From: Mesorhizobium terrae
Lineage (GTDB): Bacteria > Pseudomonadota > Alphaproteobacteria > Rhizobiales > Rhizobiaceae
NCBI RefSeq assembly: GCF_008727715.1
Contig: NZ_CP044217.1
Coordinates: 124,001-188,000, forward strand
Reading direction: 5' to 3'
DNA length: 64,000 nucleotides
Shown here: positions 1-64,000 of the stretch, in pieces
Layout of the letters: each line of letters starts with the position of its first letter
Position numbering within the stretch: the first letter of the stretch is position 1
The notes under the pieces: model-generated
Told to the model about the DNA's origin: nothing
What the model saw: only the letters and a program-made list of their open reading frames with translations
Databases searched by the model: none
Made by a program: the position numbers and the translations under genes

Positions 1-1
1 A

Positions 2-193
2 GTCTCGTTGCTCGCAGCGTGCAGTTTCCGGCTGCGCCGCAAGGACGGCCTGAAATGGGACCGGAAGACGATTACCGTCAAACCGAGGTCGGCCTATCTC
101 ATGACCGGACGGTCGCGCGACGAATGGGAGCACAGCATTCCGCCGGTTGCCCGTCATCGTTACTCCATCACACTGCGAACCCTTAGGATCTGA
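2..193 (+). CDS. AlkB-like 2OG-Fe(II) oxygenase, C-terminal fragment (cut by window edge)
   Basis: The reading frame is open from the left edge and stops with TGA at 191-193, so only about the last 63 residues are visible. The segment reads like the end of an AlkB-family dioxygenase: a strand ending in FRLRRK, then SAYLMTGRSRDEWEHSI, then RYSITLR. In AlkB proteins the last motif carries the arginines that bind 2-oxoglutarate. Members of the family repair alkylated DNA or RNA bases by oxidative demethylation using Fe(II). The catalytic HxD motif would lie to the left of the window. The family call is fairly good, but the subgroup cannot be told from this piece. Confidence 0.7.
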   Translation, partial: VSLLAACSFRLRRKDGLKWDRKTITVKPRSAYLMTGRSRDEWEHSIPPVARHRYSITLRTLRI

Positions 194-373
194 CTGCTCC
201 AACCAGCATGGGATCGACGCATTCCGTGCGGGTCGTCGCCCGGGCTGCCGTTGTTTCGCCGGGGGCCGCCCGCCACCGACGTTCCGTCGATGGAGACGAG
301 ACCGGCATTGCAGGTTTCTCGGCTGCGAACGCCCGGTAGGGGAACAGGTCGCGCCCTGAAGGGTTTCGCCGTG

Positions 374-1626
374 ATGTTTGAGCCTTCGTCTTACGACGCC
401 TTGACGACGGCAGCGGTCGGCGCTGCGATCCTGCTCACGGCCTGGCTGCCGATGCTATTGAAGCGGCTGCCGCTTTCCCTGCCAATCGTCGCGATGGCGG
501 CGGGCTATGCGGCAATGCCGCTGCTGTGGCCGGAAGATGCGGTGCGGGCGGCCTATCGACCCGATGTTGTCGAGCGTCTCACTGAGTTCGTCATACTCGT
601 CGCGCTGATGGGCGCGGGGCTCCGGATCAAAAGGCCACTCAGCTGGCGGGGCTGGGTCTCAACCCTCCTGATGATCGTCGTCGCCATGCCGTTGACGATC
701 GCTGGCATGGCTGCGCTCTGCTGGAGGCTGGCGGGTTTCTCCCTGGCGTCAGCCATTCTGATCGGAGCTGCCCTTGCTCCCACTGACCCCGTGCTTGCGG
801 CCGAGGTCCAGGCAAAGCCGCCCGGCGAGGAAGAAGGGGGAGAGGTCAGGTTTGTCCTGACCTCGGAAGCCGGACTCAACGATGGGGCCGCTTTTCCGTT
901 CGTGCTCCTAGCCATTGCTCTCACCGCCACGTCGTTCCAATCAACTTGGCAGGAGTGGCTCCTGAGCGACGTGCTGCTGCGGATATTCGTTGGCGGTGCC
1001 GTCGGTTTCCTGTCGGGTTGGTGCTTCGGTATTTTGGCGTTCAAAATCCCGGGCCTCGAGCTCGCCAAGACCGGGGACGGACTCGTCGCGGTTGGCGTTA
1101 CCCTGATCTCGTACGGCGCGACCGAGGCGTTGGGCGGCTATGGCTTTTTGGCCGTTTTCATCGCCGCCGTGACGTTGCGGGCGACAGACCGCGGTCATGG
1201 ATTCCATGCCGCGATGGCCGAGTTCTCCGAGCAAATCGAGCGCATCCTGATGGTGCTGATCATGCTGGTCTTCGGAGCCACGCTGAGATGGGATTGCTCG
1301 CCCCGCTAAGCTGGCGGGATATTCTGGTCGGCCTTCTGTTCCTGTTGGTGGTCCGACCGCTGTCAGGCTGGGCAAGTCTTGCTTCGTCGCCGATTCCAAC
1401 GGCCGCAAAAGGGCTGGTTGCATTTTTCGGCATCCGCGGACTTGGGACAATTTACTATCTCGCCTTTGCCGTCAGTCGCGCGAACTTTGAAGACGTGGAT
1501 CGAATCTGGGCCTTGTCTGCCTTCGTCGTCCTGTGTTCGGTGGTTCTCCATGGAGTCAGCGCGTCGCCTATCATGAGCTGGGTCGATCGGAGGCGCGCAC
1601 GCATTCGGCAAGCGGGCGATCGTTGA
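374..1626 (+). pseudogene. CPA1/NhaP-type Na+(K+)/H+ antiporter, frameshifted
   Basis: Starting at ATG 374, frame 2 encodes a polytopic membrane protein with the CPA1 signature GAALAPTDPVLAAEVQ and SEAGLNDGAAFPFV, typical of NhaP-like cation/proton antiporters. The frame ends at 1309, but the family sequence continues without loss one frame over as LLAPLSWRDILVGLLFLL through GLVAFFGIRGLGTIYYL to the stop at 1626. Adding one G to the GGG run at 1290-1292 joins the two halves into about 418 residues, a normal length. It is therefore either a recent -1 frameshift mutant or a sequencing error; the second seems more likely because several neighbours show the same kind of defect. The exported ion cannot be told from sequence. 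Confidence 0.8.
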
Positions 1627-1769
1627 GGCTGTAGGAGATCGAATTGCAATTCTCGATCGTTCTCCGGCCAATGTGGCGCACTGACCATTCACGGTGATGC
1701 GACGCTATGATTCATCCGTGACTCCTTGCTCTCCCTTTGATAGCGTTATGGCTGCGGGAGGTTGGCCAG

Positions 1770-1987
1770 ATGGTCAGGAAGCGCCTTGACGATTTGCTGG
1801 ATTGCAAGCGCTGCGGCACGATCCGGATGGACATTCCGGAGGAACCTGACGAGGACACGCCAATCCGGTGCAGCGGCTTCGGCGCACTTCTCGGGACCTG
1901 GGGGAACTGCGGAGGGATTTCACCCGCCAGATCGCCAGCGCCGACGTGATTGAATTGAACCACGGCACGATCACAAAGAACGAATAG
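1770..1987 (+). pseudogene. small zinc-ribbon-like protein, frameshifted
   Basis: ATG 1770 follows a GGGAGG ribosome binding site. The product begins MVRKRLDDLLDCKRCGTIRM with a CxxC pair, then IRCSGFGALLGTWG. At the GGGGG run 1900-1904 the frame breaks; one extra G restores ELRRDFTRQIASADVIELNH and a stop at 1985-1987, giving about 73 residues. The second metal-binding pair shows only one cysteine (CSGF in place of the expected CSGC), so zinc binding may be impaired. I recognise it as a small conserved rhizobial type of protein but know no function. Confidence 0.55.
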
Positions 1988-2109
1988 CCCTATCCTTCGG
2001 GAGTCGACCTGTTCTCTTGCGGACCCGAAAATCTTCCGTTCCGCGCAGAAATGCCTGGATCGATCTGACGGTTCCCGCGTTGCCTATCGTCTTGCACAGG
2101 GAGGCCGCC

Positions 2110-2487
2110 ATGGGCGCCGATCGACACGAGAAAATTCAGCAGCGTGCATACCAGATCTGGGAACGCGAGGGCCGACCTGACGGTCAGCATGAACGGCATT
2201 GGCGCCAGGCCATCGATGAACTCGACCGTGATGAGCTTGAGTACCACGGGCAGGCCGTGCCGGAAACCGTGTATGGCACCGACGTCAGCGGTGAGACGGT
2301 TTCGCCTGGCCAGGCGAGAAAACGCGACACGGGCCGCGTGGCGAAGGACGATGTGCTGGCCCAAGAGGCGCTTGCGATCAAGACCGGGATATCAGGCGAC
2401 GAGGCGCAAAGGCTGATAGACGAAGCGGACGGGGATCTCGATGCCGCCGAACAAGCCGCCCGGGCCGAGGCAGGCAAGACTGACTAG
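2110..2487 (+). CDS. DUF2934 domain protein
   Basis: ATG 2110 is preceded by GGGAGG (about 2099) and gives a 125-residue acidic soluble protein. The first 45 residues (HEKIQQRAYQIWEREGRPDGQHERHWRQAIDEL) are the DUF2934 motif, common in rhizobial stress-related small proteins. The rest is charged and Ala/Glu-rich with a predicted helical end, and may form a UBA-like or CsbD-like helical tail (GDEAQRLIDEADGDLDAAEQAA). The function is unknown. An upstream in-frame extension exists but has no ribosome binding site. Confidence 0.75.
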   Translation: MGADRHEKIQQRAYQIWEREGRPDGQHERHWRQAIDELDRDELEYHGQAVPETVYGTDVSGETVSPGQARKRDTGRVAKDDVLAQEALAIKTGISGDEAQRLIDEADGDLDAAEQAARAEAGKTD

Positions 2488-2553
2488 CTGAGCGGGCGTT
2501 TGGATAGACGAGCTTGGGCACGTACAGACGTTATCGTCGATAGATTGCGGTGT

Positions 2554-2583
2554 CCTGAATAACCGAAATCCCGGTTATTCAGG
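2554..2583. repeat. hairpin element, copy 1 (ATAACCG core)
   Basis: This is a perfect inverted repeat with arms CCTGAATAACCG and CGGTTATTCAGG around the loop AAATCC. It lies between the 3' ends of the DUF2934 gene (+) and the helicase gene (-), so it could act as a bidirectional terminator. A second copy with the same core and loop but different outer stem bases lies at 17801-17828. Confidence 0.75.
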
Positions 2584-2627
2584 CTCCTGTCCGGCAAGCA
2601 TGCGCTGTGCTGAAAACGCCGGGCCGC

Positions 2628-4706
2628 TCAACTCCAGGCCCCGCGCATTCTGGCACGCAGATCGACGCTGGCTCGCGATCTCGCACCCATGCCCGATTTG
2701 GTTTCCGCCACGGGCCAAGTCGTCTGTTCGAAATGCTGGAGCGCGTGATCCGGAATGAACCGTGAGCGCAGCCCGTAGACATGTCGATCACCGCGTCCGA
2801 CCTGGTTCTCGACATAGAAGCGTTGCGGCATCATGAGATGCAATGAATCCTTGGCTCGCGTCATCGCAACGTAGAGAAGCCTGCGTTCCTCTTCGATCTC
2901 CTTGCGCTCGCCGGCGCCCAGGCAGGCGGGGATGCAACCGTCCACGACGTTAAGGACGTAGACGTTCTTCCATTCCTGTCCCTTGGCGGAATGGATGGTC
3001 GACAGGAAGAGATAGTCATCGTCGCGGTGCGGCGGACCGGCATGGTCGCTGCTGGCCGCAGGCGGATCGAGGGTTAGGTCGGTCAGGAAACGTTCGCGTG
3101 ACGGATAGCCGGCGGCAATCTGCTCCAGTTGCATGAGATCGCCGCGCCGGGCTGCCGCGCTTTCGTGAATGCGCTCGAGATGCGGCTCGTACCATAGCCG
3201 TACGTGTTCGAGGTCTGAGGGCCAGCTTGACGATTTACGTCTAAGCTCATCGAAAAGCGTTACGAATCCCGGCCAGTCTTCGGCCACGCGTTGAGGGGCA
3301 CGCAGCGCCTGAAGTCCCATGGTAGGGTCGAGTGCAGTTTCCATAGCGTCGATCACTTGTCCGGCGAAGGAGGGGCCGACGCCGGGCAGGAGCTGCAGCA
3401 CGCGGAAGCCGGCGACGCGATCACGCGGATTCTCGGCGAAGCGCAAGGTTGCCAGGACGTCTTTCACGTGCGCGGAATCGAGGAATTTCAGGCCGCCGAA
3501 CTTGACGAACGGGATATTGCGTCGCGTCAGTTCCACCTCGAGCGAGCCGCTGTGATGCGTCGTCCGGAAGAGCACGGCCTGCTCCTTCAGCCGCGTGCCG
3601 GCTTCCCGTTCGGCGAGGATCGCGTCGCAGACATAGGTTGCTTGGGCGGTGTCGTCGCGGACAGTGACGAGCGCGGGCTTCGCCGACGACTTGCGCTCTG
3701 TCCAAAGGTCCTTGGTGAAGCGTTCCTCAGCTTCGGCGATCACCGCATTTGCCGCAGCCAGGATGGGCTCGGTCGAGCGGTAGTTGCGATCGAGCGTCAC
3801 GACTTCCGCTTCAGGCGTGAAACTCTTTGGAAAGTCGAGGATGTTGCGGATGTCCGCCGCGCGGAACGCGTAAATCGATTGCGCGTCGTCTCCGACGACC
3901 GTCACGCCGCTCCCGTCGGGCTTCAGCGCCAGAAGAATTGCCGCCTGCAGGCGATTGGTGTCCTGGTACTCGTCGACCAGGATGTGATCGAAGCGGGAGC
4001 CGATCTCCTCGGCAAACGCGGCTTCCTTCGCCAGCTCGGCCCAATAGAGCAGCAGGTCGTCATAGTCGAGCACGTTCTGCGCCTGCTTGGCCTCGACATA
4101 GGCGGCGAACAGCTTCTTCAGTTCGTCGACCCAGTTGTGGCACCAGGGAAAGTCGTCGGCGAGAACCTCGTCAAGCGGCGCCTGCGCGTTGACCGAGCGG
4201 GAATAGATCGACAGGCAGGTCTGCTTGGCAGGGAAGCGGCTTTCGGTCTTCGAAAGGCCGAGCTCATGCCGAATAAGATTCATCAGGTCGGCGGAGTCCT
4301 CGCGGTCATGGATTGTGAAGGCCGGATCGAGGCCGATATCCAAAGCATAGTCGCGCAGCAGGCGCGCGCCGACGGAGTGGAAAGTCCCCGCCCATGTCAG
4401 GCCATCGGTCATGACGGAAGCCCGGTCGCCGAGCACCTGGGACGCGATGCGTTCCACCCGCTTGGTCATCTCGACCGCGGCGCGTCGGGAGAAGGTCATC
4501 AGGAGGATGCGGCGGGGATCCGCACCGTTGACGATAAGATGGACAACGCGATGTGCCAGCGTGTTGGTCTTGCCCGATCCTGCTCCGGCGATGATGAGAA
4601 GCGGCCGGGCAACTTTGCCGGAGCCGTGTTCGACCGCCAGGCGCTGGCGCTCGTTGAGGCTCGACAAGTAGTCGACAGGCTTCGGCGAATCAAAGGCGAT
4701 GTTCAT
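2628..4706 (-). CDS. UvrD/REP-family superfamily 1 DNA helicase
   Basis: This 692-residue protein (counting from ATG 4706; the ATG at 4721 is also possible) carries all core SF1A helicase motifs: Walker A AGAGSGKT near residue 42, DEYQDTN (Walker B, DExxQ), GDDAQSIYAFR, DRNYRST, STIHSAKGQEW and VAMTRAKD. Such ATP-dependent 3'-5' helicases unwind DNA in excision repair, mismatch repair or replication restart. It is somewhat shorter than chromosomal UvrD (about 720-800) and lacks the usual C-terminal extension, so it is probably an accessory paralogue. The gene is intact and ends against the hairpin at 2554-2583. Confidence 0.9.
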   Translation of the reverse strand: MNIAFDSPKPVDYLSSLNERQRLAVEHGSGKVARPLLIIAGAGSGKTNTLAHRVVHLIVNGADPRRILLMTFSRRAAVEMTKRVERIASQVLGDRASVMTDGLTWAGTFHSVGARLLRDYALDIGLDPAFTIHDREDSADLMNLIRHELGLSKTESRFPAKQTCLSIYSRSVNAQAPLDEVLADDFPWCHNWVDELKKLFAAYVEAKQAQNVLDYDDLLLYWAELAKEAAFAEEIGSRFDHILVDEYQDTNRLQAAILLALKPDGSGVTVVGDDAQSIYAFRAADIRNILDFPKSFTPEAEVVTLDRNYRSTEPILAAANAVIAEAEERFTKDLWTERKSSAKPALVTVRDDTAQATYVCDAILAEREAGTRLKEQAVLFRTTHHSGSLEVELTRRNIPFVKFGGLKFLDSAHVKDVLATLRFAENPRDRVAGFRVLQLLPGVGPSFAGQVIDAMETALDPTMGLQALRAPQRVAEDWPGFVTLFDELRRKSSSWPSDLEHVRLWYEPHLERIHESAAARRGDLMQLEQIAAGYPSRERFLTDLTLDPPAASSDHAGPPHRDDDYLFLSTIHSAKGQEWKNVYVLNVVDGCIPACLGAGERKEIEEERRLLYVAMTRAKDSLHLMMPQRFYVENQVGRGDRHVYGLRSRFIPDHALQHFEQTTWPVAETKSGMGARSRASVDLRARMRGAWS

Positions 4707-4933
4707 CGCCACATGCAGCATTGTTTCCGTTTCGTTCGCAAGAGATCCGATCGTCGTTGCTATGCCTGCCGTGCCGCAGGGTCACTCGCGGTCCGCCGAT
4801 AGGCTGCGAAAAAACTCGTCGCGGCGATCGCCGGACGCCTTCGGCAAAGGGTCCGTCAACCTCCGCTTTCCCACTGCGATCGTCTCGGACAGCGCCTATA
4901 TGATGGAAGAACTCGAACCAGGAGATTCAAACG

Positions 4934-5452
4934 ATGACCAAGGAACGCGCGGTGCTCGCAGGCGGCTGCTTCTGGGGCATGCAGGATTTGATCCGACGCC
5001 GTCCCGGCGTGATTTCCACCCGCGTCGGCTATAGCGGCGGGGATGTGCCGAACGCCACCTATCGCAACCATGGCACCCACGCCGAAGCGATCGAGATCGT
5101 GTTCGATCGGGACAAGGTCGGCTACCGCGATCTCCTCGAGTTCTTTTTCCAGATCCACGATCCGACGACTCGCAATCGCCAGGGCAACGACATCGGCTCC
5201 AGTTACCGCTCGGCGATCTTCTATACGACCGACGAGCAGAAGCGGGTCGCGCAAGACACGATCGCCGATGTGGACGCTTCCGGCCTCTGGCCCGGAAAGG
5301 TCGTGACCCAGGTGACGCCGGCGAGCGATTTCTGGGAAGCGGAACCGGAGCACCAAGACTATCTCCAGCGCTATCCGGACGGCTACGCCTGTCACTTCCC
5401 CCGGCCGAACTGGAAGCTTCCGAACCGAGAAAAAGCGCACCACGCCGAATAG
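4934..5452 (+). CDS. msrA: peptide-methionine (S)-S-oxide reductase
   Basis: MsrA of 172 residues, the usual length. The catalytic motif GGCFWGMQD sits at residues 10-18 with the reactive cysteine, followed by the conserved [26 protein letters not shown] and [11 protein letters not shown] blocks. It reduces the S-epimer of methionine sulfoxide in proteins using thioredoxin. The second half lacks the usual resolving-cysteine region near the C terminus (ending [19 protein letters not shown]), as in several short rhizobial MsrA proteins. An AGGAG site lies 12 bases upstream of ATG 4934. Its place beside the singlet-oxygen genes fits oxidative damage repair, though I saw no sigma-ECF promoter in front of it. 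Confidence 0.95.
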
Positions 5453-5680
5453 CTTTCGTTCCCGCGTATTGCTTCGGCAATCAGTTCGTGTCGCGCCCGG
5501 TTTGTCGACAATCTTCCGCACGCTGCGGGGGCGGGCTGCTCTTAAGGTTGTGGGAAGTCAGTGACCGCCCAGTCCAGCATCGCCAGGGAGGCGAGCCCGC
5601 CACGCCGCGAAGCAACGACATCGTCTGACGGCGACCTCCCCATGGAATACCGCTCTCGTGCGCTTCAAAGGCCTAGAAGG

Positions 5681-5706
5681 TGATCCATCATCCATCGAAC
5701 TACGTA
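5681..5706 (+). promoter_or_regulatory. ECF (RpoE/ChrR-type) promoter of tspO-phr
   Basis: TGATCC at 5681-5686, exactly 16 bases, then CGTA at 5703-5706. The same layout precedes four other transcription units in this window, including the sigma factor gene itself. Transcription would start near 5713, giving a leader of about 135 bases before tspO. That leader contains a 34-codon ORF at 5716-5820. Confidence 0.8.
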
Positions 5707-5715
5707 AAACGAAGC

Positions 5716-5820
5716 ATGAAGAATTTGGTAAGTTTCCATATTGCTTTGATGTCCCTCGGGTTTGGCGGCGGCCGCTATTTCGGCGGATGGACGACAAACG
5801 CGAGGGTGCCCATGTCATAG
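5716..5820 (+). CDS. possible short leader ORF upstream of tspO
   Basis: An ATG only about 3 bases after the inferred transcription start opens a 34-codon frame (MKNLVSFHIALMSLGFGGGR and on) ending TAG at 5818-5820, 30 bases before tspO. It would be translated essentially leaderless. The sequence is glycine- and hydrophobic-rich but I recognise no family. It could be a true small protein, a regulatory leader or chance. Confidence 0.25.
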   Translation: MKNLVSFHIALMSLGFGGGRYFGGWTTNARVPMS

Positions 5821-5849
5821 ACAACGCAATCATAACCCGCTGCATCCCA

Positions 5850-6344
5850 ATGAATACTCGCCAAAAAGCTATTTCTCCCTGGTTTCGAGCCGCAATCGTC
5901 ATCGTTCCGGTCATTGCAGCCTCGCTTTTGGGACAGTGGGCCACGTATCCCAACCTCGCTTCATGGTATGCGGGCTTGGTCAAGCCGTCGTTCAATCCAC
6001 CGAACTGGATTTTCGCGCCCGTATGGACAGTTTTGTACCTTCTGATGGCCTACTCGGCGTGGCGCGTTCTCAAAATTTCCGACGATGACGCTGAGCGTCG
6101 TTTCGCGCTGACGCTTTTCTTTCTTCAACTTGCACTGAACGCAATGTGGTCATGGCTGTTTTTCGGATTGCACAATCCGCTCGCCGGCCTGCTCGACATA
6201 GTGCCGCAATTCCTGCTCATCCTGGCAACGATCGATCGGTTCCGCAGGCTCGATCTCGCGGCCGCTTTCTGCCTCGTGCCGCTTGCAGCCTGGGTGGCGT
6301 TCGCGTCCTTGCTCAATTTCGAGATCTGGCGTCTGAACGGTTAA
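5850..6344 (+). CDS. tspO: TspO/MBR-family tryptophan-rich sensory protein
   Basis: ATG 5850 gives a 164-residue membrane protein with five predicted helices and the family hallmarks WYAGLVKPSFNPPNWIFAPVW, LLMAYSAW and LNAMWSWLFFG. TspO proteins bind porphyrins and related tetrapyrroles in the membrane and in Rhodobacter modulate photosynthesis-gene expression in response to oxygen. Here the gene sits directly downstream of an ECF-type TGATCC-N16-CGTA promoter and 16 bases before the photolyase gene, so the two are probably co-transcribed. Since porphyrins are photosensitisers that make singlet oxygen, membership in this regulon makes sense (inference). Longer in-frame starts upstream are not needed. 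Confidence 0.92.
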   Translation: MNTRQKAISPWFRAAIVIVPVIAASLLGQWATYPNLASWYAGLVKPSFNPPNWIFAPVWTVLYLLMAYSAWRVLKISDDDAERRFALTLFFLQLALNAMWSWLFFGLHNPLAGLLDIVPQFLLILATIDRFRRLDLAAAFCLVPLAAWVAFASLLNFEIWRLNG

Positions 6345-6360
6345 AGGGACCGCGACACGC

Positions 6361-7806
6361 ATGGCTGATGACAACGCAAATCAGGACATCTCGCGGCCAG
6401 TAATAGTATGGTTTCGAGACGATTTGCGTTTGGGGGATAATCCCGCGCTGAATGCCGCCGCGCAATCTGGACGACCTGTTTACTGCATCTATGTTGACGA
6501 TGAAGAATCCGAGGGGTTGCGCCCGCTCGGCGGGGCTTCACGCTGGTGGCTTCACGGCTCGTTGCAGGAATTGGACGATGCTTTGCGTCGACGGGGCGGC
6601 CCCCTTTTCATCCATAGAGGCCAAGCGTCGACGGTCATCCCTCGTCTTGCCGCCATGATCAATGCAGCGGCTGTTTTCTGGAACCGAAGATACGGCGCAG
6701 CAGAGCGAGCGATCGACGAGACAGTCAAGACCGCGCTGAAGGCACAAAAAGTCGAGGCGAGAAGCTTCAACGGCCACCTGCTCTACGAACCGTGGTCGGT
6801 AAAGACAAAGACAGGCGGATCGTTTCGGGTCTTTTCCGCATTCTGGCGCGCCGCTCATCAAGTAGGAGATCCGGAACTGCCGCTCCGCGCGCCATCGCGA
6901 CTGGAATTCTTCGACGGGTCGCACAGCGACGAACTGTCCTGCCTTGCCCTTGCCGACCTGAGGCTCGAACCTTCGTCGCCCGACTGGGCCGGCGGATTGC
7001 GCGCCAATTGGAAACGCGGCGAGGCTGGCGCGGAGGTGCAGCTTGAAAAATTCTTGAATGAGCACCTGGGGAAATATGCTGATTTCAGGGATTGTCCCGG
7101 TCGGCCCGATACCTCGCGACTTTCACCCTATCTGCGCTTCGGGAATATCTCAGCTCGCGAAGTGTGGCATGCGTCGGCGGCCGCGACGAATGCGGCCTCT
7201 CATCGAACCGGCAATCGCAACCTGGAGAAATTCCAGTCCGAACTGGGCTGGCGGGAATTCTCCTACCACCTCCTCTATCACAACCCGGCCCTTGCTTCTC
7301 AAAACCTGCAGCCGCGTTTCGACGCGATGCCATGGAAGGAAGATCCAAAAGCATTTCGGGCTTGGCAGACCGGGACAACGGGCTACCCTATTGTCGATGC
7401 GGGAATGCGTGAACTCTGGAATACCGGGTGGATGCACAATCGCGTGCGCATGGTGGCCGCGTCGTTCCTGATAAAGCATCTGTTGATCGATTGGCGCCAC
7501 GGCGAATCTTGGTTCTGGGATACGCTAGTCGATGCCGATCCGGCCAACAATGCTGCAAGTTGGCAATGGGTGGCCGGGTCCGGTGCCGATGCCGCGCCAT
7601 ATTTCCGCATCTTCAACCCTACCCTTCAGGGGCAAAAATTCGATCCCGGGGGCGACTATGTAAGGCGTTGGATTCCTGAGCTTGACGAGTTTCCTGCATC
7701 CGCCATCCACCGCCCACGGCAGGCTCCCGATAAAGCATCGGGACGAAATCCGAAAACGGGCGTCGCTTATCCTGCGCCGGTCCCGCCGGGCGTTAAAAGC
7801 GTATGA
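6361..7806 (+). CDS. phr: deoxyribodipyrimidine photolyase (cryptochrome/photolyase family)
   Basis: A 481-residue class I photolyase. The N-terminal alpha/beta antenna domain begins VIVWFRDDLRLGDNPAL; the FAD-binding domain contains DTSRLSPYLRFGNIS, ELGWREFSYHLL, TGYPIVDAGMRELWNTGWMHNRVRM and PANNAASWQWVAGSGADAAPYFRIFNP. It repairs UV-induced cyclobutane dimers using light and FADH2. It lies 16 bases after tspO, under the same ECF promoter; a photolyase (phrA) is also a member of the Rhodobacter RpoE regulon. The C terminus is odd: after NPKTGVAYPAPV the expected basic tail is lost, while the frame one base over reads RALKAYDDLA and stops at 7817-7819, which is what photolyases usually end with. 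A small indel near 7780-7795 is likely. Confidence 0.93.
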   Translation: MADDNANQDISRPVIVWFRDDLRLGDNPALNAAAQSGRPVYCIYVDDEESEGLRPLGGASRWWLHGSLQELDDALRRRGGPLFIHRGQASTVIPRLAAMINAAAVFWNRRYGAAERAIDETVKTALKAQKVEARSFNGHLLYEPWSVKTKTGGSFRVFSAFWRAAHQVGDPELPLRAPSRLEFFDGSHSDELSCLALADLRLEPSSPDWAGGLRANWKRGEAGAEVQLEKFLNEHLGKYADFRDCPGRPDTSRLSPYLRFGNISAREVWHASAAATNAASHRTGNRNLEKFQSELGWREFSYHLLYHNPALASQNLQPRFDAMPWKEDPKAFRAWQTGTTGYPIVDAGMRELWNTGWMHNRVRMVAASFLIKHLLIDWRHGESWFWDTLVDADPANNAASWQWVAGSGADAAPYFRIFNPTLQGQKFDPGGDYVRRWIPELDEFPASAIHRPRQAPDKASGRNPKTGVAYPAPVPPGVKSV

Positions 7807-7886
7807 CGATCTGGCTTGACGGATGCAACAGCCGCTCCGTCTTCAGGCTGGTGCAAACTGGATCGCCGGAAAACCCGGCAGCGCCT

Positions 7887-9125
7887 TCAAACACCCGGAT
7901 TAGCATCCGCTTCGCGCAAGACGTAAAATCCGACATCAATGATTCCGGCCCTGAAGCCGGCCTCGCAATAGCAGAGATAATATTCCCAAAGCCGACGGAA
8001 TCGTTCAGGAAAGCCCATCGCTTCGATCTTCGGCCAAGCCGCCAGAAAGCGTTTGCGCCATTCGACCAGGGTCTTGGCGTAGTCGTCGCCGAAGCTTTGT
8101 GTTGAAACCAGTGTCAGACCGGCAGCCCGGGCCTGGCCAGCAATGACCGCTTTCGTGGGGAGCATTCCACCTGGAAAAATATGACGCTGGATGAAGTCCG
8201 GAGTTCGACGGTAATCTTCGAAACGCGCCTCATCAATAGTGATCACCTGCAGGGCGGCGATCCCACCAGGGCTAAGACGCTCGCGCAGGGTCTTGAAATA
8301 AACCGGCCAGTACGCCTCGCCGACGGCCTCCAGCATCTCGATCGAGACGATCCTGTCGTATGTTCCTCTGACGTCGCGATAGTCGATCAATTCCAACTCA
8401 ACCTTGTCGGCGAGTTCTTCCTTTCTCACACGCTGCCGGGCGAAGGCCAGTTGCTCGGACGATAGGGTAATGCCTGTGACGCGAGCACCGGCACGAGCCA
8501 GCTTTACGGCCAGCGCTCCCCAGCCGCAGCCGATTTCGAGGACATGCTCGCCGCCGCGGAGATTCAGGAGATCTTCAATCCTTGACAGCTTGGCGTCCTG
8601 TGCGGCTTCGAGCGTCTGCTCCGGATCCGTATAGAGCGCCGACGAGTAGGTCATGCTCTGATCGAGCCAGCACTGGTAAAAATCATTGCCGAGATCGTAG
8701 TGAAAGGCGATGTTCCTGCGGCTCCCCGGCTTGCTGTTCGCCCGCAGGAGATGCCTTGCGCGATTGAGCAGCCGAACAGGCCAGAAGCCAGATATTTTGT
8801 TGTCGAGCGCGGCGATGTTGCGCGCCGCCAATTCCAGCAACGCGGCAAGATCCGGGCTCGACCAGTCTCCGACGATGTAGGCTTCGGCAAAGCCTAAGTC
8901 GCCCTGACCGATCAGCCGCCTAATCGCGCGCCAGCGACGCAGAACAAGCGTCGCGGAAGGTCCGGCCCCTGTTCCGGAGTGTTGGACGTGACCGCCCGAG
9001 GGCAGCACGACTGTGATACGGCCGAACTCGATCTGCGCGATCAGCCGACGCACCGCGCGGGCGGCGGTGCTTTCCTTCGGCCCGCCGAGACTGGCCGGTT
9101 CGCGTGCTTTGCTTTCAAAGACCAT
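7887..9125 (-). CDS. cyclopropane-fatty-acid-synthase-type SAM methyltransferase
   Basis: About 412 residues from ATG 9125 (starts up to 9176 are open but would overlap the previous gene by 62 bases instead of 11). The SAM-binding motif is VLEIGCGWGALAVKLA, preceded by the family block HYDLGNDFYQCWLDQSMTYSSALY and followed by YDRIVSIEMLEAVGEAYWPVYFKTL and FPGGMLPT. These enzymes transfer a methylene or methyl group from S-adenosylmethionine to double bonds of membrane phospholipid acyl chains. It is the third gene of the operon with the FAD oxidoreductase and DUF1365 genes, so it may act in methylated or furan fatty acid synthesis and not plain cyclopropanation (inference). The frame is intact. 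Confidence 0.9.
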   Translation of the reverse strand: MVFESKAREPASLGGPKESTAARAVRRLIAQIEFGRITVVLPSGGHVQHSGTGAGPSATLVLRRWRAIRRLIGQGDLGFAEAYIVGDWSSPDLAALLELAARNIAALDNKISGFWPVRLLNRARHLLRANSKPGSRRNIAFHYDLGNDFYQCWLDQSMTYSSALYTDPEQTLEAAQDAKLSRIEDLLNLRGGEHVLEIGCGWGALAVKLARAGARVTGITLSSEQLAFARQRVRKEELADKVELELIDYRDVRGTYDRIVSIEMLEAVGEAYWPVYFKTLRERLSPGGIAALQVITIDEARFEDYRRTPDFIQRHIFPGGMLPTKAVIAGQARAAGLTLVSTQSFGDDYAKTLVEWRKRFLAAWPKIEAMGFPERFRRLWEYYLCYCEAGFRAGIIDVGFYVLREADANPGV

Positions 9126-9935
9126 TCGCGGTGTTCTTTTCCCGATGATCGATCTCGGGCATCGCGCTATGCCCAATGGTGACGGCCTGATCGGGTGGTG
9201 AAGGCCGATGGTGCAGACGAATGCCCTTCAGCCAGATCAGCAGCGCTTCCCAGTAGATGCCCGCGATGACTTTGAAGGTCATAAGCGGATAGAGGCAAAA
9301 GGCGCGGCCCAGCGCGGCGTCCGTCAGATCCTGGCGGGTTGTGCTCAGTTTGGCGACGATCAGCGGTCCGGCGTCATCGCGTCCAGTGATCGAAACCGCC
9401 AGATCCTTCCCTGGAGGGTTTATAGAAAAGGAATAGACCATGTCGGTGGTCATGAAGGGGAGACATAGAAGGATTTCTGACTTTCCTGGCGGATCGGGCC
9501 GTTTATGCCGGGGAGCACGGGAACGAGGTAATTGTGGCGTTGCCCGAATGTGTTGTTTACCTCATAGAAGATCGCGGAAAGCGATCCGTCGTGCCTATGG
9601 CAGAAATAGACGCTGAGCGGATTGAAGGCGTATCCCAGGATGCGCGGCATGGTGAGGATTTGAATCGAGCCGCCGAAATCTATTCCGGCTTCCCGCAAAT
9701 GCCGTTCAATCTTCTCGCGTAGCGACGTTTTTGCTTCGGCGTCGTGATCACGATCGTGGAAGCTGAAGAGGTTGAAGCGATTGTGCGAGAACAAGCGAAG
9801 CTTGCTCGCCAACGTGTCGATTTCGTCGAGATCGAGAAGAAGGTAGAAGACGCTATAGCGCAGGCGGTGCTCTCTGGGCCGCAACCTGTGGTGCATCACT
9901 GAGCCAGCGTGGAGCGCTGATCGGAAGCCTGGCAT
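9115..9935 (-). pseudogene. DUF1365 protein, frameshifted
   Basis: ATG 9935 overlaps the stop of the FAD oxidoreductase gene (ATGA), indicating translational coupling. The protein begins MPGFRSALHAGSVMHHRLRP and shows the DUF1365 blocks YSVFYLLLDLDEID, LGYAFNPLSVYFCH and FYEVNNTFGQRHNY. The frame stops at 9450 just after FYVSP, while the other frame continues FMTTDMVYSFSINPPGKDL to a stop at 9115. One missing base in the GGGG run at 9457-9460 explains the break; the repaired protein has about 273 residues. DUF1365 genes regularly travel with FAD oxidoreductases and CFA-type methyltransferases and are thought to act in modified fatty acid synthesis. Confidence 0.82.
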
Positions 9936-11305
9936 CACGCTGCCTCCGCCGCCGGCCGGATGGGCGCGCCGTCGTGGACGTGAATGCGTCCGGATTCTTC
10001 GGGGACCGTCCAGGGCCGACGCACGCCGCCAAAAGCTTCGGCGACCGCGAGACCGGCCTGCAGTCCATCCTCGTGAAACCCCGCGCCGAAATATGCGCCG
10101 CAGAACCATGTGTTGCGGATGCCTTGTATGGACCAAAGCTCCTTCTGCGCTTGCATTGCCCGGGCATCGAAACGCGGGTGGCTGTAGCGCATTCGCCTGA
10201 GGACCGCCTCCGGTGCGATCTCGCGATGAGGGTTGAGGGTCACGAACAGCGGCTGCTCGCTGTCGATCCCCTGAAGGCGGTTCATCCAATAGGTGACGGC
10301 GAGCCTGCGGCCGTTTCGGTCATTCCTGGTCATATAGTTCCAGCTCGACCACACCCGGCGCCGCTGCGGCATCAGGCGCGCGTCGGAGTGAAGAACGGTG
10401 TCGTTGACGAGATAATCGAACGCGCTCAAGAGGCGTCGTTCTTCGCTGCTAGGATCGGCAAGCATTGACAGCGCCTGATCCGCGTGGGTCGCCACGACAA
10501 TCTGATCGAAACGTCGGCGATGGCCATCGAGTCCGATGATTTCGGCATCGCTCGCGTTGCGCAAGATCACCTTGATCGGATAGCCGTTCACCACTTCCGG
10601 TACAGCTCCGACAAGGACCCGCACGTAGGAGCGGCTGCCGCCGGCCACGGTCCGCCAGGTGGGACGCCCGGTTAGTTTTAGGAGCCCGTGGGTTTCGCAG
10701 AAGCGGATGAATGAAGCGGCGGGATAGGCTCCGATCTTCGCCGCGGGGGTCGACCAGATCGCCGCCGCCATCGGATAGAGATGGTCGTTACGGAATCCAT
10801 CGCCATAGCCGGCGGCGTCGAGATATTCGTCGAGCGTCATCATGCCGAGCGCCGCAACATTGCGCGGCGCCTCGCGATAGAAGCGTACGAGATCCCGGAG
10901 CATCAGCCAGAACCGTGGGCTTACGGCGTTCCGGCCCTGTGCGAAGAGTCCCGACAATCCGGTGCCGGAATATTCAAGTCGGCCGTCGTCGAGAGAAACG
11001 GCGAACGACATGTCTGACCGCTTGGTGGCGACGCCTATGTGCTCGAACAGCGCCGTCAGGTTTGGATAGGTGGATGCGTTGAACACGATGAAACCGGTGT
11101 CGACGGCAAGGCCTGCGGCATCGACCGTGTGACTATGTCCGCCCAGGCGGTTATCGGATTCGAAGAGAGTAACCCGATGGCGTTTCGACAACAGCCATGC
11201 GGCGGACAGCCCGGAAATGCCGCTGCCGATAACGGCTACATCAAGGGTTTTACCGAAGGACTGCCTGCATTCGCTCCATTCATTCGCTGCAATCTTTCCG
11301 GTCAA
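9935..11305 (-). CDS. FAD/NAD(P)-binding oxidoreductase (amine-oxidase-like), lipid modification operon
   Basis: Family sequence starts at the dinucleotide-binding motif DVAVIGSGISGLSAAWLLS, followed by LFESDNRLGGHSHTVD and GFIVFN, and ends with NTWFCGAYFGAGFHEDGLQAGLAVAEA, the FAD-binding tail of these flavoproteins. I choose the TTG at 11303-11305 as start: it has GGAGGG seven bases upstream, while the ATG at 11335 lies at or before the transcription start predicted by the promoter at 11340-11365. The length is then about 456 residues. It heads an operon with DUF1365 and a CFA-type methyltransferase, divergent from the sigma factor gene. Homologues in Rhodobacter belong to the RpoE/ChrR regulon and take part in unusual fatty acid synthesis. 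The exact reaction is inferred. Confidence 0.87.
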   Translation of the reverse strand: MTGKIAANEWSECRQSFGKTLDVAVIGSGISGLSAAWLLSKRHRVTLFESDNRLGGHSHTVDAAGLAVDTGFIVFNASTYPNLTALFEHIGVATKRSDMSFAVSLDDGRLEYSGTGLSGLFAQGRNAVSPRFWLMLRDLVRFYREAPRNVAALGMMTLDEYLDAAGYGDGFRNDHLYPMAAAIWSTPAAKIGAYPAASFIRFCETHGLLKLTGRPTWRTVAGGSRSYVRVLVGAVPEVVNGYPIKVILRNASDAEIIGLDGHRRRFDQIVVATHADQALSMLADPSSEERRLLSAFDYLVNDTVLHSDARLMPQRRRVWSSWNYMTRNDRNGRRLAVTYWMNRLQGIDSEQPLFVTLNPHREIAPEAVLRRMRYSHPRFDARAMQAQKELWSIQGIRNTWFCGAYFGAGFHEDGLQAGLAVAEAFGGVRRPWTVPEESGRIHVHDGAPIRPAAEAA

Positions 11306-11339
11306 GGGATTTCCCTCCACGCGCCAAACTGCCAATGTT

Positions 11340-11365
11340 TACGGAACCCGACGTTCGATAGATCA
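11340..11365 (-). promoter_or_regulatory. ECF-type promoter of the FAD oxidoreductase-DUF1365-cfa operon
   Basis: On the minus strand: TGATCT (11365-11360), 16 bases, CGTA (11343-11340). One base of the -35 differs from the TGATCC seen in the other four copies. The predicted transcript starts near 11333, which rules out the ATG at 11335 and supports the TTG start at 11305. Confidence 0.72.
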
Positions 11366-11374
11366 CTTGAAACC

Positions 11375-11400
11375 TGATCCGGTTGCGAGTTTCGAGCGTA
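11375..11400 (+). promoter_or_regulatory. autoregulated ECF-type promoter of the sigma factor operon
   Basis: TGATCC (11375-11380), 16 bases, CGTA (11397-11400). It lies back to back with the minus-strand promoter at 11340-11365, only 9 bases apart, so the two divergent operons probably share one control region. Transcription would begin near 11407. Confidence 0.8.
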
Positions 11401-11410
11401 TGAAGGGCAA

Positions 11411-12063
11411 ATGGATGCTGCAGAGATACAGTTCGACGACAAGCGCATGCGGCAGGTCCGTCCGGCAGCGAGGCTTATTTTCTTGAACGAGGCCAGGCAA
11501 AAGGAGGCGCCACCCTCACCAGAGGAATTGATCAGCCTGATCTGTGGTGTTGCGCAGAAGCGGGATCGCAATGCGTTCGCTCGGCTTTTCGCTTATTTCG
11601 CGCCGCGCGTGAAAAGCTTTCTCATGCGCTCCGGTCTCGAAGATTCGATCGCCGAAGAGGTGACACAGGAAGTGATGATCGCTCTATGGCGCAAGGCATC
11701 CTATTTTAATCCGGATCGGGCGGGCGCATCGACATGGGTGTTCACGATTGCCCGCAATCAGAGGATCGACCGATTGCGCCGGGCGCGTTCCCGGGCGACG
11801 GATCATCTCTTGGATCCGAGCGACGAACCGGATGCCCCGACGTCGGCGAAGAGATTGCGATCGCGTCAGAACGAGAAGAAGGGGTGCGCAAGGCTTTGGC
11901 AAGCTTGCCGAGCGACCAGGCAACCATTGTGCGCCTCTCTTTCTTTGCCGAGAAACCGCATGCGGAGATCGCCCGCGAGCTCGGCATCCCGCTCGGCACC
12001 GTAAAATCCCGCGTGCGGTTGGCATTGAATCGGCTGCGCACCCTATTGGACAGCGATCTATGA
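11411..12063 (+). pseudogene. rpoE: ECF RNA polymerase sigma factor (RpoE/ECF11-like), frameshifted
   Basis: Region 2 is clear in frame 2: RNAFARLFAYFAPRVKSFL, EVTQEVMIALWRKASYFNPDRAGASTWVFTIARNQRIDRLRR. Region 4 is in frame 1: ALASLPSDQATIVRLSFFAEKPHAEIARELGIPLGTVKSRVRLALNRLRTLL, ending at 12063. One missing C in the CCCC run 11835-11838 separates the halves; repaired length is about 217 residues. The start may be ATG 11411, nearly leaderless from the inferred promoter, or ATG 11447. The stop overlaps the start of chrR (ATGA). If the frameshift is real the whole regulon would be silent; a sequencing error seems more likely. Confidence 0.88.
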
Positions 12064-12710
12064 CGATCAATCATCATCCCAGCGACGAAACGCTGATGCG
12101 TACGGTGAGCGGGACGCTGGGCGCCGGACCGGCGCTGGTCGTATCCGTACACCTCGAACGCTGCGCCGTTTGCCGTGACCGTCTCGTCGGCTTCGAGGCC
12201 GTTGGCGGCGCGATCCTCGACGAGATGCCGCCAGCCCCGCTTTCCGCGGATTTGTTCGGGCGCACCATGGAGAGGCTGGAGGCCGACCTGCCGTCGCGGC
12301 CACAAAAAGCGGCGAGGGTAAAGCAACCTGCCTTGGGAATAGAGCTCCCTCGGGCGATGCAGGACTGCGAGATCGGTCCGTGGAAATGGTTAGGGCCGGG
12401 TTTCAGATGGAGCAAGGTCAGGATCGCCGGCAGCCCTGACGCCAAAATCATGCTGCTCAAGGGCAGAGCCGGGCTCCATCTTCCGGCTCATGGACACAGC
12501 GGCCTGGAATTCATGCAGGTGCTGTCCGGGTCGCTGTCGGACGAGCGCGGTCAATACTTTCCGGGCGATCTCGACGAGGCCGGCGACGATGTCGATCATC
12601 GTCCCGTCGTCGGTCAGGAATCGGACTGTATCTGCCTGGCAGCCCTCGAAGGCGACACGCGTCTTCATGGATTTCTGGGCCGCCTCCTGCGTCCGATCGT
12701 GGGCTTCTGA
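12060..12710 (+). CDS. chrR: ChrR-like zinc anti-sigma factor with cupin domain
   Basis: A 216-residue, two-domain protein. The N-terminal zinc anti-sigma domain (about residues 1-85) has the HxxxCxxC metal motif in HLERCAVCRD. The C-terminal cupin domain (about 105-200) shows HLPAHGHSGLEFMQVLSG and the acidic/His cluster around DDVDHRP. In Rhodobacter sphaeroides ChrR binds RpoE through the N-terminal domain and releases it when singlet oxygen acts on the cell; the cupin domain is needed for that response. ATG 12060 overlaps the sigma factor stop codon, the standard arrangement for a co-translated pair. The frame is intact. Confidence 0.93.
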   Translation: MTINHHPSDETLMRTVSGTLGAGPALVVSVHLERCAVCRDRLVGFEAVGGAILDEMPPAPLSADLFGRTMERLEADLPSRPQKAARVKQPALGIELPRAMQDCEIGPWKWLGPGFRWSKVRIAGSPDAKIMLLKGRAGLHLPAHGHSGLEFMQVLSGSLSDERGQYFPGDLDEAGDDVDHRPVVGQESDCICLAALEGDTRLHGFLGRLLRPIVGF

Positions 12711-12763
12711 CCGATGGCCGCAGCCGGACCGATGGCCAAGGCGCCTCGAGAGGTGGCCGGCGC

Positions 12764-13619
12764 ATGAAAGGGTTTCCTTCGCCGGTCGATCTACTGAACG
12801 CGATCGCCAGGATCGGTGCACCTCACCCCCGACGTGCTATCCGCTACGGCTCCGCCCTCGCCATGTCCTTGATATCTATCCGGCAGCCACGGACGGTCCG
12901 TCGCCAGTCATCGTCTTTTTTTACGGAGGCGGTTGGGAGGAAGGCGAGCGTGGCGACTATTTTTTCGTCGGTTCGGCGTTGGCGGCGCGAGGCTTTACGG
13001 CCGTCATTCCCGATTACCGGGTTTTCCCGGAAGTTCGCTTTCCTGCGTTTATCGAAGACGTGGCCGAGGCATTGCGATGGACCGTGGATCACATTGCGGA
13101 ATTCGGCGGCGATCCTCGCCGCGTCATCGTCATGGGTCATTCCGCCGGCGCCCATATCGCAGCGATGCTGGCGTTCGACCGGAAATGGCTTGCGCGGGTC
13201 AATCTGGATGCCAGCCGTGATCTCAACGCCATGATCGGCCTCGCAGGACCTTACGACTTCCTGCCGCTTCACAGCCAGACTCTGAAGGAAATATTCGGGC
13301 CGGAGAAATATCTCGCCGCCACGCAACCGATCAACTTCGTCGGGCTGGATGCGCCACCGTCGTTCCTGGCAACCGGAAGGAATGACCGGAGTGTCGATCC
13401 GGCAATACGTCTCGGCTCGCCGAACGCATAAGATTGCTTGGTGGTGATGCCGAAACCAAGCTTTACGACCATGTCAACCACCGAACGCTGATCGGCGCAT
13501 TCGCGCGTCCTTTGCGGTTCCTGGCGCCGGTTCTCGACGATGTCGTCGGTTTTGCCTTGAAACACAGCCGTCCCGGTGCGCTTTCGGATTGGACGGCGGC
13601 GCGGGGCAGGACGGCATGA
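12764..13619 (+). pseudogene. alpha/beta hydrolase (carboxylesterase/BD-FAE-like), two frameshifts
   Basis: Three frames together encode one hydrolase of about 285 residues. ATG 12764 begins MKGFPSPVDLLNAIARIGAP; the next frame gives RHVLDIYPAATDGPSPVIVFFYGGGWEEG, the nucleophile motif VIVMGHSAGAHIAAML and TGRNDRSVDP with the acid; the third gives AERIRLLGGDAETKLYDHVNHRTLIGAF with the likely catalytic His. Missing single bases at the CCC run 12855-12857 and the AA at 13404-13405 explain the breaks. It probably hydrolyses an ester of a lipid or small molecule. Its stop overlaps the DUF1295 start codon (ATGA), so it belongs to the rpoE-chrR operon. Confidence 0.78.
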
Positions 13620-14449
13620 CGGCCGCGACCGCCATTGTCGCACTCGCGGTTTGCCTATCGGCAACAATGGCGGGGGCATGGCTCGTGGCGCTTCGCACCG
13701 GCCGGTGCGGCTGGATCGATGCGATCTGGTCGTTCGCAACCGGCGTGTTCGGTGCGGCGGTGGCCCTTGTCCCGTTCGCTGACGCCGAAATGACATTCCG
13801 CCAGGTGCTCGTAGCGCTGCTGGCGCTTTTCTGGTCGCTGCGTCTTGGTATCCACATCGCGACGCGCACCGCTCGCGGCGGCGATGACCCTCGCTACGGC
13901 CAATTGCGTGAAGAGTGGGGGGACGCCTTCAACACCCGCCTCTTCTGGTTTCTGCAGATCCAGGCACTGGCCGCGCTGGTACTGGCGCTTTCGATCATGC
14001 TCGCCGCGCACAACCCGACGCCCGGGCTCAGGACGCTGGACTGGCTCGGCGTCGCCATCCTGATCGTGGCGGTGATTGGAGAAACGATCGCCGACCGTCA
14101 GCTTGCCGCCTTTCGCGCAAACCCTGCAAACAGGGACAAGGTTTGCGACGCGGGCCTGTGGGGGATGTCGCGCCATCCGAACTATTTTTTCGAGTGGCTA
14201 GGCTGGCTCGCCTACGCAATTGTCGCGGTCGACCTCACAGGCGCCTATCCGCAGGGCTGGCTCGCCTTCGCCGGGCCGTTGCTGATGTACTGGCTTCTTG
14301 TCCACGCCTCCGGAATTCCGCCGCTGGAAGCACACATGCTGCGCTCCCGCGGCAAGGCCTTCTGGGAATACCAGGACCGCGTCAACGCTTTCTGGCCCGG
14401 CCGACAACACGCTATCGGCGAAGCCGGCAACAATGGGAGCATCCGATGA
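13616..14449 (+). CDS. DUF1295 membrane protein (steroid reductase/ICMT-like fold)
   Basis: ATG 13616 overlaps the previous stop. The 277-residue product is polytopic (about six helices) and contains the DUF1295 signature CDAGLWGMSRHPNYFFEWL near residue 180, related to the NADPH- or SAM-binding tail of 3-oxo-5-alpha-steroid reductases and isoprenylcysteine methyltransferases. It typically sits next to a CFA-type methyltransferase, as here, and is assumed to act on the same modified acyl chains. The reaction is not known. The frame is intact and the 3' end overlaps the next start (ATGA at 14446). Confidence 0.85.
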   Translation: MTAATAIVALAVCLSATMAGAWLVALRTGRCGWIDAIWSFATGVFGAAVALVPFADAEMTFRQVLVALLALFWSLRLGIHIATRTARGGDDPRYGQLREEWGDAFNTRLFWFLQIQALAALVLALSIMLAAHNPTPGLRTLDWLGVAILIVAVIGETIADRQLAAFRANPANRDKVCDAGLWGMSRHPNYFFEWLGWLAYAIVAVDLTGAYPQGWLAFAGPLLMYWLLVHASGIPPLEAHMLRSRGKAFWEYQDRVNAFWPGRQHAIGEAGNNGSIR

Positions 14450-15473
14450 GCTTGATTTCCTCGGTGATCCGCGCCGCCGAACGCACGCCGCTCCCCGACC
14501 CGTTGGCGCGCGCGGGCATCGCGTTCCTGGTCGGCGCACGAGACGGAAGCTGGCCGCCGCCTCCAGCCGGGAGGAAGAAGAGTTCGCGCGGGCAATGACG
14601 GAACACCCGATAGCCGAACATGCCGACGCCGCCAACGAGCAGCATTATGAACTGCCTCCCGAGTTCTTCGCTCTCACGCTTGGGCCGCGCCGCAAATATT
14701 CCTGCTGTCTTTATCCCACGGGCCAGGAAACGCTGGCCGATGCCGAGCGTCTGGCGCTTGAGGAAACGGCCGCGCACGCCGATCTCGCCGATGGACAATC
14801 GATCCTCGAACTTGGTTGCGGCTGGGGGTCGCTGACACTGTTCATGGCCGAGCGCTTTCCTTGTTCGACCGTCACAGCTGTCTCGAATTCCGCGCCGCAG
14901 CGGCGCTATATCGAGGCGCAGGCAGCCGAGCGCGGCCTCGCCAATGTCCGTGTCATTACCGCGGATATGAACGCCTTCATGGCCGACGGGACGTACGACA
15001 GGATCGTCTCGGTCGAGATGTTCGAGCATATGTCGAACTGGAAAGAGCTCCTCGGTCGCATCAGGACGTGGTTGGAACCCGAGAAGGGGCGGCTGTTTAT
15101 TCACGTATTCAGCCACAAGAACAGCCCCTACCGTTTCGACCACAAGAACGACGCGGACTGGATCGCCCAGCATTTTTTCACCGGCGGCGTCATGCCGAGC
15201 CACGGCCTGATCCGGCATTTTCCGAACTGCTTCGCGGTTGAACGGGATTGGCGCTGGAGCGGACTTCACTATCAGAAGACGGCGGTGGACTGGCTCGCGC
15301 GCTACGATGAAAACCGCGAGCGGATCGATAGCATCCTGGGTGAGGTCTACGGCGCCGACGCCGCGCTCTGGCGGCAACGCTGGCGTCTGTTCTATCTGGC
15401 GACGGCGGGGCTATTCGGGCATGCCGGCGGCAAGGAATGGGGCGTAAGCCATTATCTGCTGCGCCCGGCATAG
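14446..15473 (+). pseudogene. second CFA-synthase-type SAM methyltransferase, frameshifted near the N terminus
   Basis: ATG 14446 overlaps the DUF1295 stop. The first 30 codons (MSLISSVIRAAERTPLPDPL, then ARAGIAFLVG) run in frame 1; from about 14536 the family sequence continues in frame 3 with RTRRKLAAASSREEEEFARAM and then HYELPPEFFALTLGPRRKYSC, SAM motif SILELGCGWGSLTLFMAE and YDRIVSVEMFEHMSNWKELL. One missing base near 14533-14536 accounts for the shift. The repaired protein has about 342 residues. It belongs to the short CFA subgroup, distinct from the long one at 7887-9125, so two different methyltransferases serve this regulon. Confidence 0.85.
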
Positions 15474-15481
15474 TGCGCGGG

Positions 15482-16057
15482 ATGGCTTTCATCTTTGTTC
15501 GCAAAGTCTGGGAACGAGTTGCGGCCTATGCCGCCCATGACGATCCCACGGTCGCGTCCTGCAACCTGATTGCCCTGGTCGTTGCGTCCAACCAGCCTTT
15601 TTATCCGTTGTATGTCTATTGGACGGTCAGCGGCCACGTCTCGCCGGTCTTTTTCACGTTCCTGTCGACGCCGTTTTTTCTGGCCGTGCCGGCAGTGGCC
15701 AGACGATGGCCTGTAGCGGGTCGCGCGCTTCTTCCGATCGTTGGCATAGCCAACACGGTTCTCAGCGCGAAAGCGTTCGGCCAAGCGTCAGGGGTCGAGA
15801 TTTTCCTCATTCCGTGCGCGCTGATCGCGGCGACGTTCTTCAAGACCTCGGAGAGGGTTGTCGCCTTTATCCTGATCGGTGTGGCCCTGCTTGTTTATCT
15901 GGGGCTGGACGGGGCGTATGGCACGCCTTTCCACCTCTATACACCAGCCGAATACCAGGCGTTTTTCCGGTTGAACGCTATGAGCGCCGGCACGCTCACA
16001 ATCTTCGTGGGGCTGATCGCATCCGGGCTGCTGAGCCGCCCTAATGGGCGGCGGTAA
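15482..16057 (+). CDS. integral membrane protein, end of the rpoE-chrR operon
   Basis: ATG 15482, 8 bases after the methyltransferase stop, gives 191 residues with about six hydrophobic segments and no motif I recognise. In other alphaproteobacteria the CFA/DUF1295 pair is often followed by small membrane proteins of unknown function. Close spacing implies co-transcription with rpoE-chrR. The 3' end overlaps the 3' end of the convergent DUF2177 gene by 17 bases. I cannot assign a function; a role at the membrane in lipid modification or transport is a guess. Confidence 0.72.
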   Translation: MAFIFVRKVWERVAAYAAHDDPTVASCNLIALVVASNQPFYPLYVYWTVSGHVSPVFFTFLSTPFFLAVPAVARRWPVAGRALLPIVGIANTVLSAKAFGQASGVEIFLIPCALIAATFFKTSERVVAFILIGVALLVYLGLDGAYGTPFHLYTPAEYQAFFRLNAMSAGTLTIFVGLIASGLLSRPNGRR

Positions 16058-16451
16058 AAGCGCGGGCGATCAGGAAGCCGGCGGTCGCCGCAACCGCGGT
16101 CAGGAACGTTCCCCAGAAAAGATCGGCGACTGTCACCATAATCGGCCAATTTTTCAGCGTCGCCTGATTGGTTAGGTCATAGGTCGCATAGGCGAAAAGC
16201 CCGAGGAACGCCCCGTACGAAGTGGCCGTCGTCCATCTGTCGCTGGCTAAGGCGGGCGCGATAGCGAAAACGACGATGCCGGCGATGTAGATGAGATAGA
16301 AGAGCGCCGCCGGCGCGAGCCTGAAGCTTTCGACCAGCATCTCGCCCATCAAAGGCCGATACAGCCGTTGCGCCGCAACGGTCAGCCAGACCGCGTCGAT
16401 GGCGAGAAACACCAGACCTGTCGCGATGTAAGCGATACCGTAGGTTCTCAA
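16041..16451 (-). CDS. DUF2177 membrane protein
   Basis: The product begins LRTYGIAYIATGLVFLAIDAVW and has four hydrophobic helices with YIAGIVVFAIAP and YATYDLTNQATLKNWP, typical of DUF2177. I place the start at TTG 16449-16451: AAGGA lies about seven bases upstream, and the ATG at 16499 falls inside the spacer of the ECF promoter at 16487-16512, so it cannot be on that transcript. The length is then 136 residues. DUF2177 genes are often neighbours of ECF sigma/ChrR and CFA genes. The function is unknown. Confidence 0.82.
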   Translation of the reverse strand: MRTYGIAYIATGLVFLAIDAVWLTVAAQRLYRPLMGEMLVESFRLAPAALFYLIYIAGIVVFAIAPALASDRWTTATSYGAFLGLFAYATYDLTNQATLKNWPIMVTVADLFWGTFLTAVAATAGFLIARAFTAAH

Positions 16452-16486
16452 GAAGCGTTCCTTCCACCGCTGGAGACAAACGTACT

Positions 16487-16512
16487 TACGCGCTCGCATG
16501 GTGTTCGGATCA
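16487..16512 (-). promoter_or_regulatory. ECF-type promoter of the DUF2177 gene
   Basis: On the minus strand: TGATCC (16512-16507), 16 bases, CGTA (16490-16487), identical in both boxes and spacing to the sigma factor promoter. Transcript start would be near 16480, about 30 bases before the TTG start codon. Confidence 0.8.
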
Positions 16513-16567
16513 CTGAAGCCGACGTTCCAAATGCGCGTCCTGCGCGGATTGCTCGGCGTCAGGCATG

Positions 16568-16593
16568 TGATCCGGAAGGGAAAGTCCTTCGTA
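16568..16593 (+). promoter_or_regulatory. ECF-type promoter of the DUF2147 gene
   Basis: TGATCC (16568-16573), 16 bases, CGTA (16590-16593). Transcript start is near 16600 with a leader of about 26 bases before ATG 16626. It is divergent from the DUF2177 promoter 55 bases away. Confidence 0.8.
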
Positions 16594-16625
16594 GAAACGT
16601 ATGAAGCCCCTTCGGAGATCGAACC

Positions 16626-17012
16626 ATGATGATGAGGCGCATTGCAGCACTTTGCTACATCTCGCTCGCAGGCTGCTCTGCTCTGGCCGCGCAGGAGCGT
16701 AGTCCGGACGGCGTTTGGCTCCGTGACGATGGCAATGCGCGCGTCAGGATCGCCCCGTGCGGCTCAAAACTCTGCGCCACCAATTTGTGGATTAAGGACA
16801 CGAGCAAGGGCGAGGAAGTCGGAGACCGCCTCGTCATGTCGCTTGACCGCAAGTCCGACTCCGAACTGACTGGAACGGCCTACGACCCTAAACGGCAGAA
16901 AACCTATCGCATAACCGTGATTGTGAACAGCACCAGTCTTACCACGCGCGGCTGCATTCTGGGCGGCCTGCTCTGCCGGGGTGTCAACTGGACTCCTGCG
17001 AAGGGTGGATGA
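16626..17012 (+). CDS. DUF2147 secreted protein
   Basis: A 128-residue protein with an N-terminal signal sequence (MMMRRIAALCYISLAGCSAL). LAGC could be a lipobox, or cleavage could follow ALAA. The mature part starts SPDGVWLRDDGNARVRIAPCGSKLCATNLWI, the DUF2147 hallmark with its conserved cysteine pair, and ends GLLCRGVNWTPAKGG. The function of DUF2147 proteins is unknown; they are small periplasmic beta-rich domains. The gene has its own ECF-type promoter, so it likely belongs to the singlet-oxygen regulon. Confidence 0.87.
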   Translation: MMMRRIAALCYISLAGCSALAAQERSPDGVWLRDDGNARVRIAPCGSKLCATNLWIKDTSKGEEVGDRLVMSLDRKSDSELTGTAYDPKRQKTYRITVIVNSTSLTTRGCILGGLLCRGVNWTPAKGG

Positions 17013-17207
17013 ATATCTTCGGATGCATTGTCGGTACGTCGCCCGATGGAGCAACGGGGCGGGCAAAATCGGGGCATACGATCGCTCTGATTGAATACGT
17101 TGGGGGTGGCGACGAGAGAACGCTGCATTGCGGCGCAAGTGCTTGCCGACGGGCAAGGTCGGACTTCGCCATGCGCTACGCCTCGGTCTTCGCCGGAAGC
17201 CACTAAG

Positions 17208-17501
17208 ATGATGCCGCCAGACATCACCAAACTGATCGTCCGCACCTCGATGAAGGACAGGACCTGCCACGTCATTGCCGCCGACGCGACTGCTTCGGCC
17301 GTCAAGAAAATGGTCAAGGACGACAGGGGCGCTCACAAGGTCAAGACGGTCGACGGCTGCATGCTGACGCTTCGCGACAAGAATGGCCACGTGACCGTGA
17401 CCGACGAGAACGGCGACACGGCCCATGTCACCATCGCCGACGTCAAGCAGTCGAATGGCGTGATCCACGTCATCGACAAGGTTCTGCTGCCAAAGTCGTA
17501 A
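17208..17501 (+). pseudogene. FAS1 (fasciclin) domain fragment
   Basis: The frame encodes only the second half of a FAS1 domain: CHVIAADATASAVKKMV, KVKTVDGCMLTLRD, then VTVTDENGDTAHVTIADV and the family terminus SNGVIHVIDKVLLPKS. Secreted FAS1 proteins normally have about 185 residues with a signal peptide and the first half (FAPTNxAF); nothing like it lies in the 200 bases upstream in any frame. The first codons (MMPPDITKLIVRTSMKD) do not match the family well. It is most likely the remnant left by a deletion. Confidence 0.7.
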
Positions 17502-17928
17502 ACTGTTGCCCGGCCGGCTGCACCTCAAGCCGGCCCGGCCAACTCGTGCTGGCGATGAACCATTGTGGATGGTTTTCAAGCATATCGGGTCGCCCTTGTG
17601 GGCTTTACAGTTTTTACGCTCTGCTGGCGGGTGTGTCGTGCAATCGAGCGACTACGCCCCGATTGGCAGCGACATACGCGGAACGTGCCTCGCTCCCATT
17701 GCGCCGCCGGCAGCCCGTTGTTCGAAGCGCCGGCCGAATTGCTGACTGACACCCTGCTGGAGGCGCAGCCGTTCGCCGGGCGCACCTATATGACGGACAG
17801 GCGGATAACCGAAATCCCGGTTATCCGCGATCGAAGGGAAAGGGCGGCTTTCCAAAATCGCGATGTCCGCGTGGATGCCATTCGACGATGTTGCAAGGCA
17901 CTTGCGGGCCATGCGATGAACGGCTCCG
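17502..17928. other. gene-poor stretch with hairpin copy 2
   Basis: No reading frame here resembles a protein family. The stretch separates the FAS1 remnant from the convergent XRE regulator gene and contains the hairpin repeat at 17801-17828. Confidence 0.6.
17801..17828. repeat. hairpin element, copy 2 (ATAACCG core)
   Basis: Perfect inverted repeat: arms GCGGATAACCG and CGGTTATCCGC around AAATCC. Core and loop equal those of the copy at 2554-2583, but the outer stem bases differ on both sides so that pairing is kept. The conserved structure suggests a mobile or regulatory hairpin family. Confidence 0.75.
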
Positions 17929-18228
17929 TTATGGTACTCTGTCGTTCGCGACGACCCCACCTTCGCCTTCAAGACGGGCGATCTGACGAGCTTCGGCTGC
18001 GGTAAACTTCAGTCTTACACCGATGCCGCCTCCGTTCTCGCCGATGAACACTGCCCCGAAGTCCTCGAGCGTAGACCTGAGCGTCTCGATGATCCTGTCG
18101 TCAGGCTTGCTGATCTGGCGCTCGAAGTCATGGATGACCTTTTCGTCGACTCCTGACCTGAGGCTTAGCTTGCCACGCGTGATTTCAACCAAAGCTCTTG
18201 CCGCACGACATTGCGAAGCCGAAATCAT
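17929..18228 (-). CDS. XRE-family transcriptional regulator (short rhizobial type)
   Basis: A 99-residue protein with an N-terminal Cro/CI-type helix-turn-helix: SASQCRAARALVEITRGKLSLRSGV, then ISKPDDRIIETLRSTLEDFGAVFIGENGGGIGVRL. This compact layout with a beta-type C terminus ending GVRLKF is common in Rhizobiales, usually of unknown target. It is the last minus-strand gene before lrgAB, about 190 bases away, and does not overlap it. Start ATG 18228. The frame is intact. Confidence 0.85.
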   Translation of the reverse strand: MISASQCRAARALVEITRGKLSLRSGVDEKVIHDFERQISKPDDRIIETLRSTLEDFGAVFIGENGGGIGVRLKFTAAEARQIARLEGEGGVVANDRVP

Positions 18229-18418
18229 TGCGTTCTCCGGATTGAAATAGCCCCATTGTGTCCGTCGACCGCACGGGGCCGTTCGGCCGTTGGAATGTAC
18301 CCTTGGTACCTTACGTCATGCGTTCCGGATGTGCCAGCCGCGCCCCGCCCTTCGCTAAAAGCGCGTCACGGGCTGCGTGCGGCCGCGGCTCAACCGGGTG
18401 GCAGCGGCGATGCATATT

Positions 18419-19135
18419 CTACAGGAACGCTCTGACGAGGAGCGGAACGATCAGAGAGGTCGAGATCGCGGTCAGAGCCATAGCGATACCGGCGAAAAGC
18501 CCGGCGGTCTCATCGACGTCGAACGCCCGCGCCGTCCCGATGCCGTGAGAGGTAAGCCCGACTGCGAAGCCGCGAGCGGCATAGTCGTTGACGCGCATTG
18601 CATTCATGAACGGAGTGACGAGAAGAGCGCCTGCTATCCCGGTGAGAACGACCAGGACCGCCGTTAGCGACGGGTTTCCTCCCAACGACTCTGAAATGGC
18701 CATCGCAATGCCAGCAGTGGCCGACTTGGGCAAAAAGGCGATCAGTACATCGCGCGAAAGGCCGCCCCACATTCCAAGAAGCATGACCGAAACGGGTGCC
18801 GTGAGAGACCCAACGGCAAGGGCGGCCATCATCGGCATGAACATGCGCTTGACTTGTTTCCATTGGCGAAACAGAGGCACGGCAATCGCAACTGTGGCCG
18901 GCCCGAGAAGGAAATGTATATACTGAGCGCCTTCGAAGAATTTGTGGTACGGCTCGCCGGACAGTTGCAAGGCGGCGCCTAACAGAACAATGGAGATCAG
19001 CACCGGGTTCGCCAGCGGATGGCGGTTCAGATGCGTGGAAACAAAGACCGCAAAGATCCAGGCGAAGAGAGTGAGGGTCAGCCACAGCAACGGCGACGTG
19101 GACAGGTAGACCCATAGTTCCGCCGGATGTCGCAT
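18419..19135 (-). CDS. lrgB: LrgB/CidB-family membrane protein
   Basis: A 238-residue polytopic protein with the LrgB family blocks NPVLISIVLLGAALQLSG, FLLGPATVAIAVPLFRQW, LPKSATAGIAMAISESLGG and GLTSHGIGTARAFDVDE. Together with LrgA it forms the CidAB/LrgAB type system, proposed to control murein hydrolase export and cell lysis, and in some bacteria implicated in pyruvate or glycolate movement (PLGG relatives). The start lies 4 bases after the lrgA stop, so the two form an operon. Confidence 0.92.
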   Translation of the reverse strand: MRHPAELWVYLSTSPLLWLTLTLFAWIFAVFVSTHLNRHPLANPVLISIVLLGAALQLSGEPYHKFFEGAQYIHFLLGPATVAIAVPLFRQWKQVKRMFMPMMAALAVGSLTAPVSVMLLGMWGGLSRDVLIAFLPKSATAGIAMAISESLGGNPSLTAVLVVLTGIAGALLVTPFMNAMRVNDYAARGFAVGLTSHGIGTARAFDVDETAGLFAGIAMALTAISTSLIVPLLVRAFL

Positions 19136-19139
19136 TCAC

Positions 19140-19499
19140 TCAGCTCCTGCCCATCAGCCGCTTCACCGCAATGAACGTCCAGACGGTGGCGGCCAAGGTC
19201 AACAGGGCGGAGGCGACGAGGATCGCCAACAGGATGATTGCCTGGCTTTGTAGCTCGCTCCACAGCGCCACGATGCCGACGCCCGCGGGCACAAACAACA
19301 AACCGAGATTGCTCAGGAAGCCGTCGGCTGCGGTTTCTGCCTCGTTGAACAAGCCGATCCCTGCCACCTCACTCAGCTGCATTGCAATGAAAAGCAGAAC
19401 CAGTCCCACAACGGGGCCCGGCAAGGGAATGCCGGAACTGAAAACGATGCTTTCTCCGACAAGCTGAAACAACAGAAGTAAGGCAATCCCCTTAATCAT
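19140..19499 (-). CDS. lrgA: LrgA/CidA-family holin-like protein
   Basis: A 119-residue membrane protein with four hydrophobic segments and the family motifs LLLLFQLVGESIV, IPLPGPVVGLVLLF and LGLLFVPAGVGIV. It is the usual partner of LrgB and is thought to act as a holin-like or anti-holin-like subunit in the cytoplasmic membrane. It heads the lrgAB pair; upstream (minus-strand direction) is the 500-base AT-rich region 19500-20016, where its promoter should lie. Confidence 0.92.
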   Translation of the reverse strand: MIKGIALLLLFQLVGESIVFSSGIPLPGPVVGLVLLFIAMQLSEVAGIGLFNEAETAADGFLSNLGLLFVPAGVGIVALWSELQSQAIILLAILVASALLTLAATVWTFIAVKRLMGRS

Positions 19500-20016
19500 T
19501 GGCGATCCTTTGACGGGGCCGAGCTCGACAGCCAGCCTATGTCGAACCAGACAGAACGTCTATTTGACAAAATTCAGCATATTTCTGCTTCGGGCTCAGC
19601 GGCATCTACCGAAAACGAGAGAGCGGAGTTTCCTCGATCCGTCAATGCTGGCGCGCTTGGCTGCCTTCAAGCCTCGGCTGATTTGAAGTAGGCTAGTAGG
19701 AAGAAATCTAGCGCAGAAGAAGAGCAGATAAAATATTAGTCCTGGTTCTCTATGTAATAATATTTAGAAATAACATTTTTATGCATATTCGCCCATTGGT
19801 CGGTTATGAAAATATTTCACAAACTTGAAATCTCAAAATAAACATATATATGAAATGTATGCACATGGATACATACATCAAGATTTCGAGGCTTGCAGGG
19901 GAAGGGCGCGTGTCTTCCCGGAGCAGGTCTTTCACTCCTTGATTCCGCACGTAATCCTGCTCCGGGACATTCCCTAAATTGCGGTTCATTCCTGCGGCGC
20001 TGAGAGCGCTGCATCG
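19500..20016. other. AT-rich intergenic region
   Basis: Bases 19690-19880 are much richer in A and T than the rest of the window, with runs such as TAATAATATTTAGAAATAA and a short dyad ATGTAT-N8-ATACAT near 19855-19874. No coding frame is convincing. It probably holds the lrgA promoter and may be foreign sequence or a protein-bound, curved region. Confidence 0.55.
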
Positions 20017-20205
20017 ATGGAGCGTGACATGAGAATATCCCGTTCACGGCATATCTGCCATTTCTGCAACCGCTCGCTGCCGAGAGCCGCCGCCAGATGT
20101 CCTTGGTGCATTGCCATGATGGTGGTGCCTTCAATGTTGACGGATCATCCGTCTCCGCGTCATTCCCCGATTGCCCGTTTGGCATCGAGGGATGCACAGC
20201 TATGA
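20017..20205 (+). CDS. small ORF with CxxC-N13-CxxC zinc-ribbon-like pattern
   Basis: A 62-codon frame (alternative ATG at 20029) with CHFCNRSLPRAAARCPWC, two CxxC pairs spaced as in a zinc ribbon. The rest is featureless and the 3' part overlaps the upstream end of the EIIA frame. There is no good ribosome binding site. It may be a small zinc-binding protein, a frameshifted longer one, or chance. Confidence 0.3.
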   Translation: MERDMRISRSRHICHFCNRSLPRAAARCPWCIAMMVVPSMLTDHPSPRHSPIARLASRDAQL

Positions 20206-21071
20206 ACATCCCGTTGAGCCGAATGCAGCGAGACGATGCCTTCGCCAACATCGTTTCAGTCCGGGATTTCAATGACCGAGGCAGTCGCGACCCGTATGCC
20301 GGTTTCGCATCCAGGGCGGGCACAGGCGACTTTCTCGACTTCGGCGCAGTTGACGATCCGAAAGCGTTCTCCGGACAGGGCTTCGGCGAGGCCACGCCTT
20401 ATCGGACGAACATCGTCGCTTTCCTTGCTGAGCAAAATGTCGTGTTGGGCTTGCCGGCCAACGACAAGCGGTCGACGCTCGTCAGATTGGCTGCCCGGCT
20501 CGGCGACCAGGCTGGGTTGAGTCGCGGTGCCGTTCTTGCGGCAATGCTTCGCCGTGAGCGCCTCGGCTCGACCGCTATCGGACATGGCGTTGCGATTCCC
20601 CATGCGCGGCTTGAGGGAATTTCGCAGCCGCAGGCGGTGCTCGCGACTTTGCGGCGCCCGGTCTGGTTCGACGCGCCGGACGAACGGCCGGTGGACCTGC
20701 TGCTCGCCATTTTGTGGCCGAAGGTCGATAGCGCGGGCTTTCTGCGCGCCTTGGCCCACGTCAGCCGCCTTCTGAGGGACGAAGGACTCCGCGAGAGCCT
20801 CCGATTGACCAAAACGCCAGCGGAAGCTCTTGCCTGCATCGAAGTCTTTGAAGAAAAGATCGTCCATCCATCCGACGGCGATGATCCGACGTCGTCAGAA
20901 CCTGCTTCTGACCTTAGAGCGTCGTGCCGGCTTGCGAGTGGGCACCGCGCCAAACGACCTTCGATCAAGAACTGGCCAACGGTAGATAGTGACCATGCAC
21001 AATCTCCCGATCTCCGTTGCTCTGGTCATCTGCGTGGCGGCAGCTTTTCTAGCGGTCTCGGTTGCCGCTAA
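20202..21071 (+). CDS. PTS EIIA (fructose/nitrogen type) domain protein
   Basis: The central part, from LAEQNVVLGLPANDKRSTLVRLAARLGDQAG through ERLGSTAIGHGVAIPHARLEGI to LAHVSRLLRDEGLRESLRL, is a PTS EIIA type 2 domain with the phosphorylatable histidine in AIPHAR, as in PtsN. PtsN proteins are regulatory, affecting potassium transport and nitrogen balance. Here the domain has an extra N-terminal stretch of about 60-95 residues without recognisable family, and a basic C-terminal tail after residue 220 that does not look like PtsN, so the true end may be near 20870 with a frameshift. The start is uncertain (20097, 20202 or later). Confidence 0.7.
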   Translation: MNIPLSRMQRDDAFANIVSVRDFNDRGSRDPYAGFASRAGTGDFLDFGAVDDPKAFSGQGFGEATPYRTNIVAFLAEQNVVLGLPANDKRSTLVRLAARLGDQAGLSRGAVLAAMLRRERLGSTAIGHGVAIPHARLEGISQPQAVLATLRRPVWFDAPDERPVDLLLAILWPKVDSAGFLRALAHVSRLLRDEGLRESLRLTKTPAEALACIEVFEEKIVHPSDGDDPTSSEPASDLRASCRLASGHRAKRPSIKNWPTVDSDHAQSPDLRCSGHLRGGSFSSGLGCR

Positions 21072-21114
21072 TGAAGATCCAACTCGTTGGGCGAAGAGAC
21101 TGCGGGAAGGGTGA
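20995..21114 (+). CDS. possible small single-span membrane protein
   Basis: A 39-codon ORF starting MHNLPISVALVICVAAAFLA and ending WAKRLREG. One hydrophobic helix is followed by a basic tail, like many small stress-induced membrane proteins. It overlaps the doubtful 3' tail of the EIIA frame. No family is recognised and there is no strong ribosome binding site. Confidence 0.3.
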   Translation: MHNLPISVALVICVAAAFLAVSVAANEDPTRWAKRLREG

Positions 21115-21148
21115 CTTTCTTCTGAAACTCACAGTGATCGAAACCGGC

Positions 21149-21174
21149 GGAACCTTTCCGCCACCACCGGTGTT
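21149..21174 (+). promoter_or_regulatory. possible EcfG (general stress) promoter
   Basis: GGAAC at 21149-21153, 17 bases, TGTT at 21171-21174. The known alphaproteobacterial sigma-EcfG consensus is GGAAC-N16/17-CGTT, so one base of the -10 differs. The position fits the 21198 gene: transcript start near 21182 and a GGAGG site at 21185-21189. Confidence 0.35.
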
Positions 21175-21197
21175 CGTCTGGTCTGGAGGAATCAACC

Positions 21198-21566
21198 ATG
21201 CCCGACGACCCAAATTACGAGACAGGTGCCCGCGAGCCGGTGGAGAAGAAGCAGCCCGACGCGAACGAAGATGTTTCGCAGGGCACCGCTACCAACAAGT
21301 TGCCGCCGACGCCGTTCGGCAATTCTGAGCCCGTCGATGACGTGGACGAAAAGCCCCGGCATTCCGACGGTCAAAGTCTACCGTTTGAAGGATCGCCCAG
21401 CCCTTCTACCGAGCAGATAGCGGGGGCTGGCCCCGCAATCTCTGAACGTTCGAAGGATGCCCACGCTTCGGGCCCCAATAGGCAACCGGGTGCCTATGTC
21501 GAGGATGACCCGCTGCCGAACCTTCCTGACGGCGGGGCGAGCGCCGCCGAAGGCAAGCCCCGATAG
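21198..21566 (+). CDS. hypothetical acidic, intrinsically disordered protein
   Basis: ATG 21198 follows GGAGGA at good spacing. The 122-residue product is rich in Pro, Glu, Asp, Ser and Gly (MPDDPNYETGAREPVEKKQP at the start) with no hydrophobic core, so it should be disordered. Such proteins are common in rhizobial general-stress regulons, and an EcfG-like promoter lies upstream, but no homologous family is recognised. The function is unknown. Confidence 0.6.
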   Translation: MPDDPNYETGAREPVEKKQPDANEDVSQGTATNKLPPTPFGNSEPVDDVDEKPRHSDGQSLPFEGSPSPSTEQIAGAGPAISERSKDAHASGPNRQPGAYVEDDPLPNLPDGGASAAEGKPR

Positions 21567-21999
21567 CAAGGTGAGGAACTAGCAAAGTGAAAGCATCCAT
21601 TCGCGGCTCTATTATGCTGCCAGTCATCAAGCGTGCCGAGCCTCCACTCCCGGAATGGAAACTGCACGCTATCGAGATTGGCCATGCGGAGGCTCGACGT
21701 GCAGCGGCGAGTTCGAGGGCGAAAAAACCTTCTGTTCAGAAATCGGTTGCTCTTTCGCGCCCGGCCATTGCGTTCAGTTCCTTGGTCAGTTCAGTGCTAG
21801 GGTTGGCGTTGACCTAGGATATGCAGGAGCGGGGCGAATAGTGCCCTCAGTCTGCTGCAACCAATGCCTTCGACGCGCGTTCTTACCGAGGAAACCAGGA
21901 ATGTGTTTGCGGCCTATGCTCGCCGACGAGAAATTCTCGTGGAGGATACGCTGCCGTACATCAAGCGCCAGATCCGTAGCAGCAGGGGAGCGTGAATTG
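21567..21999. other. stretch without convincing genes
   Basis: A 76-codon frame from GTG/ATG around 21587 (MKASIRGSIMLPVIKRAEPP) has no recognisable family and no good ribosome binding site. The region merges at its right end into the decayed sugar-binding protein. Confidence 0.5.
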
Positions 22000-22504
22000 C
22001 CGCCTCACGTCCCAAACAGCGAACAGGCCGGCTAGGTCGGGATTTCCCTGCAGCAGCCCGGCGGTCGCGGCCTTGGCCTGCGTCACATCGGCGAACTTGC
22101 CGCGCACCAGTGACAAATCCGGCCGATGGGTGGCCATCCACTTGCGGAAAGCGATCTCGCGGTCGTGCGTGGCAAAGAAATCCACCCCATAGGCAAAACG
22201 CCAACCAACCCAACAGCCAGCAGTTCCGCCCCAATCTGCCCGAGGCCGAAATTGTCGGTGGAAATAACGCTGACATAGTCCTTGCCCGGCAGCATGCCGG
22301 TCGGTGCGTTGTCGAGCAGCAGAAGCTTCTTCCCCGCCGCCGCTATCGCGCGATGGGCATCGGCCGCCCTGGCGCTACCGATGGGGCCGTTCAATTCGGC
22401 GATCTGCCTGTCGACGTCGAAGGCGCAATCGATGACCTCGACCACCGCCGCGCCATAGCGGCCGAGCGGGGGGCGGAGCCGCCCGCAGGATTGTATCGCG
22501 GTTA
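22000..22504 (-). pseudogene. periplasmic sugar-binding protein (RbsB/LacI type), remnant
   Basis: Read on the minus strand, one frame gives KKLLLLDNAPTGMLPGKDYV and SVISTDNFGLGQIGAELLA, typical of ribose-type ABC substrate-binding proteins, and a second frame continues FFATHDREIAFRKWM, KAATAGLLQGNPDLAGLFAVWD. The frames switch near 22200. Both ends are missing: the N-terminal part stops at the IS5 element (22505) and the C-terminal part fades near 22010. It is a decayed gene cut by the insertion. Confidence 0.7.
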
Positions 22505-22524
22505 CTAGGCTCAGGACTCATTGC

Positions 22525-22908
22525 TCATAGCCAGAAGATTACGGTTGCAGCCAGAGAGATGGCGGAGAAGAAGGCCATTGGACACCTGTCGTAGCGTGTA
22601 GCGACACGCCGCCAGTTGAGACGCCCGAACATGACCTCGATCCGGTTGCGTCGTTTGTAGCGCCGCTTGTCGTATTTGATGGTCTTATTCCGGGATTTCC
22701 TGCCCGGAATGCAGGGAGTGATGCCCTTCGCCTGTAAAGCGTCACGAAACCAGTCGGCATCATACCGGTCGGCCAGCAGCCATTTGGCCTTGGGAAGCTC
22801 GTCAAGCAAGGCGACAGCGCCGGTGTAATCGCTGACCTGACCTGCTGTTATGAAGAAGCTGATCGGGCGACCATTCGCATCCGTTACGGCATGAAGCTTG
22901 GTGTTCAT
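22525..22908 (-). CDS. IS5-family transposase, OrfB (catalytic C-terminal part)
   Basis: The frame is in register with the -1 slip from OrfA (joined sequence GGAGRLIGRTKGGMNTKLHAV). It contains LLADRYDADWFRDAL with the second catalytic Asp and RRYKRRNRIEVMFGRLNWRRVATRYDR with the catalytic Glu and the Y-x2-R-x3-E-type signature of IS5-family DDE transposases. The separate ATG at 22908 may not be used in vivo. Confidence 0.9.
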   Translation of the reverse strand: MNTKLHAVTDANGRPISFFITAGQVSDYTGAVALLDELPKAKWLLADRYDADWFRDALQAKGITPCIPGRKSRNKTIKYDKRRYKRRNRIEVMFGRLNWRRVATRYDRCPMAFFSAISLAATVIFWL

Positions 22909-22928
22909 GCCGCCTTTCGTGCGTCCAA

Positions 22929-23279
22929 TCAGGCGGCCAGCGCCCCCTTTTTTACCCGCAGGCTGGAAGCCGTGCGGTGGGCCTTGAGATAGGTCGCGTC
23001 GATCATGATCGTCTTGCGCTCCGGAGCCTCAGGCACAGCCAGGCCTTCCATCATCTGGATAAAGATACCTTTGTCGCCCCAGCGCTTCCAACGATTATAA
23101 AGCGTCTTTGCAGGGCCGTATTCCTTCGGCGCATCGCACCACCTGAGCCCATTGCGGTTGACGAAGATGATGCCACTCAGAACGCGCCGATCATCAACGC
23201 GCTGGCGGCCATGGCTCTTGGGAAAATAGGGCTGGAGACGAGCCATTTGCTCGTCCGTCAGCCAAAACAAATTACTCAT
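22929..23279 (-). CDS. IS5-family transposase, OrfA
   Basis: A 116-residue frame starting MSNLFWLTDEQMARLQPYFP with the DUF4096-type N-terminal domain (VDDRRVLSGIIFVNRNGLRWCD, YNRWKRWGDKGIF) and the first catalytic Asp in TIMIDATYLKAHRTA. It ends just after the slippery run (minus strand AAAAAAGGGGG, 22953-22943). A -1 slip there joins it to OrfB to give the full DDE transposase, the known expression mode of IS427-group elements. Confidence 0.92.
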   Translation of the reverse strand: MSNLFWLTDEQMARLQPYFPKSHGRQRVDDRRVLSGIIFVNRNGLRWCDAPKEYGPAKTLYNRWKRWGDKGIFIQMMEGLAVPEAPERKTIMIDATYLKAHRTASSLRVKKGALAA

Positions 23280-23346
23280 CAGTCAGGCTCCTGCACACCA
23301 GCCTGAATCATAGCCAGCACTTCAAATCAATGGGTCCTGAGCCTAG

Positions 23347-23657
23347 GTCGGCCCGACCATCTTCGGCAACGTCACTTCCAACATGACGCGAGGTGTTCGG
23401 TCCTGTGTTGGTGGTCATTCCATAGACTATGCCAGGTGGACCCAGATCGATGACAGGATCAGGCCAAGTTCGACTAGGGTGGAAACGAGCAAACGACCCG
23501 ACGACGCGAAACTCTCGAAGCGCTGGTGCGGGGTTGGTCGAGGGAGGTAGCGTTTTGCCCGGCTCGACCTTAAAAAAGAAAAGATCCTTGAGCATACTGA
23601 GCCGTCCATCGGCTTGAACGGACACTACAGACGCCGTCCAGCGGCATAGAGAGCAAA
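23347..23657. other. region between IS5 and the LysR gene
   Basis: About 310 bases with no convincing gene in any frame. It should contain the promoter and autoregulatory site of the LysR gene at 23658; I could not define a clear dyad. Confidence 0.5.
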
Positions 23658-24578
23658 GTGACCATTGAACTGCGCCATCTTCGGGTCTTCGTCGCGGTCG
23701 CAAAAGAGGGCAATTTTCGGCGTGCAGCTGAGCGACTGAACATTGCGCAACCGGCGCTCAGCCGAACAATCCGCGACCTGGAACAACTGCTCGGCGTTCA
23801 GCTTTTCGAGCGCACGACCCGTTCCGTGGTCCTAACCGCAGCCGGGCAGGTATTCCTTCCCGAGGTGAATGATCTTCTTGAGCATCTCGCCGCTGCCATT
23901 CGCGTCACCCGCCGGGTTGAAGAGGGCGATCTCGGCTCCCTCACCGTTGGCTTCAATGACTTTGCCATAAATGACTCACTGCCGAAGATCATCCGCGACT
24001 TTCGCTCGCTTAATCCAGGAATTGAGATCGAACTTCGATCTATGAGTTCACCGGACATGGCCGACGCCCTGCGCAAGCGGCGCTTAGACATCGGCTTCCT
24101 TTCCGGCGAGCATCTCGTCGCGGGTTTGGAATATGAAGTGCTGCGCCGTGAGAGGCTGATCTGCCTTTTGCCGAGGGGGCATGCGCTCGCCGATGCCGCG
24201 GCCATCGATCTTACCGCCCTGGCCGAAGAACCGTTTGTGCTGGGAGCGACCGGCTCTTGGGACACATTCATCGATGTGGTCGACGCTTTCTGCATGTCTG
24301 CGGGCTTTCGCCCGCGCGTGGTGCAGGAAGCAGCCCATTCTGACGGTATCGTCAATCTCGTAGCCGCTGGTATGGGGATATCAGTTTATGTGGACGCGGC
24401 CTGGCTTAAGATCCGACAGGACATCGTCCTTCGGCGTTTTCACCAGCATCCTCCGCCGTTCGCGACCGTGGCTGCATGGCATCCAGACCTCAAATCCAAA
24501 GCGCTTCAGAAATTTGTCGCTCTCGCTCGAAAGACCTTGCTCGCAAACGAGCGAAACCCGGACGTATTCAGCTATTGA
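23658..24578 (+). CDS. LysR-family transcriptional regulator
   Basis: A 306-residue protein, the normal LysR length, from GTG 23658. The winged helix-turn-helix is at the N terminus (ELRHLRVFVAVAKEGNFRRA, AERLNIAQPALSRTIRDLEQ), and a type 2 periplasmic-binding-like effector domain follows (GDLGSLTVGF, LPRGHALAD). It is transcribed in the same direction as, and 115 bases before, the peptide ABC transporter operon, so it may control it, although LysR genes more often lie divergent to their targets. It is intact. Confidence 0.93.
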   Translation: MTIELRHLRVFVAVAKEGNFRRAAERLNIAQPALSRTIRDLEQLLGVQLFERTTRSVVLTAAGQVFLPEVNDLLEHLAAAIRVTRRVEEGDLGSLTVGFNDFAINDSLPKIIRDFRSLNPGIEIELRSMSSPDMADALRKRRLDIGFLSGEHLVAGLEYEVLRRERLICLLPRGHALADAAAIDLTALAEEPFVLGATGSWDTFIDVVDAFCMSAGFRPRVVQEAAHSDGIVNLVAAGMGISVYVDAAWLKIRQDIVLRRFHQHPPPFATVAAWHPDLKSKALQKFVALARKTLLANERNPDVFSY

Positions 24579-24692
24579 TGCCGCAAGCGCATCAATAATG
24601 GGGAAATCAGTATTAGAAATTGCCTCATCGAACCAATAGCGTCGACCCAACGGAGACACCGTAAAGACCTCGGGATGAAATGGGAGATTTCG

Positions 24693-26285
24693 ATGATACT
24701 GGCACGTACCATCACAGCGTCAGCCAGCGCCTTTGCCCTTGGGCTCGGCCTGGCAATGGGCCTCGCCCACGCAGGAAATACAAACACCTTCCGCATGATG
24801 TCCGGCGAGCCGCGCTTTATGGACCCCAACCTGGCGACGGACTACTCCATTTACGTCAATGCCCAGCTCTTCGAGCCATTGGCACGCATAGACGAGAAGG
24901 GCAATCTGGTACTTCGCCAAGCAAAGAGCATCGACTTGGCGCCCGATGGCAGAACATGGACCATCACACTCGACCCCGCCTACAAATGGTCGAATGGCGA
25001 CCCGGTCACGGCCCAAGATTGGGTTTACTCCTGGAAGCGCATTCTCGATCCTAGGCTAGCCAGCGAAGTCGCCCCCTTTTTGAGCGACGTCGAAAATGCC
25101 GAAGCTTACAACAAAGGTAAGATCACGGATCCAGACGCTGTCGGCATCAAGGCGACTGGCGAATTTACATTTCAAGTCAAGACATCGGTTGTGGCTCCCT
25201 ATTTTCGTGCCAAGCTTGCCTTGCCGTACCTGACCCCGGTCCCGAAAGCTGTTGTGGAGAAGGCAGGCGATAAGTGGATCGCGCCAGAGAACATGCTGTC
25301 CAACGGCCCATATAAGCTGGCGAGCCGCATCAACGACCAGTCGATCACGATGGAGGCCAATCCATACTACGGTGGTCAGAAGCCGCAGATCGGGAAGATC
25401 GAGATAACGGTCGCTTCGGACGATCTGTGCACGGCACAATTGCGAGCTTTCGAAGCCAGCGAGATCGACTTTGCCTCCTGCGTTCCGCCCCAAGACATAC
25501 CTCGGGTCAAGGCCGACGCAGAGCTTTCCTCGCAACTCGTGCCGTACGCCATTCCAGGCACCATCTGGGCACAGTACGACCTCACCCGTGCCCCTTGGAA
25601 TGACAAAAGGGTTCGACAAGCGCTAAGTCTGGCCGTCGACCGCAAGGCGATTGTTGCTGCGGTGAGCGATGATACCGCCAATCCGACAGCCACAGTCCTG
25701 CCTGCGTCGATCGCGGGCAGTAACACTGCAGATGCGTTGAAGGGATCAGTAGACGATGCGAAGAAGCTGCTGGCCGAGGCCGGGTTCCCGGACGGCAAGG
25801 GCTTCCCTCAATTCACCATCACTGCTTCGGCCAATCGTGGCCAGCCGCTGATTGCCCAGCTCCTTCAGCAGATGTGGCAGGACAATCTCGGGGTAACAGC
25901 CACGATCAATGTCCTTGAGGAGAACGCATACCGCGCTTGGGTCAAATCGCGAAAAACCGAACCCTACGATGTCATGATTAATCAGTGGTATTCGGACTAT
26001 TCCGACCCGGCGAATTGGTTCGGCGAGCTCTTCATCGGCGATTATCGCAACAACCATTTCACGACGCCCGAATTCGCCGACCTGGTTGCGAAGGGAAATG
26101 TAGAGACCGATCCAGCAAAGCGGATCGAGATCTTCAAGGCCGCCAACAAGATCCTGGAAGACGCGGCACCTATGATCCCCCTCTACAATCCGACTGACCT
26201 GTGGCTGATCAAGCCAAACGTCAAGAACCTTCAGCACGAGGGTGTTCTGGATTTATACCATATTGGTGAAGCCAATATCGAATAG
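24693..26285 (+). CDS. oppA: oligopeptide ABC transporter, periplasmic binding protein
   Basis: About 530 residues from ATG 24693, preferred over 24675 because GGGAG lies seven bases before it and the protein then begins with a clean signal peptide (MILARTITASASAFALGLGL, cleavage near AHAG). The SBP family 5 pattern follows: FRMMSGEPRFMDPNLATDYS, LFEPLARIDEKGNLV, AKSIDLAPDGRTWTITL, KWSNGDPVTAQDWVYSWKR and VRQALSLAVDRKAIV. It captures peptides in the periplasm for the permease encoded directly downstream. It belongs to the OppA/MppA subgroup; its exact ligand is unknown. Confidence 0.93.
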   Translation: MILARTITASASAFALGLGLAMGLAHAGNTNTFRMMSGEPRFMDPNLATDYSIYVNAQLFEPLARIDEKGNLVLRQAKSIDLAPDGRTWTITLDPAYKWSNGDPVTAQDWVYSWKRILDPRLASEVAPFLSDVENAEAYNKGKITDPDAVGIKATGEFTFQVKTSVVAPYFRAKLALPYLTPVPKAVVEKAGDKWIAPENMLSNGPYKLASRINDQSITMEANPYYGGQKPQIGKIEITVASDDLCTAQLRAFEASEIDFASCVPPQDIPRVKADAELSSQLVPYAIPGTIWAQYDLTRAPWNDKRVRQALSLAVDRKAIVAAVSDDTANPTATVLPASIAGSNTADALKGSVDDAKKLLAEAGFPDGKGFPQFTITASANRGQPLIAQLLQQMWQDNLGVTATINVLEENAYRAWVKSRKTEPYDVMINQWYSDYSDPANWFGELFIGDYRNNHFTTPEFADLVAKGNVETDPAKRIEIFKAANKILEDAAPMIPLYNPTDLWLIKPNVKNLQHEGVLDLYHIGEANIE

Positions 26286-26308
26286 AACCGTCGGGAATGG
26301 GTGGATCG

Positions 26309-27247
26309 ATGCTGGCCTATATTGCAAGGCGCGTGTTGGCGGCGGTGCCAACGCTGCTTCTCGTCTATACGATGGTGTTTCTGATCGCGCACGTGACCCC
26401 GGGGTCGCCTTGGGACGTAGGCTCCAACAGGCCGATGGAGCCCTCGGTCAAGGAAGCGCTCGATGCAAAGTTCCGGCTCAATCAGCCGCTCTACGTTCAA
26501 TATGTCGACTATCTCTCGGGCGCCCTCCGCGGCGACTTTGGCCCGTCCTATCGGGACCAGTCGCGGTCTGTGGCAGACATCATCACCACTTTTCTGCCCG
26601 TCTCGCTGAAGCTCGGCGCCGCCGCGCTACTGCTTGCCATCATCATCGGGCTGCCTCTTGGCGCACTCGCTGCGCTGACAACACACAGATACATCGATGC
26701 GGCGATTAGGATGCTAAGTACGCTGGGGACGTCGATGCCGACCTACGTCATCACGTCGGTGCTGATCGTCACCTTCAGCGTGGCGCTAGGTTGGCTACCG
26801 ACTTTCGGTTTCAAAGGCATCTTTACCGCTTCGGCTATTATCCCAGTGCTGTCGCTAGCGCTGGCGCCAATGGCTGCAATCATTCGCTATTTTCGCACCA
26901 GCATGCGCGAAGTTATGCACTTGGACTTTGTGCAAACGGCACGCGCCAAAGGCATTCGGCCCATTCATGTGATCGTACGTCACATGGGCCGCAACGCCCT
27001 CATCCCCATAGTGACTGTCGTCGGCGCCTATGCGTCCTACGTGCTGGTTGGTTCGTTTTTTGTGGAGTCGATCGCCGGCATCCCGGGTTTTGGTCGCTAC
27101 TTTGTCCTCGCCGTGGCGGCGCGCGATTATCCAGTGATCATCGGGACCACCTTGGTCTACGCCGTCTTCGTCATTGTCTTCAACCTTATCGTGGACGTGA
27201 GCTATTTCTTGCTCGATCCGCGGGTTCGCGTGGATCAAGCCGGATGA
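26309..27247 (+). CDS. oppB: oligopeptide ABC transporter permease (OppB)
   Basis: About 312 residues from ATG 26309 (GGTGG upstream; the ATG at 26297 has its AG-rich stretch too close). There are six transmembrane helices with the N-terminal block MLAYIARRVLAAVPTLLLVY and the inner-membrane EAA-like loop FVQTARAKGIRPIHVIVRH that contacts the ATPases. The C terminus, GIPGFGRYFVLAVAARDYPVI, is typical of OppB. The stop overlaps the oppC start (ATGA at 27244). Confidence 0.93.
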   Translation: MLAYIARRVLAAVPTLLLVYTMVFLIAHVTPGSPWDVGSNRPMEPSVKEALDAKFRLNQPLYVQYVDYLSGALRGDFGPSYRDQSRSVADIITTFLPVSLKLGAAALLLAIIIGLPLGALAALTTHRYIDAAIRMLSTLGTSMPTYVITSVLIVTFSVALGWLPTFGFKGIFTASAIIPVLSLALAPMAAIIRYFRTSMREVMHLDFVQTARAKGIRPIHVIVRHMGRNALIPIVTVVGAYASYVLVGSFFVESIAGIPGFGRYFVLAVAARDYPVIIGTTLVYAVFVIVFNLIVDVSYFLLDPRVRVDQAG

Positions 27248-28206
27248 CCATCGTCGCTGACACTTCAAGTTCACAGGGCCAGCCGTCGATGGCGACACGT
27301 TTATGGCGATCATTGACGCACGAGTGCCAGCAAAGCCCCGCTTTGGCGCTTAGTCTCACATTTTTGGCGCTTGTTGCCCTTCTGGCCCTGGCCGCGCCAC
27401 TCCTGCCCTACGATGCCTACAAGCAAGACGTGCTGCATCGCAATGCTTTGCCGTCCTTGGCTCACTGGCTGGGCACGGACGAGCTTGGCCGCGACATGGT
27501 CTCGCGATTGGCTGTTGGGGCTCGCGTTTCGCTAGTCGTTGCGGTCGTCTCAACACTGATCGCCGTCTCACTTGGCGTGATGGTGGGAACGATATCAGCC
27601 TACGCGGGCGGTCGAACCGACAGGCTGGTCATGCGGTTCGTCGACAGTATGTACGCCTTCCCCGACACGCTCTTTGCAATCCTGATCGCCTCGTTGGTAA
27701 AGGGGCAACTCAGTGGCCAGGTAACTGGCGCGCTGGAACCGCTGGCCGCCCTGTACCGGCTCTCAGGGGGACTGCTCGGCGTCCTTCTGACGCTCAGTCT
27801 CACTTCCTGGCTCACGACGGCGCGCCTGGTACGCTCGCAAGTTATGGGTCTCAAGCACAGCGAGTACGTGCTGTCGGCCCGCCTGTCCGGAGCGAGCCAC
27901 TGGCGGATCATCCGGGCGCATATCCTGCCAAACTGTCTGCCCGTGATCCTGGTATCGGCAAGCTTTGTGGTGCCAAATGCTATTCTTTTGGAGGCAGGGC
28001 TGAGCTTCCTTGGTGTCGGCGTCGACCCACCGACGCCGAGTTGGGGCACTATGATTGCTACAGGCGTGAAGTCGATCCAAGCTTATCCTCATCTGCTGTT
28101 GATGCCGGCGTTGGCCATCGGGTTCTCGCTGCTCGCCCTGAATGTTGGCGGCGACGCCTTGCGCGACAGGTTCGATCCCGCTCTCCGCGGCCATGGGAGT
28201 GTCTGA
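27244..28206 (+). CDS. oppC: oligopeptide ABC transporter permease (OppC)
   Basis: 320 residues. The N-terminal OppC domain is followed by the marker YKQDVLHRNALPSLAHWLGTDELGRDMVSR, then the membrane domain with the coupling loop SEYVLSARLSGASHWRIIRAHILPN and LEAGLSFLGVGVDPPTPSWG near the end. It partners OppB. An in-frame insertion of about 20 residues (KGQLSGQVTGALEPLAALYR) sits between helices, as in some rhizobial relatives. Start and stop overlap neighbouring genes by one to four bases, so translation is coupled. Confidence 0.93.
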   Translation: MTIVADTSSSQGQPSMATRLWRSLTHECQQSPALALSLTFLALVALLALAAPLLPYDAYKQDVLHRNALPSLAHWLGTDELGRDMVSRLAVGARVSLVVAVVSTLIAVSLGVMVGTISAYAGGRTDRLVMRFVDSMYAFPDTLFAILIASLVKGQLSGQVTGALEPLAALYRLSGGLLGVLLTLSLTSWLTTARLVRSQVMGLKHSEYVLSARLSGASHWRIIRAHILPNCLPVILVSASFVVPNAILLEAGLSFLGVGVDPPTPSWGTMIATGVKSIQAYPHLLLMPALAIGFSLLALNVGGDALRDRFDPALRGHGSV

Positions 28207-29234
28207 TGGCAGCCCTTCTCAAAATCCGCGACCTGCGTGTCTCATTCTCTATCGGAGCCAAGTTTTTTGGCCGAGGCAGAAATGTTCGCGCCGTGGACGG
28301 CATCGACCTCGACGTTACGGCTGGCGAGACACTGGCCATCGTCGGCGAGAGCGGTTGCGGCAAAACCACTCTTGGCCGCACAATCGCGATGTTGCAGCGG
28401 CCGAGTTCCGGCTCGGTTGAATTCATGGGTGTACGGCTCGACAGGCTGCGGTCCAAGGATTTGCGCAATGCCCGCCGAAGCATGCAGATGATATTCCAAG
28501 ATCCAAATGCCAGCCTTGATCCTCGCCAGAGTGTTGAGGCGATCGTAACGGAGCCCTTGCTGATCGCCGGTGCGAGCACTGCTTTGCGGAAACAGCGCGC
28601 GGCGGAACTTCTCGATGTGGTCGGTTTGGGCGCAGAAGCTGGCATGCGTTTGCCGCGCGCCTTCAGCGGCGGCCAACGTCAGCGCATCGGCATCGCTCGA
28701 GCACTCGCGGCGTCGCCCAAGCTGATTATCTGCGACGAGCCACTAAGCGCGCTTGATGTGTCTATCCAGGCGCAGATCGTGAACTTGCTGATCGAATTGC
28801 AGCGCCGCTTTGGGCTCACCTACATCTTCATTTCGCACGATTTGGCGGTCGTCCGGCAAATGGCGAGCCGAATTGCCGTCATGTACCTCGGCACTGTGGT
28901 GGAACTTGCTGATGCGGAGCGGCTGTTTGCGGCACCGCGTCATCCCTACACCGTGGCGCTTTTGTCCGCCGTACCGACACTCGGGGGGCCGGTGCATTCC
29001 GCTATGGAGCCTCTGTTGGCGTCGGGCGATCCTCCTTCGCCGCTCAACATGCCGCGAGGCTGTCGCTTCCATCCTCGCTGCTGGTTGCGGAAAAAACTCG
29101 GCGATCCGGCGATCTGCACGAGCCAGGAGCCGCGCCTGGTCGCGACAGACACCCACCAGGCGGCGTGCCACTTCGCAGACGAAACCGCTGCTCATGCTGC
29201 GGCGCCGCTCCCAGTCGCGGCAGAAGCCTTTTAG
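28206..29234 (+). CDS. oppF: oligopeptide ABC transporter ATP-binding protein (OppF-like)
   Basis: 342 residues from ATG 28206. Walker A is GESGCGKTTLGRTIA, the Q-loop FQDPNASLDPRQSV, the signature FSGGQRQRIGIARALA, Walker B LIICDEPLSALDV and the H-loop FISHDLAVV. The C-terminal oligopeptide-transporter extension (HPYTVALLSAVP, CRFHPRCWLRK) is present. In many Opp-type systems this cysteine-rich region binds an iron-sulfur cluster; here only some cysteines are kept. It hydrolyses ATP to drive peptide import. Unusually, this oppF-type gene precedes the oppD-type gene. Confidence 0.93.
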   Translation: MAALLKIRDLRVSFSIGAKFFGRGRNVRAVDGIDLDVTAGETLAIVGESGCGKTTLGRTIAMLQRPSSGSVEFMGVRLDRLRSKDLRNARRSMQMIFQDPNASLDPRQSVEAIVTEPLLIAGASTALRKQRAAELLDVVGLGAEAGMRLPRAFSGGQRQRIGIARALAASPKLIICDEPLSALDVSIQAQIVNLLIELQRRFGLTYIFISHDLAVVRQMASRIAVMYLGTVVELADAERLFAAPRHPYTVALLSAVPTLGGPVHSAMEPLLASGDPPSPLNMPRGCRFHPRCWLRKKLGDPAICTSQEPRLVATDTHQAACHFADETAAHAAAPLPVAAEAF

Positions 29235-29239
29235 GAACC

Positions 29240-30304
29240 ATGGCGATGCTCGTACGTCCCCAAAGCTCGGGCAGGCTGCTCGATGTGATGGATCTAAGTG
29301 TCCACATTCCAAGTGCGCGCGGTATCGTGGAGGCCGTGGACGGCGTGTCGTTCGGTATCGATCGTGGCGAGGTCGTCGGCATCGTCGGCGAAAGCGGCTG
29401 CGGCAAAACGATGCTCGCACTGTCGCTCATACGCCTCGTGAGACATCCGGGCAGGATCGCAAATGGCAAGATTTTGTTCGCTGGTCGCGATCTGCTGACG
29501 CTGCCCGAGCGGGAGATGCGCAAGGTCCGCGGTGGGCAGATCGGGATGATCTTTCAGGACCCGTCGGCCTCGCTGAACCCGGTCATGACCGTCGGCCGGC
29601 AGATCGGCGAGGCGATCCAGGCGCACAACAATGTGACGCGCCGCGAAGCGCGAAGGCAGGCGGTCGACATGCTGCATGCGGTCCGTATTCCTGAGGCGGC
29701 CGCTCGCGCCCGCAGCTATCCGCATGAATATTCCGGCGGCATGCGCCAGCGCGTCGGTATTGCCATCGGCACTGCCAATCACCCTGAGCTCGTGATCGCC
29801 GACGAGCCGACAACTGCGCTCGACGTCACGGTGCAGGCGCAGATCATCAGCCTTCTGGCGAACATGAATCGCGACGAGGGAACGGCTATAATTTTCATCT
29901 CCCACAACATCGCGCTGGTTTCGCAGTTCTGCTCACGAGTGCTCGTCATGTATGCCGGGCGCATCGTCGAGGAAGGTCCGACGCGTGAAGTTTTCGGAAA
30001 TCCCAGCCATCCCTACACCGCAGCGCTTCTGAAGGCCGTCCCCCGCGTCGATAAACATCTCGCAAACGGGTTGGAAACGATTGAGGGCCGACCGCCCGAC
30101 CTTGCTCGCAAGCCGAGTGGTTGTGCATTTCACCCCCGGTGCCCGGCGCGAATCGATCGGTGCGCAATTGCCGCCCCGCCCAAATTTACCGTCGCCTTCG
30201 GTTATGCGAGCCGCTGCTGGCTCGCGGCAGGCACGGAAGGCGGCGACACCGCTCACGCAATTGAGAATCCTACCAAGGGAAGAACCCGCGATGACGCTGA
30301 ATGA
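29240..30304 (+). CDS. oppD: oligopeptide ABC transporter ATP-binding protein (OppD-like)
   Basis: 354 residues from ATG 29240, 5 bases after the previous stop. Walker A GESGCGKTMLALSLIRL, Q-loop FQDPSASLNPVMTV, signature YSGGMRQRVGIAIG, Walker B LVIADEPTTALDV and H-loop FISHNIALVSQFC are all present, and the family tail shows HPYTAALLKAVPR and CAFHPRCPARIDRC with several cysteines. It forms the heterodimeric ATPase with the OppF-like protein. The 3' end overlaps the downstream M19 gene by 14 bases, tying peptide uptake to that enzyme. Confidence 0.93.
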   Translation: MAMLVRPQSSGRLLDVMDLSVHIPSARGIVEAVDGVSFGIDRGEVVGIVGESGCGKTMLALSLIRLVRHPGRIANGKILFAGRDLLTLPEREMRKVRGGQIGMIFQDPSASLNPVMTVGRQIGEAIQAHNNVTRREARRQAVDMLHAVRIPEAAARARSYPHEYSGGMRQRVGIAIGTANHPELVIADEPTTALDVTVQAQIISLLANMNRDEGTAIIFISHNIALVSQFCSRVLVMYAGRIVEEGPTREVFGNPSHPYTAALLKAVPRVDKHLANGLETIEGRPPDLARKPSGCAFHPRCPARIDRCAIAAPPKFTVAFGYASRCWLAAGTEGGDTAHAIENPTKGRTRDDAE

Positions 30305-31259
30305 CCTCTCGCCGATACTGCTCGATGCTGCCGCGCCGATGATCAACCCGCGAGATGTCGACAAGCGCTTGCCCGATATGATCGCTGGGGGGCTTGACGC
30401 AGTACTCGCAACGGCAGGAGCGATCGAGGATTTTCGCACCACCATGGAAGATGTGGCCAAATGGCTTGAGATCGAGCGCTCCGGCGCTCGCAAAATCAAG
30501 ATCGCCAGATCGGTTGCCGACATCCGGGAAGCGAAGGCCTCCGGCAAGATAGCGATAGTTTTGCACTTCCAGGGCTCCGATGCGATCGAGGACGAACTCG
30601 ACTTCATCAACGTTTTTCACGCCTGCGGGCTTCGGGTGATGCAGCTGACCTACAATGCTCGCAATCGGGTCGGCGATGGCTGTTTCGAGATCACCGATGG
30701 AGGCTTGAGCAAATTCGGCCGTAAAGTTATTCGCCGCATGGAAGCGCTTTCGATGGCGGTGGATCTCGCCCACGCAGGACCGCGTACCGCCTTGGAGGCA
30801 ACCGAGGTCGCCTCTCGTCCAATGATCATATCGCATGCAAATGCGCGGGCACTGATGGAGACGCCGCGCAATGTCAGCGACGATTTGATCCGCGCGGTCG
30901 CAGCTTCGGGTGGGGTGGTTGGCGTCTGCGCAGCGCCATTTTTCCTGACCAAGGATGGACCCGCAACACTTGACATGCTGATCGACCATGCTGTGTACAT
31001 CGCCGATCTCGTAGGGCCTCAACATGTCGGATTAGGCTTCGACTTTGCTGAGGAGAATGAGGAAGACTACGTCTACTTCGGCTACGACGAGCGCTACATA
31101 CCAATGCCGCCGTGGACCTTTCCGTCGCGCATTGCGAGTCACGCCGAAGCCGGCAACCTGGAATCTTCATTGAGGACGCGGGGCTTTGGTGAAGCTGAGA
31201 TTCGCGGCGTCTTGGGGGAAAACTTCCTGCGGGTTTTCGAGGAAATCTGGGGTTGTTGA
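30291..31259 (+). CDS. M19 (membrane dipeptidase) family protein, altered metal site
   Basis: 322 residues from ATG 30291 (GGAAG site upstream). The TIM-barrel M19 family is visible in FINVFHACGLRVMQLTYNARN, LSMAVDLAHAG and ISHANARAL, which supply the two later His ligands. However, the first HxD metal motif (usually DGHxD) reads LLDAAAP, and the bridging Glu of IEG is Gln in LHFQGSDAIED. Activity as a classic dizinc dipeptidase is therefore doubtful; it may bind one metal, use another substrate or be a non-catalytic relative. Co-transcription with the peptide importer suggests a peptide-like substrate. Confidence 0.85.
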   Translation: MTLNDLSPILLDAAAPMINPRDVDKRLPDMIAGGLDAVLATAGAIEDFRTTMEDVAKWLEIERSGARKIKIARSVADIREAKASGKIAIVLHFQGSDAIEDELDFINVFHACGLRVMQLTYNARNRVGDGCFEITDGGLSKFGRKVIRRMEALSMAVDLAHAGPRTALEATEVASRPMIISHANARALMETPRNVSDDLIRAVAASGGVVGVCAAPFFLTKDGPATLDMLIDHAVYIADLVGPQHVGLGFDFAEENEEDYVYFGYDERYIPMPPWTFPSRIASHAEAGNLESSLRTRGFGEAEIRGVLGENFLRVFEEIWGC

Positions 31260-31310
31260 CATTTCGTAGGCTGCGAGGCTTTCCAACTGCTAGGACATAT
31301 CCGCGATGCG

Positions 31311-31925
31311 ATGAGGCAGATTCCGTATTTCAGCCAGTGGGAGACACCTGATCTCACCGCCAAAATCTTGGACCAGGGTGTCGAGGTTGCCTTGCGGCAA
31401 GATCCTCTTTGGCGTTCGTCTGGGGCATCGTCCATAGACGAATACACCGCTTGGGCGTGGAATATTTGCGGTATGGCCTGCCTCAAGATGATCCTTGCAG
31501 CTCGCACAGGTATCATTTGGCCAACGATTGAACTTGCAAAAAGATGTGCTGCTTATGGCGGCTATGTCGTCGAACCCGAGACCACAGTTATCAAGGGGCT
31601 GATCTACGCACCCTTTGTAGAATTCGTGGGTAAGGAATTCGGTCTGGAGGCAAAGATCGTAACAGGCCTCGTCGCAGAGACGCTGCCTGAGCAGGTCAAA
31701 ACCTCGGACTTCTTTGTTGCGTCAGTTCACAGTTCGATCCGTTCTCCCAATGGCCACCCGCCAGCAAAAGGTGGTCATCTCGTACTGGTGACAGCGGTGT
31801 CAGATACCAATGTCGTCTTCCACAATCCGTCCGGCCTCGATCCGGAAACTCAGATAAACGTCAAGATGGATCTCGCCGTGTTCGGGCGGTACTTCGCAGG
31901 TCGAGGCATCGCCATCCACCCCTGA
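31311..31925 (+). CDS. C39-like (papain-fold) cysteine peptidase family protein
   Basis: 204 residues from ATG 31311. It starts MRQIPYFSQWETPDL, the common opening of C39_2 proteins, with the catalytic Cys in AWNICGMACLKMIL, the His in AKGGHLVLVTAVSDTN and the Asn/Asp in VFHNPSGLD. There is no signal peptide, so it should be cytoplasmic, unlike the C39 domains of bacteriocin exporters. It lies 51 bases after the M19 gene in the peptide-import operon. It may cleave or transfer imported peptides or amides; the substrate is unknown. Confidence 0.75.
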   Translation: MRQIPYFSQWETPDLTAKILDQGVEVALRQDPLWRSSGASSIDEYTAWAWNICGMACLKMILAARTGIIWPTIELAKRCAAYGGYVVEPETTVIKGLIYAPFVEFVGKEFGLEAKIVTGLVAETLPEQVKTSDFFVASVHSSIRSPNGHPPAKGGHLVLVTAVSDTNVVFHNPSGLDPETQINVKMDLAVFGRYFAGRGIAIHP

Positions 31926-32335
31926 AATTTCCAGAGCGTTTGCCTGCTGGTGCGGCCACTCTCAAAGATTGCGTTGGCGGCGACAGATACTGTGACCGGT
32001 CACTGGCGTAGCGGCAACGCAGCCATCACGACGATGTCAGGCACGCAGTAACAATCAGGCGGTTACCGTTCGGCGCGTTGGTCGACGGACTGCTCCATGC
32101 CGTGCATGCTCAGGCTCCGAAGCATGATGACCATGCCCCGCTGGCGGGCTTATGACGCATGGCGAAACGATGGGCTCAGCGCGCTTTCAACCGCCGAGCA
32201 AGCCGGCAGACTCATCGTTGCTGGGACTGGTCGGAACAAAAAGGAACGGAACTCAGGCATCCTCATTGGTTATTCTCTTTCGGGTAGGCTTCTTAATGAA
32301 CATGGCGCGAAGAGCGTCGGAGTGGGCTGCTCCGG
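31926..32335. other. non-coding mosaic between the peptide operon and Tn3 remnant
   Basis: Contains a degenerate istB start (32075-32160, minus strand) and then about 170 bases that match nothing I recognise before the truncated Tn3 transposase frame begins. The sequence GGTCGGAACAA at 32229-32239 equals 11 bases of the Tn3 inverted repeat at 34245-34283 and could be a decayed left end. Confidence 0.5.
32075..32160 (-). pseudogene. IS21 istB 5' remnant, degenerate
   Basis: On the minus strand, ATG 32160 opens MRHKPASG and, one frame over, VIMLRSLSMHGM, matching the first 25 residues of IstB at 34284-34426 (MRHDPASAALVIMLRSLKMH). A frameshift and about 30% base differences show it is old. Nothing further of IstB follows. 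Confidence 0.55.
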
Positions 32336-34225
32336 ATGAAGCCTGAGCTCGAATCGATGGTCGAGGACAACGAGGCGTCGCCATTGACCTTAGCGGCCGA
32401 GCAATATGCGACTGTCAACAAATATGCCGGTGCGTTCCTGCAGGCATTCACGTTCCGCTCAGCGCGCCGCCACGATCCGCTTCTTGCGGCGACTGCGTTG
32501 CTGAGACGGCTCTATGCCGAGAAGCGCCGAGCGCTGCCGGAGCGTGTCCCCACAACTCACCTCAGCCAAGCCGATCGCAAGCTCATTCTTGGACAGGAGA
32601 AGCCGGATCGTCGTCTCTATGAAATCGCAACGCTCGGGGCTTTGCGAGATCGCCTTCGGTCGGCGGACATATGGGTCGACGGTAGTCGATCCTTCCGACC
32701 AATCGACGAGCATCTGATGCCGAGGTCAACGTTCACCACAATGAAGGAGCAGGATAGGCTCGGACTTGGCGTTCAGGGTGACGGTGCGGCCTGGCTCGCG
32801 GAAGCGCGACAGATGCTCGACTTCAACCTGAAGCGGCTGGCGCATAGAGCACGATCCGGAAAGCTCGAAGGTGTTCGTCTGGAAGCCGGCACGTTGATCG
32901 TTACGCCAACCGCTGGTGAGGTGCCCGTGGAAGCTGAGGATCTTAACGCCGAGATCAGTGAACTCTATCCGTTGATCGAGGTGCCAGACCTCCTCAGGGA
33001 AGTGCACGAATGGACCGGCTTTGCGGATTGCTTCACGCATGTTCGAACGGGTGACACTCCGAGGAATGTCTCGGCCATGCTGGCTGGCGTACTGGCCGAC
33101 GCGACCAACCTCGGTCCGAAACGGATGGCCAGCGCGTCCAAAGGCATCAGCGCTCACCAGATCAGCTGGATGCGTACCTTCCACGCCCGGTCAGAGACCT
33201 ACCGCGCAGCCCAGGCCTGCGTGACGGACGCACACATCCGCCATCCGCATTCTCGCCTTTGGGGCAACGGCACGACGTCATCATCTGATGGCCAATTCTT
33301 CCGAGCAAGCGACCGAGCCGCAAAGCGCGGAGATATCAATCTACATTACGGCAGCGAGCCCGGTTCGAAATTCTACAGTCATCTGTCCGACCAGTACGGC
33401 TACTTCAGCATCCTGCCCATCAGTCCGACTGAGAGCGAAGCTGCCTATGTGCTCGACGGGCTGTTCGATCAGGACACGACCCTCGACATTCAGGAGCACT
33501 TCACGGACACCGGCGGCGCCAGCGATCACGTCTTCGGATTGTTCGCCTTGATCGGCAAACGCTTCGCACCTCGGTTACGCAACCTCAAGGATCGGAAGTT
33601 CCACACGTTCGAGAAAGGCGATGCATACCCGGCGCTGTCGAACCACATCGGAGCACCGATCAACACCACGCTCATTCTCGACCACTGGGACGATCTTCTT
33701 CATCTCGCGGCGTCGATCACGACGCGATCCGTCGTGCCGTCGACCATCCTGAAGAAGCTTTCGTCATCGCCAAAAGAAGGTCAGCTCGCCAGGGCGCTGC
33801 GGGAACTGGGTCGTATTGAGCGGTCTCTCTTCATGATCGAATGGTACTCGAGCCCGACATTGCGCCGGCGCTGCCAAGCCGGGCTCAACAAAGGTGAGGC
33901 CGCGCACAAGCTCAAACGCGCGGTGTTTTTCCATGAGCGAGGCGAAATCCGCGATCGGTCGTTCGAAAGTCAGGCCTTCCGGGCGTCTGGCCTCAATCTC
34001 GTTGTCAGCGCGATCGTGCATTGGAATACGGTCTATCTTGATCGGGCTGTCACACACTTGAAAATGGCGGGCAAAAACATCCCCGAGATGCTGCTGAAGC
34101 ACATCTCCCCACTCAGCTGGGAGCACATCAACCTGACCGGCATCTACACTTGGGACAGCGAGCAGCATCTGCCGGAAGGCTTTAGGACACTGCGCCTTCC
34201 GGTGGGGCTAAAGCGTGCCGCATGA
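32336..34225 (+). pseudogene. tnpA: Tn3-family transposase (TnpA), N-terminally truncated
   Basis: A 629-residue open frame that matches the C-terminal two thirds of a Tn3-family TnpA (usually about 970-1000 residues). Catalytic acidic residues are in place: ADATNLGPKRMA, SSSDGQFF and the Glu in FHERGEIRDRSFE, with the end HINLTGIYTWDSEQHLPEGFR-LRLP. The first 350 residues or so, which bind the inverted repeats, are missing. No res site or resolvase is present. It is a non-mobile remnant inserted in an IS21 element. Confidence 0.88.
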
Positions 34226-34244
34226 TGTTCATGATCCGTTCGAC

Positions 34245-34283
34245 CTTAGCGTCCGATTCTGAGCAGTTCTTGTTCCGACCCCC
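34245..34283. repeat. Tn3-type right terminal inverted repeat
   Basis: Read inward from the right, it begins GGGGTCGGAACAAGAACTGC and ends GACGCTAAG, about 38 bases, the classic GGGG...TAAG form of Tn3-family ends. It lies 20 bases after the TnpA stop and abuts the truncated istB, marking the right end of the transposon. Confidence 0.85.
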
Positions 34284-34426
34284 AACAGTTGCGACAGGAT
34301 GGGGATGGCACCCTCGAAGGCGGGAGAAGCCTGTTCGGTAAGCTCGGCGACGGCTTGCGCCATGCCGTGCATCTTGAGGCTTCTGAGCATGATCACGAGG
34401 GCGGCACTTGCGGGATCATGACGCAT
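34284..34426 (-). pseudogene. IS21 istB, 5' fragment
   Basis: ATG 34426 with GGGAGG upstream encodes MRHDPASAALVIMLRSLKMH, GMAQAVAELTEQASPAFEGA and IPILSQLL, the N terminus of the IS21 ATPase helper IstB. It stops where the Tn3 inverted repeat begins; the remaining 200 residues with the Walker motifs are absent. Confidence 0.8.
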
Positions 34427-35545
34427 GACGCACCTCCCGGGTCTGGCGCAGCGCGTCGTAGCGCTCGATATTGGCCTGCTCCTTGGCGAGGCTCAGCGCC
34501 TGCGGCGCATCCACGATCGGCGTCTCGATCGGCTTGCCGTCAACCAGCCTGCAGGAGATTGAGGATGTGGACCTTGGTCGGAACGCCGCCCTGCAACGCC
34601 GTCTCCACGGCCGTCAGCACGACCTGCTCGTCATGTTGCAGGACGAGCGACAGAATCTCGACCATCTCGCGGTCGCCGCCGGGCTTCCTGAGCAGGTGCT
34701 GCTGCAGCCGTTTGAAGGCTTCGGGGAGTTCAGTGAAGGGAGCGCCGTTGCGCAGAGCACCGGGCTTGCGCTGGATGACCGCCAGATAGTGACGCCAGTC
34801 GTAGACGGTGCGACCGGGGCCGTCATGCGACCGCTCGATGATGCGGTGGTGCTCGCATACGATCTGCCCCTCCGCAGCAACCACGATCCGTTCCGGATAG
34901 ACCCTGAGGCTGACTGGCCGGTTGGCGAAGGACGCCGGCACGCTGTAGCGGTTGCGCTCCAGATGGATCAGGCAGGTCGGAGAGACCCGCTTGGTGTATT
35001 CGACGAAGCCGTCGAAGAGGCGTGGCATCGGCATCAGGCAGCGGGCTTCCTCGACCCGGGTGTCTTCGATCGTTCCCGGCCTGAGCCCATGGGGAATCTG
35101 TTGCCACAGTTCCCGACACCGCTGCTCCAGCCAGTCGTTCAGGGCCTCCAGCGATGGAACGCGCGGCATTGGCTGCCATAGCCGGTGGCGCGCATCCTGG
35201 ACGTTCTTCTCGACCTGTCCCTTCTCCCAGCCCGAGGCCGGATTGCAGAGCTCGGCCTCGAATAGATAATGGCTGGCCATGGCCGAGAAGCGAGCATTGA
35301 CCTGCCGCTCCTTGCCGCGCCCGATCCTGTCGACCGCCGTGCGCATGTTGTCGTAAATCCCGCGCCGGGGAACGCCGCCCGGAAGGCGTGGTTGTGGGCG
35401 TCGAACAGCATCTCGTGCGTCTGCAGCGGATAGGCCCGCACAATGAAGGCACGGCTGTAGCTGAACTTGAAGTGAGCCACCTCTCGGCGGAAATCAACAT
35501 CACCTATGGCCGCTATGTCGTCTGTGTGCCCAGTTCTCGTCATCG
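34416..35545 (-). pseudogene. IS21 istA transposase, truncated and frameshifted
   Basis: Family sequence runs over several frames: VAHFKFSYSRAFIVRAYPLQ and THEMLFDAHNHAF (35545-35380), RGIYDNMRTAVDRIGRGKER through NPASGWEKGQVEKNVQDARH (catalytic Glu region) to VHILNLLQ (35370-34545), and LVDGKPIETPIVDAPQAL to the stop at 34416. Breaks lie near 35370-35390 and 34545. The N-terminal HTH and the first catalytic Asp are missing, cut off at the adjoining LysR gene. The largest frame, 34540-35346, is 268 codons. It is not functional. Confidence 0.82.
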
Positions 35546-35551
35546 TCCTCA

Positions 35552-36482
35552 TTATGGAGGTGCGACCTCAAGGAGTTCCCGAACGTTACTCTCTTGTCCG
35601 GTCGCCGACGCGATGATCCACGTTCGCAATTCCGGCGCGAACGGCTTTTGCAACGCCGATCGGTCCCATGCTAGGAAATACGGATGTGGCAACCGCAGCG
35701 CGAGTTTGAACGGGATCACTAGTCGGCCCGATGCAATATCGTCTCTGGCCATCGAGAACTGTGCGAGCACGAAGCCGCGACCGTTGACGGCAGCATCAAT
35801 TGCCGCGCTCGATAGCGAAAAAGCCACTTCGCCGGACTTTTTGTCGTATTTCCGGCCGATGCTTATTGCCCATTCGGTCCAGGTTGGGGGCGAGCGATGG
35901 TCGCTGGCCCACTCGATCGCGAGTAGCGGACATTCAAGGATATCTGCTGGCCTACGCAACGGGTGTCTCGTCAGCAGCGCTGGCGAGCAGGCTGGCACTA
36001 CCCAGTCGGTAAACAGTTCAACATAGTGGTCGTAGTCGCGGCTTTTTGTGCCGTAGGAAATGCGGAAGTCCACCTGTTCGTCGCCGAAGCGTGTCTCGGG
36101 CTCCGAGCCAATCAACCGTACGGTTGCGCCCACGTGATGTGCTTGCCAGTCGAACAACTGTGGCGCCATTGCTGGCAAGCGAAGGAAGGCAGGAGACGGT
36201 GAGGGCGCTTTCAACCCGAGCCCTCTCCAACAACTCCCCGGCGTTACGGATGCGATCGAAACTTCCTGATATCGCGGTATGATAGACCCGTCCCCATGAA
36301 GTTAGAGCAACGGTCCGGCCGCGACGCTCAAGGAGTTGAACGCCGAGCGCTTCTTCTGCCTTTCGAATCTTCTGGCTAACTGCTCCGGGCGACACGCCAA
36401 GCTCGTTCGCCGCGGCCGTGACGCTGCCATGTCGCCCGAAGGCTTCGAATGCTTCTATGGCACGTAGCTGAGGCGGTTTCAT
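35552..36482 (-). pseudogene. LysR-family regulator (GcvA-like), frameshifted
   Basis: ATG 36482 begins MKPPQLRAIEAFEAFGRHGS with the HTH (VTAAANELGVSPGAVSQKIR). The frame leaves the family at SLASNGATVV near 36165; another frame carries on MAPQLFDWQAHHVGATVRLI to ELLEVAPP, stopping at 35552. Together about 308 residues, normal for a GcvA-type LysR protein. A small indel near 36160-36175 separates the two parts. It is divergent from the Rieske oxygenase gene (125 bases apart), so it was probably that operon's regulator. Confidence 0.8.
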
Positions 36483-36606
36483 CTGAGGGCACCCATCGTC
36501 TGTTTTAGTTTTTCTAAAATAGAACGCAGGCGCAAGCCCTTTTTGCGCAAGACTCCTCGAGCTAGCTTCGCCTCACCAAGATGAAAATCCAGGGAGGTCG
36601 GGTGTC

Positions 36607-37647
36607 ATGTTTCTCAGGAATTGCTGGTATGTCGCAGCGTGGGATCATGAGGTCGGCCGAGACCTGAAGCCGTTCAGGATATTGGGAGAGGACATCGTCC
36701 TTTACCGCAAGACCGACGGCGCCGCCGCCGCCCTGGAAGATGCCTGTCCACACCGCAAGCTGCCGCTCTCCATGGGGCGCATCAAGGGCGACGACGTCGA
36801 ATGCGGCTACCATGGCCTGACCTTCGACTGCACCGGCACCTGCACGCGGGTTCCGGGCGCTGAGAAGATTCCCCATGTGGCGCGCGTGCAGAGCTATCCG
36901 CTGGTCGAGCGCTACGGCCTTTTGTGGATTTGGTTGGGCGAGGCCGAGAAGGCCGATCCGGCGAAGATCTTCCAGGTCGAGCACTGGGGTGATCCGGCCT
37001 GGGGCGTCAATCGCGGCGAGTCGATGACGCTCGACTGCAACTACCTCTATATGAGCGACAACCTGCTCGATCCCTCGCATGTGTCCTGGGTGCACCAGAC
37101 CTCCTTCGGCGGCGTGAAGGCGATGGAGGACGTGCCGTTGCAGACCACCATTGGCGAGGACGGCGTCATCGTCTGGCGCTGGATGATCGACCAGGCGCCG
37201 TCGCCCTTCTATGCGCCCTTCCTCAAGTTCAAGGGCAATTGCGATCGCAAGCAGCACTACGAGGTGCGCTATCCGAGCAACGCCATCATCAAGGCGATCT
37301 TCGTGCCGGCCGGCACCGGCGGCGAGGGCAAACCCTACCACGAGGACGTGTTCCTCATGGACAGCTACAACTTCATGACGCCGGTCGATGCCGAGCACAC
37401 CAAATACTACTGGTTCCAGATGCGTAATTTCGCGCCGGACGACGCGGAGGTTTCGCAGCAGTTCGCCAAATCGGTGCGCGGTGCCTTCGACGAGGACCGG
37501 GTGGTGCTCAACGCCGTGCAGAAGGGCATGGCCAACAAGCGCACGCCCAACCTTGATCTCAAGATCGATGTCGGGCCGCTGCGCTTCCGCCGCAACCTGG
37601 ACAAGCTGATCGAGGCCGAGGGCCTGCATCTGGCGGCCGCCGAATGA
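36607..37647 (+). CDS. Rieske non-heme iron oxygenase (VanA-like)
   Basis: 346 residues from ATG 36607. The Rieske cluster motifs are CPHRKLPLSMG and CGYHGLTFDCTG (C-x-H and C-x2-H). The mononuclear iron site is expected from NLLDPSHVSWVHQTSFGG with two His and a later Asp in the C-terminal half. The opening MFLRNCWYVAAWDHEVGRDL is that of the VanA/TsaM group, which carries out O- or N-demethylation and methyl hydroxylation of small aromatic and related compounds. It overlaps the reductase gene (ATGA) that supplies electrons. The substrate is not known. Confidence 0.92.
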   Translation: MFLRNCWYVAAWDHEVGRDLKPFRILGEDIVLYRKTDGAAAALEDACPHRKLPLSMGRIKGDDVECGYHGLTFDCTGTCTRVPGAEKIPHVARVQSYPLVERYGLLWIWLGEAEKADPAKIFQVEHWGDPAWGVNRGESMTLDCNYLYMSDNLLDPSHVSWVHQTSFGGVKAMEDVPLQTTIGEDGVIVWRWMIDQAPSPFYAPFLKFKGNCDRKQHYEVRYPSNAIIKAIFVPAGTGGEGKPYHEDVFLMDSYNFMTPVDAEHTKYYWFQMRNFAPDDAEVSQQFAKSVRGAFDEDRVVLNAVQKGMANKRTPNLDLKIDVGPLRFRRNLDKLIEAEGLHLAAAE

Positions 37648-38756
37648 ACGCCTTCGCCGCCCCCGCAACCATGCGCGCGAGCGGCTTCCGCGAGCTGAGA
37701 GTGGTCGCCAAAAAACGCGAGAGCAGCACCATCACCTCCTTTCACCTCGAGCCCGCCGATGCGGACGGCTGGCGCGATTTCCAGCCGGGCCAGTTCCTCG
37801 TTTTTCGCATACCGACGCCCGATGGCGGCATGGTGCTGCGCAATTATAGCGTCTCGTGCGCGCCCGGACTTGCCGATCGTTACCGCATCACTGTCAAGCG
37901 CGAGGCAGCTCCCGCTGCCGGCCTGCCGGATGGCGTGAGTTCGTGCCACCTGCACGATAGCGTCGCCGTCGGCGACGTGCTTGTCGCGGACGGTCCACGC
38001 GGCGATTTCGTGCTGGATTGCGAGAGCGACCGGCCGGTCGTGCTCCTAAGCGGCGGCGTCGGCCTGACCCCGCTCGTCTCCATGCTGCATGCGCTCGCCG
38101 CCGGCGAGCGCCGCGTCTTCTTCATCCACGCCTGCGACAATGGCGATGTTCATGCGCTGCGCGAGGAAGTGGAAGGACTTGCCGCGTCCCGGCCGGGGAT
38201 CATCGCGCATTTCTGCTATCGCTTTCCGACCGGACGGGATGCGACTTCGAACCCACACCATTCGCAGGGCGTGATCGCGCGGGACCTGCTTCAAAAGCTT
38301 TTGCCGCTCGACGACTACGATTTCTATCTGTGCGGGCCGCCGCCGTTCATGCAGGCGCTGTACGGTATCCTGCGCGATCTCGGCGTGGCCAGGCAGCGCA
38401 TCGCCTATGAGTTCTTCGGCCCGGCCACGATACTCGAGGCGGAGCCCCGTCCGATCCCGGTTGCGCCTCCCGTCGAAACGGCGCCGCAGGCTGACGGTGA
38501 CAATGTGGCCGTCGAGTTCCGCAAGTCGGGCATCAAGGCCGTATGGGACGGGAAGGCGGACTCGCTTCTGGCTTTCGCCGAAGACCTCGGCCTCTCACCC
38601 GAATTCAGCTGCCGGGCCGGCATCTGCGGCACCTGCAAGTCGCATCTGGTGGCCGGGGAGGTCGCCTATTTCGAAGAGCCGCTCGACGAGCTCGCCGAGG
38701 GCGAGGTGCTGCTGTGCTGCTCGAAGCCGAAAGGAGCCGTCGTCTTGGACCTGTGA
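37644..38756 (+). CDS. oxygenase reductase (FMN/NADH domain plus plant-type 2Fe-2S)
   Basis: 370 residues in the order flavin-binding domain (LVFRIPTPDGGMVLRNYSVS with the RxYS motif), NAD-binding domain (VVLLSGGVGLTPLVSMLHAL, FYLCGPPPFMQALYGIL) and a C-terminal 2Fe-2S ferredoxin domain (FSCRAGICGTCKSHLVAG plus LLCCSKP). This is the arrangement of VanB-like or CntB-like reductases, although here the FNR part is of the nitric-oxide-dioxygenase type (HSQGVIARDLL). It passes electrons from NADH to the Rieske oxygenase encoded just upstream. Confidence 0.92.
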   Translation: MNAFAAPATMRASGFRELRVVAKKRESSTITSFHLEPADADGWRDFQPGQFLVFRIPTPDGGMVLRNYSVSCAPGLADRYRITVKREAAPAAGLPDGVSSCHLHDSVAVGDVLVADGPRGDFVLDCESDRPVVLLSGGVGLTPLVSMLHALAAGERRVFFIHACDNGDVHALREEVEGLAASRPGIIAHFCYRFPTGRDATSNPHHSQGVIARDLLQKLLPLDDYDFYLCGPPPFMQALYGILRDLGVARQRIAYEFFGPATILEAEPRPIPVAPPVETAPQADGDNVAVEFRKSGIKAVWDGKADSLLAFAEDLGLSPEFSCRAGICGTCKSHLVAGEVAYFEEPLDELAEGEVLLCCSKPKGAVVLDL

Positions 38757-38888
38757 CCGTCGCAAAGCCCAGTACAGATGCGAACTCCAGGCGAAACCCA
38801 GAGAACGGAAGCGTTGACGTGGACAGTGCGGTCAAAACGGCATCGAAGAGCGACACTCCTTTCAACCGGCATGCAGGAGGGCCTCGCC

Positions 38889-40859
38889 ATGCGTGAACCA
38901 GCCTCCGCGCCCTCCTATTCACTCGGCTTTGCCGACCTGCGGCGGAATTTCCAAACCGCCGCGCGGCGCGCCAACGCCGAACTCTTCGAATATCCGCATC
39001 CGCTGCACGGGCCGGACGGCGAGAAATTGGCGACCGACGTGGCGCTGCTCGGCCGCCGCGATGCGCCAAAGCTGCTCGTCCTGATTTCTGGAACCCACGG
39101 CATCGAGGGCCAGTTCGGCTCGGCCTGCCAGACGGCGTGGGCGGCGCAGAACCATCCATGGCGGCTGCCGGAAGACACGGCGGTGCTGACCATACATCTC
39201 ATCAATCCATGGGGCACGGCCTGGTCGCGGCGGGTCAACGAGGACAATGTCGATCTGAACCGCAATTTCATCGACTGGGAAGCCGCTCCGCCCCGTAACG
39301 AGAAATACGCGGCCTTGCATGAGGCGCTTGTGTGGCGCGAATGGGAAGGTCCGGAACGGGATCGCGCCGACGAAGCTTTCGCGGCGGCAAGAAAGGCGTT
39401 GGGCGCGCACGCGGTCATCGCGCAGATTGTCGAAGCCGGGCAGTACGAGTTCCCCGATGGCCTCTACTACGGCGGCGACGGGCCGACCTGGTCGAACCGC
39501 ACGTTGCGCGAAATCCTGACGACATTCGCCGGCCATGCCCGGCAGGCGATCGTTTTCGATCTCCACACCGGCGCGGGGCCTTACGGCTATCCGGCGCTGC
39601 TCACGGTGGCGGAAGCAGACCATGCCGGTATCGCCTGGGGGCAATCCGTGTTCGGCCCGGCGCTGGCGACGGTGCTGACGGGAAGGGATGCCACGACCGA
39701 TACCGGCATCGCCGCCACCGCCACCGGCTATGTTTCGGACGCCGTGCGCAAGGCGATGCCGCAAGCACGCGTGTTGCCGCTGGTGGTGGAATGCGGCACG
39801 CTGAAGGGCGAGGCCGTGCTGGAGGCCGTGATCGCAGACAACTGGTTGCATCTGGCCGGAACGGTGGGTTCGCCGCTCGGCGGGCGCATAAAAAGCACGC
39901 TGCGCTCGGCTTTCATCCCTGAGGACGCAGATTGGCAAGGCAACTGCCTGGCGACGAGCCTGCGCTATTTCGACCGCGCGCTCGCCGACCTGAAAAGTGG
40001 GGGCAGTCCCTCGCGCAAAGGCCCGGTGCTCAAATTGGTGGCGGCCGGCGCCGAGGTAGAGACACTGCCTCCCGTCGAGCCCGCGCCCGCGCCGGCAAGG
40101 CCGGCCGTCGAGGTGGACGACCTGCACAAGAGTTTCGGCAATCTCGAAGTGTTGAGCGGCGTCAGTCTCGCCGCGCAGCCCGGCGAGGTGGTGTCGATGA
40201 TCGGCTCCTCAGGTTCGGGCAAGAGCACGTTCTTGCGCTGCATCAACCTGCTCGAACAACCCAACGGCGGCCGTGTCTTCGTCGACGGCGAAGAGATCTG
40301 CATGAAGCCGGCCGGCGAGGGGCGCTCGGTCCCGGCCGACATGCGCCAGGTCGAGCGCATCCGCGCGCGCGTCGGCATGGTGTTCCAGAGCTTCAATCTG
40401 TGGCCGCACATGACGGTGCTAGAAAACATCGTCGAGGCGCCCGTACACGTCTTGAAGGAACGCCGCGACGAGGCCGTCGAGCGTGCGCACGCGCTGCTGA
40501 AAAAGGTCGGCCTTTCGGAAAAGCACGGCCAGTATCCCGGCCAGCTTTCGGGCGGCCAGCAGCAGCGCGCGGCGATCGCGCGGACGCTGGCGATGCGTCC
40601 CAAGGTCATCCTGTTCGACGAGCCGACCTCAGCGCTCGATCCCGAGCTGGTGGGCGAGGTGCTGCGCGTCATCCGCCAGCTCGCGGATGACGGCAACACC
40701 ATGATCCTGGTGACGCACGAGATGCAGTTTGCGCGCGAGGTGTCGCACAAGATCCTCTTTCTCCATCGCGGCAAGGTGGAGGAGGAGGGGGCTCCGGCGG
40801 AGCTGTTCGCCAATCCACGGTCCGAGCGTCTGCGCCAGTTCCTGGCCCGCACGCTCTGA
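38889..40859 (+). CDS. fusion of DUF2817/M14-like peptidase with polar amino acid ABC ATPase
   Basis: One frame of 656 residues from ATG 38889 (AGGAGG seven bases upstream). Residues 1-370 are a DUF2817 zinc carboxypeptidase-like domain: LISGTHGIEGQFGSACQ, NVDLNRNFIDW, FDLHTGAGPYGYPALL and VVECGTLKGEAVLEAV. A Pro/Ala linker (PPVEPAPAPARPAVE) leads to a full GlnQ/HisP-type ATPase of about 250 residues with GSSGSGKSTFLRCINLLE, LSGGQQQRAAIARTLA, ILFDEPTSALDP and VTHEMQFAREVS. The ATPase should power the permeases at 41830-43228. The fused peptidase could trim peptides or amides tied to uptake. The joint shows no sign of a lost stop codon. Confidence 0.9.
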   Translation: MREPASAPSYSLGFADLRRNFQTAARRANAELFEYPHPLHGPDGEKLATDVALLGRRDAPKLLVLISGTHGIEGQFGSACQTAWAAQNHPWRLPEDTAVLTIHLINPWGTAWSRRVNEDNVDLNRNFIDWEAAPPRNEKYAALHEALVWREWEGPERDRADEAFAAARKALGAHAVIAQIVEAGQYEFPDGLYYGGDGPTWSNRTLREILTTFAGHARQAIVFDLHTGAGPYGYPALLTVAEADHAGIAWGQSVFGPALATVLTGRDATTDTGIAATATGYVSDAVRKAMPQARVLPLVVECGTLKGEAVLEAVIADNWLHLAGTVGSPLGGRIKSTLRSAFIPEDADWQGNCLATSLRYFDRALADLKSGGSPSRKGPVLKLVAAGAEVETLPPVEPAPAPARPAVEVDDLHKSFGNLEVLSGVSLAAQPGEVVSMIGSSGSGKSTFLRCINLLEQPNGGRVFVDGEEICMKPAGEGRSVPADMRQVERIRARVGMVFQSFNLWPHMTVLENIVEAPVHVLKERRDEAVERAHALLKKVGLSEKHGQYPGQLSGGQQQRAAIARTLAMRPKVILFDEPTSALDPELVGEVLRVIRQLADDGNTMILVTHEMQFAREVSHKILFLHRGKVEEEGAPAELFANPRSERLRQFLARTL

Positions 40860-40933
40860 CAAGGAAAGGCGCTGAGAATCGTCTTGGGAAACGGCCCGAT
40901 GCGAAACAACCATCCATAAAGGGGAACACGAAG

Positions 40934-41731
40934 ATGAAACTGAAGATCCTTTCTCTCTTTGTCGCGCTTGCCGCCGGCGTGGGACATGCGTCGGCGGCGG
41001 AGGGCGAGCTGGCAATCGGCACCGAAGGGGCCTATCCACCCTGGAGCATGGCCGATGCTGCAGGCAACGTGACCGGCTTCGACGCCGACGTCGGCAACCT
41101 GTTGTGCGAAAAGCTGGCGGTGAAATGCCGCTTCGTGGTGCAGGCTTTCGACGGCCTGATCCCGGCGCTCAAGGCCAAGCGCTTCGACGTCATCATCTCG
41201 GGCATGTCGATCACCGAGGACCGCAGGAAGGAGATCGATTTCTCCGTCGGCTATGCGGAACTGGCCAACATGTTCGTCGCGCCGAAAGGGTCGGACCTGG
41301 CCGCCATCACCGACTACGACACGCTTCTGAAAGCGCTCGACGGCAAGAAGGTCGGCGTGCAGGCGGGAACGACACATGCGCACTTCCTGGAAAAGAAAGT
41401 GCCGGATGCGGACATCAAGACCTATGACACGCTCGACCAGATGCAGATCGATCTCGCGACGGGGCGCATCGATACTGCATTCGCTGACGTGTCGGCTCTG
41501 CAGGACTTCCTCGCCAAGCCGGACGGAAAGAATTTTCAGCTAGTCGACGTGAAAATTCTCAGCACGGTCGATCCGACGCTCGGCGAAGGCGTAGGCGTTG
41601 GCATCGCCAAGGACAACACCGAACTCAAGGCCAAGATCAACAAGGCCCTGTGTGAGCTGGTCGCGGACGGCTCGGTCGGTAAGTCCAGCGAGAAATGGTT
41701 CAAGATGGATATTTCCCGCCCCTGCCAGTGA
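40934..41731 (+). CDS. polar amino acid ABC transporter, periplasmic binding protein
   Basis: 265 residues. Signal peptide MKLKILSLFVALAAGVGHAS with cleavage near ASAA. The mature part is an SBP family 3 protein: IGTEGAYPPWSMADAAGNVTGFD, GLIPALKAKRFDVIISGMSIT, ERRKEI-type segment DRRKEIDFSVGY, KVGVQAGTTHAHFLEK and GVGVGIAKDN. It resembles lysine/arginine/ornithine- or octopine/nopaline-binding proteins. It delivers its ligand to the permeases encoded next. The ligand is probably a basic or modified amino acid, perhaps the substrate or product of the Rieske oxygenase (inference). Confidence 0.92.
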   Translation: MKLKILSLFVALAAGVGHASAAEGELAIGTEGAYPPWSMADAAGNVTGFDADVGNLLCEKLAVKCRFVVQAFDGLIPALKAKRFDVIISGMSITEDRRKEIDFSVGYAELANMFVAPKGSDLAAITDYDTLLKALDGKKVGVQAGTTHAHFLEKKVPDADIKTYDTLDQMQIDLATGRIDTAFADVSALQDFLAKPDGKNFQLVDVKILSTVDPTLGEGVGVGIAKDNTELKAKINKALCELVADGSVGKSSEKWFKMDISRPCQ

Positions 41732-41773
41732 AGCTTCGATGCCCGCACGGCTTGCGGGCGCCATATCGAAGCA

Positions 41774-41802
41774 GGCGGAGCCGCGGAACGAGCGGCTCCG
41801 CC
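41774..41802. terminator. stable hairpin between binding protein and permease genes
   Basis: Arms GGCGGAGCCGC and GCGGCTCCGCC around GGAACGA, with no T run. Such a structure is likely to act as a partial terminator or 3' stabiliser that gives more binding protein than permease. Confidence 0.6.
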
Positions 41803-41829
41803 TCCCAGAAATCACCATAGGTACACCCG

Positions 41830-42537
41830 ATGGATTTCGGTCTTTGGCAGGTCTGGGAAGGCGGTTGGGTTGGCGCTATCCTTCGTGGTGCTGCCGTTAC
41901 GATTGCGGTGGCGGTGACAGCCATGCTTGGCGGGGTCATCGTCGGCATCGTCTGTGGCCTCGTCAAATGGGGGCGCATCCGCCCGCTGACCTATCTCGTC
42001 GACGGTTATACGGCTTTAGTGCGCGGGGTGCCGGAACTACTCATCATCTATCTGTTGTTTTTCTCTTCGGTCGAGTTCGTCACCAAGGTCGCTACCGCAT
42101 TTGGCTACGCGGGTCTGGCAGACGCCGGTTACGCTTTCATCATAGCGGTGGTAGCCATCGGCGCGATCTCGGGGGCTTACTCAACGGAAGTCGTGCGCGG
42201 TGCGCTGGAAGCCGTACCTCACGGTCATGTCGAGGCCGCCCGAGAACTCGGCCTGCCGGGTTCGCGAATTTTCCGGCGCATCATCGCGCCGCAGATGCTA
42301 CGCATCGCTTTTCCGGGCCTGAACAACGTTTGGCAAACCACCATCAAGGATACCGCTCTTGTTTCGGTGGTCGGCTTGCAGGAATTGATGCGCACGGCGT
42401 TTATCGGTTCCGGCACCACGCGCCATCCCTTTATCTTCTATCTGATCGCGGCGGTGGTCTATCTCGCAATCACGCTTGTCAGTCAGTTCGGCATCGACCG
42501 GGCCGAACGCGGCCTGAGGTTACGCGAAAGAAAGTAG
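41830..42537 (+). CDS. polar amino acid ABC transporter permease (HisQ type)
   Basis: 235 residues with five to six helices and the HisMQ-type N-terminal block DGYTALVRGVPELLIIYLLFF. The coupling loop is EAVPHGHVEAARELGLPGSRIFRRIIAPQ. It pairs with the permease at 42542 and the ATPase fused to the peptidase. GGTACACCCG upstream gives a weak ribosome binding site. The frame is intact. Confidence 0.92.
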   Translation: MDFGLWQVWEGGWVGAILRGAAVTIAVAVTAMLGGVIVGIVCGLVKWGRIRPLTYLVDGYTALVRGVPELLIIYLLFFSSVEFVTKVATAFGYAGLADAGYAFIIAVVAIGAISGAYSTEVVRGALEAVPHGHVEAARELGLPGSRIFRRIIAPQMLRIAFPGLNNVWQTTIKDTALVSVVGLQELMRTAFIGSGTTRHPFIFYLIAAVVYLAITLVSQFGIDRAERGLRLRERK

Positions 42538-42541
42538 GCGC

Positions 42542-43228
42542 ATGGACTTCGACCTGATCCGCGAAGCGGTCCCGGTTCTCCTGAAGGGGCTACGCGTTAC
42601 CGCGCAGCTGACACTATTCTCGATGCTGATCGGTTTTAGTCTTGGCCTGTTGTTGGCGGTTATGCGCGTATCAACTAACCGTTTCGTTTCCGGTTTTGCC
42701 AAATACTATAGCAATGTCTTCCGCGGAACACCGCTTCTGGTCCAGATATTCCTATTCTACTACGGTCTAGGTCAGTTCTCCTTCGTGAAGGAAAATGCTG
42801 TGCTGTGGTGGGTGGTCAGTGACGGCGCGCGTTGTGCGGTGATGGCGCTGGCACTTAACACTGCGGCTTATACATCCGAGATCCTGCGCGGCGGCTTAAT
42901 GTCGGTGCCTCACGGGCTCGTCGAGGCCGCCCAAGCCTGCGGCATGTCGCGGGTTCTGCGGTCTCGCCGCATCGAATTTCCACTTGCCATCCACCAAGCG
43001 CTACCCGCCTACGGGAATGAAGTAGTGCTGTTGGTAAAGGGCACAAGCCTCGCGTCGACCATAACTGTGCTGGAAGTGACGGGATACGCCAAACGCCTGA
43101 TGAGCCAGACCTATGCGGTGCTGGAGGTTTTCGCGATTGCTGGCGCGCTTTATCTGGTCACCAATTTGATCCTGGTTGCATTAGTGCGAGCACTCGAGAA
43201 TCGCTTTATGCGTCATCATCGGCGGTAA
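42542..43228 (+). CDS. polar amino acid ABC transporter permease (HisM type)
   Basis: 228 residues, 4 bases after the HisQ-type gene. It shows the membrane block YYSNVFRGTPLLVQIFLFYYGLGQ and the coupling loop MSVPHGLVEAAQACGMSRVLRSRRIEFP. It forms the heterodimeric channel with the preceding permease. It is the last gene of the operon that starts with either the Rieske oxygenase or the peptidase-ATPase fusion. Confidence 0.92.
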   Translation: MDFDLIREAVPVLLKGLRVTAQLTLFSMLIGFSLGLLLAVMRVSTNRFVSGFAKYYSNVFRGTPLLVQIFLFYYGLGQFSFVKENAVLWWVVSDGARCAVMALALNTAAYTSEILRGGLMSVPHGLVEAAQACGMSRVLRSRRIEFPLAIHQALPAYGNEVVLLVKGTSLASTITVLEVTGYAKRLMSQTYAVLEVFAIAGALYLVTNLILVALVRALENRFMRHHRR

Positions 43229-43680
43229 GCGTCCCAAAAGGCGATAGCGATACGCTTCAACTGTACACGTTCGACAGACCAAGCAAGAAATTTACTCCAG
43301 GTTCTAACCTCCTTGTTGTTGCATATCGAATGGCGCACCGCTCAGGCCCAGCAAGCATGGAAGTCGTAGAGGCTTGCAATTGTTTACGGTTGACTAAGGG
43401 ATGCAGATTTCTTTCAAGAACCATGGCGGAATCCAATCTATCTCGCATGTTCATTGGGCTGACCAATGTCGAGATGGGGGCGGATGATCTATTCGGCACT
43501 TGGATCATTGACAGGGTGGGAAGAAAACAGCCCCATGCTCCCGATCGAGGAAATGGGATAGGCGTCGCGCCAATACCGAAGACTAGCGCGTTGTTGCCGA
43601 CGCCTGTTTGCTGGTGCGAGTTGCGCGGAAGGTCGAGCCTGCGTGTCGCCTGGTCGTCCCAAGCGGAAGCGCGTTGAGCC
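43229..43680. other. 450-base gap without a recognisable gene
   Basis: Open frames of about 115 codons (+) and 146 codons (-) exist, but neither resembles a family and both mirror each other. The composition is less GC-rich than the flanks. It may be a decayed gene or a control region for the MFS gene. Confidence 0.5.
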
Positions 43681-44856
43681 ATGCGCGCCGGTTTCATCGC
43701 GCTAGCCGTTGCCTATGTGCTCAGTCAGTTTTTCCGCGCTTTTCTCGCCGTGCTGGCGCCAGTGCTCCAAACCGAGATCGGAGCTCACGCCAATGACCTG
43801 GCGTTCGCCACCGGAGTCTGGCTGGCCGCCTTCGCGGCACTTCAGCTCCCGGTCGGCTATGCGCTCGACTATCTCGGTCCGCGCCGCACCTCCAGCGGGC
43901 TCATACTGGCTGCGATCGGCGCTGCCGTCTTCGCCCTGGCACAAGGCCCGGCGACAGTGACGGTGGCGATGGCCTTGATCGGAGCCGGCTGCGCACCGGC
44001 CCTCATGGTTTCACTCTACATTTTCGCCCGCATCTACCCGCCGGCTCTATTTGCGAGCCTGACAGGCCTGCTGATGGGCGTCAGCTCGATCGGCAATCTC
44101 GCCGCCGCTACCCCGATGGCCTGGGCGGCAAGCGTTTTCGGATGGCGTGCCTGCCTGTGGGCACTGGCGGCCGGCACGACGCTGACCACGCTCGCGATCG
44201 TCGCCTTCGTGCATGATCCGGAACGCGCGGCAATGTCAGGAGAGAACAATGGAGGGTTCTTCGCCCTGCTGAGGACGCCGGCCATATTGCTCCTCGTCCC
44301 GCTGACCTTCGTTCACTATGCCCCGGTTGCGGGCATTCGCGGGCTGTGGGTCGGCCCCTATCTGGCAGATGCTTTCGGTCTCGATGCGGTGGGGATCGGC
44401 AACGTGAGCCTCGCAATGGGCATAGCGATGATCGCCGGAAGCTTTGTCTACGGGCCGCTGGACAGGATGCTCGGTACCCGCAAGGGGGCGCTGCTCGGCG
44501 GCAACCTCGCGCTCGCGGCGGCCCTCCTCGGCCTCTGGGCCTGGCCGTCGGCCGGGCTCGGCCTTGCCGTGGCCCTGCTCTGCGCCATCGGCTTCTTCGG
44601 CTCTTCCTATCCCCTGATGATCGCGTATGGCCGCAGCTTCTTTCCGCATCATCTGGCGGGGCGTGGCGTCACCTTTCTCAACTTCGTCGCGATGGGCGGT
44701 GCGGGGCTCGCGCAGATCGCGAGTGGTTGGCTGTACGGGATGACGGGCAATCCGGCGGCCCCGGCCGCTCCCCACGCCATGGTGTTTCTGTTCTTTGGCG
44801 TCCTCGTTCTTGCCGGGTGCGGGATATACGCCTTTACGGGCGATCGGCTCGATTGA
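43681..44856 (+). CDS. MFS transporter
   Basis: 391 residues with about 12 transmembrane helices. The start MRAGFIALAVAYVLSQFFRA is followed by LPVGYALDYLGPRRTSSGLI, the loop 2-3 motif of the major facilitator superfamily, and the central loop carries VHDPERAAMSGENN. The second half repeats YGPLDRMLGTRKG. It resembles uncharacterised rhizobial MFS proteins next to catabolic genes. Its position 190 bases before creatinase 1 suggests a metabolite exporter or importer for this locus, but it has its own control region. The substrate is unknown. Confidence 0.9.
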   Translation: MRAGFIALAVAYVLSQFFRAFLAVLAPVLQTEIGAHANDLAFATGVWLAAFAALQLPVGYALDYLGPRRTSSGLILAAIGAAVFALAQGPATVTVAMALIGAGCAPALMVSLYIFARIYPPALFASLTGLLMGVSSIGNLAAATPMAWAASVFGWRACLWALAAGTTLTTLAIVAFVHDPERAAMSGENNGGFFALLRTPAILLLVPLTFVHYAPVAGIRGLWVGPYLADAFGLDAVGIGNVSLAMGIAMIAGSFVYGPLDRMLGTRKGALLGGNLALAAALLGLWAWPSAGLGLAVALLCAIGFFGSSYPLMIAYGRSFFPHHLAGRGVTFLNFVAMGGAGLAQIASGWLYGMTGNPAAPAAPHAMVFLFFGVLVLAGCGIYAFTGDRLD

Positions 44857-44971
44857 GAAGATTGCCGCGCGCCGGCGCCCGCCATGTCAGGCCTTCTCGC
44901 AACGCCGCCAGCAAACCATCAGCCCGGCAGACGGTTCGGCTTGCCATAAGCAGGCAAAATGGCAGCATCAG

Positions 44972-44990
44972 GTGAATAAATTTTTCTCAT
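44972..44990 (-). promoter_or_regulatory. putative LysR operator, site B, upstream of creatinase 1
   Basis: Minus-strand sequence ATGAGAAAAATTTATTCAC contains TGA-N11-TCA, the LysR T-N11-A dyad. It matches the site at 47368-47386 at 15 of 19 positions and the site at 48350-48368 at 14 of 19. It lies 54 bases before the creatinase start codon. Confidence 0.6.
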
Positions 44991-45043
44991 AAAAAAGCCG
45001 TCTGTAACGTCGCGCCATCCAATCGCGCATATGGAGGAGCGAA

Positions 45044-46258
45044 ATGACCGACGACATGTTGCATGTGATAAAATGGCACAACGGCGACAAAGAATACTCG
45101 CCGTTTTCAGATGCCGAGATGAAGCGCCGGCAGGAGGACGTGCGCAGGTGGATGGCCGACAACAAGGTCGACGCGGCGCTTTTCACTTCCTATCATTGCA
45201 TCAACTACTACTCCGGCTGGCTTTACTGCTATTTTGGCCGAAAGTACGGGATGGTCATCGACCATACCAAGGCGACGACGATTTCGGCCGGCATCGACGG
45301 CGGCCAGCCGTGGCGCCGCAGCTTCGGTGACAACATCACCTATACCGACTGGCGCCGCGACAATTTCTACCGTGCCATTCGGCAACTGACTGCGGGCGCT
45401 AAGCGCATCGGCATCGAATTCGACCATGTGTCGCTCGATTTCCGCCGGCAGCTCGAGGAAGCCCTGCCGGGCGTCGAATTCGTCGATGTCGGCCAGCCGT
45501 CGATGTGGATGCGCACGATCAAGTCGCTCGAGGAGCAGAATGTCATTCGCGAGGGGGCGCGCATCTGCGACGTGGGCGGCGCGGCCTGCGTGGCCGCGGT
45601 CAAGGCCGGCGTGCCGGAACACGAGGTGGCGATCGCCACCACAAACGCGATGATTCGGGAGATCGCCAAGTCGCATCCTTTCGTCGAGCTGATGGACACC
45701 TGGACCTGGTTCCAGTCGGGGATCAACACCGACGGCGCGCACAATCCGGTCACCAACCGCGTCGTGCAATCGGGCGACATCCTCTCGCTCAACACGTTCC
45801 CGATGATCTTCGGCTACTACACGGCGCTGGAACGGACGCTGTTCTGCGATCACGTCGACGACGCCAGCCTGGACATCTGGGAAAAGAACGTGGCGGTTCA
45901 TCGTCGCGGGCTGGAACTGATCAAGCCGGGCGCCCGCTGCAAGGATATCGCCATCGAGCTCAACGACATGTACCGGCAGTGGGACCTGCTCAAATATCGC
46001 TCGTTCGGCTACGGCCACTCGTTCGGCGTGCTTTGCCATTACTACGGCCGTGAGGCCGGCGTGGAACTGCGCGAGGACATCGAGACCGAGCTGAAGCCGG
46101 GCATGGTCGTGTCCATGGAGCCGATGGTGATGCTGCCGGAAGGCACGCCCGGCGCCGGCGGCTATCGCGAGCACGACATCCTGATCGTCAAGGAAGACAG
46201 CGCCGAGAACATCACCGGGTTCCCCTTCGGGCCGGAACACAACATCGTGGGCAACTGA
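45044..46258 (+). CDS. creatinase (creatine amidinohydrolase), copy 1
   Basis: 404 residues, the length of Pseudomonas creatinase, and close to it throughout: FTSYHCINYYSGWLYCYFGR, GIDGGQPWRRSFGDN, WFQSGINTDGAHNPVTNR (catalytic His), YYTALERTLFCDH, GYGHSFGVLCHYYGREAG and VVSMEPMVMLPEGTPGAGGY. It is a metal-free member of the pita-bread (M24) fold that hydrolyses creatine to sarcosine and urea. GGAGG lies upstream of ATG 45044 and a putative LysR operator just beyond. It is convergent with the creatininase gene, which supplies its substrate. A paralogue lies at 58292-59527. Confidence 0.93.
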   Translation: MTDDMLHVIKWHNGDKEYSPFSDAEMKRRQEDVRRWMADNKVDAALFTSYHCINYYSGWLYCYFGRKYGMVIDHTKATTISAGIDGGQPWRRSFGDNITYTDWRRDNFYRAIRQLTAGAKRIGIEFDHVSLDFRRQLEEALPGVEFVDVGQPSMWMRTIKSLEEQNVIREGARICDVGGAACVAAVKAGVPEHEVAIATTNAMIREIAKSHPFVELMDTWTWFQSGINTDGAHNPVTNRVVQSGDILSLNTFPMIFGYYTALERTLFCDHVDDASLDIWEKNVAVHRRGLELIKPGARCKDIAIELNDMYRQWDLLKYRSFGYGHSFGVLCHYYGREAGVELREDIETELKPGMVVSMEPMVMLPEGTPGAGGYREHDILIVKEDSAENITGFPFGPEHNIVGN

Positions 46259-46259
46259 A

Positions 46260-46463
46260 ATGGCGCCCTATCTTCCCTTCGATTGCCCGACAAGGGTGAC
46301 GGACCGCAATGGCCGGTCCGTCTCCTATGCCACTCCGGTCTACGGACTGCTGAGCGACCTTATGGGCTGGGTCAGGCTGCGTTTCGGTGCGCCGCCTCCC
46401 CGATCCGGCCAGGGTGCCGACGAAGAAGACGGAAAATGGCCGCCGCCGCCACGTCCGTTCTGA
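46260..46463 (+). CDS. possible small protein after creatinase 1
   Basis: A 67-codon frame whose ATG lies one base after the creatinase stop, so it could be translated by coupling. The product (MAPYLPFDCPTRVTDRNGRS at the start) is basic then Pro-rich and matches nothing I know. It ends before the terminator at 46490. It may be chance. Confidence 0.35.
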   Translation: MAPYLPFDCPTRVTDRNGRSVSYATPVYGLLSDLMGWVRLRFGAPPPRSGQGADEEDGKWPPPPRPF

Positions 46464-46489
46464 AGCGCGAGCAAGCCCCGCAATGAAGA

Positions 46490-46510
46490 AAGGGCCGCGT
46501 CGCGGCCCTT
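46490..46510. terminator. bidirectional terminator between convergent creatinase and creatininase genes
   Basis: Arms AAGGGCCGC and GCGGCCCTT around GTC, with short A and T flanks on either side. The position between two convergent genes fits a shared terminator. Confidence 0.75.
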
Positions 46511-46542
46511 CTGCTGTCGTTCGCGGTCTTTCCCGCCAGGTA

Positions 46543-47316
46543 TCAGAACTCGTTCCTTAGCGCTTCGACGATACCGCCCACGCATACGTCGAGAAGGATC
46601 TCGCCCTTTTCCTTAGACGCCTGCTTCGGGGACGACAGCGTGCCGCTGCGCGGCGTCCATTCCGGTTTCGGCGGATAGACGTCATAGGGCGGGAATGTCG
46701 CCGGCGCGTGGTCGATCGCGCGTTCAAGGTCGACCAGCTGCGGATAGAGCGCCAGCATCAGGGATGTTTCCAGCACGCCGCCATGCTCGATTTCCCAGCC
46801 CGGGAAGCCATCGGGATAAAGTTTCGCGATCGTCGCCTTGTCCACGAAGTCCCAGTAGGAGAGCACGACGACCTTGACGTCGTCGATGCCGCTCCAGCGC
46901 AGTTCCCGCAGGGCAAGATCGATGCCTTCCACGATGAACCATGAGTTCTCGAAATGTCCGTTGAGCAGGCAGATCTTGCGCGCGCCGTGGCGGGCGAACT
47001 CCTTGATGACGTCGCGCAGCGCCGCCACCAGCGTCGCGCCGTCGAGACTGGTGGTGCCGGGCAGATGGTTGCCTCCGCCGGACTTCTGGTGCGACTTGTA
47101 GCCATACGTGAAAGGCGGGGCGACCAGCGCCCCGACTGCCTTGGCGATGCGGCGGGCGAACTCCGTCGGCAGCAGCACGTCCACATGCATCGGCATATGG
47201 CATCCATGCTGCTCCATCGAGCCGATGGGGATGAAAATCGGAACGGAGCCGTCGCGGACCCGGGCGTCGTAGTCGGGCCAGGGCAATTCGGCTGCAAAGA
47301 CTGTGTCGACTGGCAT
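46543..47316 (-). CDS. crnA: creatininase (creatinine amidohydrolase)
   Basis: 257 residues from ATG 47316 (GGAG six bases upstream; the ATG at 47322 has no room for a site). Pseudomonas creatininase has about 260. Metal ligands are seen in IGSMEQHGCHMPMHVDVLLP (Glu, His, Asp) and LNGHFENSW (His, Glu). Other shared blocks are YGYKSHQKSGGGNHLPGTTS, LSYWDFVDKAT and EIEHGGVLETSLMLALYP. It interconverts creatinine and creatine, the first step of the pathway. It is divergent from the LysR gene at 47413, with a putative operator between them. Confidence 0.94.
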   Translation of the reverse strand: MPVDTVFAAELPWPDYDARVRDGSVPIFIPIGSMEQHGCHMPMHVDVLLPTEFARRIAKAVGALVAPPFTYGYKSHQKSGGGNHLPGTTSLDGATLVAALRDVIKEFARHGARKICLLNGHFENSWFIVEGIDLALRELRWSGIDDVKVVVLSYWDFVDKATIAKLYPDGFPGWEIEHGGVLETSLMLALYPQLVDLERAIDHAPATFPPYDVYPPKPEWTPRSGTLSSPKQASKEKGEILLDVCVGGIVEALRNEF

Positions 47317-47367
47317 GAGCATCTCCGTGTTTTCAGGCCGAAGCATGATTGAAGCCGGTCCACGGAT

Positions 47368-47386
47368 ATGAGAAATTTATATTCAT
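47368..47386 (+). promoter_or_regulatory. putative LysR operator, site A, between creatininase and LysR genes
   Basis: ATGAGAAATTTATATTCAT, with the dyad TGA-N11-TCA. It lies 27 bases before the LysR start and 52 bases before the creatininase start, the classic position for autoregulation plus activation of a divergent target. Confidence 0.65.
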
Positions 47387-47412
47387 CATCCTTGCATGAG
47401 AGACGCTAATCC

Positions 47413-48327
47413 ATGCGCAGCTTCACGAACTTCCAGACAGACCTGCTCCGCACCTTCGTTTCCGTCATCGACCTCGGCGCCTTCACGAAAGCCGGCGACG
47501 CGCTCGGCCGAACCCAGCCGGCCGTCTCGCTGCAGGTCAAGCGGCTTGAGGAACTCGTCGGCGCCCCCATCATCAGGCAGGTCGGACGCACGCTGCTGCT
47601 GACCAGCGAAGGCGAGATGCTGCTCAGCTACGCGCGGGAAATCCTGCGCCTCAACGACGAGGCGGCCTCCTATTTCAACCGCTCCAAGATAGCCGGGGTG
47701 ATCCGCGTCGGCCTGCCCAACGACTACGCCGTCGCCTTCCTCCAGGGCGTCATCACGGAATATACGCGCCGGAATCCGGAAATCTCGCTCGAGCTGCATT
47801 GTGGCTGGAGTGCCGAGATACTCGACCGCCTGCGGGCCGACGAACTCGACCTGGCGGTCGCCATGGTCAACAATGAGCGGGCGCAGTACCTGTCGCGGTC
47901 ATGGATCGAGCGGCCGATCTGGGCGGCGGCGGAGACCGCGACGTTCGACCGGAAGAAGGGAATACCGCTGGCGGCGCATCCAGAGGGCTGCGCCTACAGG
48001 GCGCGCATGATCCAGGCGCTTGACGCCGCGCAGATTCGCTGGCGAGTCGCCTATACCGGATCGGGGATCGGCGGGCTCCAGAACGCCGTGGTGAACGGTC
48101 TCGGCGCCAGCGCGCTGACCCGCTACACCATGCTGCCGGGCATGCGCGTCCTCGACGAAATGGACGGGTTTCCGTCGCTGGCCGAAATCCGGGTCGGGCT
48201 GTTCTACAAGCACCCGCGCCTGTCGGACGCCAGCATTCGCCTGGTCAATCACATCATCGCGCGCCTTGACGAAGCAGGCGTATCCAACGACCCGATAAGG
48301 CGTGCCGGGGAACTCGATCGTCAATAA
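47413..48327 (+). CDS. LysR-family regulator of the creatinine locus
   Basis: 304 residues from ATG 47413. The HTH is at residues 10-45 (LLRTFVSVIDLGAFTKAGDA, LGRTQPAVSLQVKRLEELVG), followed by the effector domain (GVIRVGLPNDYAVAFLQGVI, GCAYRARMIQALDA). It is divergent from creatininase and is followed by the first ABC importer operon. Three similar TGA-N11-TCA sites in the region are its likely targets. The inducer might be creatinine or creatine (inference). It is related to the second LysR protein at 57297-58190. Confidence 0.93.
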   Translation: MRSFTNFQTDLLRTFVSVIDLGAFTKAGDALGRTQPAVSLQVKRLEELVGAPIIRQVGRTLLLTSEGEMLLSYAREILRLNDEAASYFNRSKIAGVIRVGLPNDYAVAFLQGVITEYTRRNPEISLELHCGWSAEILDRLRADELDLAVAMVNNERAQYLSRSWIERPIWAAAETATFDRKKGIPLAAHPEGCAYRARMIQALDAAQIRWRVAYTGSGIGGLQNAVVNGLGASALTRYTMLPGMRVLDEMDGFPSLAEIRVGLFYKHPRLSDASIRLVNHIIARLDEAGVSNDPIRRAGELDRQ

Positions 48328-48349
48328 GCAGGATAAATGCAAAAATTTT

Positions 48350-48368
48350 TAGAATTAATTTTTCAAAT
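48350..48368 (-). promoter_or_regulatory. putative LysR operator, site C, upstream of ABC importer 1
   Basis: Minus-strand ATTTGAAAAATTAATTCTA agrees with site B at 14 of 19 positions. An adjacent AT-rich stretch at 48337-48355 (ATGCAAAAATTTTTAGAAT) partly repeats the pattern, so two subsites may be present. It lies 52 bases before the binding protein start. Confidence 0.5.
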
Positions 48369-48419
48369 GTATTGGCCCTTCATAGCCTGAGATAGGCCAA
48401 AAAATGGAAGGGGAACTCC

Positions 48420-49556
48420 ATGACCGATAATCTCTCGTCATCCCGCCGCGTCAGCCGACGCGGCCTTCTTCGCGGCGGTGCCGTTCTTGGCGGCGGCATG
48501 CTCGCAACGCCCTATCTCAGCCGGCTTGCCTTCGCCGCACCGGTCGAGCTCACGATGCTTGCCTGGTATGGCCATGCCGAGCCCGACGTGGTGAGCGAAT
48601 TCGAGGCGGAGAACAACGTCAAGTTCAAGCCGAAATACTATACCGGCGGCGACAACATGCTGGGCCTCATATCGCAGTCGCCGCCCGGCACGTTCGACCT
48701 GATCCTGTCGGACGCCGAATACGTGCAGCAGCTCAACGCCGCCGGCTATATCGAGAAGCTCGACCCGGCCGACTATCCCTTCAACGACTTCTTCCCCGAA
48801 TTCCAGCATTTCCCGGGTCATTGGCAGGACAACGACCTTTATTCGGTCATCACCCGGTTCGGCTTCCTCGGCGTCGCCTACAACACCGAGGCGATCACCG
48901 AAAAGGAGGCGTCGAGCTACAACATCTACTGGGCCGAGAAGCTGAAGGGCAAGGTGGGGCATTTCGACTGGCATCTGCCCAACCTCGGCCAGATCAGCCT
49001 GCTCAACGGAAACGCCAGCCCCTACGATATCGACGCGGCGGCATGGCAGGCGGTGCAGGACAAGACGATGACGCTGCGCCCGCAGATCGGCGGCTTCTTC
49101 GACTATGGCGGCACGTTCTCCTCGCTGCAGAACGGCCAGATGCTGGCGATGGCGGGCATCGGCGACTGGATCACCGGCACGCTCGAGAGGAGCGGAGCCA
49201 AGGTGCGCAGCGTCATCCCCGAAGAAGGCGGGCTGCAGTTCACCGAATCCTTCTCCATCGGCAAAGGCTCGCAGAAGGCGGATCTCGCCAAGAAATGGAT
49301 CCAGTACATCACCTCGGCCAAGGGCCAGGTGAAGTCGGCCAACATGGCGGCCTATCCTTGCCTCATCCCGAACAAGAAGGGCTGGGAGCTTCTGGCAAAG
49401 GAGACGCCTGCCGAAGCCAAGCGGCAGGGCATGCTGCTCAACGAGCCGAACGCGATGGATCTCATCCGCGCCGGTCGCATAAAATACCGGCAATTGCCGG
49501 TCCAGCAGAGCCTTGAGGACTGGAACGACTTCTGGTCGGAATACAAGGGCTCCTGA
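48420..49556 (+). CDS. ABC transporter binding protein, spermidine/putrescine type (importer 1), Tat signal
   Basis: 378 residues. The N terminus has a twin-arginine signal (VSRRGLLRGGAVLGGGMLAT) with cleavage near FAAP. The mature part is a PotD/PotF-like type 2 binding protein: ELTMLAWYGHAEPDVVSEFE, FDLILSDAEYVQQLNAAGYI and KGSQKADLAKKWIQYITS. It is followed by two permeases and an ATPase and is placed between creatininase/LysR and the second creatinase locus, so creatinine, creatine or another guanidino compound is the likely ligand (inference). Start ATG 48420 with GGAAGGGG upstream. Confidence 0.9.
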   Translation: MTDNLSSSRRVSRRGLLRGGAVLGGGMLATPYLSRLAFAAPVELTMLAWYGHAEPDVVSEFEAENNVKFKPKYYTGGDNMLGLISQSPPGTFDLILSDAEYVQQLNAAGYIEKLDPADYPFNDFFPEFQHFPGHWQDNDLYSVITRFGFLGVAYNTEAITEKEASSYNIYWAEKLKGKVGHFDWHLPNLGQISLLNGNASPYDIDAAAWQAVQDKTMTLRPQIGGFFDYGGTFSSLQNGQMLAMAGIGDWITGTLERSGAKVRSVIPEEGGLQFTESFSIGKGSQKADLAKKWIQYITSAKGQVKSANMAAYPCLIPNKKGWELLAKETPAEAKRQGMLLNEPNAMDLIRAGRIKYRQLPVQQSLEDWNDFWSEYKGS

Positions 49557-49584
49557 CCGCGGCCAATGGCGGACCGAAGACCAG

Positions 49585-49626
49585 GCAGGGCGGGCGGCGA
49601 CGTTGCCCGCCCTGCTTGCCTTTTTT
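49585..49626 (+). terminator. intrinsic terminator/attenuator after binding protein 1
   Basis: Arms GCAGGGCGGGC and GCCCGCCCTGC around nine bases, followed by TTGCCTTTTTT. It lies between the binding protein and its first permease, so read-through would set a high binding-protein to permease ratio. Confidence 0.85.
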
Positions 49627-49666
49627 AAACCTGAAACCGACCGATCCGCGTCCGAACGGGACAGAA

Positions 49667-50512
49667 ATGCGAAAATCGATCACGCTCTACGGCCTGACAT
49701 TCTCAATGCCGATGCTGGTGTGGCAGCTGCTGTTCTTCCTGGCGCCGCTGCTCTTCCTGATCGCGCTCAGCTTCTGGTCGGTGAAAAATTTCCGCATGGT
49801 CCCGGATTTCAATCCGGACAACTGGACGCGGATGCTGGGCCGCGGGGTGTTCTGGGAAGCCTATTTCCGCACGCTTCTGCTTTCCGCCGCGGCCGCCGGT
49901 CTCACCAGCGTCCTGGCGTTTCCCTGCGCCTACGGCATCGCTTTCAAGCTGTCGGAATCGGCGCGGCGCTGGGCGGTGTTCCTGATGGTCATTCCCTTCT
50001 TCACCAGCTACCTCGTGCGCGTCTATTCCTGGCAGATATTCCTTTCCGACCACGGCATATTCAACGCCCTGTTCGCCAAGATCGGCCTTGGTCCGTTCGG
50101 GATGCTGAACTCCGTCTTCGGCGTGATGGTCGGTTATCTCACGCTGAGCTTCCCGCTCGTGGTGCTTCTGCAACTGTTCAGCCTCGTCTTCGTCGACAGG
50201 ATGCTGATCGAGGCCGCGCACAATCTGCGCTGCGGCCGCCTGCGCACCGTGTTCGAAGTGGTCATTCCGGCCGCGCGGGTCGGCCTCGTCATCGCGGCGC
50301 TGTTCTGCTTCATCCTGACGTTCGGTGATTTCGTCAGCCCGCTATATCTCGGCGGTGGCGATCCCCCGACATTGTCCATCCTGATCACCGACACGACGAA
50401 ATCCGGCCAGCAATGGCCGCGCGCGTCGGTGATCGCGCTTGCCATGATCGCCACGCTGCTCGCCGTGGCCTTCGCCGCCGTCAGCTACGCCTATCGGGAG
50501 AGGGGGCGATGA
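49667..50512 (+). CDS. ABC transporter permease, PotB type (importer 1)
   Basis: 281 residues from ATG 49667 (start MRKSITLYGLTFSMPMLVWQ). Six transmembrane helices, with the coupling loop LIEAAHNLRCGRLRTVFEVVIPA and the PotB-like end FVSPLYLGGGDPPTLSILI. It works with the permease at 50509 and the ATPase at 51342. Its stop overlaps the next start (ATGA). The terminator at 49585-49626 lies just upstream. Confidence 0.92.
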   Translation: MRKSITLYGLTFSMPMLVWQLLFFLAPLLFLIALSFWSVKNFRMVPDFNPDNWTRMLGRGVFWEAYFRTLLLSAAAAGLTSVLAFPCAYGIAFKLSESARRWAVFLMVIPFFTSYLVRVYSWQIFLSDHGIFNALFAKIGLGPFGMLNSVFGVMVGYLTLSFPLVVLLQLFSLVFVDRMLIEAAHNLRCGRLRTVFEVVIPAARVGLVIAALFCFILTFGDFVSPLYLGGGDPPTLSILITDTTKSGQQWPRASVIALAMIATLLAVAFAAVSYAYRERGR

Positions 50513-51345
50513 ACGATTTCAACCGCAACCGGCTGATCGACTGGGCGCTGAAGATCTACATAGTGCTGTCGTTCGGCTTCATCTTCGCGCCGATCGCCGC
50601 GAGTTTCGTCTTCTCGCTCAATGTCGATCGCTTCCCGTCGCTGCCGCTCGGCGGATTCTCGACCGTCTGGTACGAGACGGTCTGGAACGACCCGCTGGTC
50701 TGGCAGGGGCTGCGCAACACGCTGGTCGTCGGCGTGGTGGCATCCGTGGTGTCGACCGCAATCGGGTTCGGCGCGGCCTACACCGACTTCCGATACAGAT
50801 TCTTCGGCAAGCCGGTCTATGTCGCGCTGGCGCTGCTGCCGCCGACCATCCCCGTGGTCATTCTCGGACTTGCGATGCTGGCCTTCCTGTCCAACGTCAA
50901 CCTGTCCGGCGCGACCTATTCGGTCGTCATCGCCCATGTCGTCATGTGCGCTCCCTTCGCCATGGCGATCTGCCGGCTGCGGCTGTCGCAGATGGACCCG
51001 TCGCTGGAAGCGGCGGCGTGGAATCTGGGCGCATCCGAATGGATGGCGATGCGCCATGTGATCGTGCCCTTCTGCCGGCCGGCGCTATTCGCCGCTGTGT
51101 TCATCACCATGGCGGTCTCCTTCGACGAGTTCGCCGTCGCCTGGTTCGTTTCCGGCCTGAACGAGACGCTGCCGGTCAAGGTGCTCGGCTTTCTCCAGGG
51201 CCAGGTCAGCCCGCGCATCAACGTCATCGGCACCTTCGTCTTCATCGTTTCCATGACGCTGGTGGTCGTGGCCCAGGTCCTTCTCATGAAACGCGGAGCC
51301 GCGCCGGCTGCGGCAGTCAAAGACACCGGAGTAGTCACACAATGA
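50509..51345 (+). CDS. ABC transporter permease, PotC type (importer 1)
   Basis: 278 residues from ATG 50509. It has the PotC-type helices and the EAA loop DPSLEAAAWNLGASEWMAMRHVIVP, with FDEFAVAWFVSGLNETLPVK after it. It overlaps both neighbours by ATGA-type junctions, so the three genes are translated as a block. Confidence 0.92.
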   Translation: MNDFNRNRLIDWALKIYIVLSFGFIFAPIAASFVFSLNVDRFPSLPLGGFSTVWYETVWNDPLVWQGLRNTLVVGVVASVVSTAIGFGAAYTDFRYRFFGKPVYVALALLPPTIPVVILGLAMLAFLSNVNLSGATYSVVIAHVVMCAPFAMAICRLRLSQMDPSLEAAAWNLGASEWMAMRHVIVPFCRPALFAAVFITMAVSFDEFAVAWFVSGLNETLPVKVLGFLQGQVSPRINVIGTFVFIVSMTLVVVAQVLLMKRGAAPAAAVKDTGVVTQ

Positions 51346-52436
51346 CCGACCAGGCTCTCGTCGTCTTCGACGGCGTCGCGAAGCGGTTCGGCGCTTTCGT
51401 CGCCGTGGAGAAGATGAATCTCGACATCCGCAAGGGCGAGTTCCTTGCCATCATGGGTTCGAGCGGCTGCGGCAAGACGACCACGCTGCGTATGCTGGCG
51501 GGTCTCGAGGCGCCGAGCGAGGGCGAGATACGGCTCGCCGGCAAACGCATCAACGACCTGCCGACCTGGCAACGCGACACCCCGATGGTGTGGCAGAGCC
51601 TGGCCCTGTTTCCGTTCCTGACGGTGCGCGAGAACGTCGAGTTCAGCCTGCGCATGCGCGGCATCGAAAAAAGCGAGCGCCGGCGGCGCGTCGACAAATG
51701 GCTCGAACGGATGCAGATCGCCGAGTTCGCCGATCGCAACGTGGCGCATCTCTCGGGCGGCCAGCGCCAGCGCGTGGCGCTGGCGCGCTCGCTGGTCACG
51801 GAGCCCGAGATCCTGCTTCTGGACGAGCCGCTTTCGGCGCTGGACGCACATCTCAAGGTGCGCATGCAGACGGTCCTGTCGAACCTTCAGCGCGAGCTCG
51901 GCATCACGTTCGTCTACGTCACTCATAGCCAGTCGGAGGCGTTCTCGATGGCGGACCGCGTCGTCATCATGAGCCGCGGCCGCATCGAGCAGATCGGCGA
52001 CCCGCAGGAGATCTACCGCGCGCCGCGCACCAGATTCGTCGCCGAATTCCTCGGCTCATCGAACATCTTCGGCGGCAGCGTCACGGCCGTCGGCAACGGG
52101 GCGGTCCGCGTCGCGACGCCCGCCGGCGAATTTGATATCGCGGCCAATCCGGTAAAAGCCTTGGCGAAGGGCGACAAGGCGACCTTCGTCGTCTCTGACG
52201 ACCGCGTGCAACTCTCCAACGAGAAGCCGGCCGAGGGCATCAATGCGGTGCGGGCCTCCGTGGTAGGCGAGGAGTTCGTCGGCGCCACCGCCGTGATCCA
52301 TCTCGAAGGTCCCGACGGCATCGAATTGAAAGCGCAGAAGAGCCATGACGAGCTCGAACATCTCAACCTGGCGCACAAAGCGGACGTCTGGCTGACCTGG
52401 CGGCCGGAAGCCGGCCATATCCTGCCAGGGGAATAA
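51342..52436 (+). CDS. ABC transporter ATP-binding protein, PotA type (importer 1)
   Basis: 364 residues. Walker A GSSGCGKTTTLRMLAGLE, signature LSGGQRQRVALARSLV, Walker B ILLLDEPLSALDAHLK and the H-loop TFVYVTHSQSEAFSM, followed by a C-terminal TOBE domain (about residues 240-360) as in PotA/FbpC-type ATPases. It energises importer 1. A Q-loop reads WQSLALFPFLTV, with Trp in place of the usual Phe before Gln. Confidence 0.93.
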   Translation: MTDQALVVFDGVAKRFGAFVAVEKMNLDIRKGEFLAIMGSSGCGKTTTLRMLAGLEAPSEGEIRLAGKRINDLPTWQRDTPMVWQSLALFPFLTVRENVEFSLRMRGIEKSERRRRVDKWLERMQIAEFADRNVAHLSGGQRQRVALARSLVTEPEILLLDEPLSALDAHLKVRMQTVLSNLQRELGITFVYVTHSQSEAFSMADRVVIMSRGRIEQIGDPQEIYRAPRTRFVAEFLGSSNIFGGSVTAVGNGAVRVATPAGEFDIAANPVKALAKGDKATFVVSDDRVQLSNEKPAEGINAVRASVVGEEFVGATAVIHLEGPDGIELKAQKSHDELEHLNLAHKADVWLTWRPEAGHILPGE

Positions 52437-53010
52437 GCATCCCGCGCCGAGAATACTTTCGGACTGATGGTTGGTGACCACAAGGGCGTTCAAATATCCA
52501 ATACGACCGAGTTTGATAGGAAGCGATGAGATGGAACCGATATGGATGCTCTTTCTTAACGTAGGCGATCATGATCAGTCGCCGCGCGATCTGACATTCT
52601 ATTCTTTTATCGAAGCCTTTAGTGCTCTTAAATTGCCGTGGAAGAGCCTGACGGGGGTGAGTCGATCGGCTGGCTCTGCATTAACGAATAACCTCTTGAA
52701 GGTTGATGCCGTCCTTAAGATCTCCAACCCGGTACCGGGGCCTCGACTTGGCTGATCCAGAACGGTGTGGCAGCCAACACTGACGCTGGCGGTAGTGTGG
52801 TATTGTGTCCTGCGCAATGTGCAGAGAACGGGTGCCACGTCTTGCGACCACGCTTCGATCAGTGAAGTCATCACGATAACGGTTCCTCATGGGGTCATGT
52901 GATGTACTTATTTGCCGCCATTGGAACCGCGAACTACGGCTTTCGTGGCGGCAGCACTCGTAGGAACCGAGCAGGCCGCATTTTCCAATCAGGCGTTGGG
53001 AGTGGCCAAT
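52437..53010. other. 570-base intergenic region before importer 2
   Basis: A 94-codon frame (52471-52755) and its mirror match nothing I recognise. The base composition is less GC-rich than the flanks. The region should hold the importer 2 promoter. No copy of the TGA-N11-TCA site was found, suggesting different control from importer 1. Confidence 0.5.
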
Positions 53011-54063
53011 ATGGGATATCGTTCAGCGGGTCGCATGCTCGCGCTGTCAATGACGGTGCTTTCGCCGCTTTGCGCGCAACCTGTGCAGGCACAGGACGCG
53101 ATTTCCGTCATGAGCTTCGGCGGAGCCTATCAGGAAGCGCAACGCAAGGCGGTTTTCGAAACCTATACCGCCAGCACAGGGATCAAGATCGACGAACAGG
53201 AGTATGGCGGCGAGATCGCCAAGATAAAGGCCATGATCGAGTCCGGCAACACAACGGTGGACGCGGTGGACGTCGATGCGCCGACCTTGCTGCAAGGGTG
53301 CGACGAGGGCATATTCGAGAAGATCGATTGGGCGAAGATCGGACCCGAGGATGACTGGATCAAGGGGACGACGTCCGACTGTGGCGTGGGGACGATCGTC
53401 TATGCCACGATCCTGGCCTACGACGGGGCCAAGCTCCCGGACGGTCCCAAGACGATCAAGGATCTGTTCGACACCAAGAAGTTTCCTGGAAAGCGCGGGC
53501 TTTGGAAGAACCCGGCCACCAATCTCGAATTCGCGTTGCTCGCTGATGGCGTCGCGCCAGACAAGGTCTATGAAACGCTGTCGACCCCAGAAGGAGTCGA
53601 CCGCGCCTTCGCCAAGCTCGACACGATCAAGGACAGCATCGTTTGGTGGGAAGCAGGCGCCCAGGCGCCGCAATTGCTCGCCTCCGGCGAAGTCGCGATG
53701 ACGACCGCCTGGAACGGCCGCATCTACAACGCCAATAAGGAAGGTAAGGATTTCAGGATCGTGTGGGACAACCAGATCCTCGATTCCAACTACTGGGTGA
53801 TCCCGAAGGGCGCGAAAAATCCCGAGGCGTCCCTTGCGTTCATCAAGTATGCGGCGGAGCCAAAAGTGCTCGCGGGCATTACCAAATACATCCCGTATGG
53901 TCCGGTGCGGAAATCGGCGGCCGAGTTCGTGGCGCCCGAGGACGCCAAGAATCTGCCCACCAGCCCACAGAACCTGACGGTTTCGTTGACCCTCGACAAC
54001 GGCTTCTGGGCCGACAACGGAGAGGAAATCCGTAAGCGCTTCACGACCTGGCTCGCACAATAG
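53011..54063 (+). CDS. ABC transporter binding protein, spermidine/putrescine type (importer 2)
   Basis: About 350 residues from ATG 53011 (GGGAG upstream; longer in-frame starts to 52912 have no signal peptide logic). Signal peptide MGYRSAGRMLALSMTVLSPL, cleavage near VQAQ. The mature protein starts ISVMSFGGAYQEAQRKAVFE, typical of the PotD-like group that includes opine and polyamine binders, with VWWEAGAQAPQLLASGEVAM and NSNYWVIP-like DSNYWVIPKGAKNPEA. It heads a complete four-gene importer operon followed by a LysR gene and creatinase 2. Confidence 0.91.
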   Translation: MGYRSAGRMLALSMTVLSPLCAQPVQAQDAISVMSFGGAYQEAQRKAVFETYTASTGIKIDEQEYGGEIAKIKAMIESGNTTVDAVDVDAPTLLQGCDEGIFEKIDWAKIGPEDDWIKGTTSDCGVGTIVYATILAYDGAKLPDGPKTIKDLFDTKKFPGKRGLWKNPATNLEFALLADGVAPDKVYETLSTPEGVDRAFAKLDTIKDSIVWWEAGAQAPQLLASGEVAMTTAWNGRIYNANKEGKDFRIVWDNQILDSNYWVIPKGAKNPEASLAFIKYAAEPKVLAGITKYIPYGPVRKSAAEFVAPEDAKNLPTSPQNLTVSLTLDNGFWADNGEEIRKRFTTWLAQ

Positions 54064-54089
54064 GGCCGATGGCCGAAGGGAGGAAATCG

Positions 54090-55208
54090 ATGAACGTTTC
54101 CCAGCAAGTGCCACTGGCGATGGATCGTTCAGTCGATGCCCTCGTTCGGTTCGAGGACGTGAAGAAGTCCTACGACGGAATCGCCTTCGTGGTGAAAGAC
54201 TTGAACCTGGCGGTTCGTCGCGGCGAATTCCTGACAATGCTGGGGCCTTCGGGCTCCGGCAAGACTACGACGCTGATGATGCTGGGCGGTTTCGAACGGC
54301 CGACGCTCGGTCGCATCCTGCTCGACGACAAGCCTGTCGAGCGGCTGCCACCGGAAAAGCGCAACATCGGTTTCGTATTCCAGAACTACGCTCTCTTTCC
54401 CCATATGACGGTGGCGGAGAACGTCGCGTTTCCGCTACGCTACCGTGGGATCGCGGGCGCCGCCGCGAAGGAAAAGGTCCGTCAGGCGCTTGGCCGGGTC
54501 AGCCTCGACAACTTGGGCGACCGCCGCCCGGCACAGCTTTCCGGCGGTCAGCAGCAGCGCGTCGCTCTCGCCCGCGCCCTGGTGTTCGAGCCGTCGCTGG
54601 TCCTGATGGACGAGCCGCTCGGCGCGCTCGACAAACAACTGCGCGAGCGCATGCAGCTCGAGATCAAGCAGTTGCAAGTATCGCTCGGCATCACCATGGT
54701 CTACGTCACTCACGACCAGTCCGAAGCCCTGACGATGTCGGACAGGATCGCCGTTTTCCATGACGGCCGCATCCAGCAGCTTGCCGATCCTGAAACGCTC
54801 TACAACGAACCGTCCAACCGCTTCGTCGCCTCCTTCATTGGCGAAAACAATACGCTGCCCTGCACCCCGGCCGGACGCGAAGGAGAACTGGCCGTGGTGC
54901 GCATGGCGGACGGCACCGTGTTCAAGGCCGCAAGCGCCGATATTTCCGGTCCTGGCGAGATGAGTGTTTCGGTACGGCCGGAAAGCCTCGTTCTAGCCGA
55001 TGGAGAAGCCCGCGCCGATCTCAACCGTTTTTCGGGCAAGGCACGCGACGTCTTCTTCCTAGGCGACCACATGCGGTTGTCGGTGGAGGCATTTGGTGGC
55101 CAGACGCTGACGGCCCGCATCCCGGCACACCAAGCGCGGCATTTCGCGCCGGGCGAGGACGTCATACTCGAATGCGGCGTATCCGAATGCCGCCTCTTGG
55201 GGGCGTAA
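54090..55208 (+). CDS. ABC transporter ATP-binding protein, PotA type (importer 2)
   Basis: 372 residues from ATG 54090 (GGGAGGAAA upstream). Walker A GPSGSGKTTTLMMLGGFE, Q-loop VFQNYALFPHMTVAENVAFP, signature LSGGQQQRVALARALV, Walker B LVLMDEPLGALDKQLRE and H-loop MVYVTHDQSEALTM, then a C-terminal TOBE domain. It belongs with the binding protein upstream and the permeases downstream. Confidence 0.93.
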   Translation: MNVSQQVPLAMDRSVDALVRFEDVKKSYDGIAFVVKDLNLAVRRGEFLTMLGPSGSGKTTTLMMLGGFERPTLGRILLDDKPVERLPPEKRNIGFVFQNYALFPHMTVAENVAFPLRYRGIAGAAAKEKVRQALGRVSLDNLGDRRPAQLSGGQQQRVALARALVFEPSLVLMDEPLGALDKQLRERMQLEIKQLQVSLGITMVYVTHDQSEALTMSDRIAVFHDGRIQQLADPETLYNEPSNRFVASFIGENNTLPCTPAGREGELAVVRMADGTVFKAASADISGPGEMSVSVRPESLVLADGEARADLNRFSGKARDVFFLGDHMRLSVEAFGGQTLTARIPAHQARHFAPGEDVILECGVSECRLLGA

Positions 55209-55212
55209 AGTC

Positions 55213-56445
55213 ATGACCGCTGCCGATATCGAGCGCATCAACGTCTTCATGGCCGTGCGGCGCGCCGAACGGCCGGCGCGACGGGCCGCTCTGTCGCTTG
55301 CGCTACCACTGGTCGTCTTTCTTCTCGTCGTCTTCGTGGCGCCAATCCTCTATCTGCTCGTCACCGCGGTCGGGAACCCGGAGACACGCGAGGTGCTGCC
55401 GCGGACGCTTGTCGCACTTGAAGGCTGGGATGGCGCGTCGACTCCCGCGGAGCCCGTCTACGCGGCCTTTGCCGCAGACTTGAAAGTCGCCAAGGACAAC
55501 AGCACGGCCGCCTTGGTCGGCAAGCGCCTCAACTACGAGATTTCCGGTATGCGCGGTCGCATCCTAGCCGCCGCCCGCATGGTCGACCGGCTCGACGTCG
55601 GTCCTTACAAGGAACGATTCCTCGAACTCAACAAAGACTGGGGATCGCCGGACGTCTGGGCGGTGATCAAGCGCAACGGCTCCGCCTTCACTCCGTTTTA
55701 CCTGCTGAGCGCCGTCGATCTGAAGCAGAACCCCGACAATTCGCTCGGACGAGTCGAGGGAGACCAGGCGATCTTTCTCGATGTCCTGGGACGGACGCTG
55801 TTCGTGGCGGCCGTGGTGACCCTGTTCACGCTTGTCCTCGGCTATCCCGTCGCCTACGTCCTCACCATCGCGCCGAAGGCGGTCGCGGGGATCATGATGC
55901 TGATGGTGCTCCTGCCGCTATGGACGTCGTTGCTCGTGCGCACGACTGCCTGGGTCGTCCTCCTGCAATCGAACGGCGTCATCAACGATGCTCTAATGGC
56001 CCTGCACATTACCAGCGAAAGGCTCCAGTTCATCTTCACGCGTGTTGGCACGGTCACGGCGATGACGCACATCCAGCTTCCCTTCACCATCCTGCCGATC
56101 TACAGTGTCATGCGTTCAATTCCGACCACGCAACTGCGCGCCGCCCGCTCGCTCGGCGCGCCCCCGATCTCGGCGTTCTGGCGGATCTATGCGCCTCAGA
56201 CACTGCCCGGTGTCGTCGCGGGGTGCCTGATGACGTTCATCCTTTCGCTCGGCTACTACATCACTCCGGCGCTCGTGGGCGGGCCACGTGACCAGATGGT
56301 CTCGAACTTCATCGCCGTCTTCATCAACCGCGACCTCAACTGGGGGCTGGCTTCGAGCCTTGGCGTCGTCTTGCTTGTCGTGACGCTCGCTATCTACCTG
56401 TTGTTCCTGCGCCTCGTCGGCGCTGACAAGATCAAGCTGGGGTGA
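55213..56445 (+). CDS. ABC transporter permease, PotB type with large periplasmic insertion (importer 2)
   Basis: 410 residues, about 120 longer than a usual PotB. After a cytoplasmic start and TM1 (LSLALPLVVFLLVVFVAPIL) comes a hydrophilic stretch of roughly 140 residues (about residues 55-195: LEGWDGASTPAEPVYAAFAA, KRLNYEISGMRGRILAAARM, DWGSPDVWAVIKRNGSAFTP) before TM2. It should fold in the periplasm. The rest is normal, with the coupling loop TTQLRAARSLGAPPISAFWR. A subfamily with this insertion exists in rhizobial PotB-like proteins; the insert may help dock the binding protein. Confidence 0.9.
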   Translation: MTAADIERINVFMAVRRAERPARRAALSLALPLVVFLLVVFVAPILYLLVTAVGNPETREVLPRTLVALEGWDGASTPAEPVYAAFAADLKVAKDNSTAALVGKRLNYEISGMRGRILAAARMVDRLDVGPYKERFLELNKDWGSPDVWAVIKRNGSAFTPFYLLSAVDLKQNPDNSLGRVEGDQAIFLDVLGRTLFVAAVVTLFTLVLGYPVAYVLTIAPKAVAGIMMLMVLLPLWTSLLVRTTAWVVLLQSNGVINDALMALHITSERLQFIFTRVGTVTAMTHIQLPFTILPIYSVMRSIPTTQLRAARSLGAPPISAFWRIYAPQTLPGVVAGCLMTFILSLGYYITPALVGGPRDQMVSNFIAVFINRDLNWGLASSLGVVLLVVTLAIYLLFLRLVGADKIKLG

Positions 56446-56449
56446 CGCC

Positions 56450-57274
56450 ATGTGGTTGCCTTCCTACGCGACTCCTTTTGAACGGTTGACACGGACGCTT
56501 GTGGTGGCGTTCGCCGTCGCCGTACTGCTATTCCTGATCGCACCGTTGTTCATCATCGTGCCGTTGTCCTTTTCGAAGGATCCGTTCTTCACACTTCCGG
56601 TCCGAGAATATTCGTTACGCTGGTATGCGGATTTCTTCGGCAACACGCGATGGATGAACGCCATCTTCAACAGCGCCGTCGCGGCGGTGATGACAACCGT
56701 GCTGGCGACGACGCTCGGCACGCTGGCGGCCCTGGGAATCTCACGTCCCGATTTTCCGGCACGCCGGCTCATCATGGCGCTCTTGATTTCACCGATGATC
56801 GTGCCGATCGTCATCGTAGCGGTCGGCAGCTATCTGTTCTTCGGCCAGTTCGGCCTGACCAATACGCGCACCGGCTTGGTGCTGGCGCATACTGCCCTGG
56901 CCACGCCATTCGTCGTGATCACGGTCACGGCGACGCTGTCAACTTACGACACCAACCTGACCCGCGCGGCGCTTAGCCTCGGCGCCCCGGCGATGTCCGC
57001 CTTCTTCCGCGTGACCTTGCCGAACATTTTGCCAGGCGTGGTTTCCGGCGCCATCTTCGCCTTCGCCATTTCCTTCGACGAGGTCGTGGTGGCATTGTTC
57101 ATGACGGCTGCCGAGCAGCGCACACTGCCGGTCCAGATGTTTTCCGGCATCCGCGACCAGATCAACCCGACCATCATGGCGGCGGCAACGCTGCTGCTGG
57201 CTCTTTCGATCACCCTATTCGCGGTCCTGGCCATGCTGACGAGGCAGCGCGGCAAGCCGACGACCTCGGCTTGA
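56450..57274 (+). CDS. ABC transporter permease, PotC type (importer 2)
   Basis: 274 residues, 4 bases after the first permease. Helices and the EAA loop NLTRAALSLGAPAMSAFFRV, then FAISFDEVVVALFMTAAEQRTLPVQMF, are typical of PotC. It is the last gene of importer 2. Its end faces the end of the LysR gene, with only 22 bases between the two stop codons. Confidence 0.92.
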   Translation: MWLPSYATPFERLTRTLVVAFAVAVLLFLIAPLFIIVPLSFSKDPFFTLPVREYSLRWYADFFGNTRWMNAIFNSAVAAVMTTVLATTLGTLAALGISRPDFPARRLIMALLISPMIVPIVIVAVGSYLFFGQFGLTNTRTGLVLAHTALATPFVVITVTATLSTYDTNLTRAALSLGAPAMSAFFRVTLPNILPGVVSGAIFAFAISFDEVVVALFMTAAEQRTLPVQMFSGIRDQINPTIMAAATLLLALSITLFAVLAMLTRQRGKPTTSA

Positions 57275-57296
57275 CCGCGGCTCGCAGGCAGGTGCC

Positions 57297-58190
57297 TCAA
57301 ACCGCCTTAGCGTCGCCGTCGTTCGCCACGAACATGTCGGCGAAGCGAGCTGCGAAACTTTGCGCCACCGCCGATCGCTTTCGATCAGGCACGACATAGA
57401 TGCCGACCACGACGTCGGCCAGACGAGGCAGGTGGCTCGAAGGCCCCATGATCCGCAATGCCGAGGGAATGATCCTGCGCGCCAGTACGGTCATGCCGAA
57501 CCCGGCGCCCACAGCCGCTTCCAGGCCGGACAGGCTCGGGCTCGTGTAGACGATCTCGAAATTGCGTCCGTCACGCTGCAACGCCGTCAGCATGTTGCGG
57601 CGATAGAGACAGCCTTCGGGATAGCAGACAATGCGAAGCCGTTTTCTGTCATCGACGTCTTCCGGAACAGCATCGAGCGGTTCCGCGCCGACCCAGGCCA
57701 GCGGTTCCTTCCAGGTCATGAACGCGCCTTCCGAGGGCCCGTCGGCCGTCATCGCCACCACAATATCGAACTGGCCGTTGCGCAAGCCGCGCAACAGGTT
57801 GTGGGAAAGATCGCAGACGACGTCGAAGGTGATATCGCCGCCGTCCCGGGCAAGAGTCGCCATCAACTTAGGCAGGAAGTGGTCCGCATAGTCGTTGGGG
57901 ATGCCCAGCCGCAGCTTGCCTTTGCTGTCGCGGTTGGAAAGCTTCAGCATCATCTCGTCGTTGAGCGCCAGAATCTGACGGGCATATCCTGCAACTATTT
58001 CCCCATGCTCGGTCGGTTGTGCGCCGCCTTCCTTGGCGAACAGCGAAACGCCCAGCAATTCCTGCAGCTTCTTCATCTGCAGGCTGATCGCCGGTTGGGT
58101 GCGGCCAAGCTGTTCACCGGCGCGCGTATAACCGCGTAGGTCGATAACCGTCACGAAGGCACGAAGCAGGTCAGTAGGGATGCTGCGCAT
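57297..58190 (-). CDS. LysR-family regulator, second of the locus
   Basis: 297 residues from ATG 58190 (much longer in-frame starts extend into the creatinase 2 gene and are rejected). The HTH is LLRAFVTVIDLRGYTRAGEQ, LGRTQPAISLQMKKLQELLG; the effector domain shows LRLGIPNDYADHFLPKLM and CYPEGCLYRRNMLTALQRDG. These blocks closely match the LysR protein at 47413-48327, so the two are paralogues. It is downstream of creatinase 2 on the same strand and convergent with importer 2. Likely targets are creatinase 2 and/or importer 2. Confidence 0.92.
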   Translation of the reverse strand: MRSIPTDLLRAFVTVIDLRGYTRAGEQLGRTQPAISLQMKKLQELLGVSLFAKEGGAQPTEHGEIVAGYARQILALNDEMMLKLSNRDSKGKLRLGIPNDYADHFLPKLMATLARDGGDITFDVVCDLSHNLLRGLRNGQFDIVVAMTADGPSEGAFMTWKEPLAWVGAEPLDAVPEDVDDRKRLRIVCYPEGCLYRRNMLTALQRDGRNFEIVYTSPSLSGLEAAVGAGFGMTVLARRIIPSALRIMGPSSHLPRLADVVVGIYVVPDRKRSAVAQSFAARFADMFVANDGDAKAV

Positions 58191-58244
58191 GGCACTCCAT
58201 CCTCCAGCGGGACATAAAATCATGCGGCGCCGCACAAACGCAAG

Positions 58245-58272
58245 CGGGCCTCTGGTTTCCCAAAGGCCCGCC
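58245..58272 (-). terminator. terminator after creatinase 2
   Basis: Minus-strand hairpin with arms GCGGGCCT and AGGCCCGC; the inner part TTGG-GAAA-CCAG extends the stem with a GNRA-type tetraloop. It lies between the creatinase 2 stop and the LysR start, so the LysR gene likely has its own promoter. Confidence 0.75.
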
Positions 58273-58291
58273 TCGCAGTTCAGACCGCCCG

Positions 58292-59527
58292 TCAGGGCTT
58301 GACGATATTGTGCTCCGGTCCGAATGGGAACTTGGTGATGTTTTCCGAACTGTTCTCGCCGATCACGAGGATATCGTGCTCGCGATAGCCGCCGGCGCCG
58401 GTCATTCCTTCCGGCAAGGTCACCATCGGCTCCATCGAAACGACCATGCCCGGCTGAAGGACGGTGTTGATGTCCTCGCGCAGTTCGACGCCGGCTTCGC
58501 GGCCATAGTAGTGTGACAGCACGCCGAAGGAATGTCCGTAGCCGAACGAGCGATAGCCGAGCAGACCGTGGCTTCGGTAGATGTCGTTCAACTCGGTCGC
58601 CACGTCGCCACAGCGAGCACCGGGTTTCAGGAGTTCGAGGCCACGGCGGTGCACCTTGCAATTGACCTCCCAAATGCGCAGGTGTTCATCGCTTGCGTGG
58701 TCAAGGAACAGGGTGCGCTCCAGCGCGGTGTAGTAGCCCGAAATCATCGGGAAGCAGTTGAGCGAAAGGATGTCGCCTTTCTGAACTTTGCGCGACGTCA
58801 CTGGATTATGGGCGCCATCGGTGTTGATGCCGGACTGGAACCAGACCCAGGTGTCCATCAATTCGGCGTGCGGGAAGGTCTTCGCGATATGGCGCACCAT
58901 TGCCTGCGTGCCCGCAAGCGCCACCTCGTATTCCGGAACGCCTTCGCGGATCGCATCGCGGACCGCTTCGCCGCCGATGTCGGCGGTGCGCGCGCCTTCC
59001 TTGATCAGGGCGATTTCCTCCGCCGACTTGATCGTGCGCAGCCACATCGTGGGCGAGCCGATATCGACGAACTCCACCTCCGGAAAGGAGTCCTGCAAAA
59101 GCTTGCGCAACTCGATATTGACGTGGTCGAACTCGATGCCGAGACGCTTCACGCCCGGCAGCGACTCCTGCAGCGCGTGGAAGTAGTTGTCGCGACGCCA
59201 GTCGGTATAGGTGACGTTGTCGCCGAACGTGCGGCGCCAAGGCTGGCCTGCGTCGATGCCGGCGGACACGGAAATCGCCTTCTGCGGCGTGACGACGAAG
59301 GCATAGCGGCGTCCGAAGTAGCAGTACAGGAAGTCGGAGAAGTAGCAGATGTTGTGATAGGAAGTGAGGATCGCGGCGTCGAGCTTCAGCTCGGTCAGGA
59401 TCTTACGCAGACCGTCCTGCCGGCGCGTCATTTCCGCCGCGCTGAAGGTCGGAACGGCCTTTTCGCCGTTGTGCATGTTCTGCAGCCGAAGCAATTCGTT
59501 CGGCATGCCTTTGGCATAGACGTTCAT
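58292..59527 (-). CDS. creatinase (creatine amidinohydrolase), copy 2
   Basis: 411 residues. It shares all creatinase blocks and appears even closer to Pseudomonas creatinase than copy 1: LTSYHNICYFSDFLYCYFGR, GIDAGQPWRRTFGDN, WFQSGINTDGAHNPVTSRKV, LSLNCFPMISGYYTALERTL, GYGHSFGVLSHYYGREAG and ENITKFPFGPEHNIVKP. It converts creatine to sarcosine and urea. It is followed by a terminator and the second LysR gene, and preceded 209 bases upstream by sdaA on the same strand, the end of the sarcosine oxidase operon. Confidence 0.94.
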   Translation of the reverse strand: MNVYAKGMPNELLRLQNMHNGEKAVPTFSAAEMTRRQDGLRKILTELKLDAAILTSYHNICYFSDFLYCYFGRRYAFVVTPQKAISVSAGIDAGQPWRRTFGDNVTYTDWRRDNYFHALQESLPGVKRLGIEFDHVNIELRKLLQDSFPEVEFVDIGSPTMWLRTIKSAEEIALIKEGARTADIGGEAVRDAIREGVPEYEVALAGTQAMVRHIAKTFPHAELMDTWVWFQSGINTDGAHNPVTSRKVQKGDILSLNCFPMISGYYTALERTLFLDHASDEHLRIWEVNCKVHRRGLELLKPGARCGDVATELNDIYRSHGLLGYRSFGYGHSFGVLSHYYGREAGVELREDINTVLQPGMVVSMEPMVTLPEGMTGAGGYREHDILVIGENSSENITKFPFGPEHNIVKP

Positions 59528-59736
59528 CGTTCCATTTCCTTTGCATCGAAATCAGGGTGGTCGAGCTCGGAAGGGACTATAGAAAGGCCGCGCCGCTGCA
59601 GGAAATTAGAAGTCGCTATCAATCAATTACAGTTTTTAATCGCGCTGCCGCCGCCGCCGCCAAGAGAGGTATCTACGGCGGGCCGTGCGAGGCGCACCGC
59701 CACCTCACGCGTGCTGCCAAAGACAACACCCGACCC

Positions 59737-61119
59737 TCAGCATTCCGGCAGATTTACTGCGAGGCCTCCCAGGCTGGTCTCCTTGAACTTTACGCTCATC
59801 TCCTCGCCGGTCTGGCGCATCGCTTCGATGCAGTTGTCGAGCGGCATGAAGTGCGTACCGTCACCACGCAGCGCAAGCGAGGCGGCGGCTACGGCTTTGG
59901 TCGCTCCTATCCCGTTGCGTTCGATGCAGGGAACCTGCACAAGTCCCCGCACCGGATCGCAAGTCATGCCGAGATGATGCTCAAGCGCGATCTCGGCGGC
60001 GTTTTCGATCTGCTCAGGCGTGCCGCCGAGCACGGCGCAGAGGCCTGCCGCCGCCATGGCTGCCGCAGACCCAACTTCGCCCTGACAGCCGGCTTCGGCA
60101 CCGGAAATCGAGGCGTTGTGCTTGATCAGCCCGCCGATGGCCGCGGCAGTGAGCAGGAAGTCGGGGACCTTGGTGGGTTCGGCGCCGGCGCAGTGGTCGA
60201 GGTAATAGCGCAATACTGCTGGGACGACGCCCGCAGCCCCATTGGTAGGCGCCGTCACAACCTGTCCTCCGGCGGCGTTCTCCTCGTTGACGGCCATGGC
60301 GTATACGCTTAGCCAATCCGACGCGGCGTGCGGCTGGCTCGAATTGCCCAGCCGTTCGGCAAGAAGCTGCTGATGGATTCCCCTCGCCCTCCGTCGCACG
60401 TGCAATCCTCCAGGCAACTCGCCGTCCCGCGCCATGCCCCGGTCGATGCTTGTGTTCATCACCGACCAGATGTGCGCCAGCCCCCGCTCGACCTCAGGAG
60501 CAGGGAGGACAGCGATCTCGTTCTCGCGCTTCATCGCAGCGACGGAAAGCCCGGTCTCGCGCGACATGGCGAGCATCGAAGCGGCGCTGTCGAAGGGATA
60601 CGGCCATTGCGCCAAGCCGCTAGCCGCCATCGTGGGCGCCTGGCGTTCGGCGGCGGTGACGACGAAGCCGCCGCCGATGGAATAGTAGGTTTCCGCCAGG
60701 ACGATGCTGCCGTGAACGTCCAGCGCGGCGAACACCAGTCCGTTGGCGTGACCGGGCAGCGGTGGCCCGTAGTCGAAGATGATGTCGGCGGCGGGATCGA
60801 AAGCGAGCGGCGGCAAGCTCCGCGAACGCAGCCGGCGGCTTTCATGAAGCGCTACGAGCTCGCGCTCGGCTCGGTCTGGGTCCAGATCGGCGGGCAGGTA
60901 GCCAAGCAGGCCGAGCGCCACGGCGCGGTCCGTGGCATGGCCCTTGCCGGTGAAGGCGAGGGAGCCGTGCAGCGTCGCCATGAGCCTTGCGGAGCGCTGT
61001 CTTTCCGGGGCGTCGCGCAGCAGATCGAGAAACCGCGCCGCCGCCGTCATCGGGCCCATCGTGTGCGATGACGAAGGCCCAACGCCGATCTTGAAGACAT
61101 CGAAAACACTCACGAACAT
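59737..61119 (-). CDS. sdaA: L-serine ammonia-lyase (iron-sulfur, single chain)
   Basis: 460 residues from ATG 61119, giving the usual start [20 protein letters not shown]. Both halves are present: the N-terminal regulatory-type domain with [10 protein letters not shown] and the C-terminal catalytic domain with cysteines in [20 protein letters not shown] and [18 protein letters not shown], which bind the 4Fe-4S cluster. It deaminates L-serine to pyruvate. Placed after glyA and soxG, it finishes carbon recovery from the glycine and methylene-THF released by sarcosine oxidase. Confidence 0.95.
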
Positions 61120-61180
61120 GCCATACCTCATCGACCACGCGGTCCGCTCCGCGCGCGTCAGGCCGGATGATTGTCAGCGT

Positions 61181-62437
<1,257 letters not shown>

Positions 62438-62456
62438 AGCGTTATCCTTTCAAAGA

Positions 62457-63014
62457 TCAGGCGAGTTCGGCAGCAAGTTCCCTGCAGCCGGTTTCGAGCA
62501 GCTGGGCGATGTGGGAGGCGAAGCTGTTCCAGACATCGATCCGAAAGCGGTCGGCCGCGTCGCGCCACAGCACGACGGTCGCGCCGTCGAACAGAGTGCG
62601 GCGGCCTTCGCCGGACGGGATCGTAGCGATGTCGCGCGGGCAGCCGAGCGTGAGCAGTTCGGCCGCCTTCGGCCCCTCGGCCAGCAGCGTGACCTCGCGT
62701 CCGGAAATGTCGACCAGGCTGTGCGGATGGGCGGCGGCCAACGCCGTGCATGCTGCGGTGAGCCGGGCGGCGTCCCTAGTGGGCGCGTGGATCGTCCATT
62801 CGTCCGGGCCGAGGCGGATCGCCTCGATCTCGCCGACGGCGGCGCGGCGGCCGATGCGGTCGGGCAGGGCAAGCCCGAGTGCGGCGCTCAGTGCCGCGAC
62901 GGCGTTTCCCCTGGCGCGCAGCGACAGCCGCCCCTCGGTCGGCGAGACACTGAGCTGTGCGGCCTTCGTCTCGATCACGACGCCGGGATTCAGGGAAGAA
63001 ATCTCGCTGCTCAT
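62457..63014 (-). CDS. soxG: sarcosine oxidase, gamma subunit
   Basis: 185 residues, the common SoxG length. Family blocks visible are IETKAAQLSVSPTEGRLSLR, EAIRLGPDEWTIHAP, HSLVDISGREVTLLAEGPKA and LFDGATVVLWRDAADRFRID, with the aminomethyltransferase-like fold. It is one of the four subunits of heterotetrameric sarcosine oxidase (SoxBDAG). It starts 12 bases after the soxA stop. Confidence 0.94.
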   Translation of the reverse strand: MSSEISSLNPGVVIETKAAQLSVSPTEGRLSLRARGNAVAALSAALGLALPDRIGRRAAVGEIEAIRLGPDEWTIHAPTRDAARLTAACTALAAAHPHSLVDISGREVTLLAEGPKAAELLTLGCPRDIATIPSGEGRRTLFDGATVVLWRDAADRFRIDVWNSFASHIAQLLETGCRELAAELA

Positions 63015-63026
63015 CTTCGCCTCCGG

Positions 63027-64000
63027 TCAGATCTTCAGGCGGGTGTTTTCGGGATCGACGAAGACGGTCCCGGTGACGGTGGCGGCGATGGTGCGGCCGG
63101 GCATCGGGATGTAGACGGTTTCGCCCATCCGCTCGTGCCCACCCTCGACGAGGGCCAGCGCGATCGGCCGGCCGGCCGCGACCGAGTGGTAGGACGAGGT
63201 GACGTGTCCCACCATCTTCATCGGGATCGGCTGCTTGGGGTCGAAGACGATCTGCGCGCCTTCCTCCAGCTTCGAGCGGTCCTCGGTCAGCAGGCCGACG
63301 AGGTGCCTGCGGCCCTGGGCCGTCAGGTCGGGGCGGGCCAGGCCACGCTTGCCGACGAAGTCGGGCTTGTTCTTGCCGACCGCCCAGCCCATGCCGGCGT
63401 CGTAGGGCGTGACCGTGCCGTCCGTGTCCTGGCCGACGATGATGTAGCCCTTCTCGGCGCGCAGCACGTGCATCGTCTCGGTGCCGTAGGGCGCGATGCC
63501 GTATTGCTGGCCGGCCTGCCATAGGGTCTCCCACAACTTGCGGCCGAGCGGCGCGGGCACGTTAACCTCGAAGCCGGTCTCGCCCGTGAAGCTGACCCGG
63601 AACAGCCGGGCCGGCATGCCTGCCACCGTGCATTCCAGGCACGACATATGCGGGAAGGCTTCTTCGGTCAGCTCGATCCCTTCTACGAGCGGCGCCAGCA
63701 GCTTCGCGGCGTTGGGTCCGTTCAGTGCGATGGTGGACCATTGCTCCGTCGTCGAGGTCAGCCAGACGTTCAGCCCGGGCCATTCGGTCTGGAGGTAGTC
63801 CTCCATCATGTTCAAGACGCGCGCGGCGCCGCCGGTGGTGGTGGTGACGTGGAAGCGGTCCTCGGCCATGCGCCCGATCACGCCGTCGTCGCGGATGTAG
63901 CCGTCGTCGCCGAGCAGCAGGCCGTAGCGGCAGCGTCCGACGCCGAGCTTGGCCCATGGGTTGGTGTACATTCGCTCCATGAAGGTCACGGCATCGGGGC
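63027..64000 (-). CDS. soxA: sarcosine oxidase, alpha subunit, C-terminal part (cut by window edge)
   Basis: The last 323 residues of SoxA, open through the right edge. The visible part is the aminomethyltransferase-like (GcvT) domain: FMERMYTNPWAKLGVGRCRYG, LLLGDDGYIRDDGV, TTTTGGAARVLNMMEDYLQ, STTEQWSTIALNGPNAAKLL and FTGETGFEVNVPA. In the full enzyme this domain binds tetrahydrofolate and captures formaldehyde from sarcosine demethylation as 5,10-methylene-THF. The NAD-binding half should lie to the right, as should soxB and soxD. Confidence 0.96.
   Translation of the reverse strand, partial: PDAVTFMERMYTNPWAKLGVGRCRYGLLLGDDGYIRDDGVIGRMAEDRFHVTTTTGGAARVLNMMEDYLQTEWPGLNVWLTSTTEQWSTIALNGPNAAKLLAPLVEGIELTEEAFPHMSCLECTVAGMPARLFRVSFTGETGFEVNVPAPLGRKLWETLWQAGQQYGIAPYGTETMHVLRAEKGYIIVGQDTDGTVTPYDAGMGWAVGKNKPDFVGKRGLARPDLTAQGRRHLVGLLTEDRSKLEEGAQIVFDPKQPIPMKMVGHVTSSYHSVAAGRPIALALVEGGHERMGETVYIPMPGRTIAATVTGTVFVDPENTRLKI

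Follow-up and report, generated by a model that had tools for sequence, protein, structure and literature searches.

Does a single rhizobial replicon hold every enzyme needed to convert creatinine to pyruvate, and how might such a set of genes have come together? These questions arise from the right-hand end of the window, by which we mean the whole 64,000-nucleotide stretch of Mesorhizobium terrae analysed here (contig NZ_CP044217.1). The initial annotation listed a creatininase, two creatinases, two four-gene ABC importers, two LysR regulators, sdaA, glyA, soxG and soxA, and it proposed an unbroken order of reactions from creatinine to pyruvate. All of these genes are present at approximately the positions assigned to them, and the presence of an enzyme for each step is well supported by sequence. 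We consider it highly probable that they form a plasmid-borne catabolic block of three separable modules that leads from creatinine and creatine to pyruvate. Module 1 (creA1, crnA, LysR1 and importer 1) would most likely import creatinine and hydrolyse it, first to creatine and from there to sarcosine and urea, and module 2 (importer 2, LysR2 and creA2) would most likely import and hydrolyse creatine. Module 3 comprises soxBDAG, glyA, sdaA and an AraC/DJ-1-type regulator of its own. A 294-kb contig (C1) holds the block together with the only RepC match found by a profile search of the genome (PF03428, 228.8 bits), and this replicon is probably a repABC plasmid.

Creatininase and the creatinase pair

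45044..46258, + strand: creA1, creatinase, 92.1% identical to the creatine amidinohydrolase of PDB 7yto
46543..47346, - strand: crnA, creatininase (TIGR04448, 371.9 bits, cut-off 235; match to 1j2t over query residues 15-267)
58292..59527, - strand: creA2, second creatinase, 67.3% identical to PDB 1chm and 66.3% to creA1

In the alignment to 1j2t, crnA keeps EQHG, D and NGHxEN, which we take to be the creatininase metal-ligand motifs. The best scores of creA1 (898.8 bits to 7yto) and creA2 (639.2 bits to 7yto and 620.1 to 1chm) compare with 65.8 and 80.7 bits, respectively, for the best proteins that are not creatinases. Both proteins resemble solved creatinases over their full length far more than they do other M24 proteins, and we assign them to the creatinases; other M24 enzymes, such as DoeA and DddP, were rejected because the scores fall far under the cut-offs of those families. 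With the histidine of DGAHNPV set as residue 232, the positions that we take to form the creatinase active site (F62, R64, H232, Y258, E262, H324, R335, E358 and H376) are identical in creA1 and creA2, and 19 of the 22 printed alignment positions agree across all four sequences, the exceptions being 34, 92 and 319. The solved creatinase 7yto, an Alcaligenes enzyme, falls inside a rhizobial clade in the creatinase comparison.

The two creatinases might differ in substrate, with creA1 acting on creatine and creA2, together with importer 2, serving another guanidino acid. Such a division would suit the modest identity between the two proteins (66%), the separate regulator and GABA/opine-group importer of creA2, and the occurrence of module 2 on two Shinella plasmids whose fetched stretches hold no creatininase. 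However, creA2 resembles the Pseudomonas creatinase 1chm more than creA1 does (67.3% vs. 64.0% identity), it keeps all nine listed active-site residues, and the related operators described below suggest a common signal for both modules. We therefore regard a split in substrate as unlikely and prefer creatine import and hydrolysis as the role of module 2.

From sarcosine to pyruvate

59737..61131, - strand: sdaA, L-serine ammonia-lyase (TIGR00720, 592.1 bits, cut-off 345.1)
61181..62437, - strand: glyA, serine hydroxymethyltransferase (NF000586, 643.3 bits, cut-off 335)
62457..63014, - strand: soxG, sarcosine oxidase gamma (TIGR01375, 164.2 bits, cut-off 143.95)
63027..64000, - strand: soxA, sarcosine oxidase alpha, cut by the window end and continuing to about 66017 (TIGR01372, 1572.6 bits, over cut-off)
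66014-66316, outside the window: soxD (TIGR01374, 122.1 bits, over cut-off)
66327-67580, outside the window: soxB (TIGR01373, 709.2 bits, over cut-off)
Within 67528-68703, outside the window: divergent AraC/DJ-1-type regulator (Pfam domains)
69053-70612, outside the window, after the regulator: transposase (Pfam domains)

The initial annotation had suggested looking to the right for soxB and soxD, and both lie just past the window end. The four subunit genes B, D, A and G are thus adjacent and all exceed their TIGR cut-offs, as a heterotetrameric sarcosine oxidase requires. SoxBDAG would convert sarcosine to glycine and methylene-THF, GlyA would join these two products into serine, and SdaA would convert serine to pyruvate and ammonia. 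Because glycine and methylene-THF would be joined in this way, the methyl carbon would need no outside sink. The regulator of this module does not score as the choline-metabolism regulator GbdR (NF052371, 186.4 bits vs. a cut-off of 480).

Probable fate of urea

It had been proposed that the bacterium would gain both carbon and nitrogen from creatinine, and that urease genes might be found by extending the sequence. A full-length urease alpha was not found in the genome, where the best match to TIGR01792 scores 30.9 bits vs. 680. The genome likewise gave zero matches to UreG, and its best matches to urea carboxylase (567.5 vs. a cut-off of 1303.85) and allophanate hydrolase (215.2 vs. 511.05) fall short. 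Because none of these four was found, the proposal does not hold as worded: known routes probably do not give access to the nitrogen of urea, and urea is probably lost from the cell. Of the three nitrogens of creatinine, probably only one, set free as ammonia by SdaA, is regained through such routes. The counter-evidence is a single PF00449 match. At 25.8 bits it exceeds the Pfam cut-off (23), yet it spans no more than positions 59-104 of 121 and sits where the weak TIGR01792 match falls.

A tendency of creatininase carriers to have or to lack urease was considered and rejected, as 5 of the 32 carriers have a weak urease match or none, against 68 of 394 genomes under the cut-off. The five comprise G000 (3.1e-7), G059 (9.8e-6), G290 (5.4e-6), G334 (9.9e-8) and G209, which has no match; the other 27 carriers have a urease match with an E value of 1.7e-208 or better.

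Candidate importers

The two four-gene importers, at 48420-52436 and 53011-57274 on the + strand, are of the PotABCD type.

48420..49556, + strand: SBP1, PotD-like solute-binding protein (twin-arginine-like leader judged by eye)
49616..50512, + strand: importer 1 permease, PotB type
50509..51345, + strand: importer 1 permease, PotC type (start chosen from match position)
51342..52436, + strand: importer 1 ATPase, PotA type (start chosen from match position)
53011..54063, + strand: SBP2, solute-binding protein of the GABA/opine/polyamine group (start chosen by us)
54069..55208, + strand: importer 2 ATPase (TIGR01187, 372.4 bits, cut-off 355.6)
55213..56445, + strand: importer 2 permease, PotB type
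56450..57274, + strand: importer 2 permease, PotC type

No subunit reaches the PotA, PotB, PotC or PotD equivalog cut-off, and only the ATPase of importer 2 exceeds that of the broader TIGR01187 subfamily; we therefore rejected the assignment of these systems as polyamine equivalogs. Neither SBP1 nor SBP2 reaches the cut-off of a curated family, and among the solved relatives listed for them, which are given by name without ligands, none is named for creatine or creatinine. For this reason, the proposed substrates are drawn solely from the gene neighbourhood. For the solved relative 8jv1, no paper was found, and in the open-licence literature we did not find candidate creatinine or creatine ABC importers of this kind.

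At first glance, the importers might be general polyamine or GABA-type systems that stand beside the enzymes by chance, given that the families they match best serve polyamine and GABA/opine transport. We consider this very improbable. In the PotD profile, SBP1 reaches 51.8 bits where 582 would be required, and LysR1 and all four genes of importer 1 accompany the creatininase in every one of the 25 loci of at least 20 kb whose creatininase is at least 70% identical. When shorter contigs are counted, LysR1 and importer 1 are complete in 37 of 46 loci. The module of creatinase, creatininase, LysR regulator and importer is largely conserved among close relatives, and creatinine and creatine importers remain the reading that we favour.

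Regulators and putative operator sites

47413..48327, + strand: LysR1, LysR-type regulator (best NCBIfam match LrhA, below its cut-off)
57297..58190 (about), - strand: LysR2, LysR-type regulator (best NCBIfam match LrhA, below cut-off; start from match position and letters)
44948..44992, + strand: operator-like site before creA1, core 44959-44982, third-best weight-matrix site in the window
47364..47408, - strand: operator-like site between crnA and LysR1, core 47374-47397, best matrix site in the window
48326..48370, + strand: operator-like site before SBP1, core 48337-48360, second-best matrix site in the window
59594..59638, - strand: weak operator-like site before creA2, core 59604-59627, fourth-best matrix site (11.0 bits)
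52878..52922, + strand: weak operator-like site before SBP2, fifth-best matrix site (9.7 bits)

A putative operator, AT-N6-AT-N10-AATT, precedes creA1, crnA/LysR1 and SBP1 across relatives, and weaker versions precede creA2 and SBP2. Upstream regions were taken from 55 sources and retained where the gene met set identity thresholds and its start fell close to that of the query. With the window included, the core occurs in 38 of 41 aligned regions before creA1 (0.4 expected from shuffles), 39 of 53 before crnA (0.6), 36 of 48 before SBP1 (0.1) and 4 of 7 before creA2 (0.1); the strict core was found in none of the 7 regions before SBP2. As evidence against operators in module 2, the next, unrelated site in the window scores 9.6 bits, compared with 11.0 and 9.7 for the two sites there. 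The two LysR proteins probably act on these five related sites, and we infer both their inducers and their pairing with the sites. Module 3 lacks this operator: it does not precede soxB in any of 14 relatives, and the best site anywhere in the window's own soxB stretch (L004) scores 2.0.

Among relatives, 116 of 122 sites of at least 20 bits fall in the 250 bases that precede crnA, SBP1 or a creatinase, and the other six indicate no clear new target. On the plasmid contig outside the window, a scan of the interior of the fetched stretches yielded a single site scoring 9 bits or more. This site, at C1:2450, reaches 12.5 bits although no gene evidently follows it, which counts against the lower-scoring sites of module 2. 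Operator sites of this system were not found in the open-licence literature.

Assembly of the block and comparison with known systems

Creatininase exceeds its cut-off in 32 of 394 sampled genomes of the family and in one of eight in the genus, a distribution of the kind expected for an acquired trait. The grouping had been described as unusual, and this description does not stand. All of the enzyme, importer and LysR genes of the window's block form an unbroken run on each of two annotated Mesorhizobium plasmids, pB2-1-8 (NZ_CP083953) and MesoLj131a2 (NZ_AP023248), which also carry soxBDAG, glyA, sdaA and a GlxA-type regulator in the same block; a unique block is thereby ruled out. Moreover, soxB occurs in the flanks, of up to 10 kb, of 9 of 46 close creatininase loci, and glyA-soxBDAG-sdaA-purU clusters have been described in Arthrobacter and Corynebacterium sp. 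U-96 (PMC3534580). Because similar sets occur on other rhizobial plasmids, the pathway itself is already known; what our results suggest to be new is the three-module make-up, the shared operator and the lack of a known route for recovering urea nitrogen.

The order on the Mesorhizobium plasmids is module 2, module 1, sox, whereas here it is module 1, module 2, with sox inverted. The proteins of modules 1 and 2 are 82-94% identical to theirs, but SoxA (67-69%), SoxD (69-73%) and SoxG (41-43%) belong to a more distant variant on those plasmids. The three modules may have come together a single time, before this plasmid and the Mesorhizobium plasmids diverged, with only rearrangement or replacement of the sox cassette thereafter. 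The high identity of modules 1 and 2 and the grouping of creA2 with the Mesorhizobium copies fit this history, and the creatininase-linked label is more clustered than shuffles on both sox trees (18 and 0 of 500 shuffles were as low), which implies that some linkage was inherited. Nevertheless, a single joining appears rather unlikely to us in view of the distant SoxA and SoxG, the position of creA1 outside the starred group that holds the four Mesorhizobium copies, and the at least six changes that the label needs. These trees rest on a SoxA set of 41 of 48 rows and a SoxB set of 47; creatininase-linked L009, L018, L033 and L067 were left out of the former because they were cut short, and creatininase-linked G030 and L024 are absent from the sox sets. 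Because the window's sox clade is otherwise unlinked to true creatininase, this block and its Mesorhizobium counterpart were probably put together separately.

Tentatively, and with somewhat less than even confidence, we propose that the paralogous LysR pair and the two creatinase-importer modules, with their one operator code, constitute a plug-in regulon to which different plasmids have, on separate occasions, attached sarcosine-oxidase cassettes of different kinds, and that this host, in which no urease is recognisable, strips the sarcosine carbon and leaves the urea to its neighbours. The block itself exemplifies how plasmids build a catabolic chain out of ready modules, and it offers a complete, transferable rhizobial creatinine route with candidate ABC importers and operator sites. 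The predictions are uptake of creatinine by importer 1 and of creatine by importer 2, LysR binding at five sites, and urea left over.

Corynebacterium glutamicum ATCC 14067 catabolizes creatine and creatinine as nitrogen sources with a linked transporter (PMC8864220); transport there relies on CreT and CrnT and regulation on AmtR, whereas ABC importers and LysR proteins occur here. The Arthrobacter and U-96 clusters resemble module 3 in leading from sarcosine to pyruvate through a tetrameric sarcosine oxidase, GlyA and SdaA, and strain Rue61a is reported to grow on creatine and sarcosine but not on creatinine (PMC3534580). Close named relatives of soxBDAG-glyA-sdaA are the cassettes of Agrobacterium pLN1 and Salipiger pPABY1 (SoxA 88% and 85% identical), which have purU and genes for betaine-type transport close by; within 7 kb on either side of the match, the annotation shows no creatininase. 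In the Arthrobacter and U-96 clusters, purU lies within the cluster (PMC3534580), whereas here creA2 adjoins sdaA, in the position that purU holds in two related cassettes.

Gene content and replicon

The creatinine pathway is known and its arrangement is recurrent, and the new detail in the present case lies in the modular assembly, the operator and the missing urease. The conversion of creatine to sarcosine and urea is already in print, as are glyA-soxBDAG-sdaA-purU clusters leading to pyruvate (available passages of PMC3534580), and soxBDAG has been described as transferred on an island in Colwellia (excerpts of PMC3691474). PMC8864220 describes gene clusters for creatine and creatinine use in which the transporters are CreT and CrnT, and mentions that Roseobacter denitrificans uses creatine without CreT.

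The genome comprises two contigs (6.02 Mb), and the window corresponds to C1:124001-188000. The contig with the block, C1 (293,638 bases), is read as a putative repABC-type plasmid because the only RepC match of the genome sits on it. The gene set that the initial annotation had named was found by profile and structure matches, and soxB and soxD, which it had suggested seeking to the right, both exceed their cut-offs in L004, the neighbouring stretch past the window end.

45.0-64.0 kb, left to right: creatinase creA1 (+), creatininase crnA (-), LysR1 (+), importer 1, four genes (+), importer 2, four genes (+)
45.0-64.0 kb, continued: LysR2 (-), creatinase creA2 (-), sdaA (-), glyA (-), soxG (-), soxA (-)
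Right of window (L004): remaining soxA, soxD, soxB, divergent DJ-1/PfpI and AraC regulator, then transposase

We refer to creA1, crnA, LysR1 and importer 1 as module 1, to importer 2, LysR2 and creA2 as module 2, and to soxBDAG, glyA and sdaA as module 3. The transposase in L004 has Mu-type C-terminal and helix-turn-helix domains and is presumably IS21-like. A Tn3-family transposase on the left (32336-34225, +) and the L004 transposase on the right, outside the window (69053-70612, +), flank a region of oxygenase, importers and creatinine block. The oxygenase, a VanA-type Rieske protein with its reductase (36607-38756, +), is a possible N- or O-demethylase. Immediately to its right, a single 693-residue frame (38778-40859, +) contains both a DUF2817 domain (residues 47-392, 324.7 bits) and an ABC ATPase domain (459-618). 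Genes for a family 3 solute-binding protein and two permeases come next, the set being an importer of the amino-acid type in which the ATPase is fused to a peptidase-like domain.

Enzymes and importers

CrnA scored 371.9 bits against an equivalog cut-off of 235. Among solved creatinases, 7yto shares 92.1% identity with the creA1 product and the Pseudomonas enzyme 1chm 67.3% with that of creA2, and the two products are 66.3% identical to one another; nine active-site residues of 1chm are kept in both. SoxA, SoxB, SoxD, SoxG, GlyA and SdaA each lie above their profile cut-offs. The C-terminal part of SoxA matches GcvT, and this GcvT-like part is the folate-binding part, which produces methylene-THF. 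Glycine and methylene-THF, one of each, would give one serine, so that the route would close on itself without purU or folD. In two related sox cassettes purU adjoins sdaA, a spot occupied by creA2 in the window. Three more full-length soxA genes over the cut-off are located on C2, the large contig (2691126, 3003128 and 3878047); therefore, the genome would not have to rely on the plasmid to oxidise sarcosine.

On the creatinase tree, 7yto nests within the rhizobial clade of creA1 (45044-46258), to which it is 92% identical. We assume 7yto to be an Alcaligenes enzyme, and its position would reflect either a transfer event or a source strain recorded under the wrong name. PMC7568399 describes a creatinase of A. 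faecalis, possibly the same enzyme.

The two importers belong to the PotABCD type, and their gene neighbourhood suggests creatinine as the substrate of importer 1 and creatine as that of importer 2. The solute-binding protein of importer 1 (SBP1) is PotD-like; that of importer 2 (SBP2) groups with GABA-sensor, agropine and mannopine binders, and its best solved match, 8jv1, is spermidine/putrescine-binding by name. Assignment to the polyamine equivalogs was rejected, every subunit of both importers scoring below the equivalog cut-off. No paper on ABC importers for creatinine or creatine was found in the open-licence literature.

Recurrence and assembly of the modules

The arrangement had been thought unusual, a view that the wider survey did not bear out. 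One pass over the species-genome collection returned 77 creatininase loci, or 76 after L050 was set aside, and 46 of these 76 have a creatininase at least 70% identical. Among these 46, many of them on short contigs, LysR1 with a complete importer 1 occurs in 37, a creatinase in 40 (by a coverage rule), soxB in 9 within the available flanks, and module 2 (at least four of five genes) in 2; for the 25 loci of at least 20 kb, the first three counts are 25, 23 and 6. The block is matched in part by 239 records of the plasmid collection, in none of which a single place accounts for 80% of it. Once flanks were read, all modules were found on two Mesorhizobium plasmids, pB2-1-8 (NZ_CP083953) and MesoLj131a2 (NZ_AP023248), and of the Shinella plasmid regions one carries module 1 alone and two carry module 2 alone. 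Creatininase exceeds its cut-off in 32 of 394 sampled family genomes and in one of eight from the genus, namely this one. L050, a metagenome contig labelled Acidobacteria, matches the window at 100% identity over 1,426 bases at its contig end (9101-10526, window 46821-48246); the identity stops inside LysR1, and at E 1e-20 nothing else on the contig matches the window. Misbinning, an assembly chimera or a real junction may each account for this.

Compared with the two Mesorhizobium plasmids, the module 1 and 2 proteins of the window are 82-94% identical; in module 3 the values are 86% for SoxB, 78-81% for GlyA and 75-77% for SdaA, but 69-73% for SoxD, 67-69% for SoxA and 41-43% for SoxG. In the SoxA tree (41 rows, 11 labelled by hand as creatininase-linked, including the window's copy), the label requires seven changes, at least six of them forced by well-supported branches; L127 and L130, with creatininase on a different contig of the same genome, were scored as unlinked. 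The window's SoxA falls in a clade of eight, the other seven being unlinked: five come from genomes without a creatininase over the cut-off, and two lie on plasmids whose 7-kb flanks, as examined, have no annotated creatininase. For SoxB, with 15 labelled rows among 47, the tree gives eight changes, at least six forced. On the creatinase tree (73 rows, bootstrap not fully settled), creA1 is sister to a metagenome-assembled alphaproteobacterium and outside the starred group that includes the four Mesorhizobium copies, and creA2 groups with Mesorhizobium copies. We therefore consider that the window's block was probably assembled separately from the Mesorhizobium one. Alternatively, the modules may have been joined once and the sox cassette replaced later, a reading at odds with the unlinked clade and the forced changes but in keeping with the clustering of the label, for which the number of changes was as low in 18 of 500 shuffles for SoxA and in none of 500 for SoxB; the sox-creatininase linkage is therefore partly inherited. 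The case for separate assembly is also tempered by G272, the genome whose sox cassette is closest to the window's (SoxA 92%), where a distant creatininase-family gene stands about 3 kb from the cassette (L138:9126). This gene, 30% identical to CrnA and under the creatininase cut-off, is perhaps another feeder into sarcosine. Separate assembly remains our preferred reading. Aminobacter plasmid pSR7 (L151:1-7305) has a sox-glyA-sdaA cassette whose neighbours are genes for an N-carbamoyl-amino-acid hydrolase, a Zn hydrolase and, together with a LysR gene, an ABC importer; these may form a further feeder module into sarcosine.

A predicted operator

A conserved pattern, AT-N6-AT-N10-AATT, recurs in alignments upstream of creA1 (38/41), crnA (39/53) and SBP1 (36/48), with 0.1-0.6 expected from shuffles that are blind to relatedness. 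It is present upstream of creA2 in four of seven regions, and absent upstream of SBP2 (0/7) and soxB (0/14); the window is one row in every set except soxB. Within the window it occurs six times against 0.80 expected, four times upstream of creA1, crnA/LysR1, SBP1 and creA2. A 45-base weight matrix was trained on 110 module 1 sites from beyond the window, picked by that pattern, and its top five window sites are those of crnA (52.6), SBP1 (49.8), creA1 (41.0), creA2 (11.0) and SBP2 (9.7), followed by an unrelated site at 9.6. Because the first three are homologous to training sites, the test concerns only creA2 and SBP2: none of 1000 column-shuffled matrices placed both in the top five, and 22 placed at least one. 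A 12.5-bit site elsewhere on C1, with no evident gene behind it, counts against the module 2 sites. In one Shinella region with module 2 only, the creA2 site ranks first (18.3) and the SBP2 site third; in the other, the creA2 site (9.4) is second to a 10.9 site elsewhere and SBP2 is again third, the SBP2 scores being 2.8 and 1.9. As judged from sequence, module 1 has a strong shared predicted operator, module 2 probably has a weaker, related one, and the sox module has none predicted. Position points to LysR1 and LysR2 as the proteins that would bind it; no paper on such a LysR operator was found in the open-licence literature. In Shinella sumterensis, a 27.0-bit site (L103:8819, -) separates creA1 from a divergently oriented methyl-accepting chemotaxis gene, annotated at a distance of about 0.8 kb, which hints faintly at a link of chemotaxis to the creatinine module there.

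Fate of the urea

The full urease alpha model reaches 30.9 bits in this genome against a cut-off of 680, no match to UreG was obtained, and urea carboxylase and allophanate hydrolase fall below their cut-offs. The Pfam urease domain gives one short match (25.8 against a low cut-off of 23) that spans 46 of the 121 model positions; it falls within a frame of 549 residues, at the same place as the weak full-model match, and is taken for a related amidohydrolase. In each of the other seven sampled genomes of the genus, urease alpha is matched at E 4.3e-294 or better. A strong urease match is missing from 5 of the 32 creatininase carriers, this genome included, and 326 of the 394 sampled family genomes exceed the urease cut-off, a share similar to that among the carriers. 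Therefore, creatinine use seems not to need urease, and two of the three creatinine nitrogens probably leave the cell as urea in this genome.
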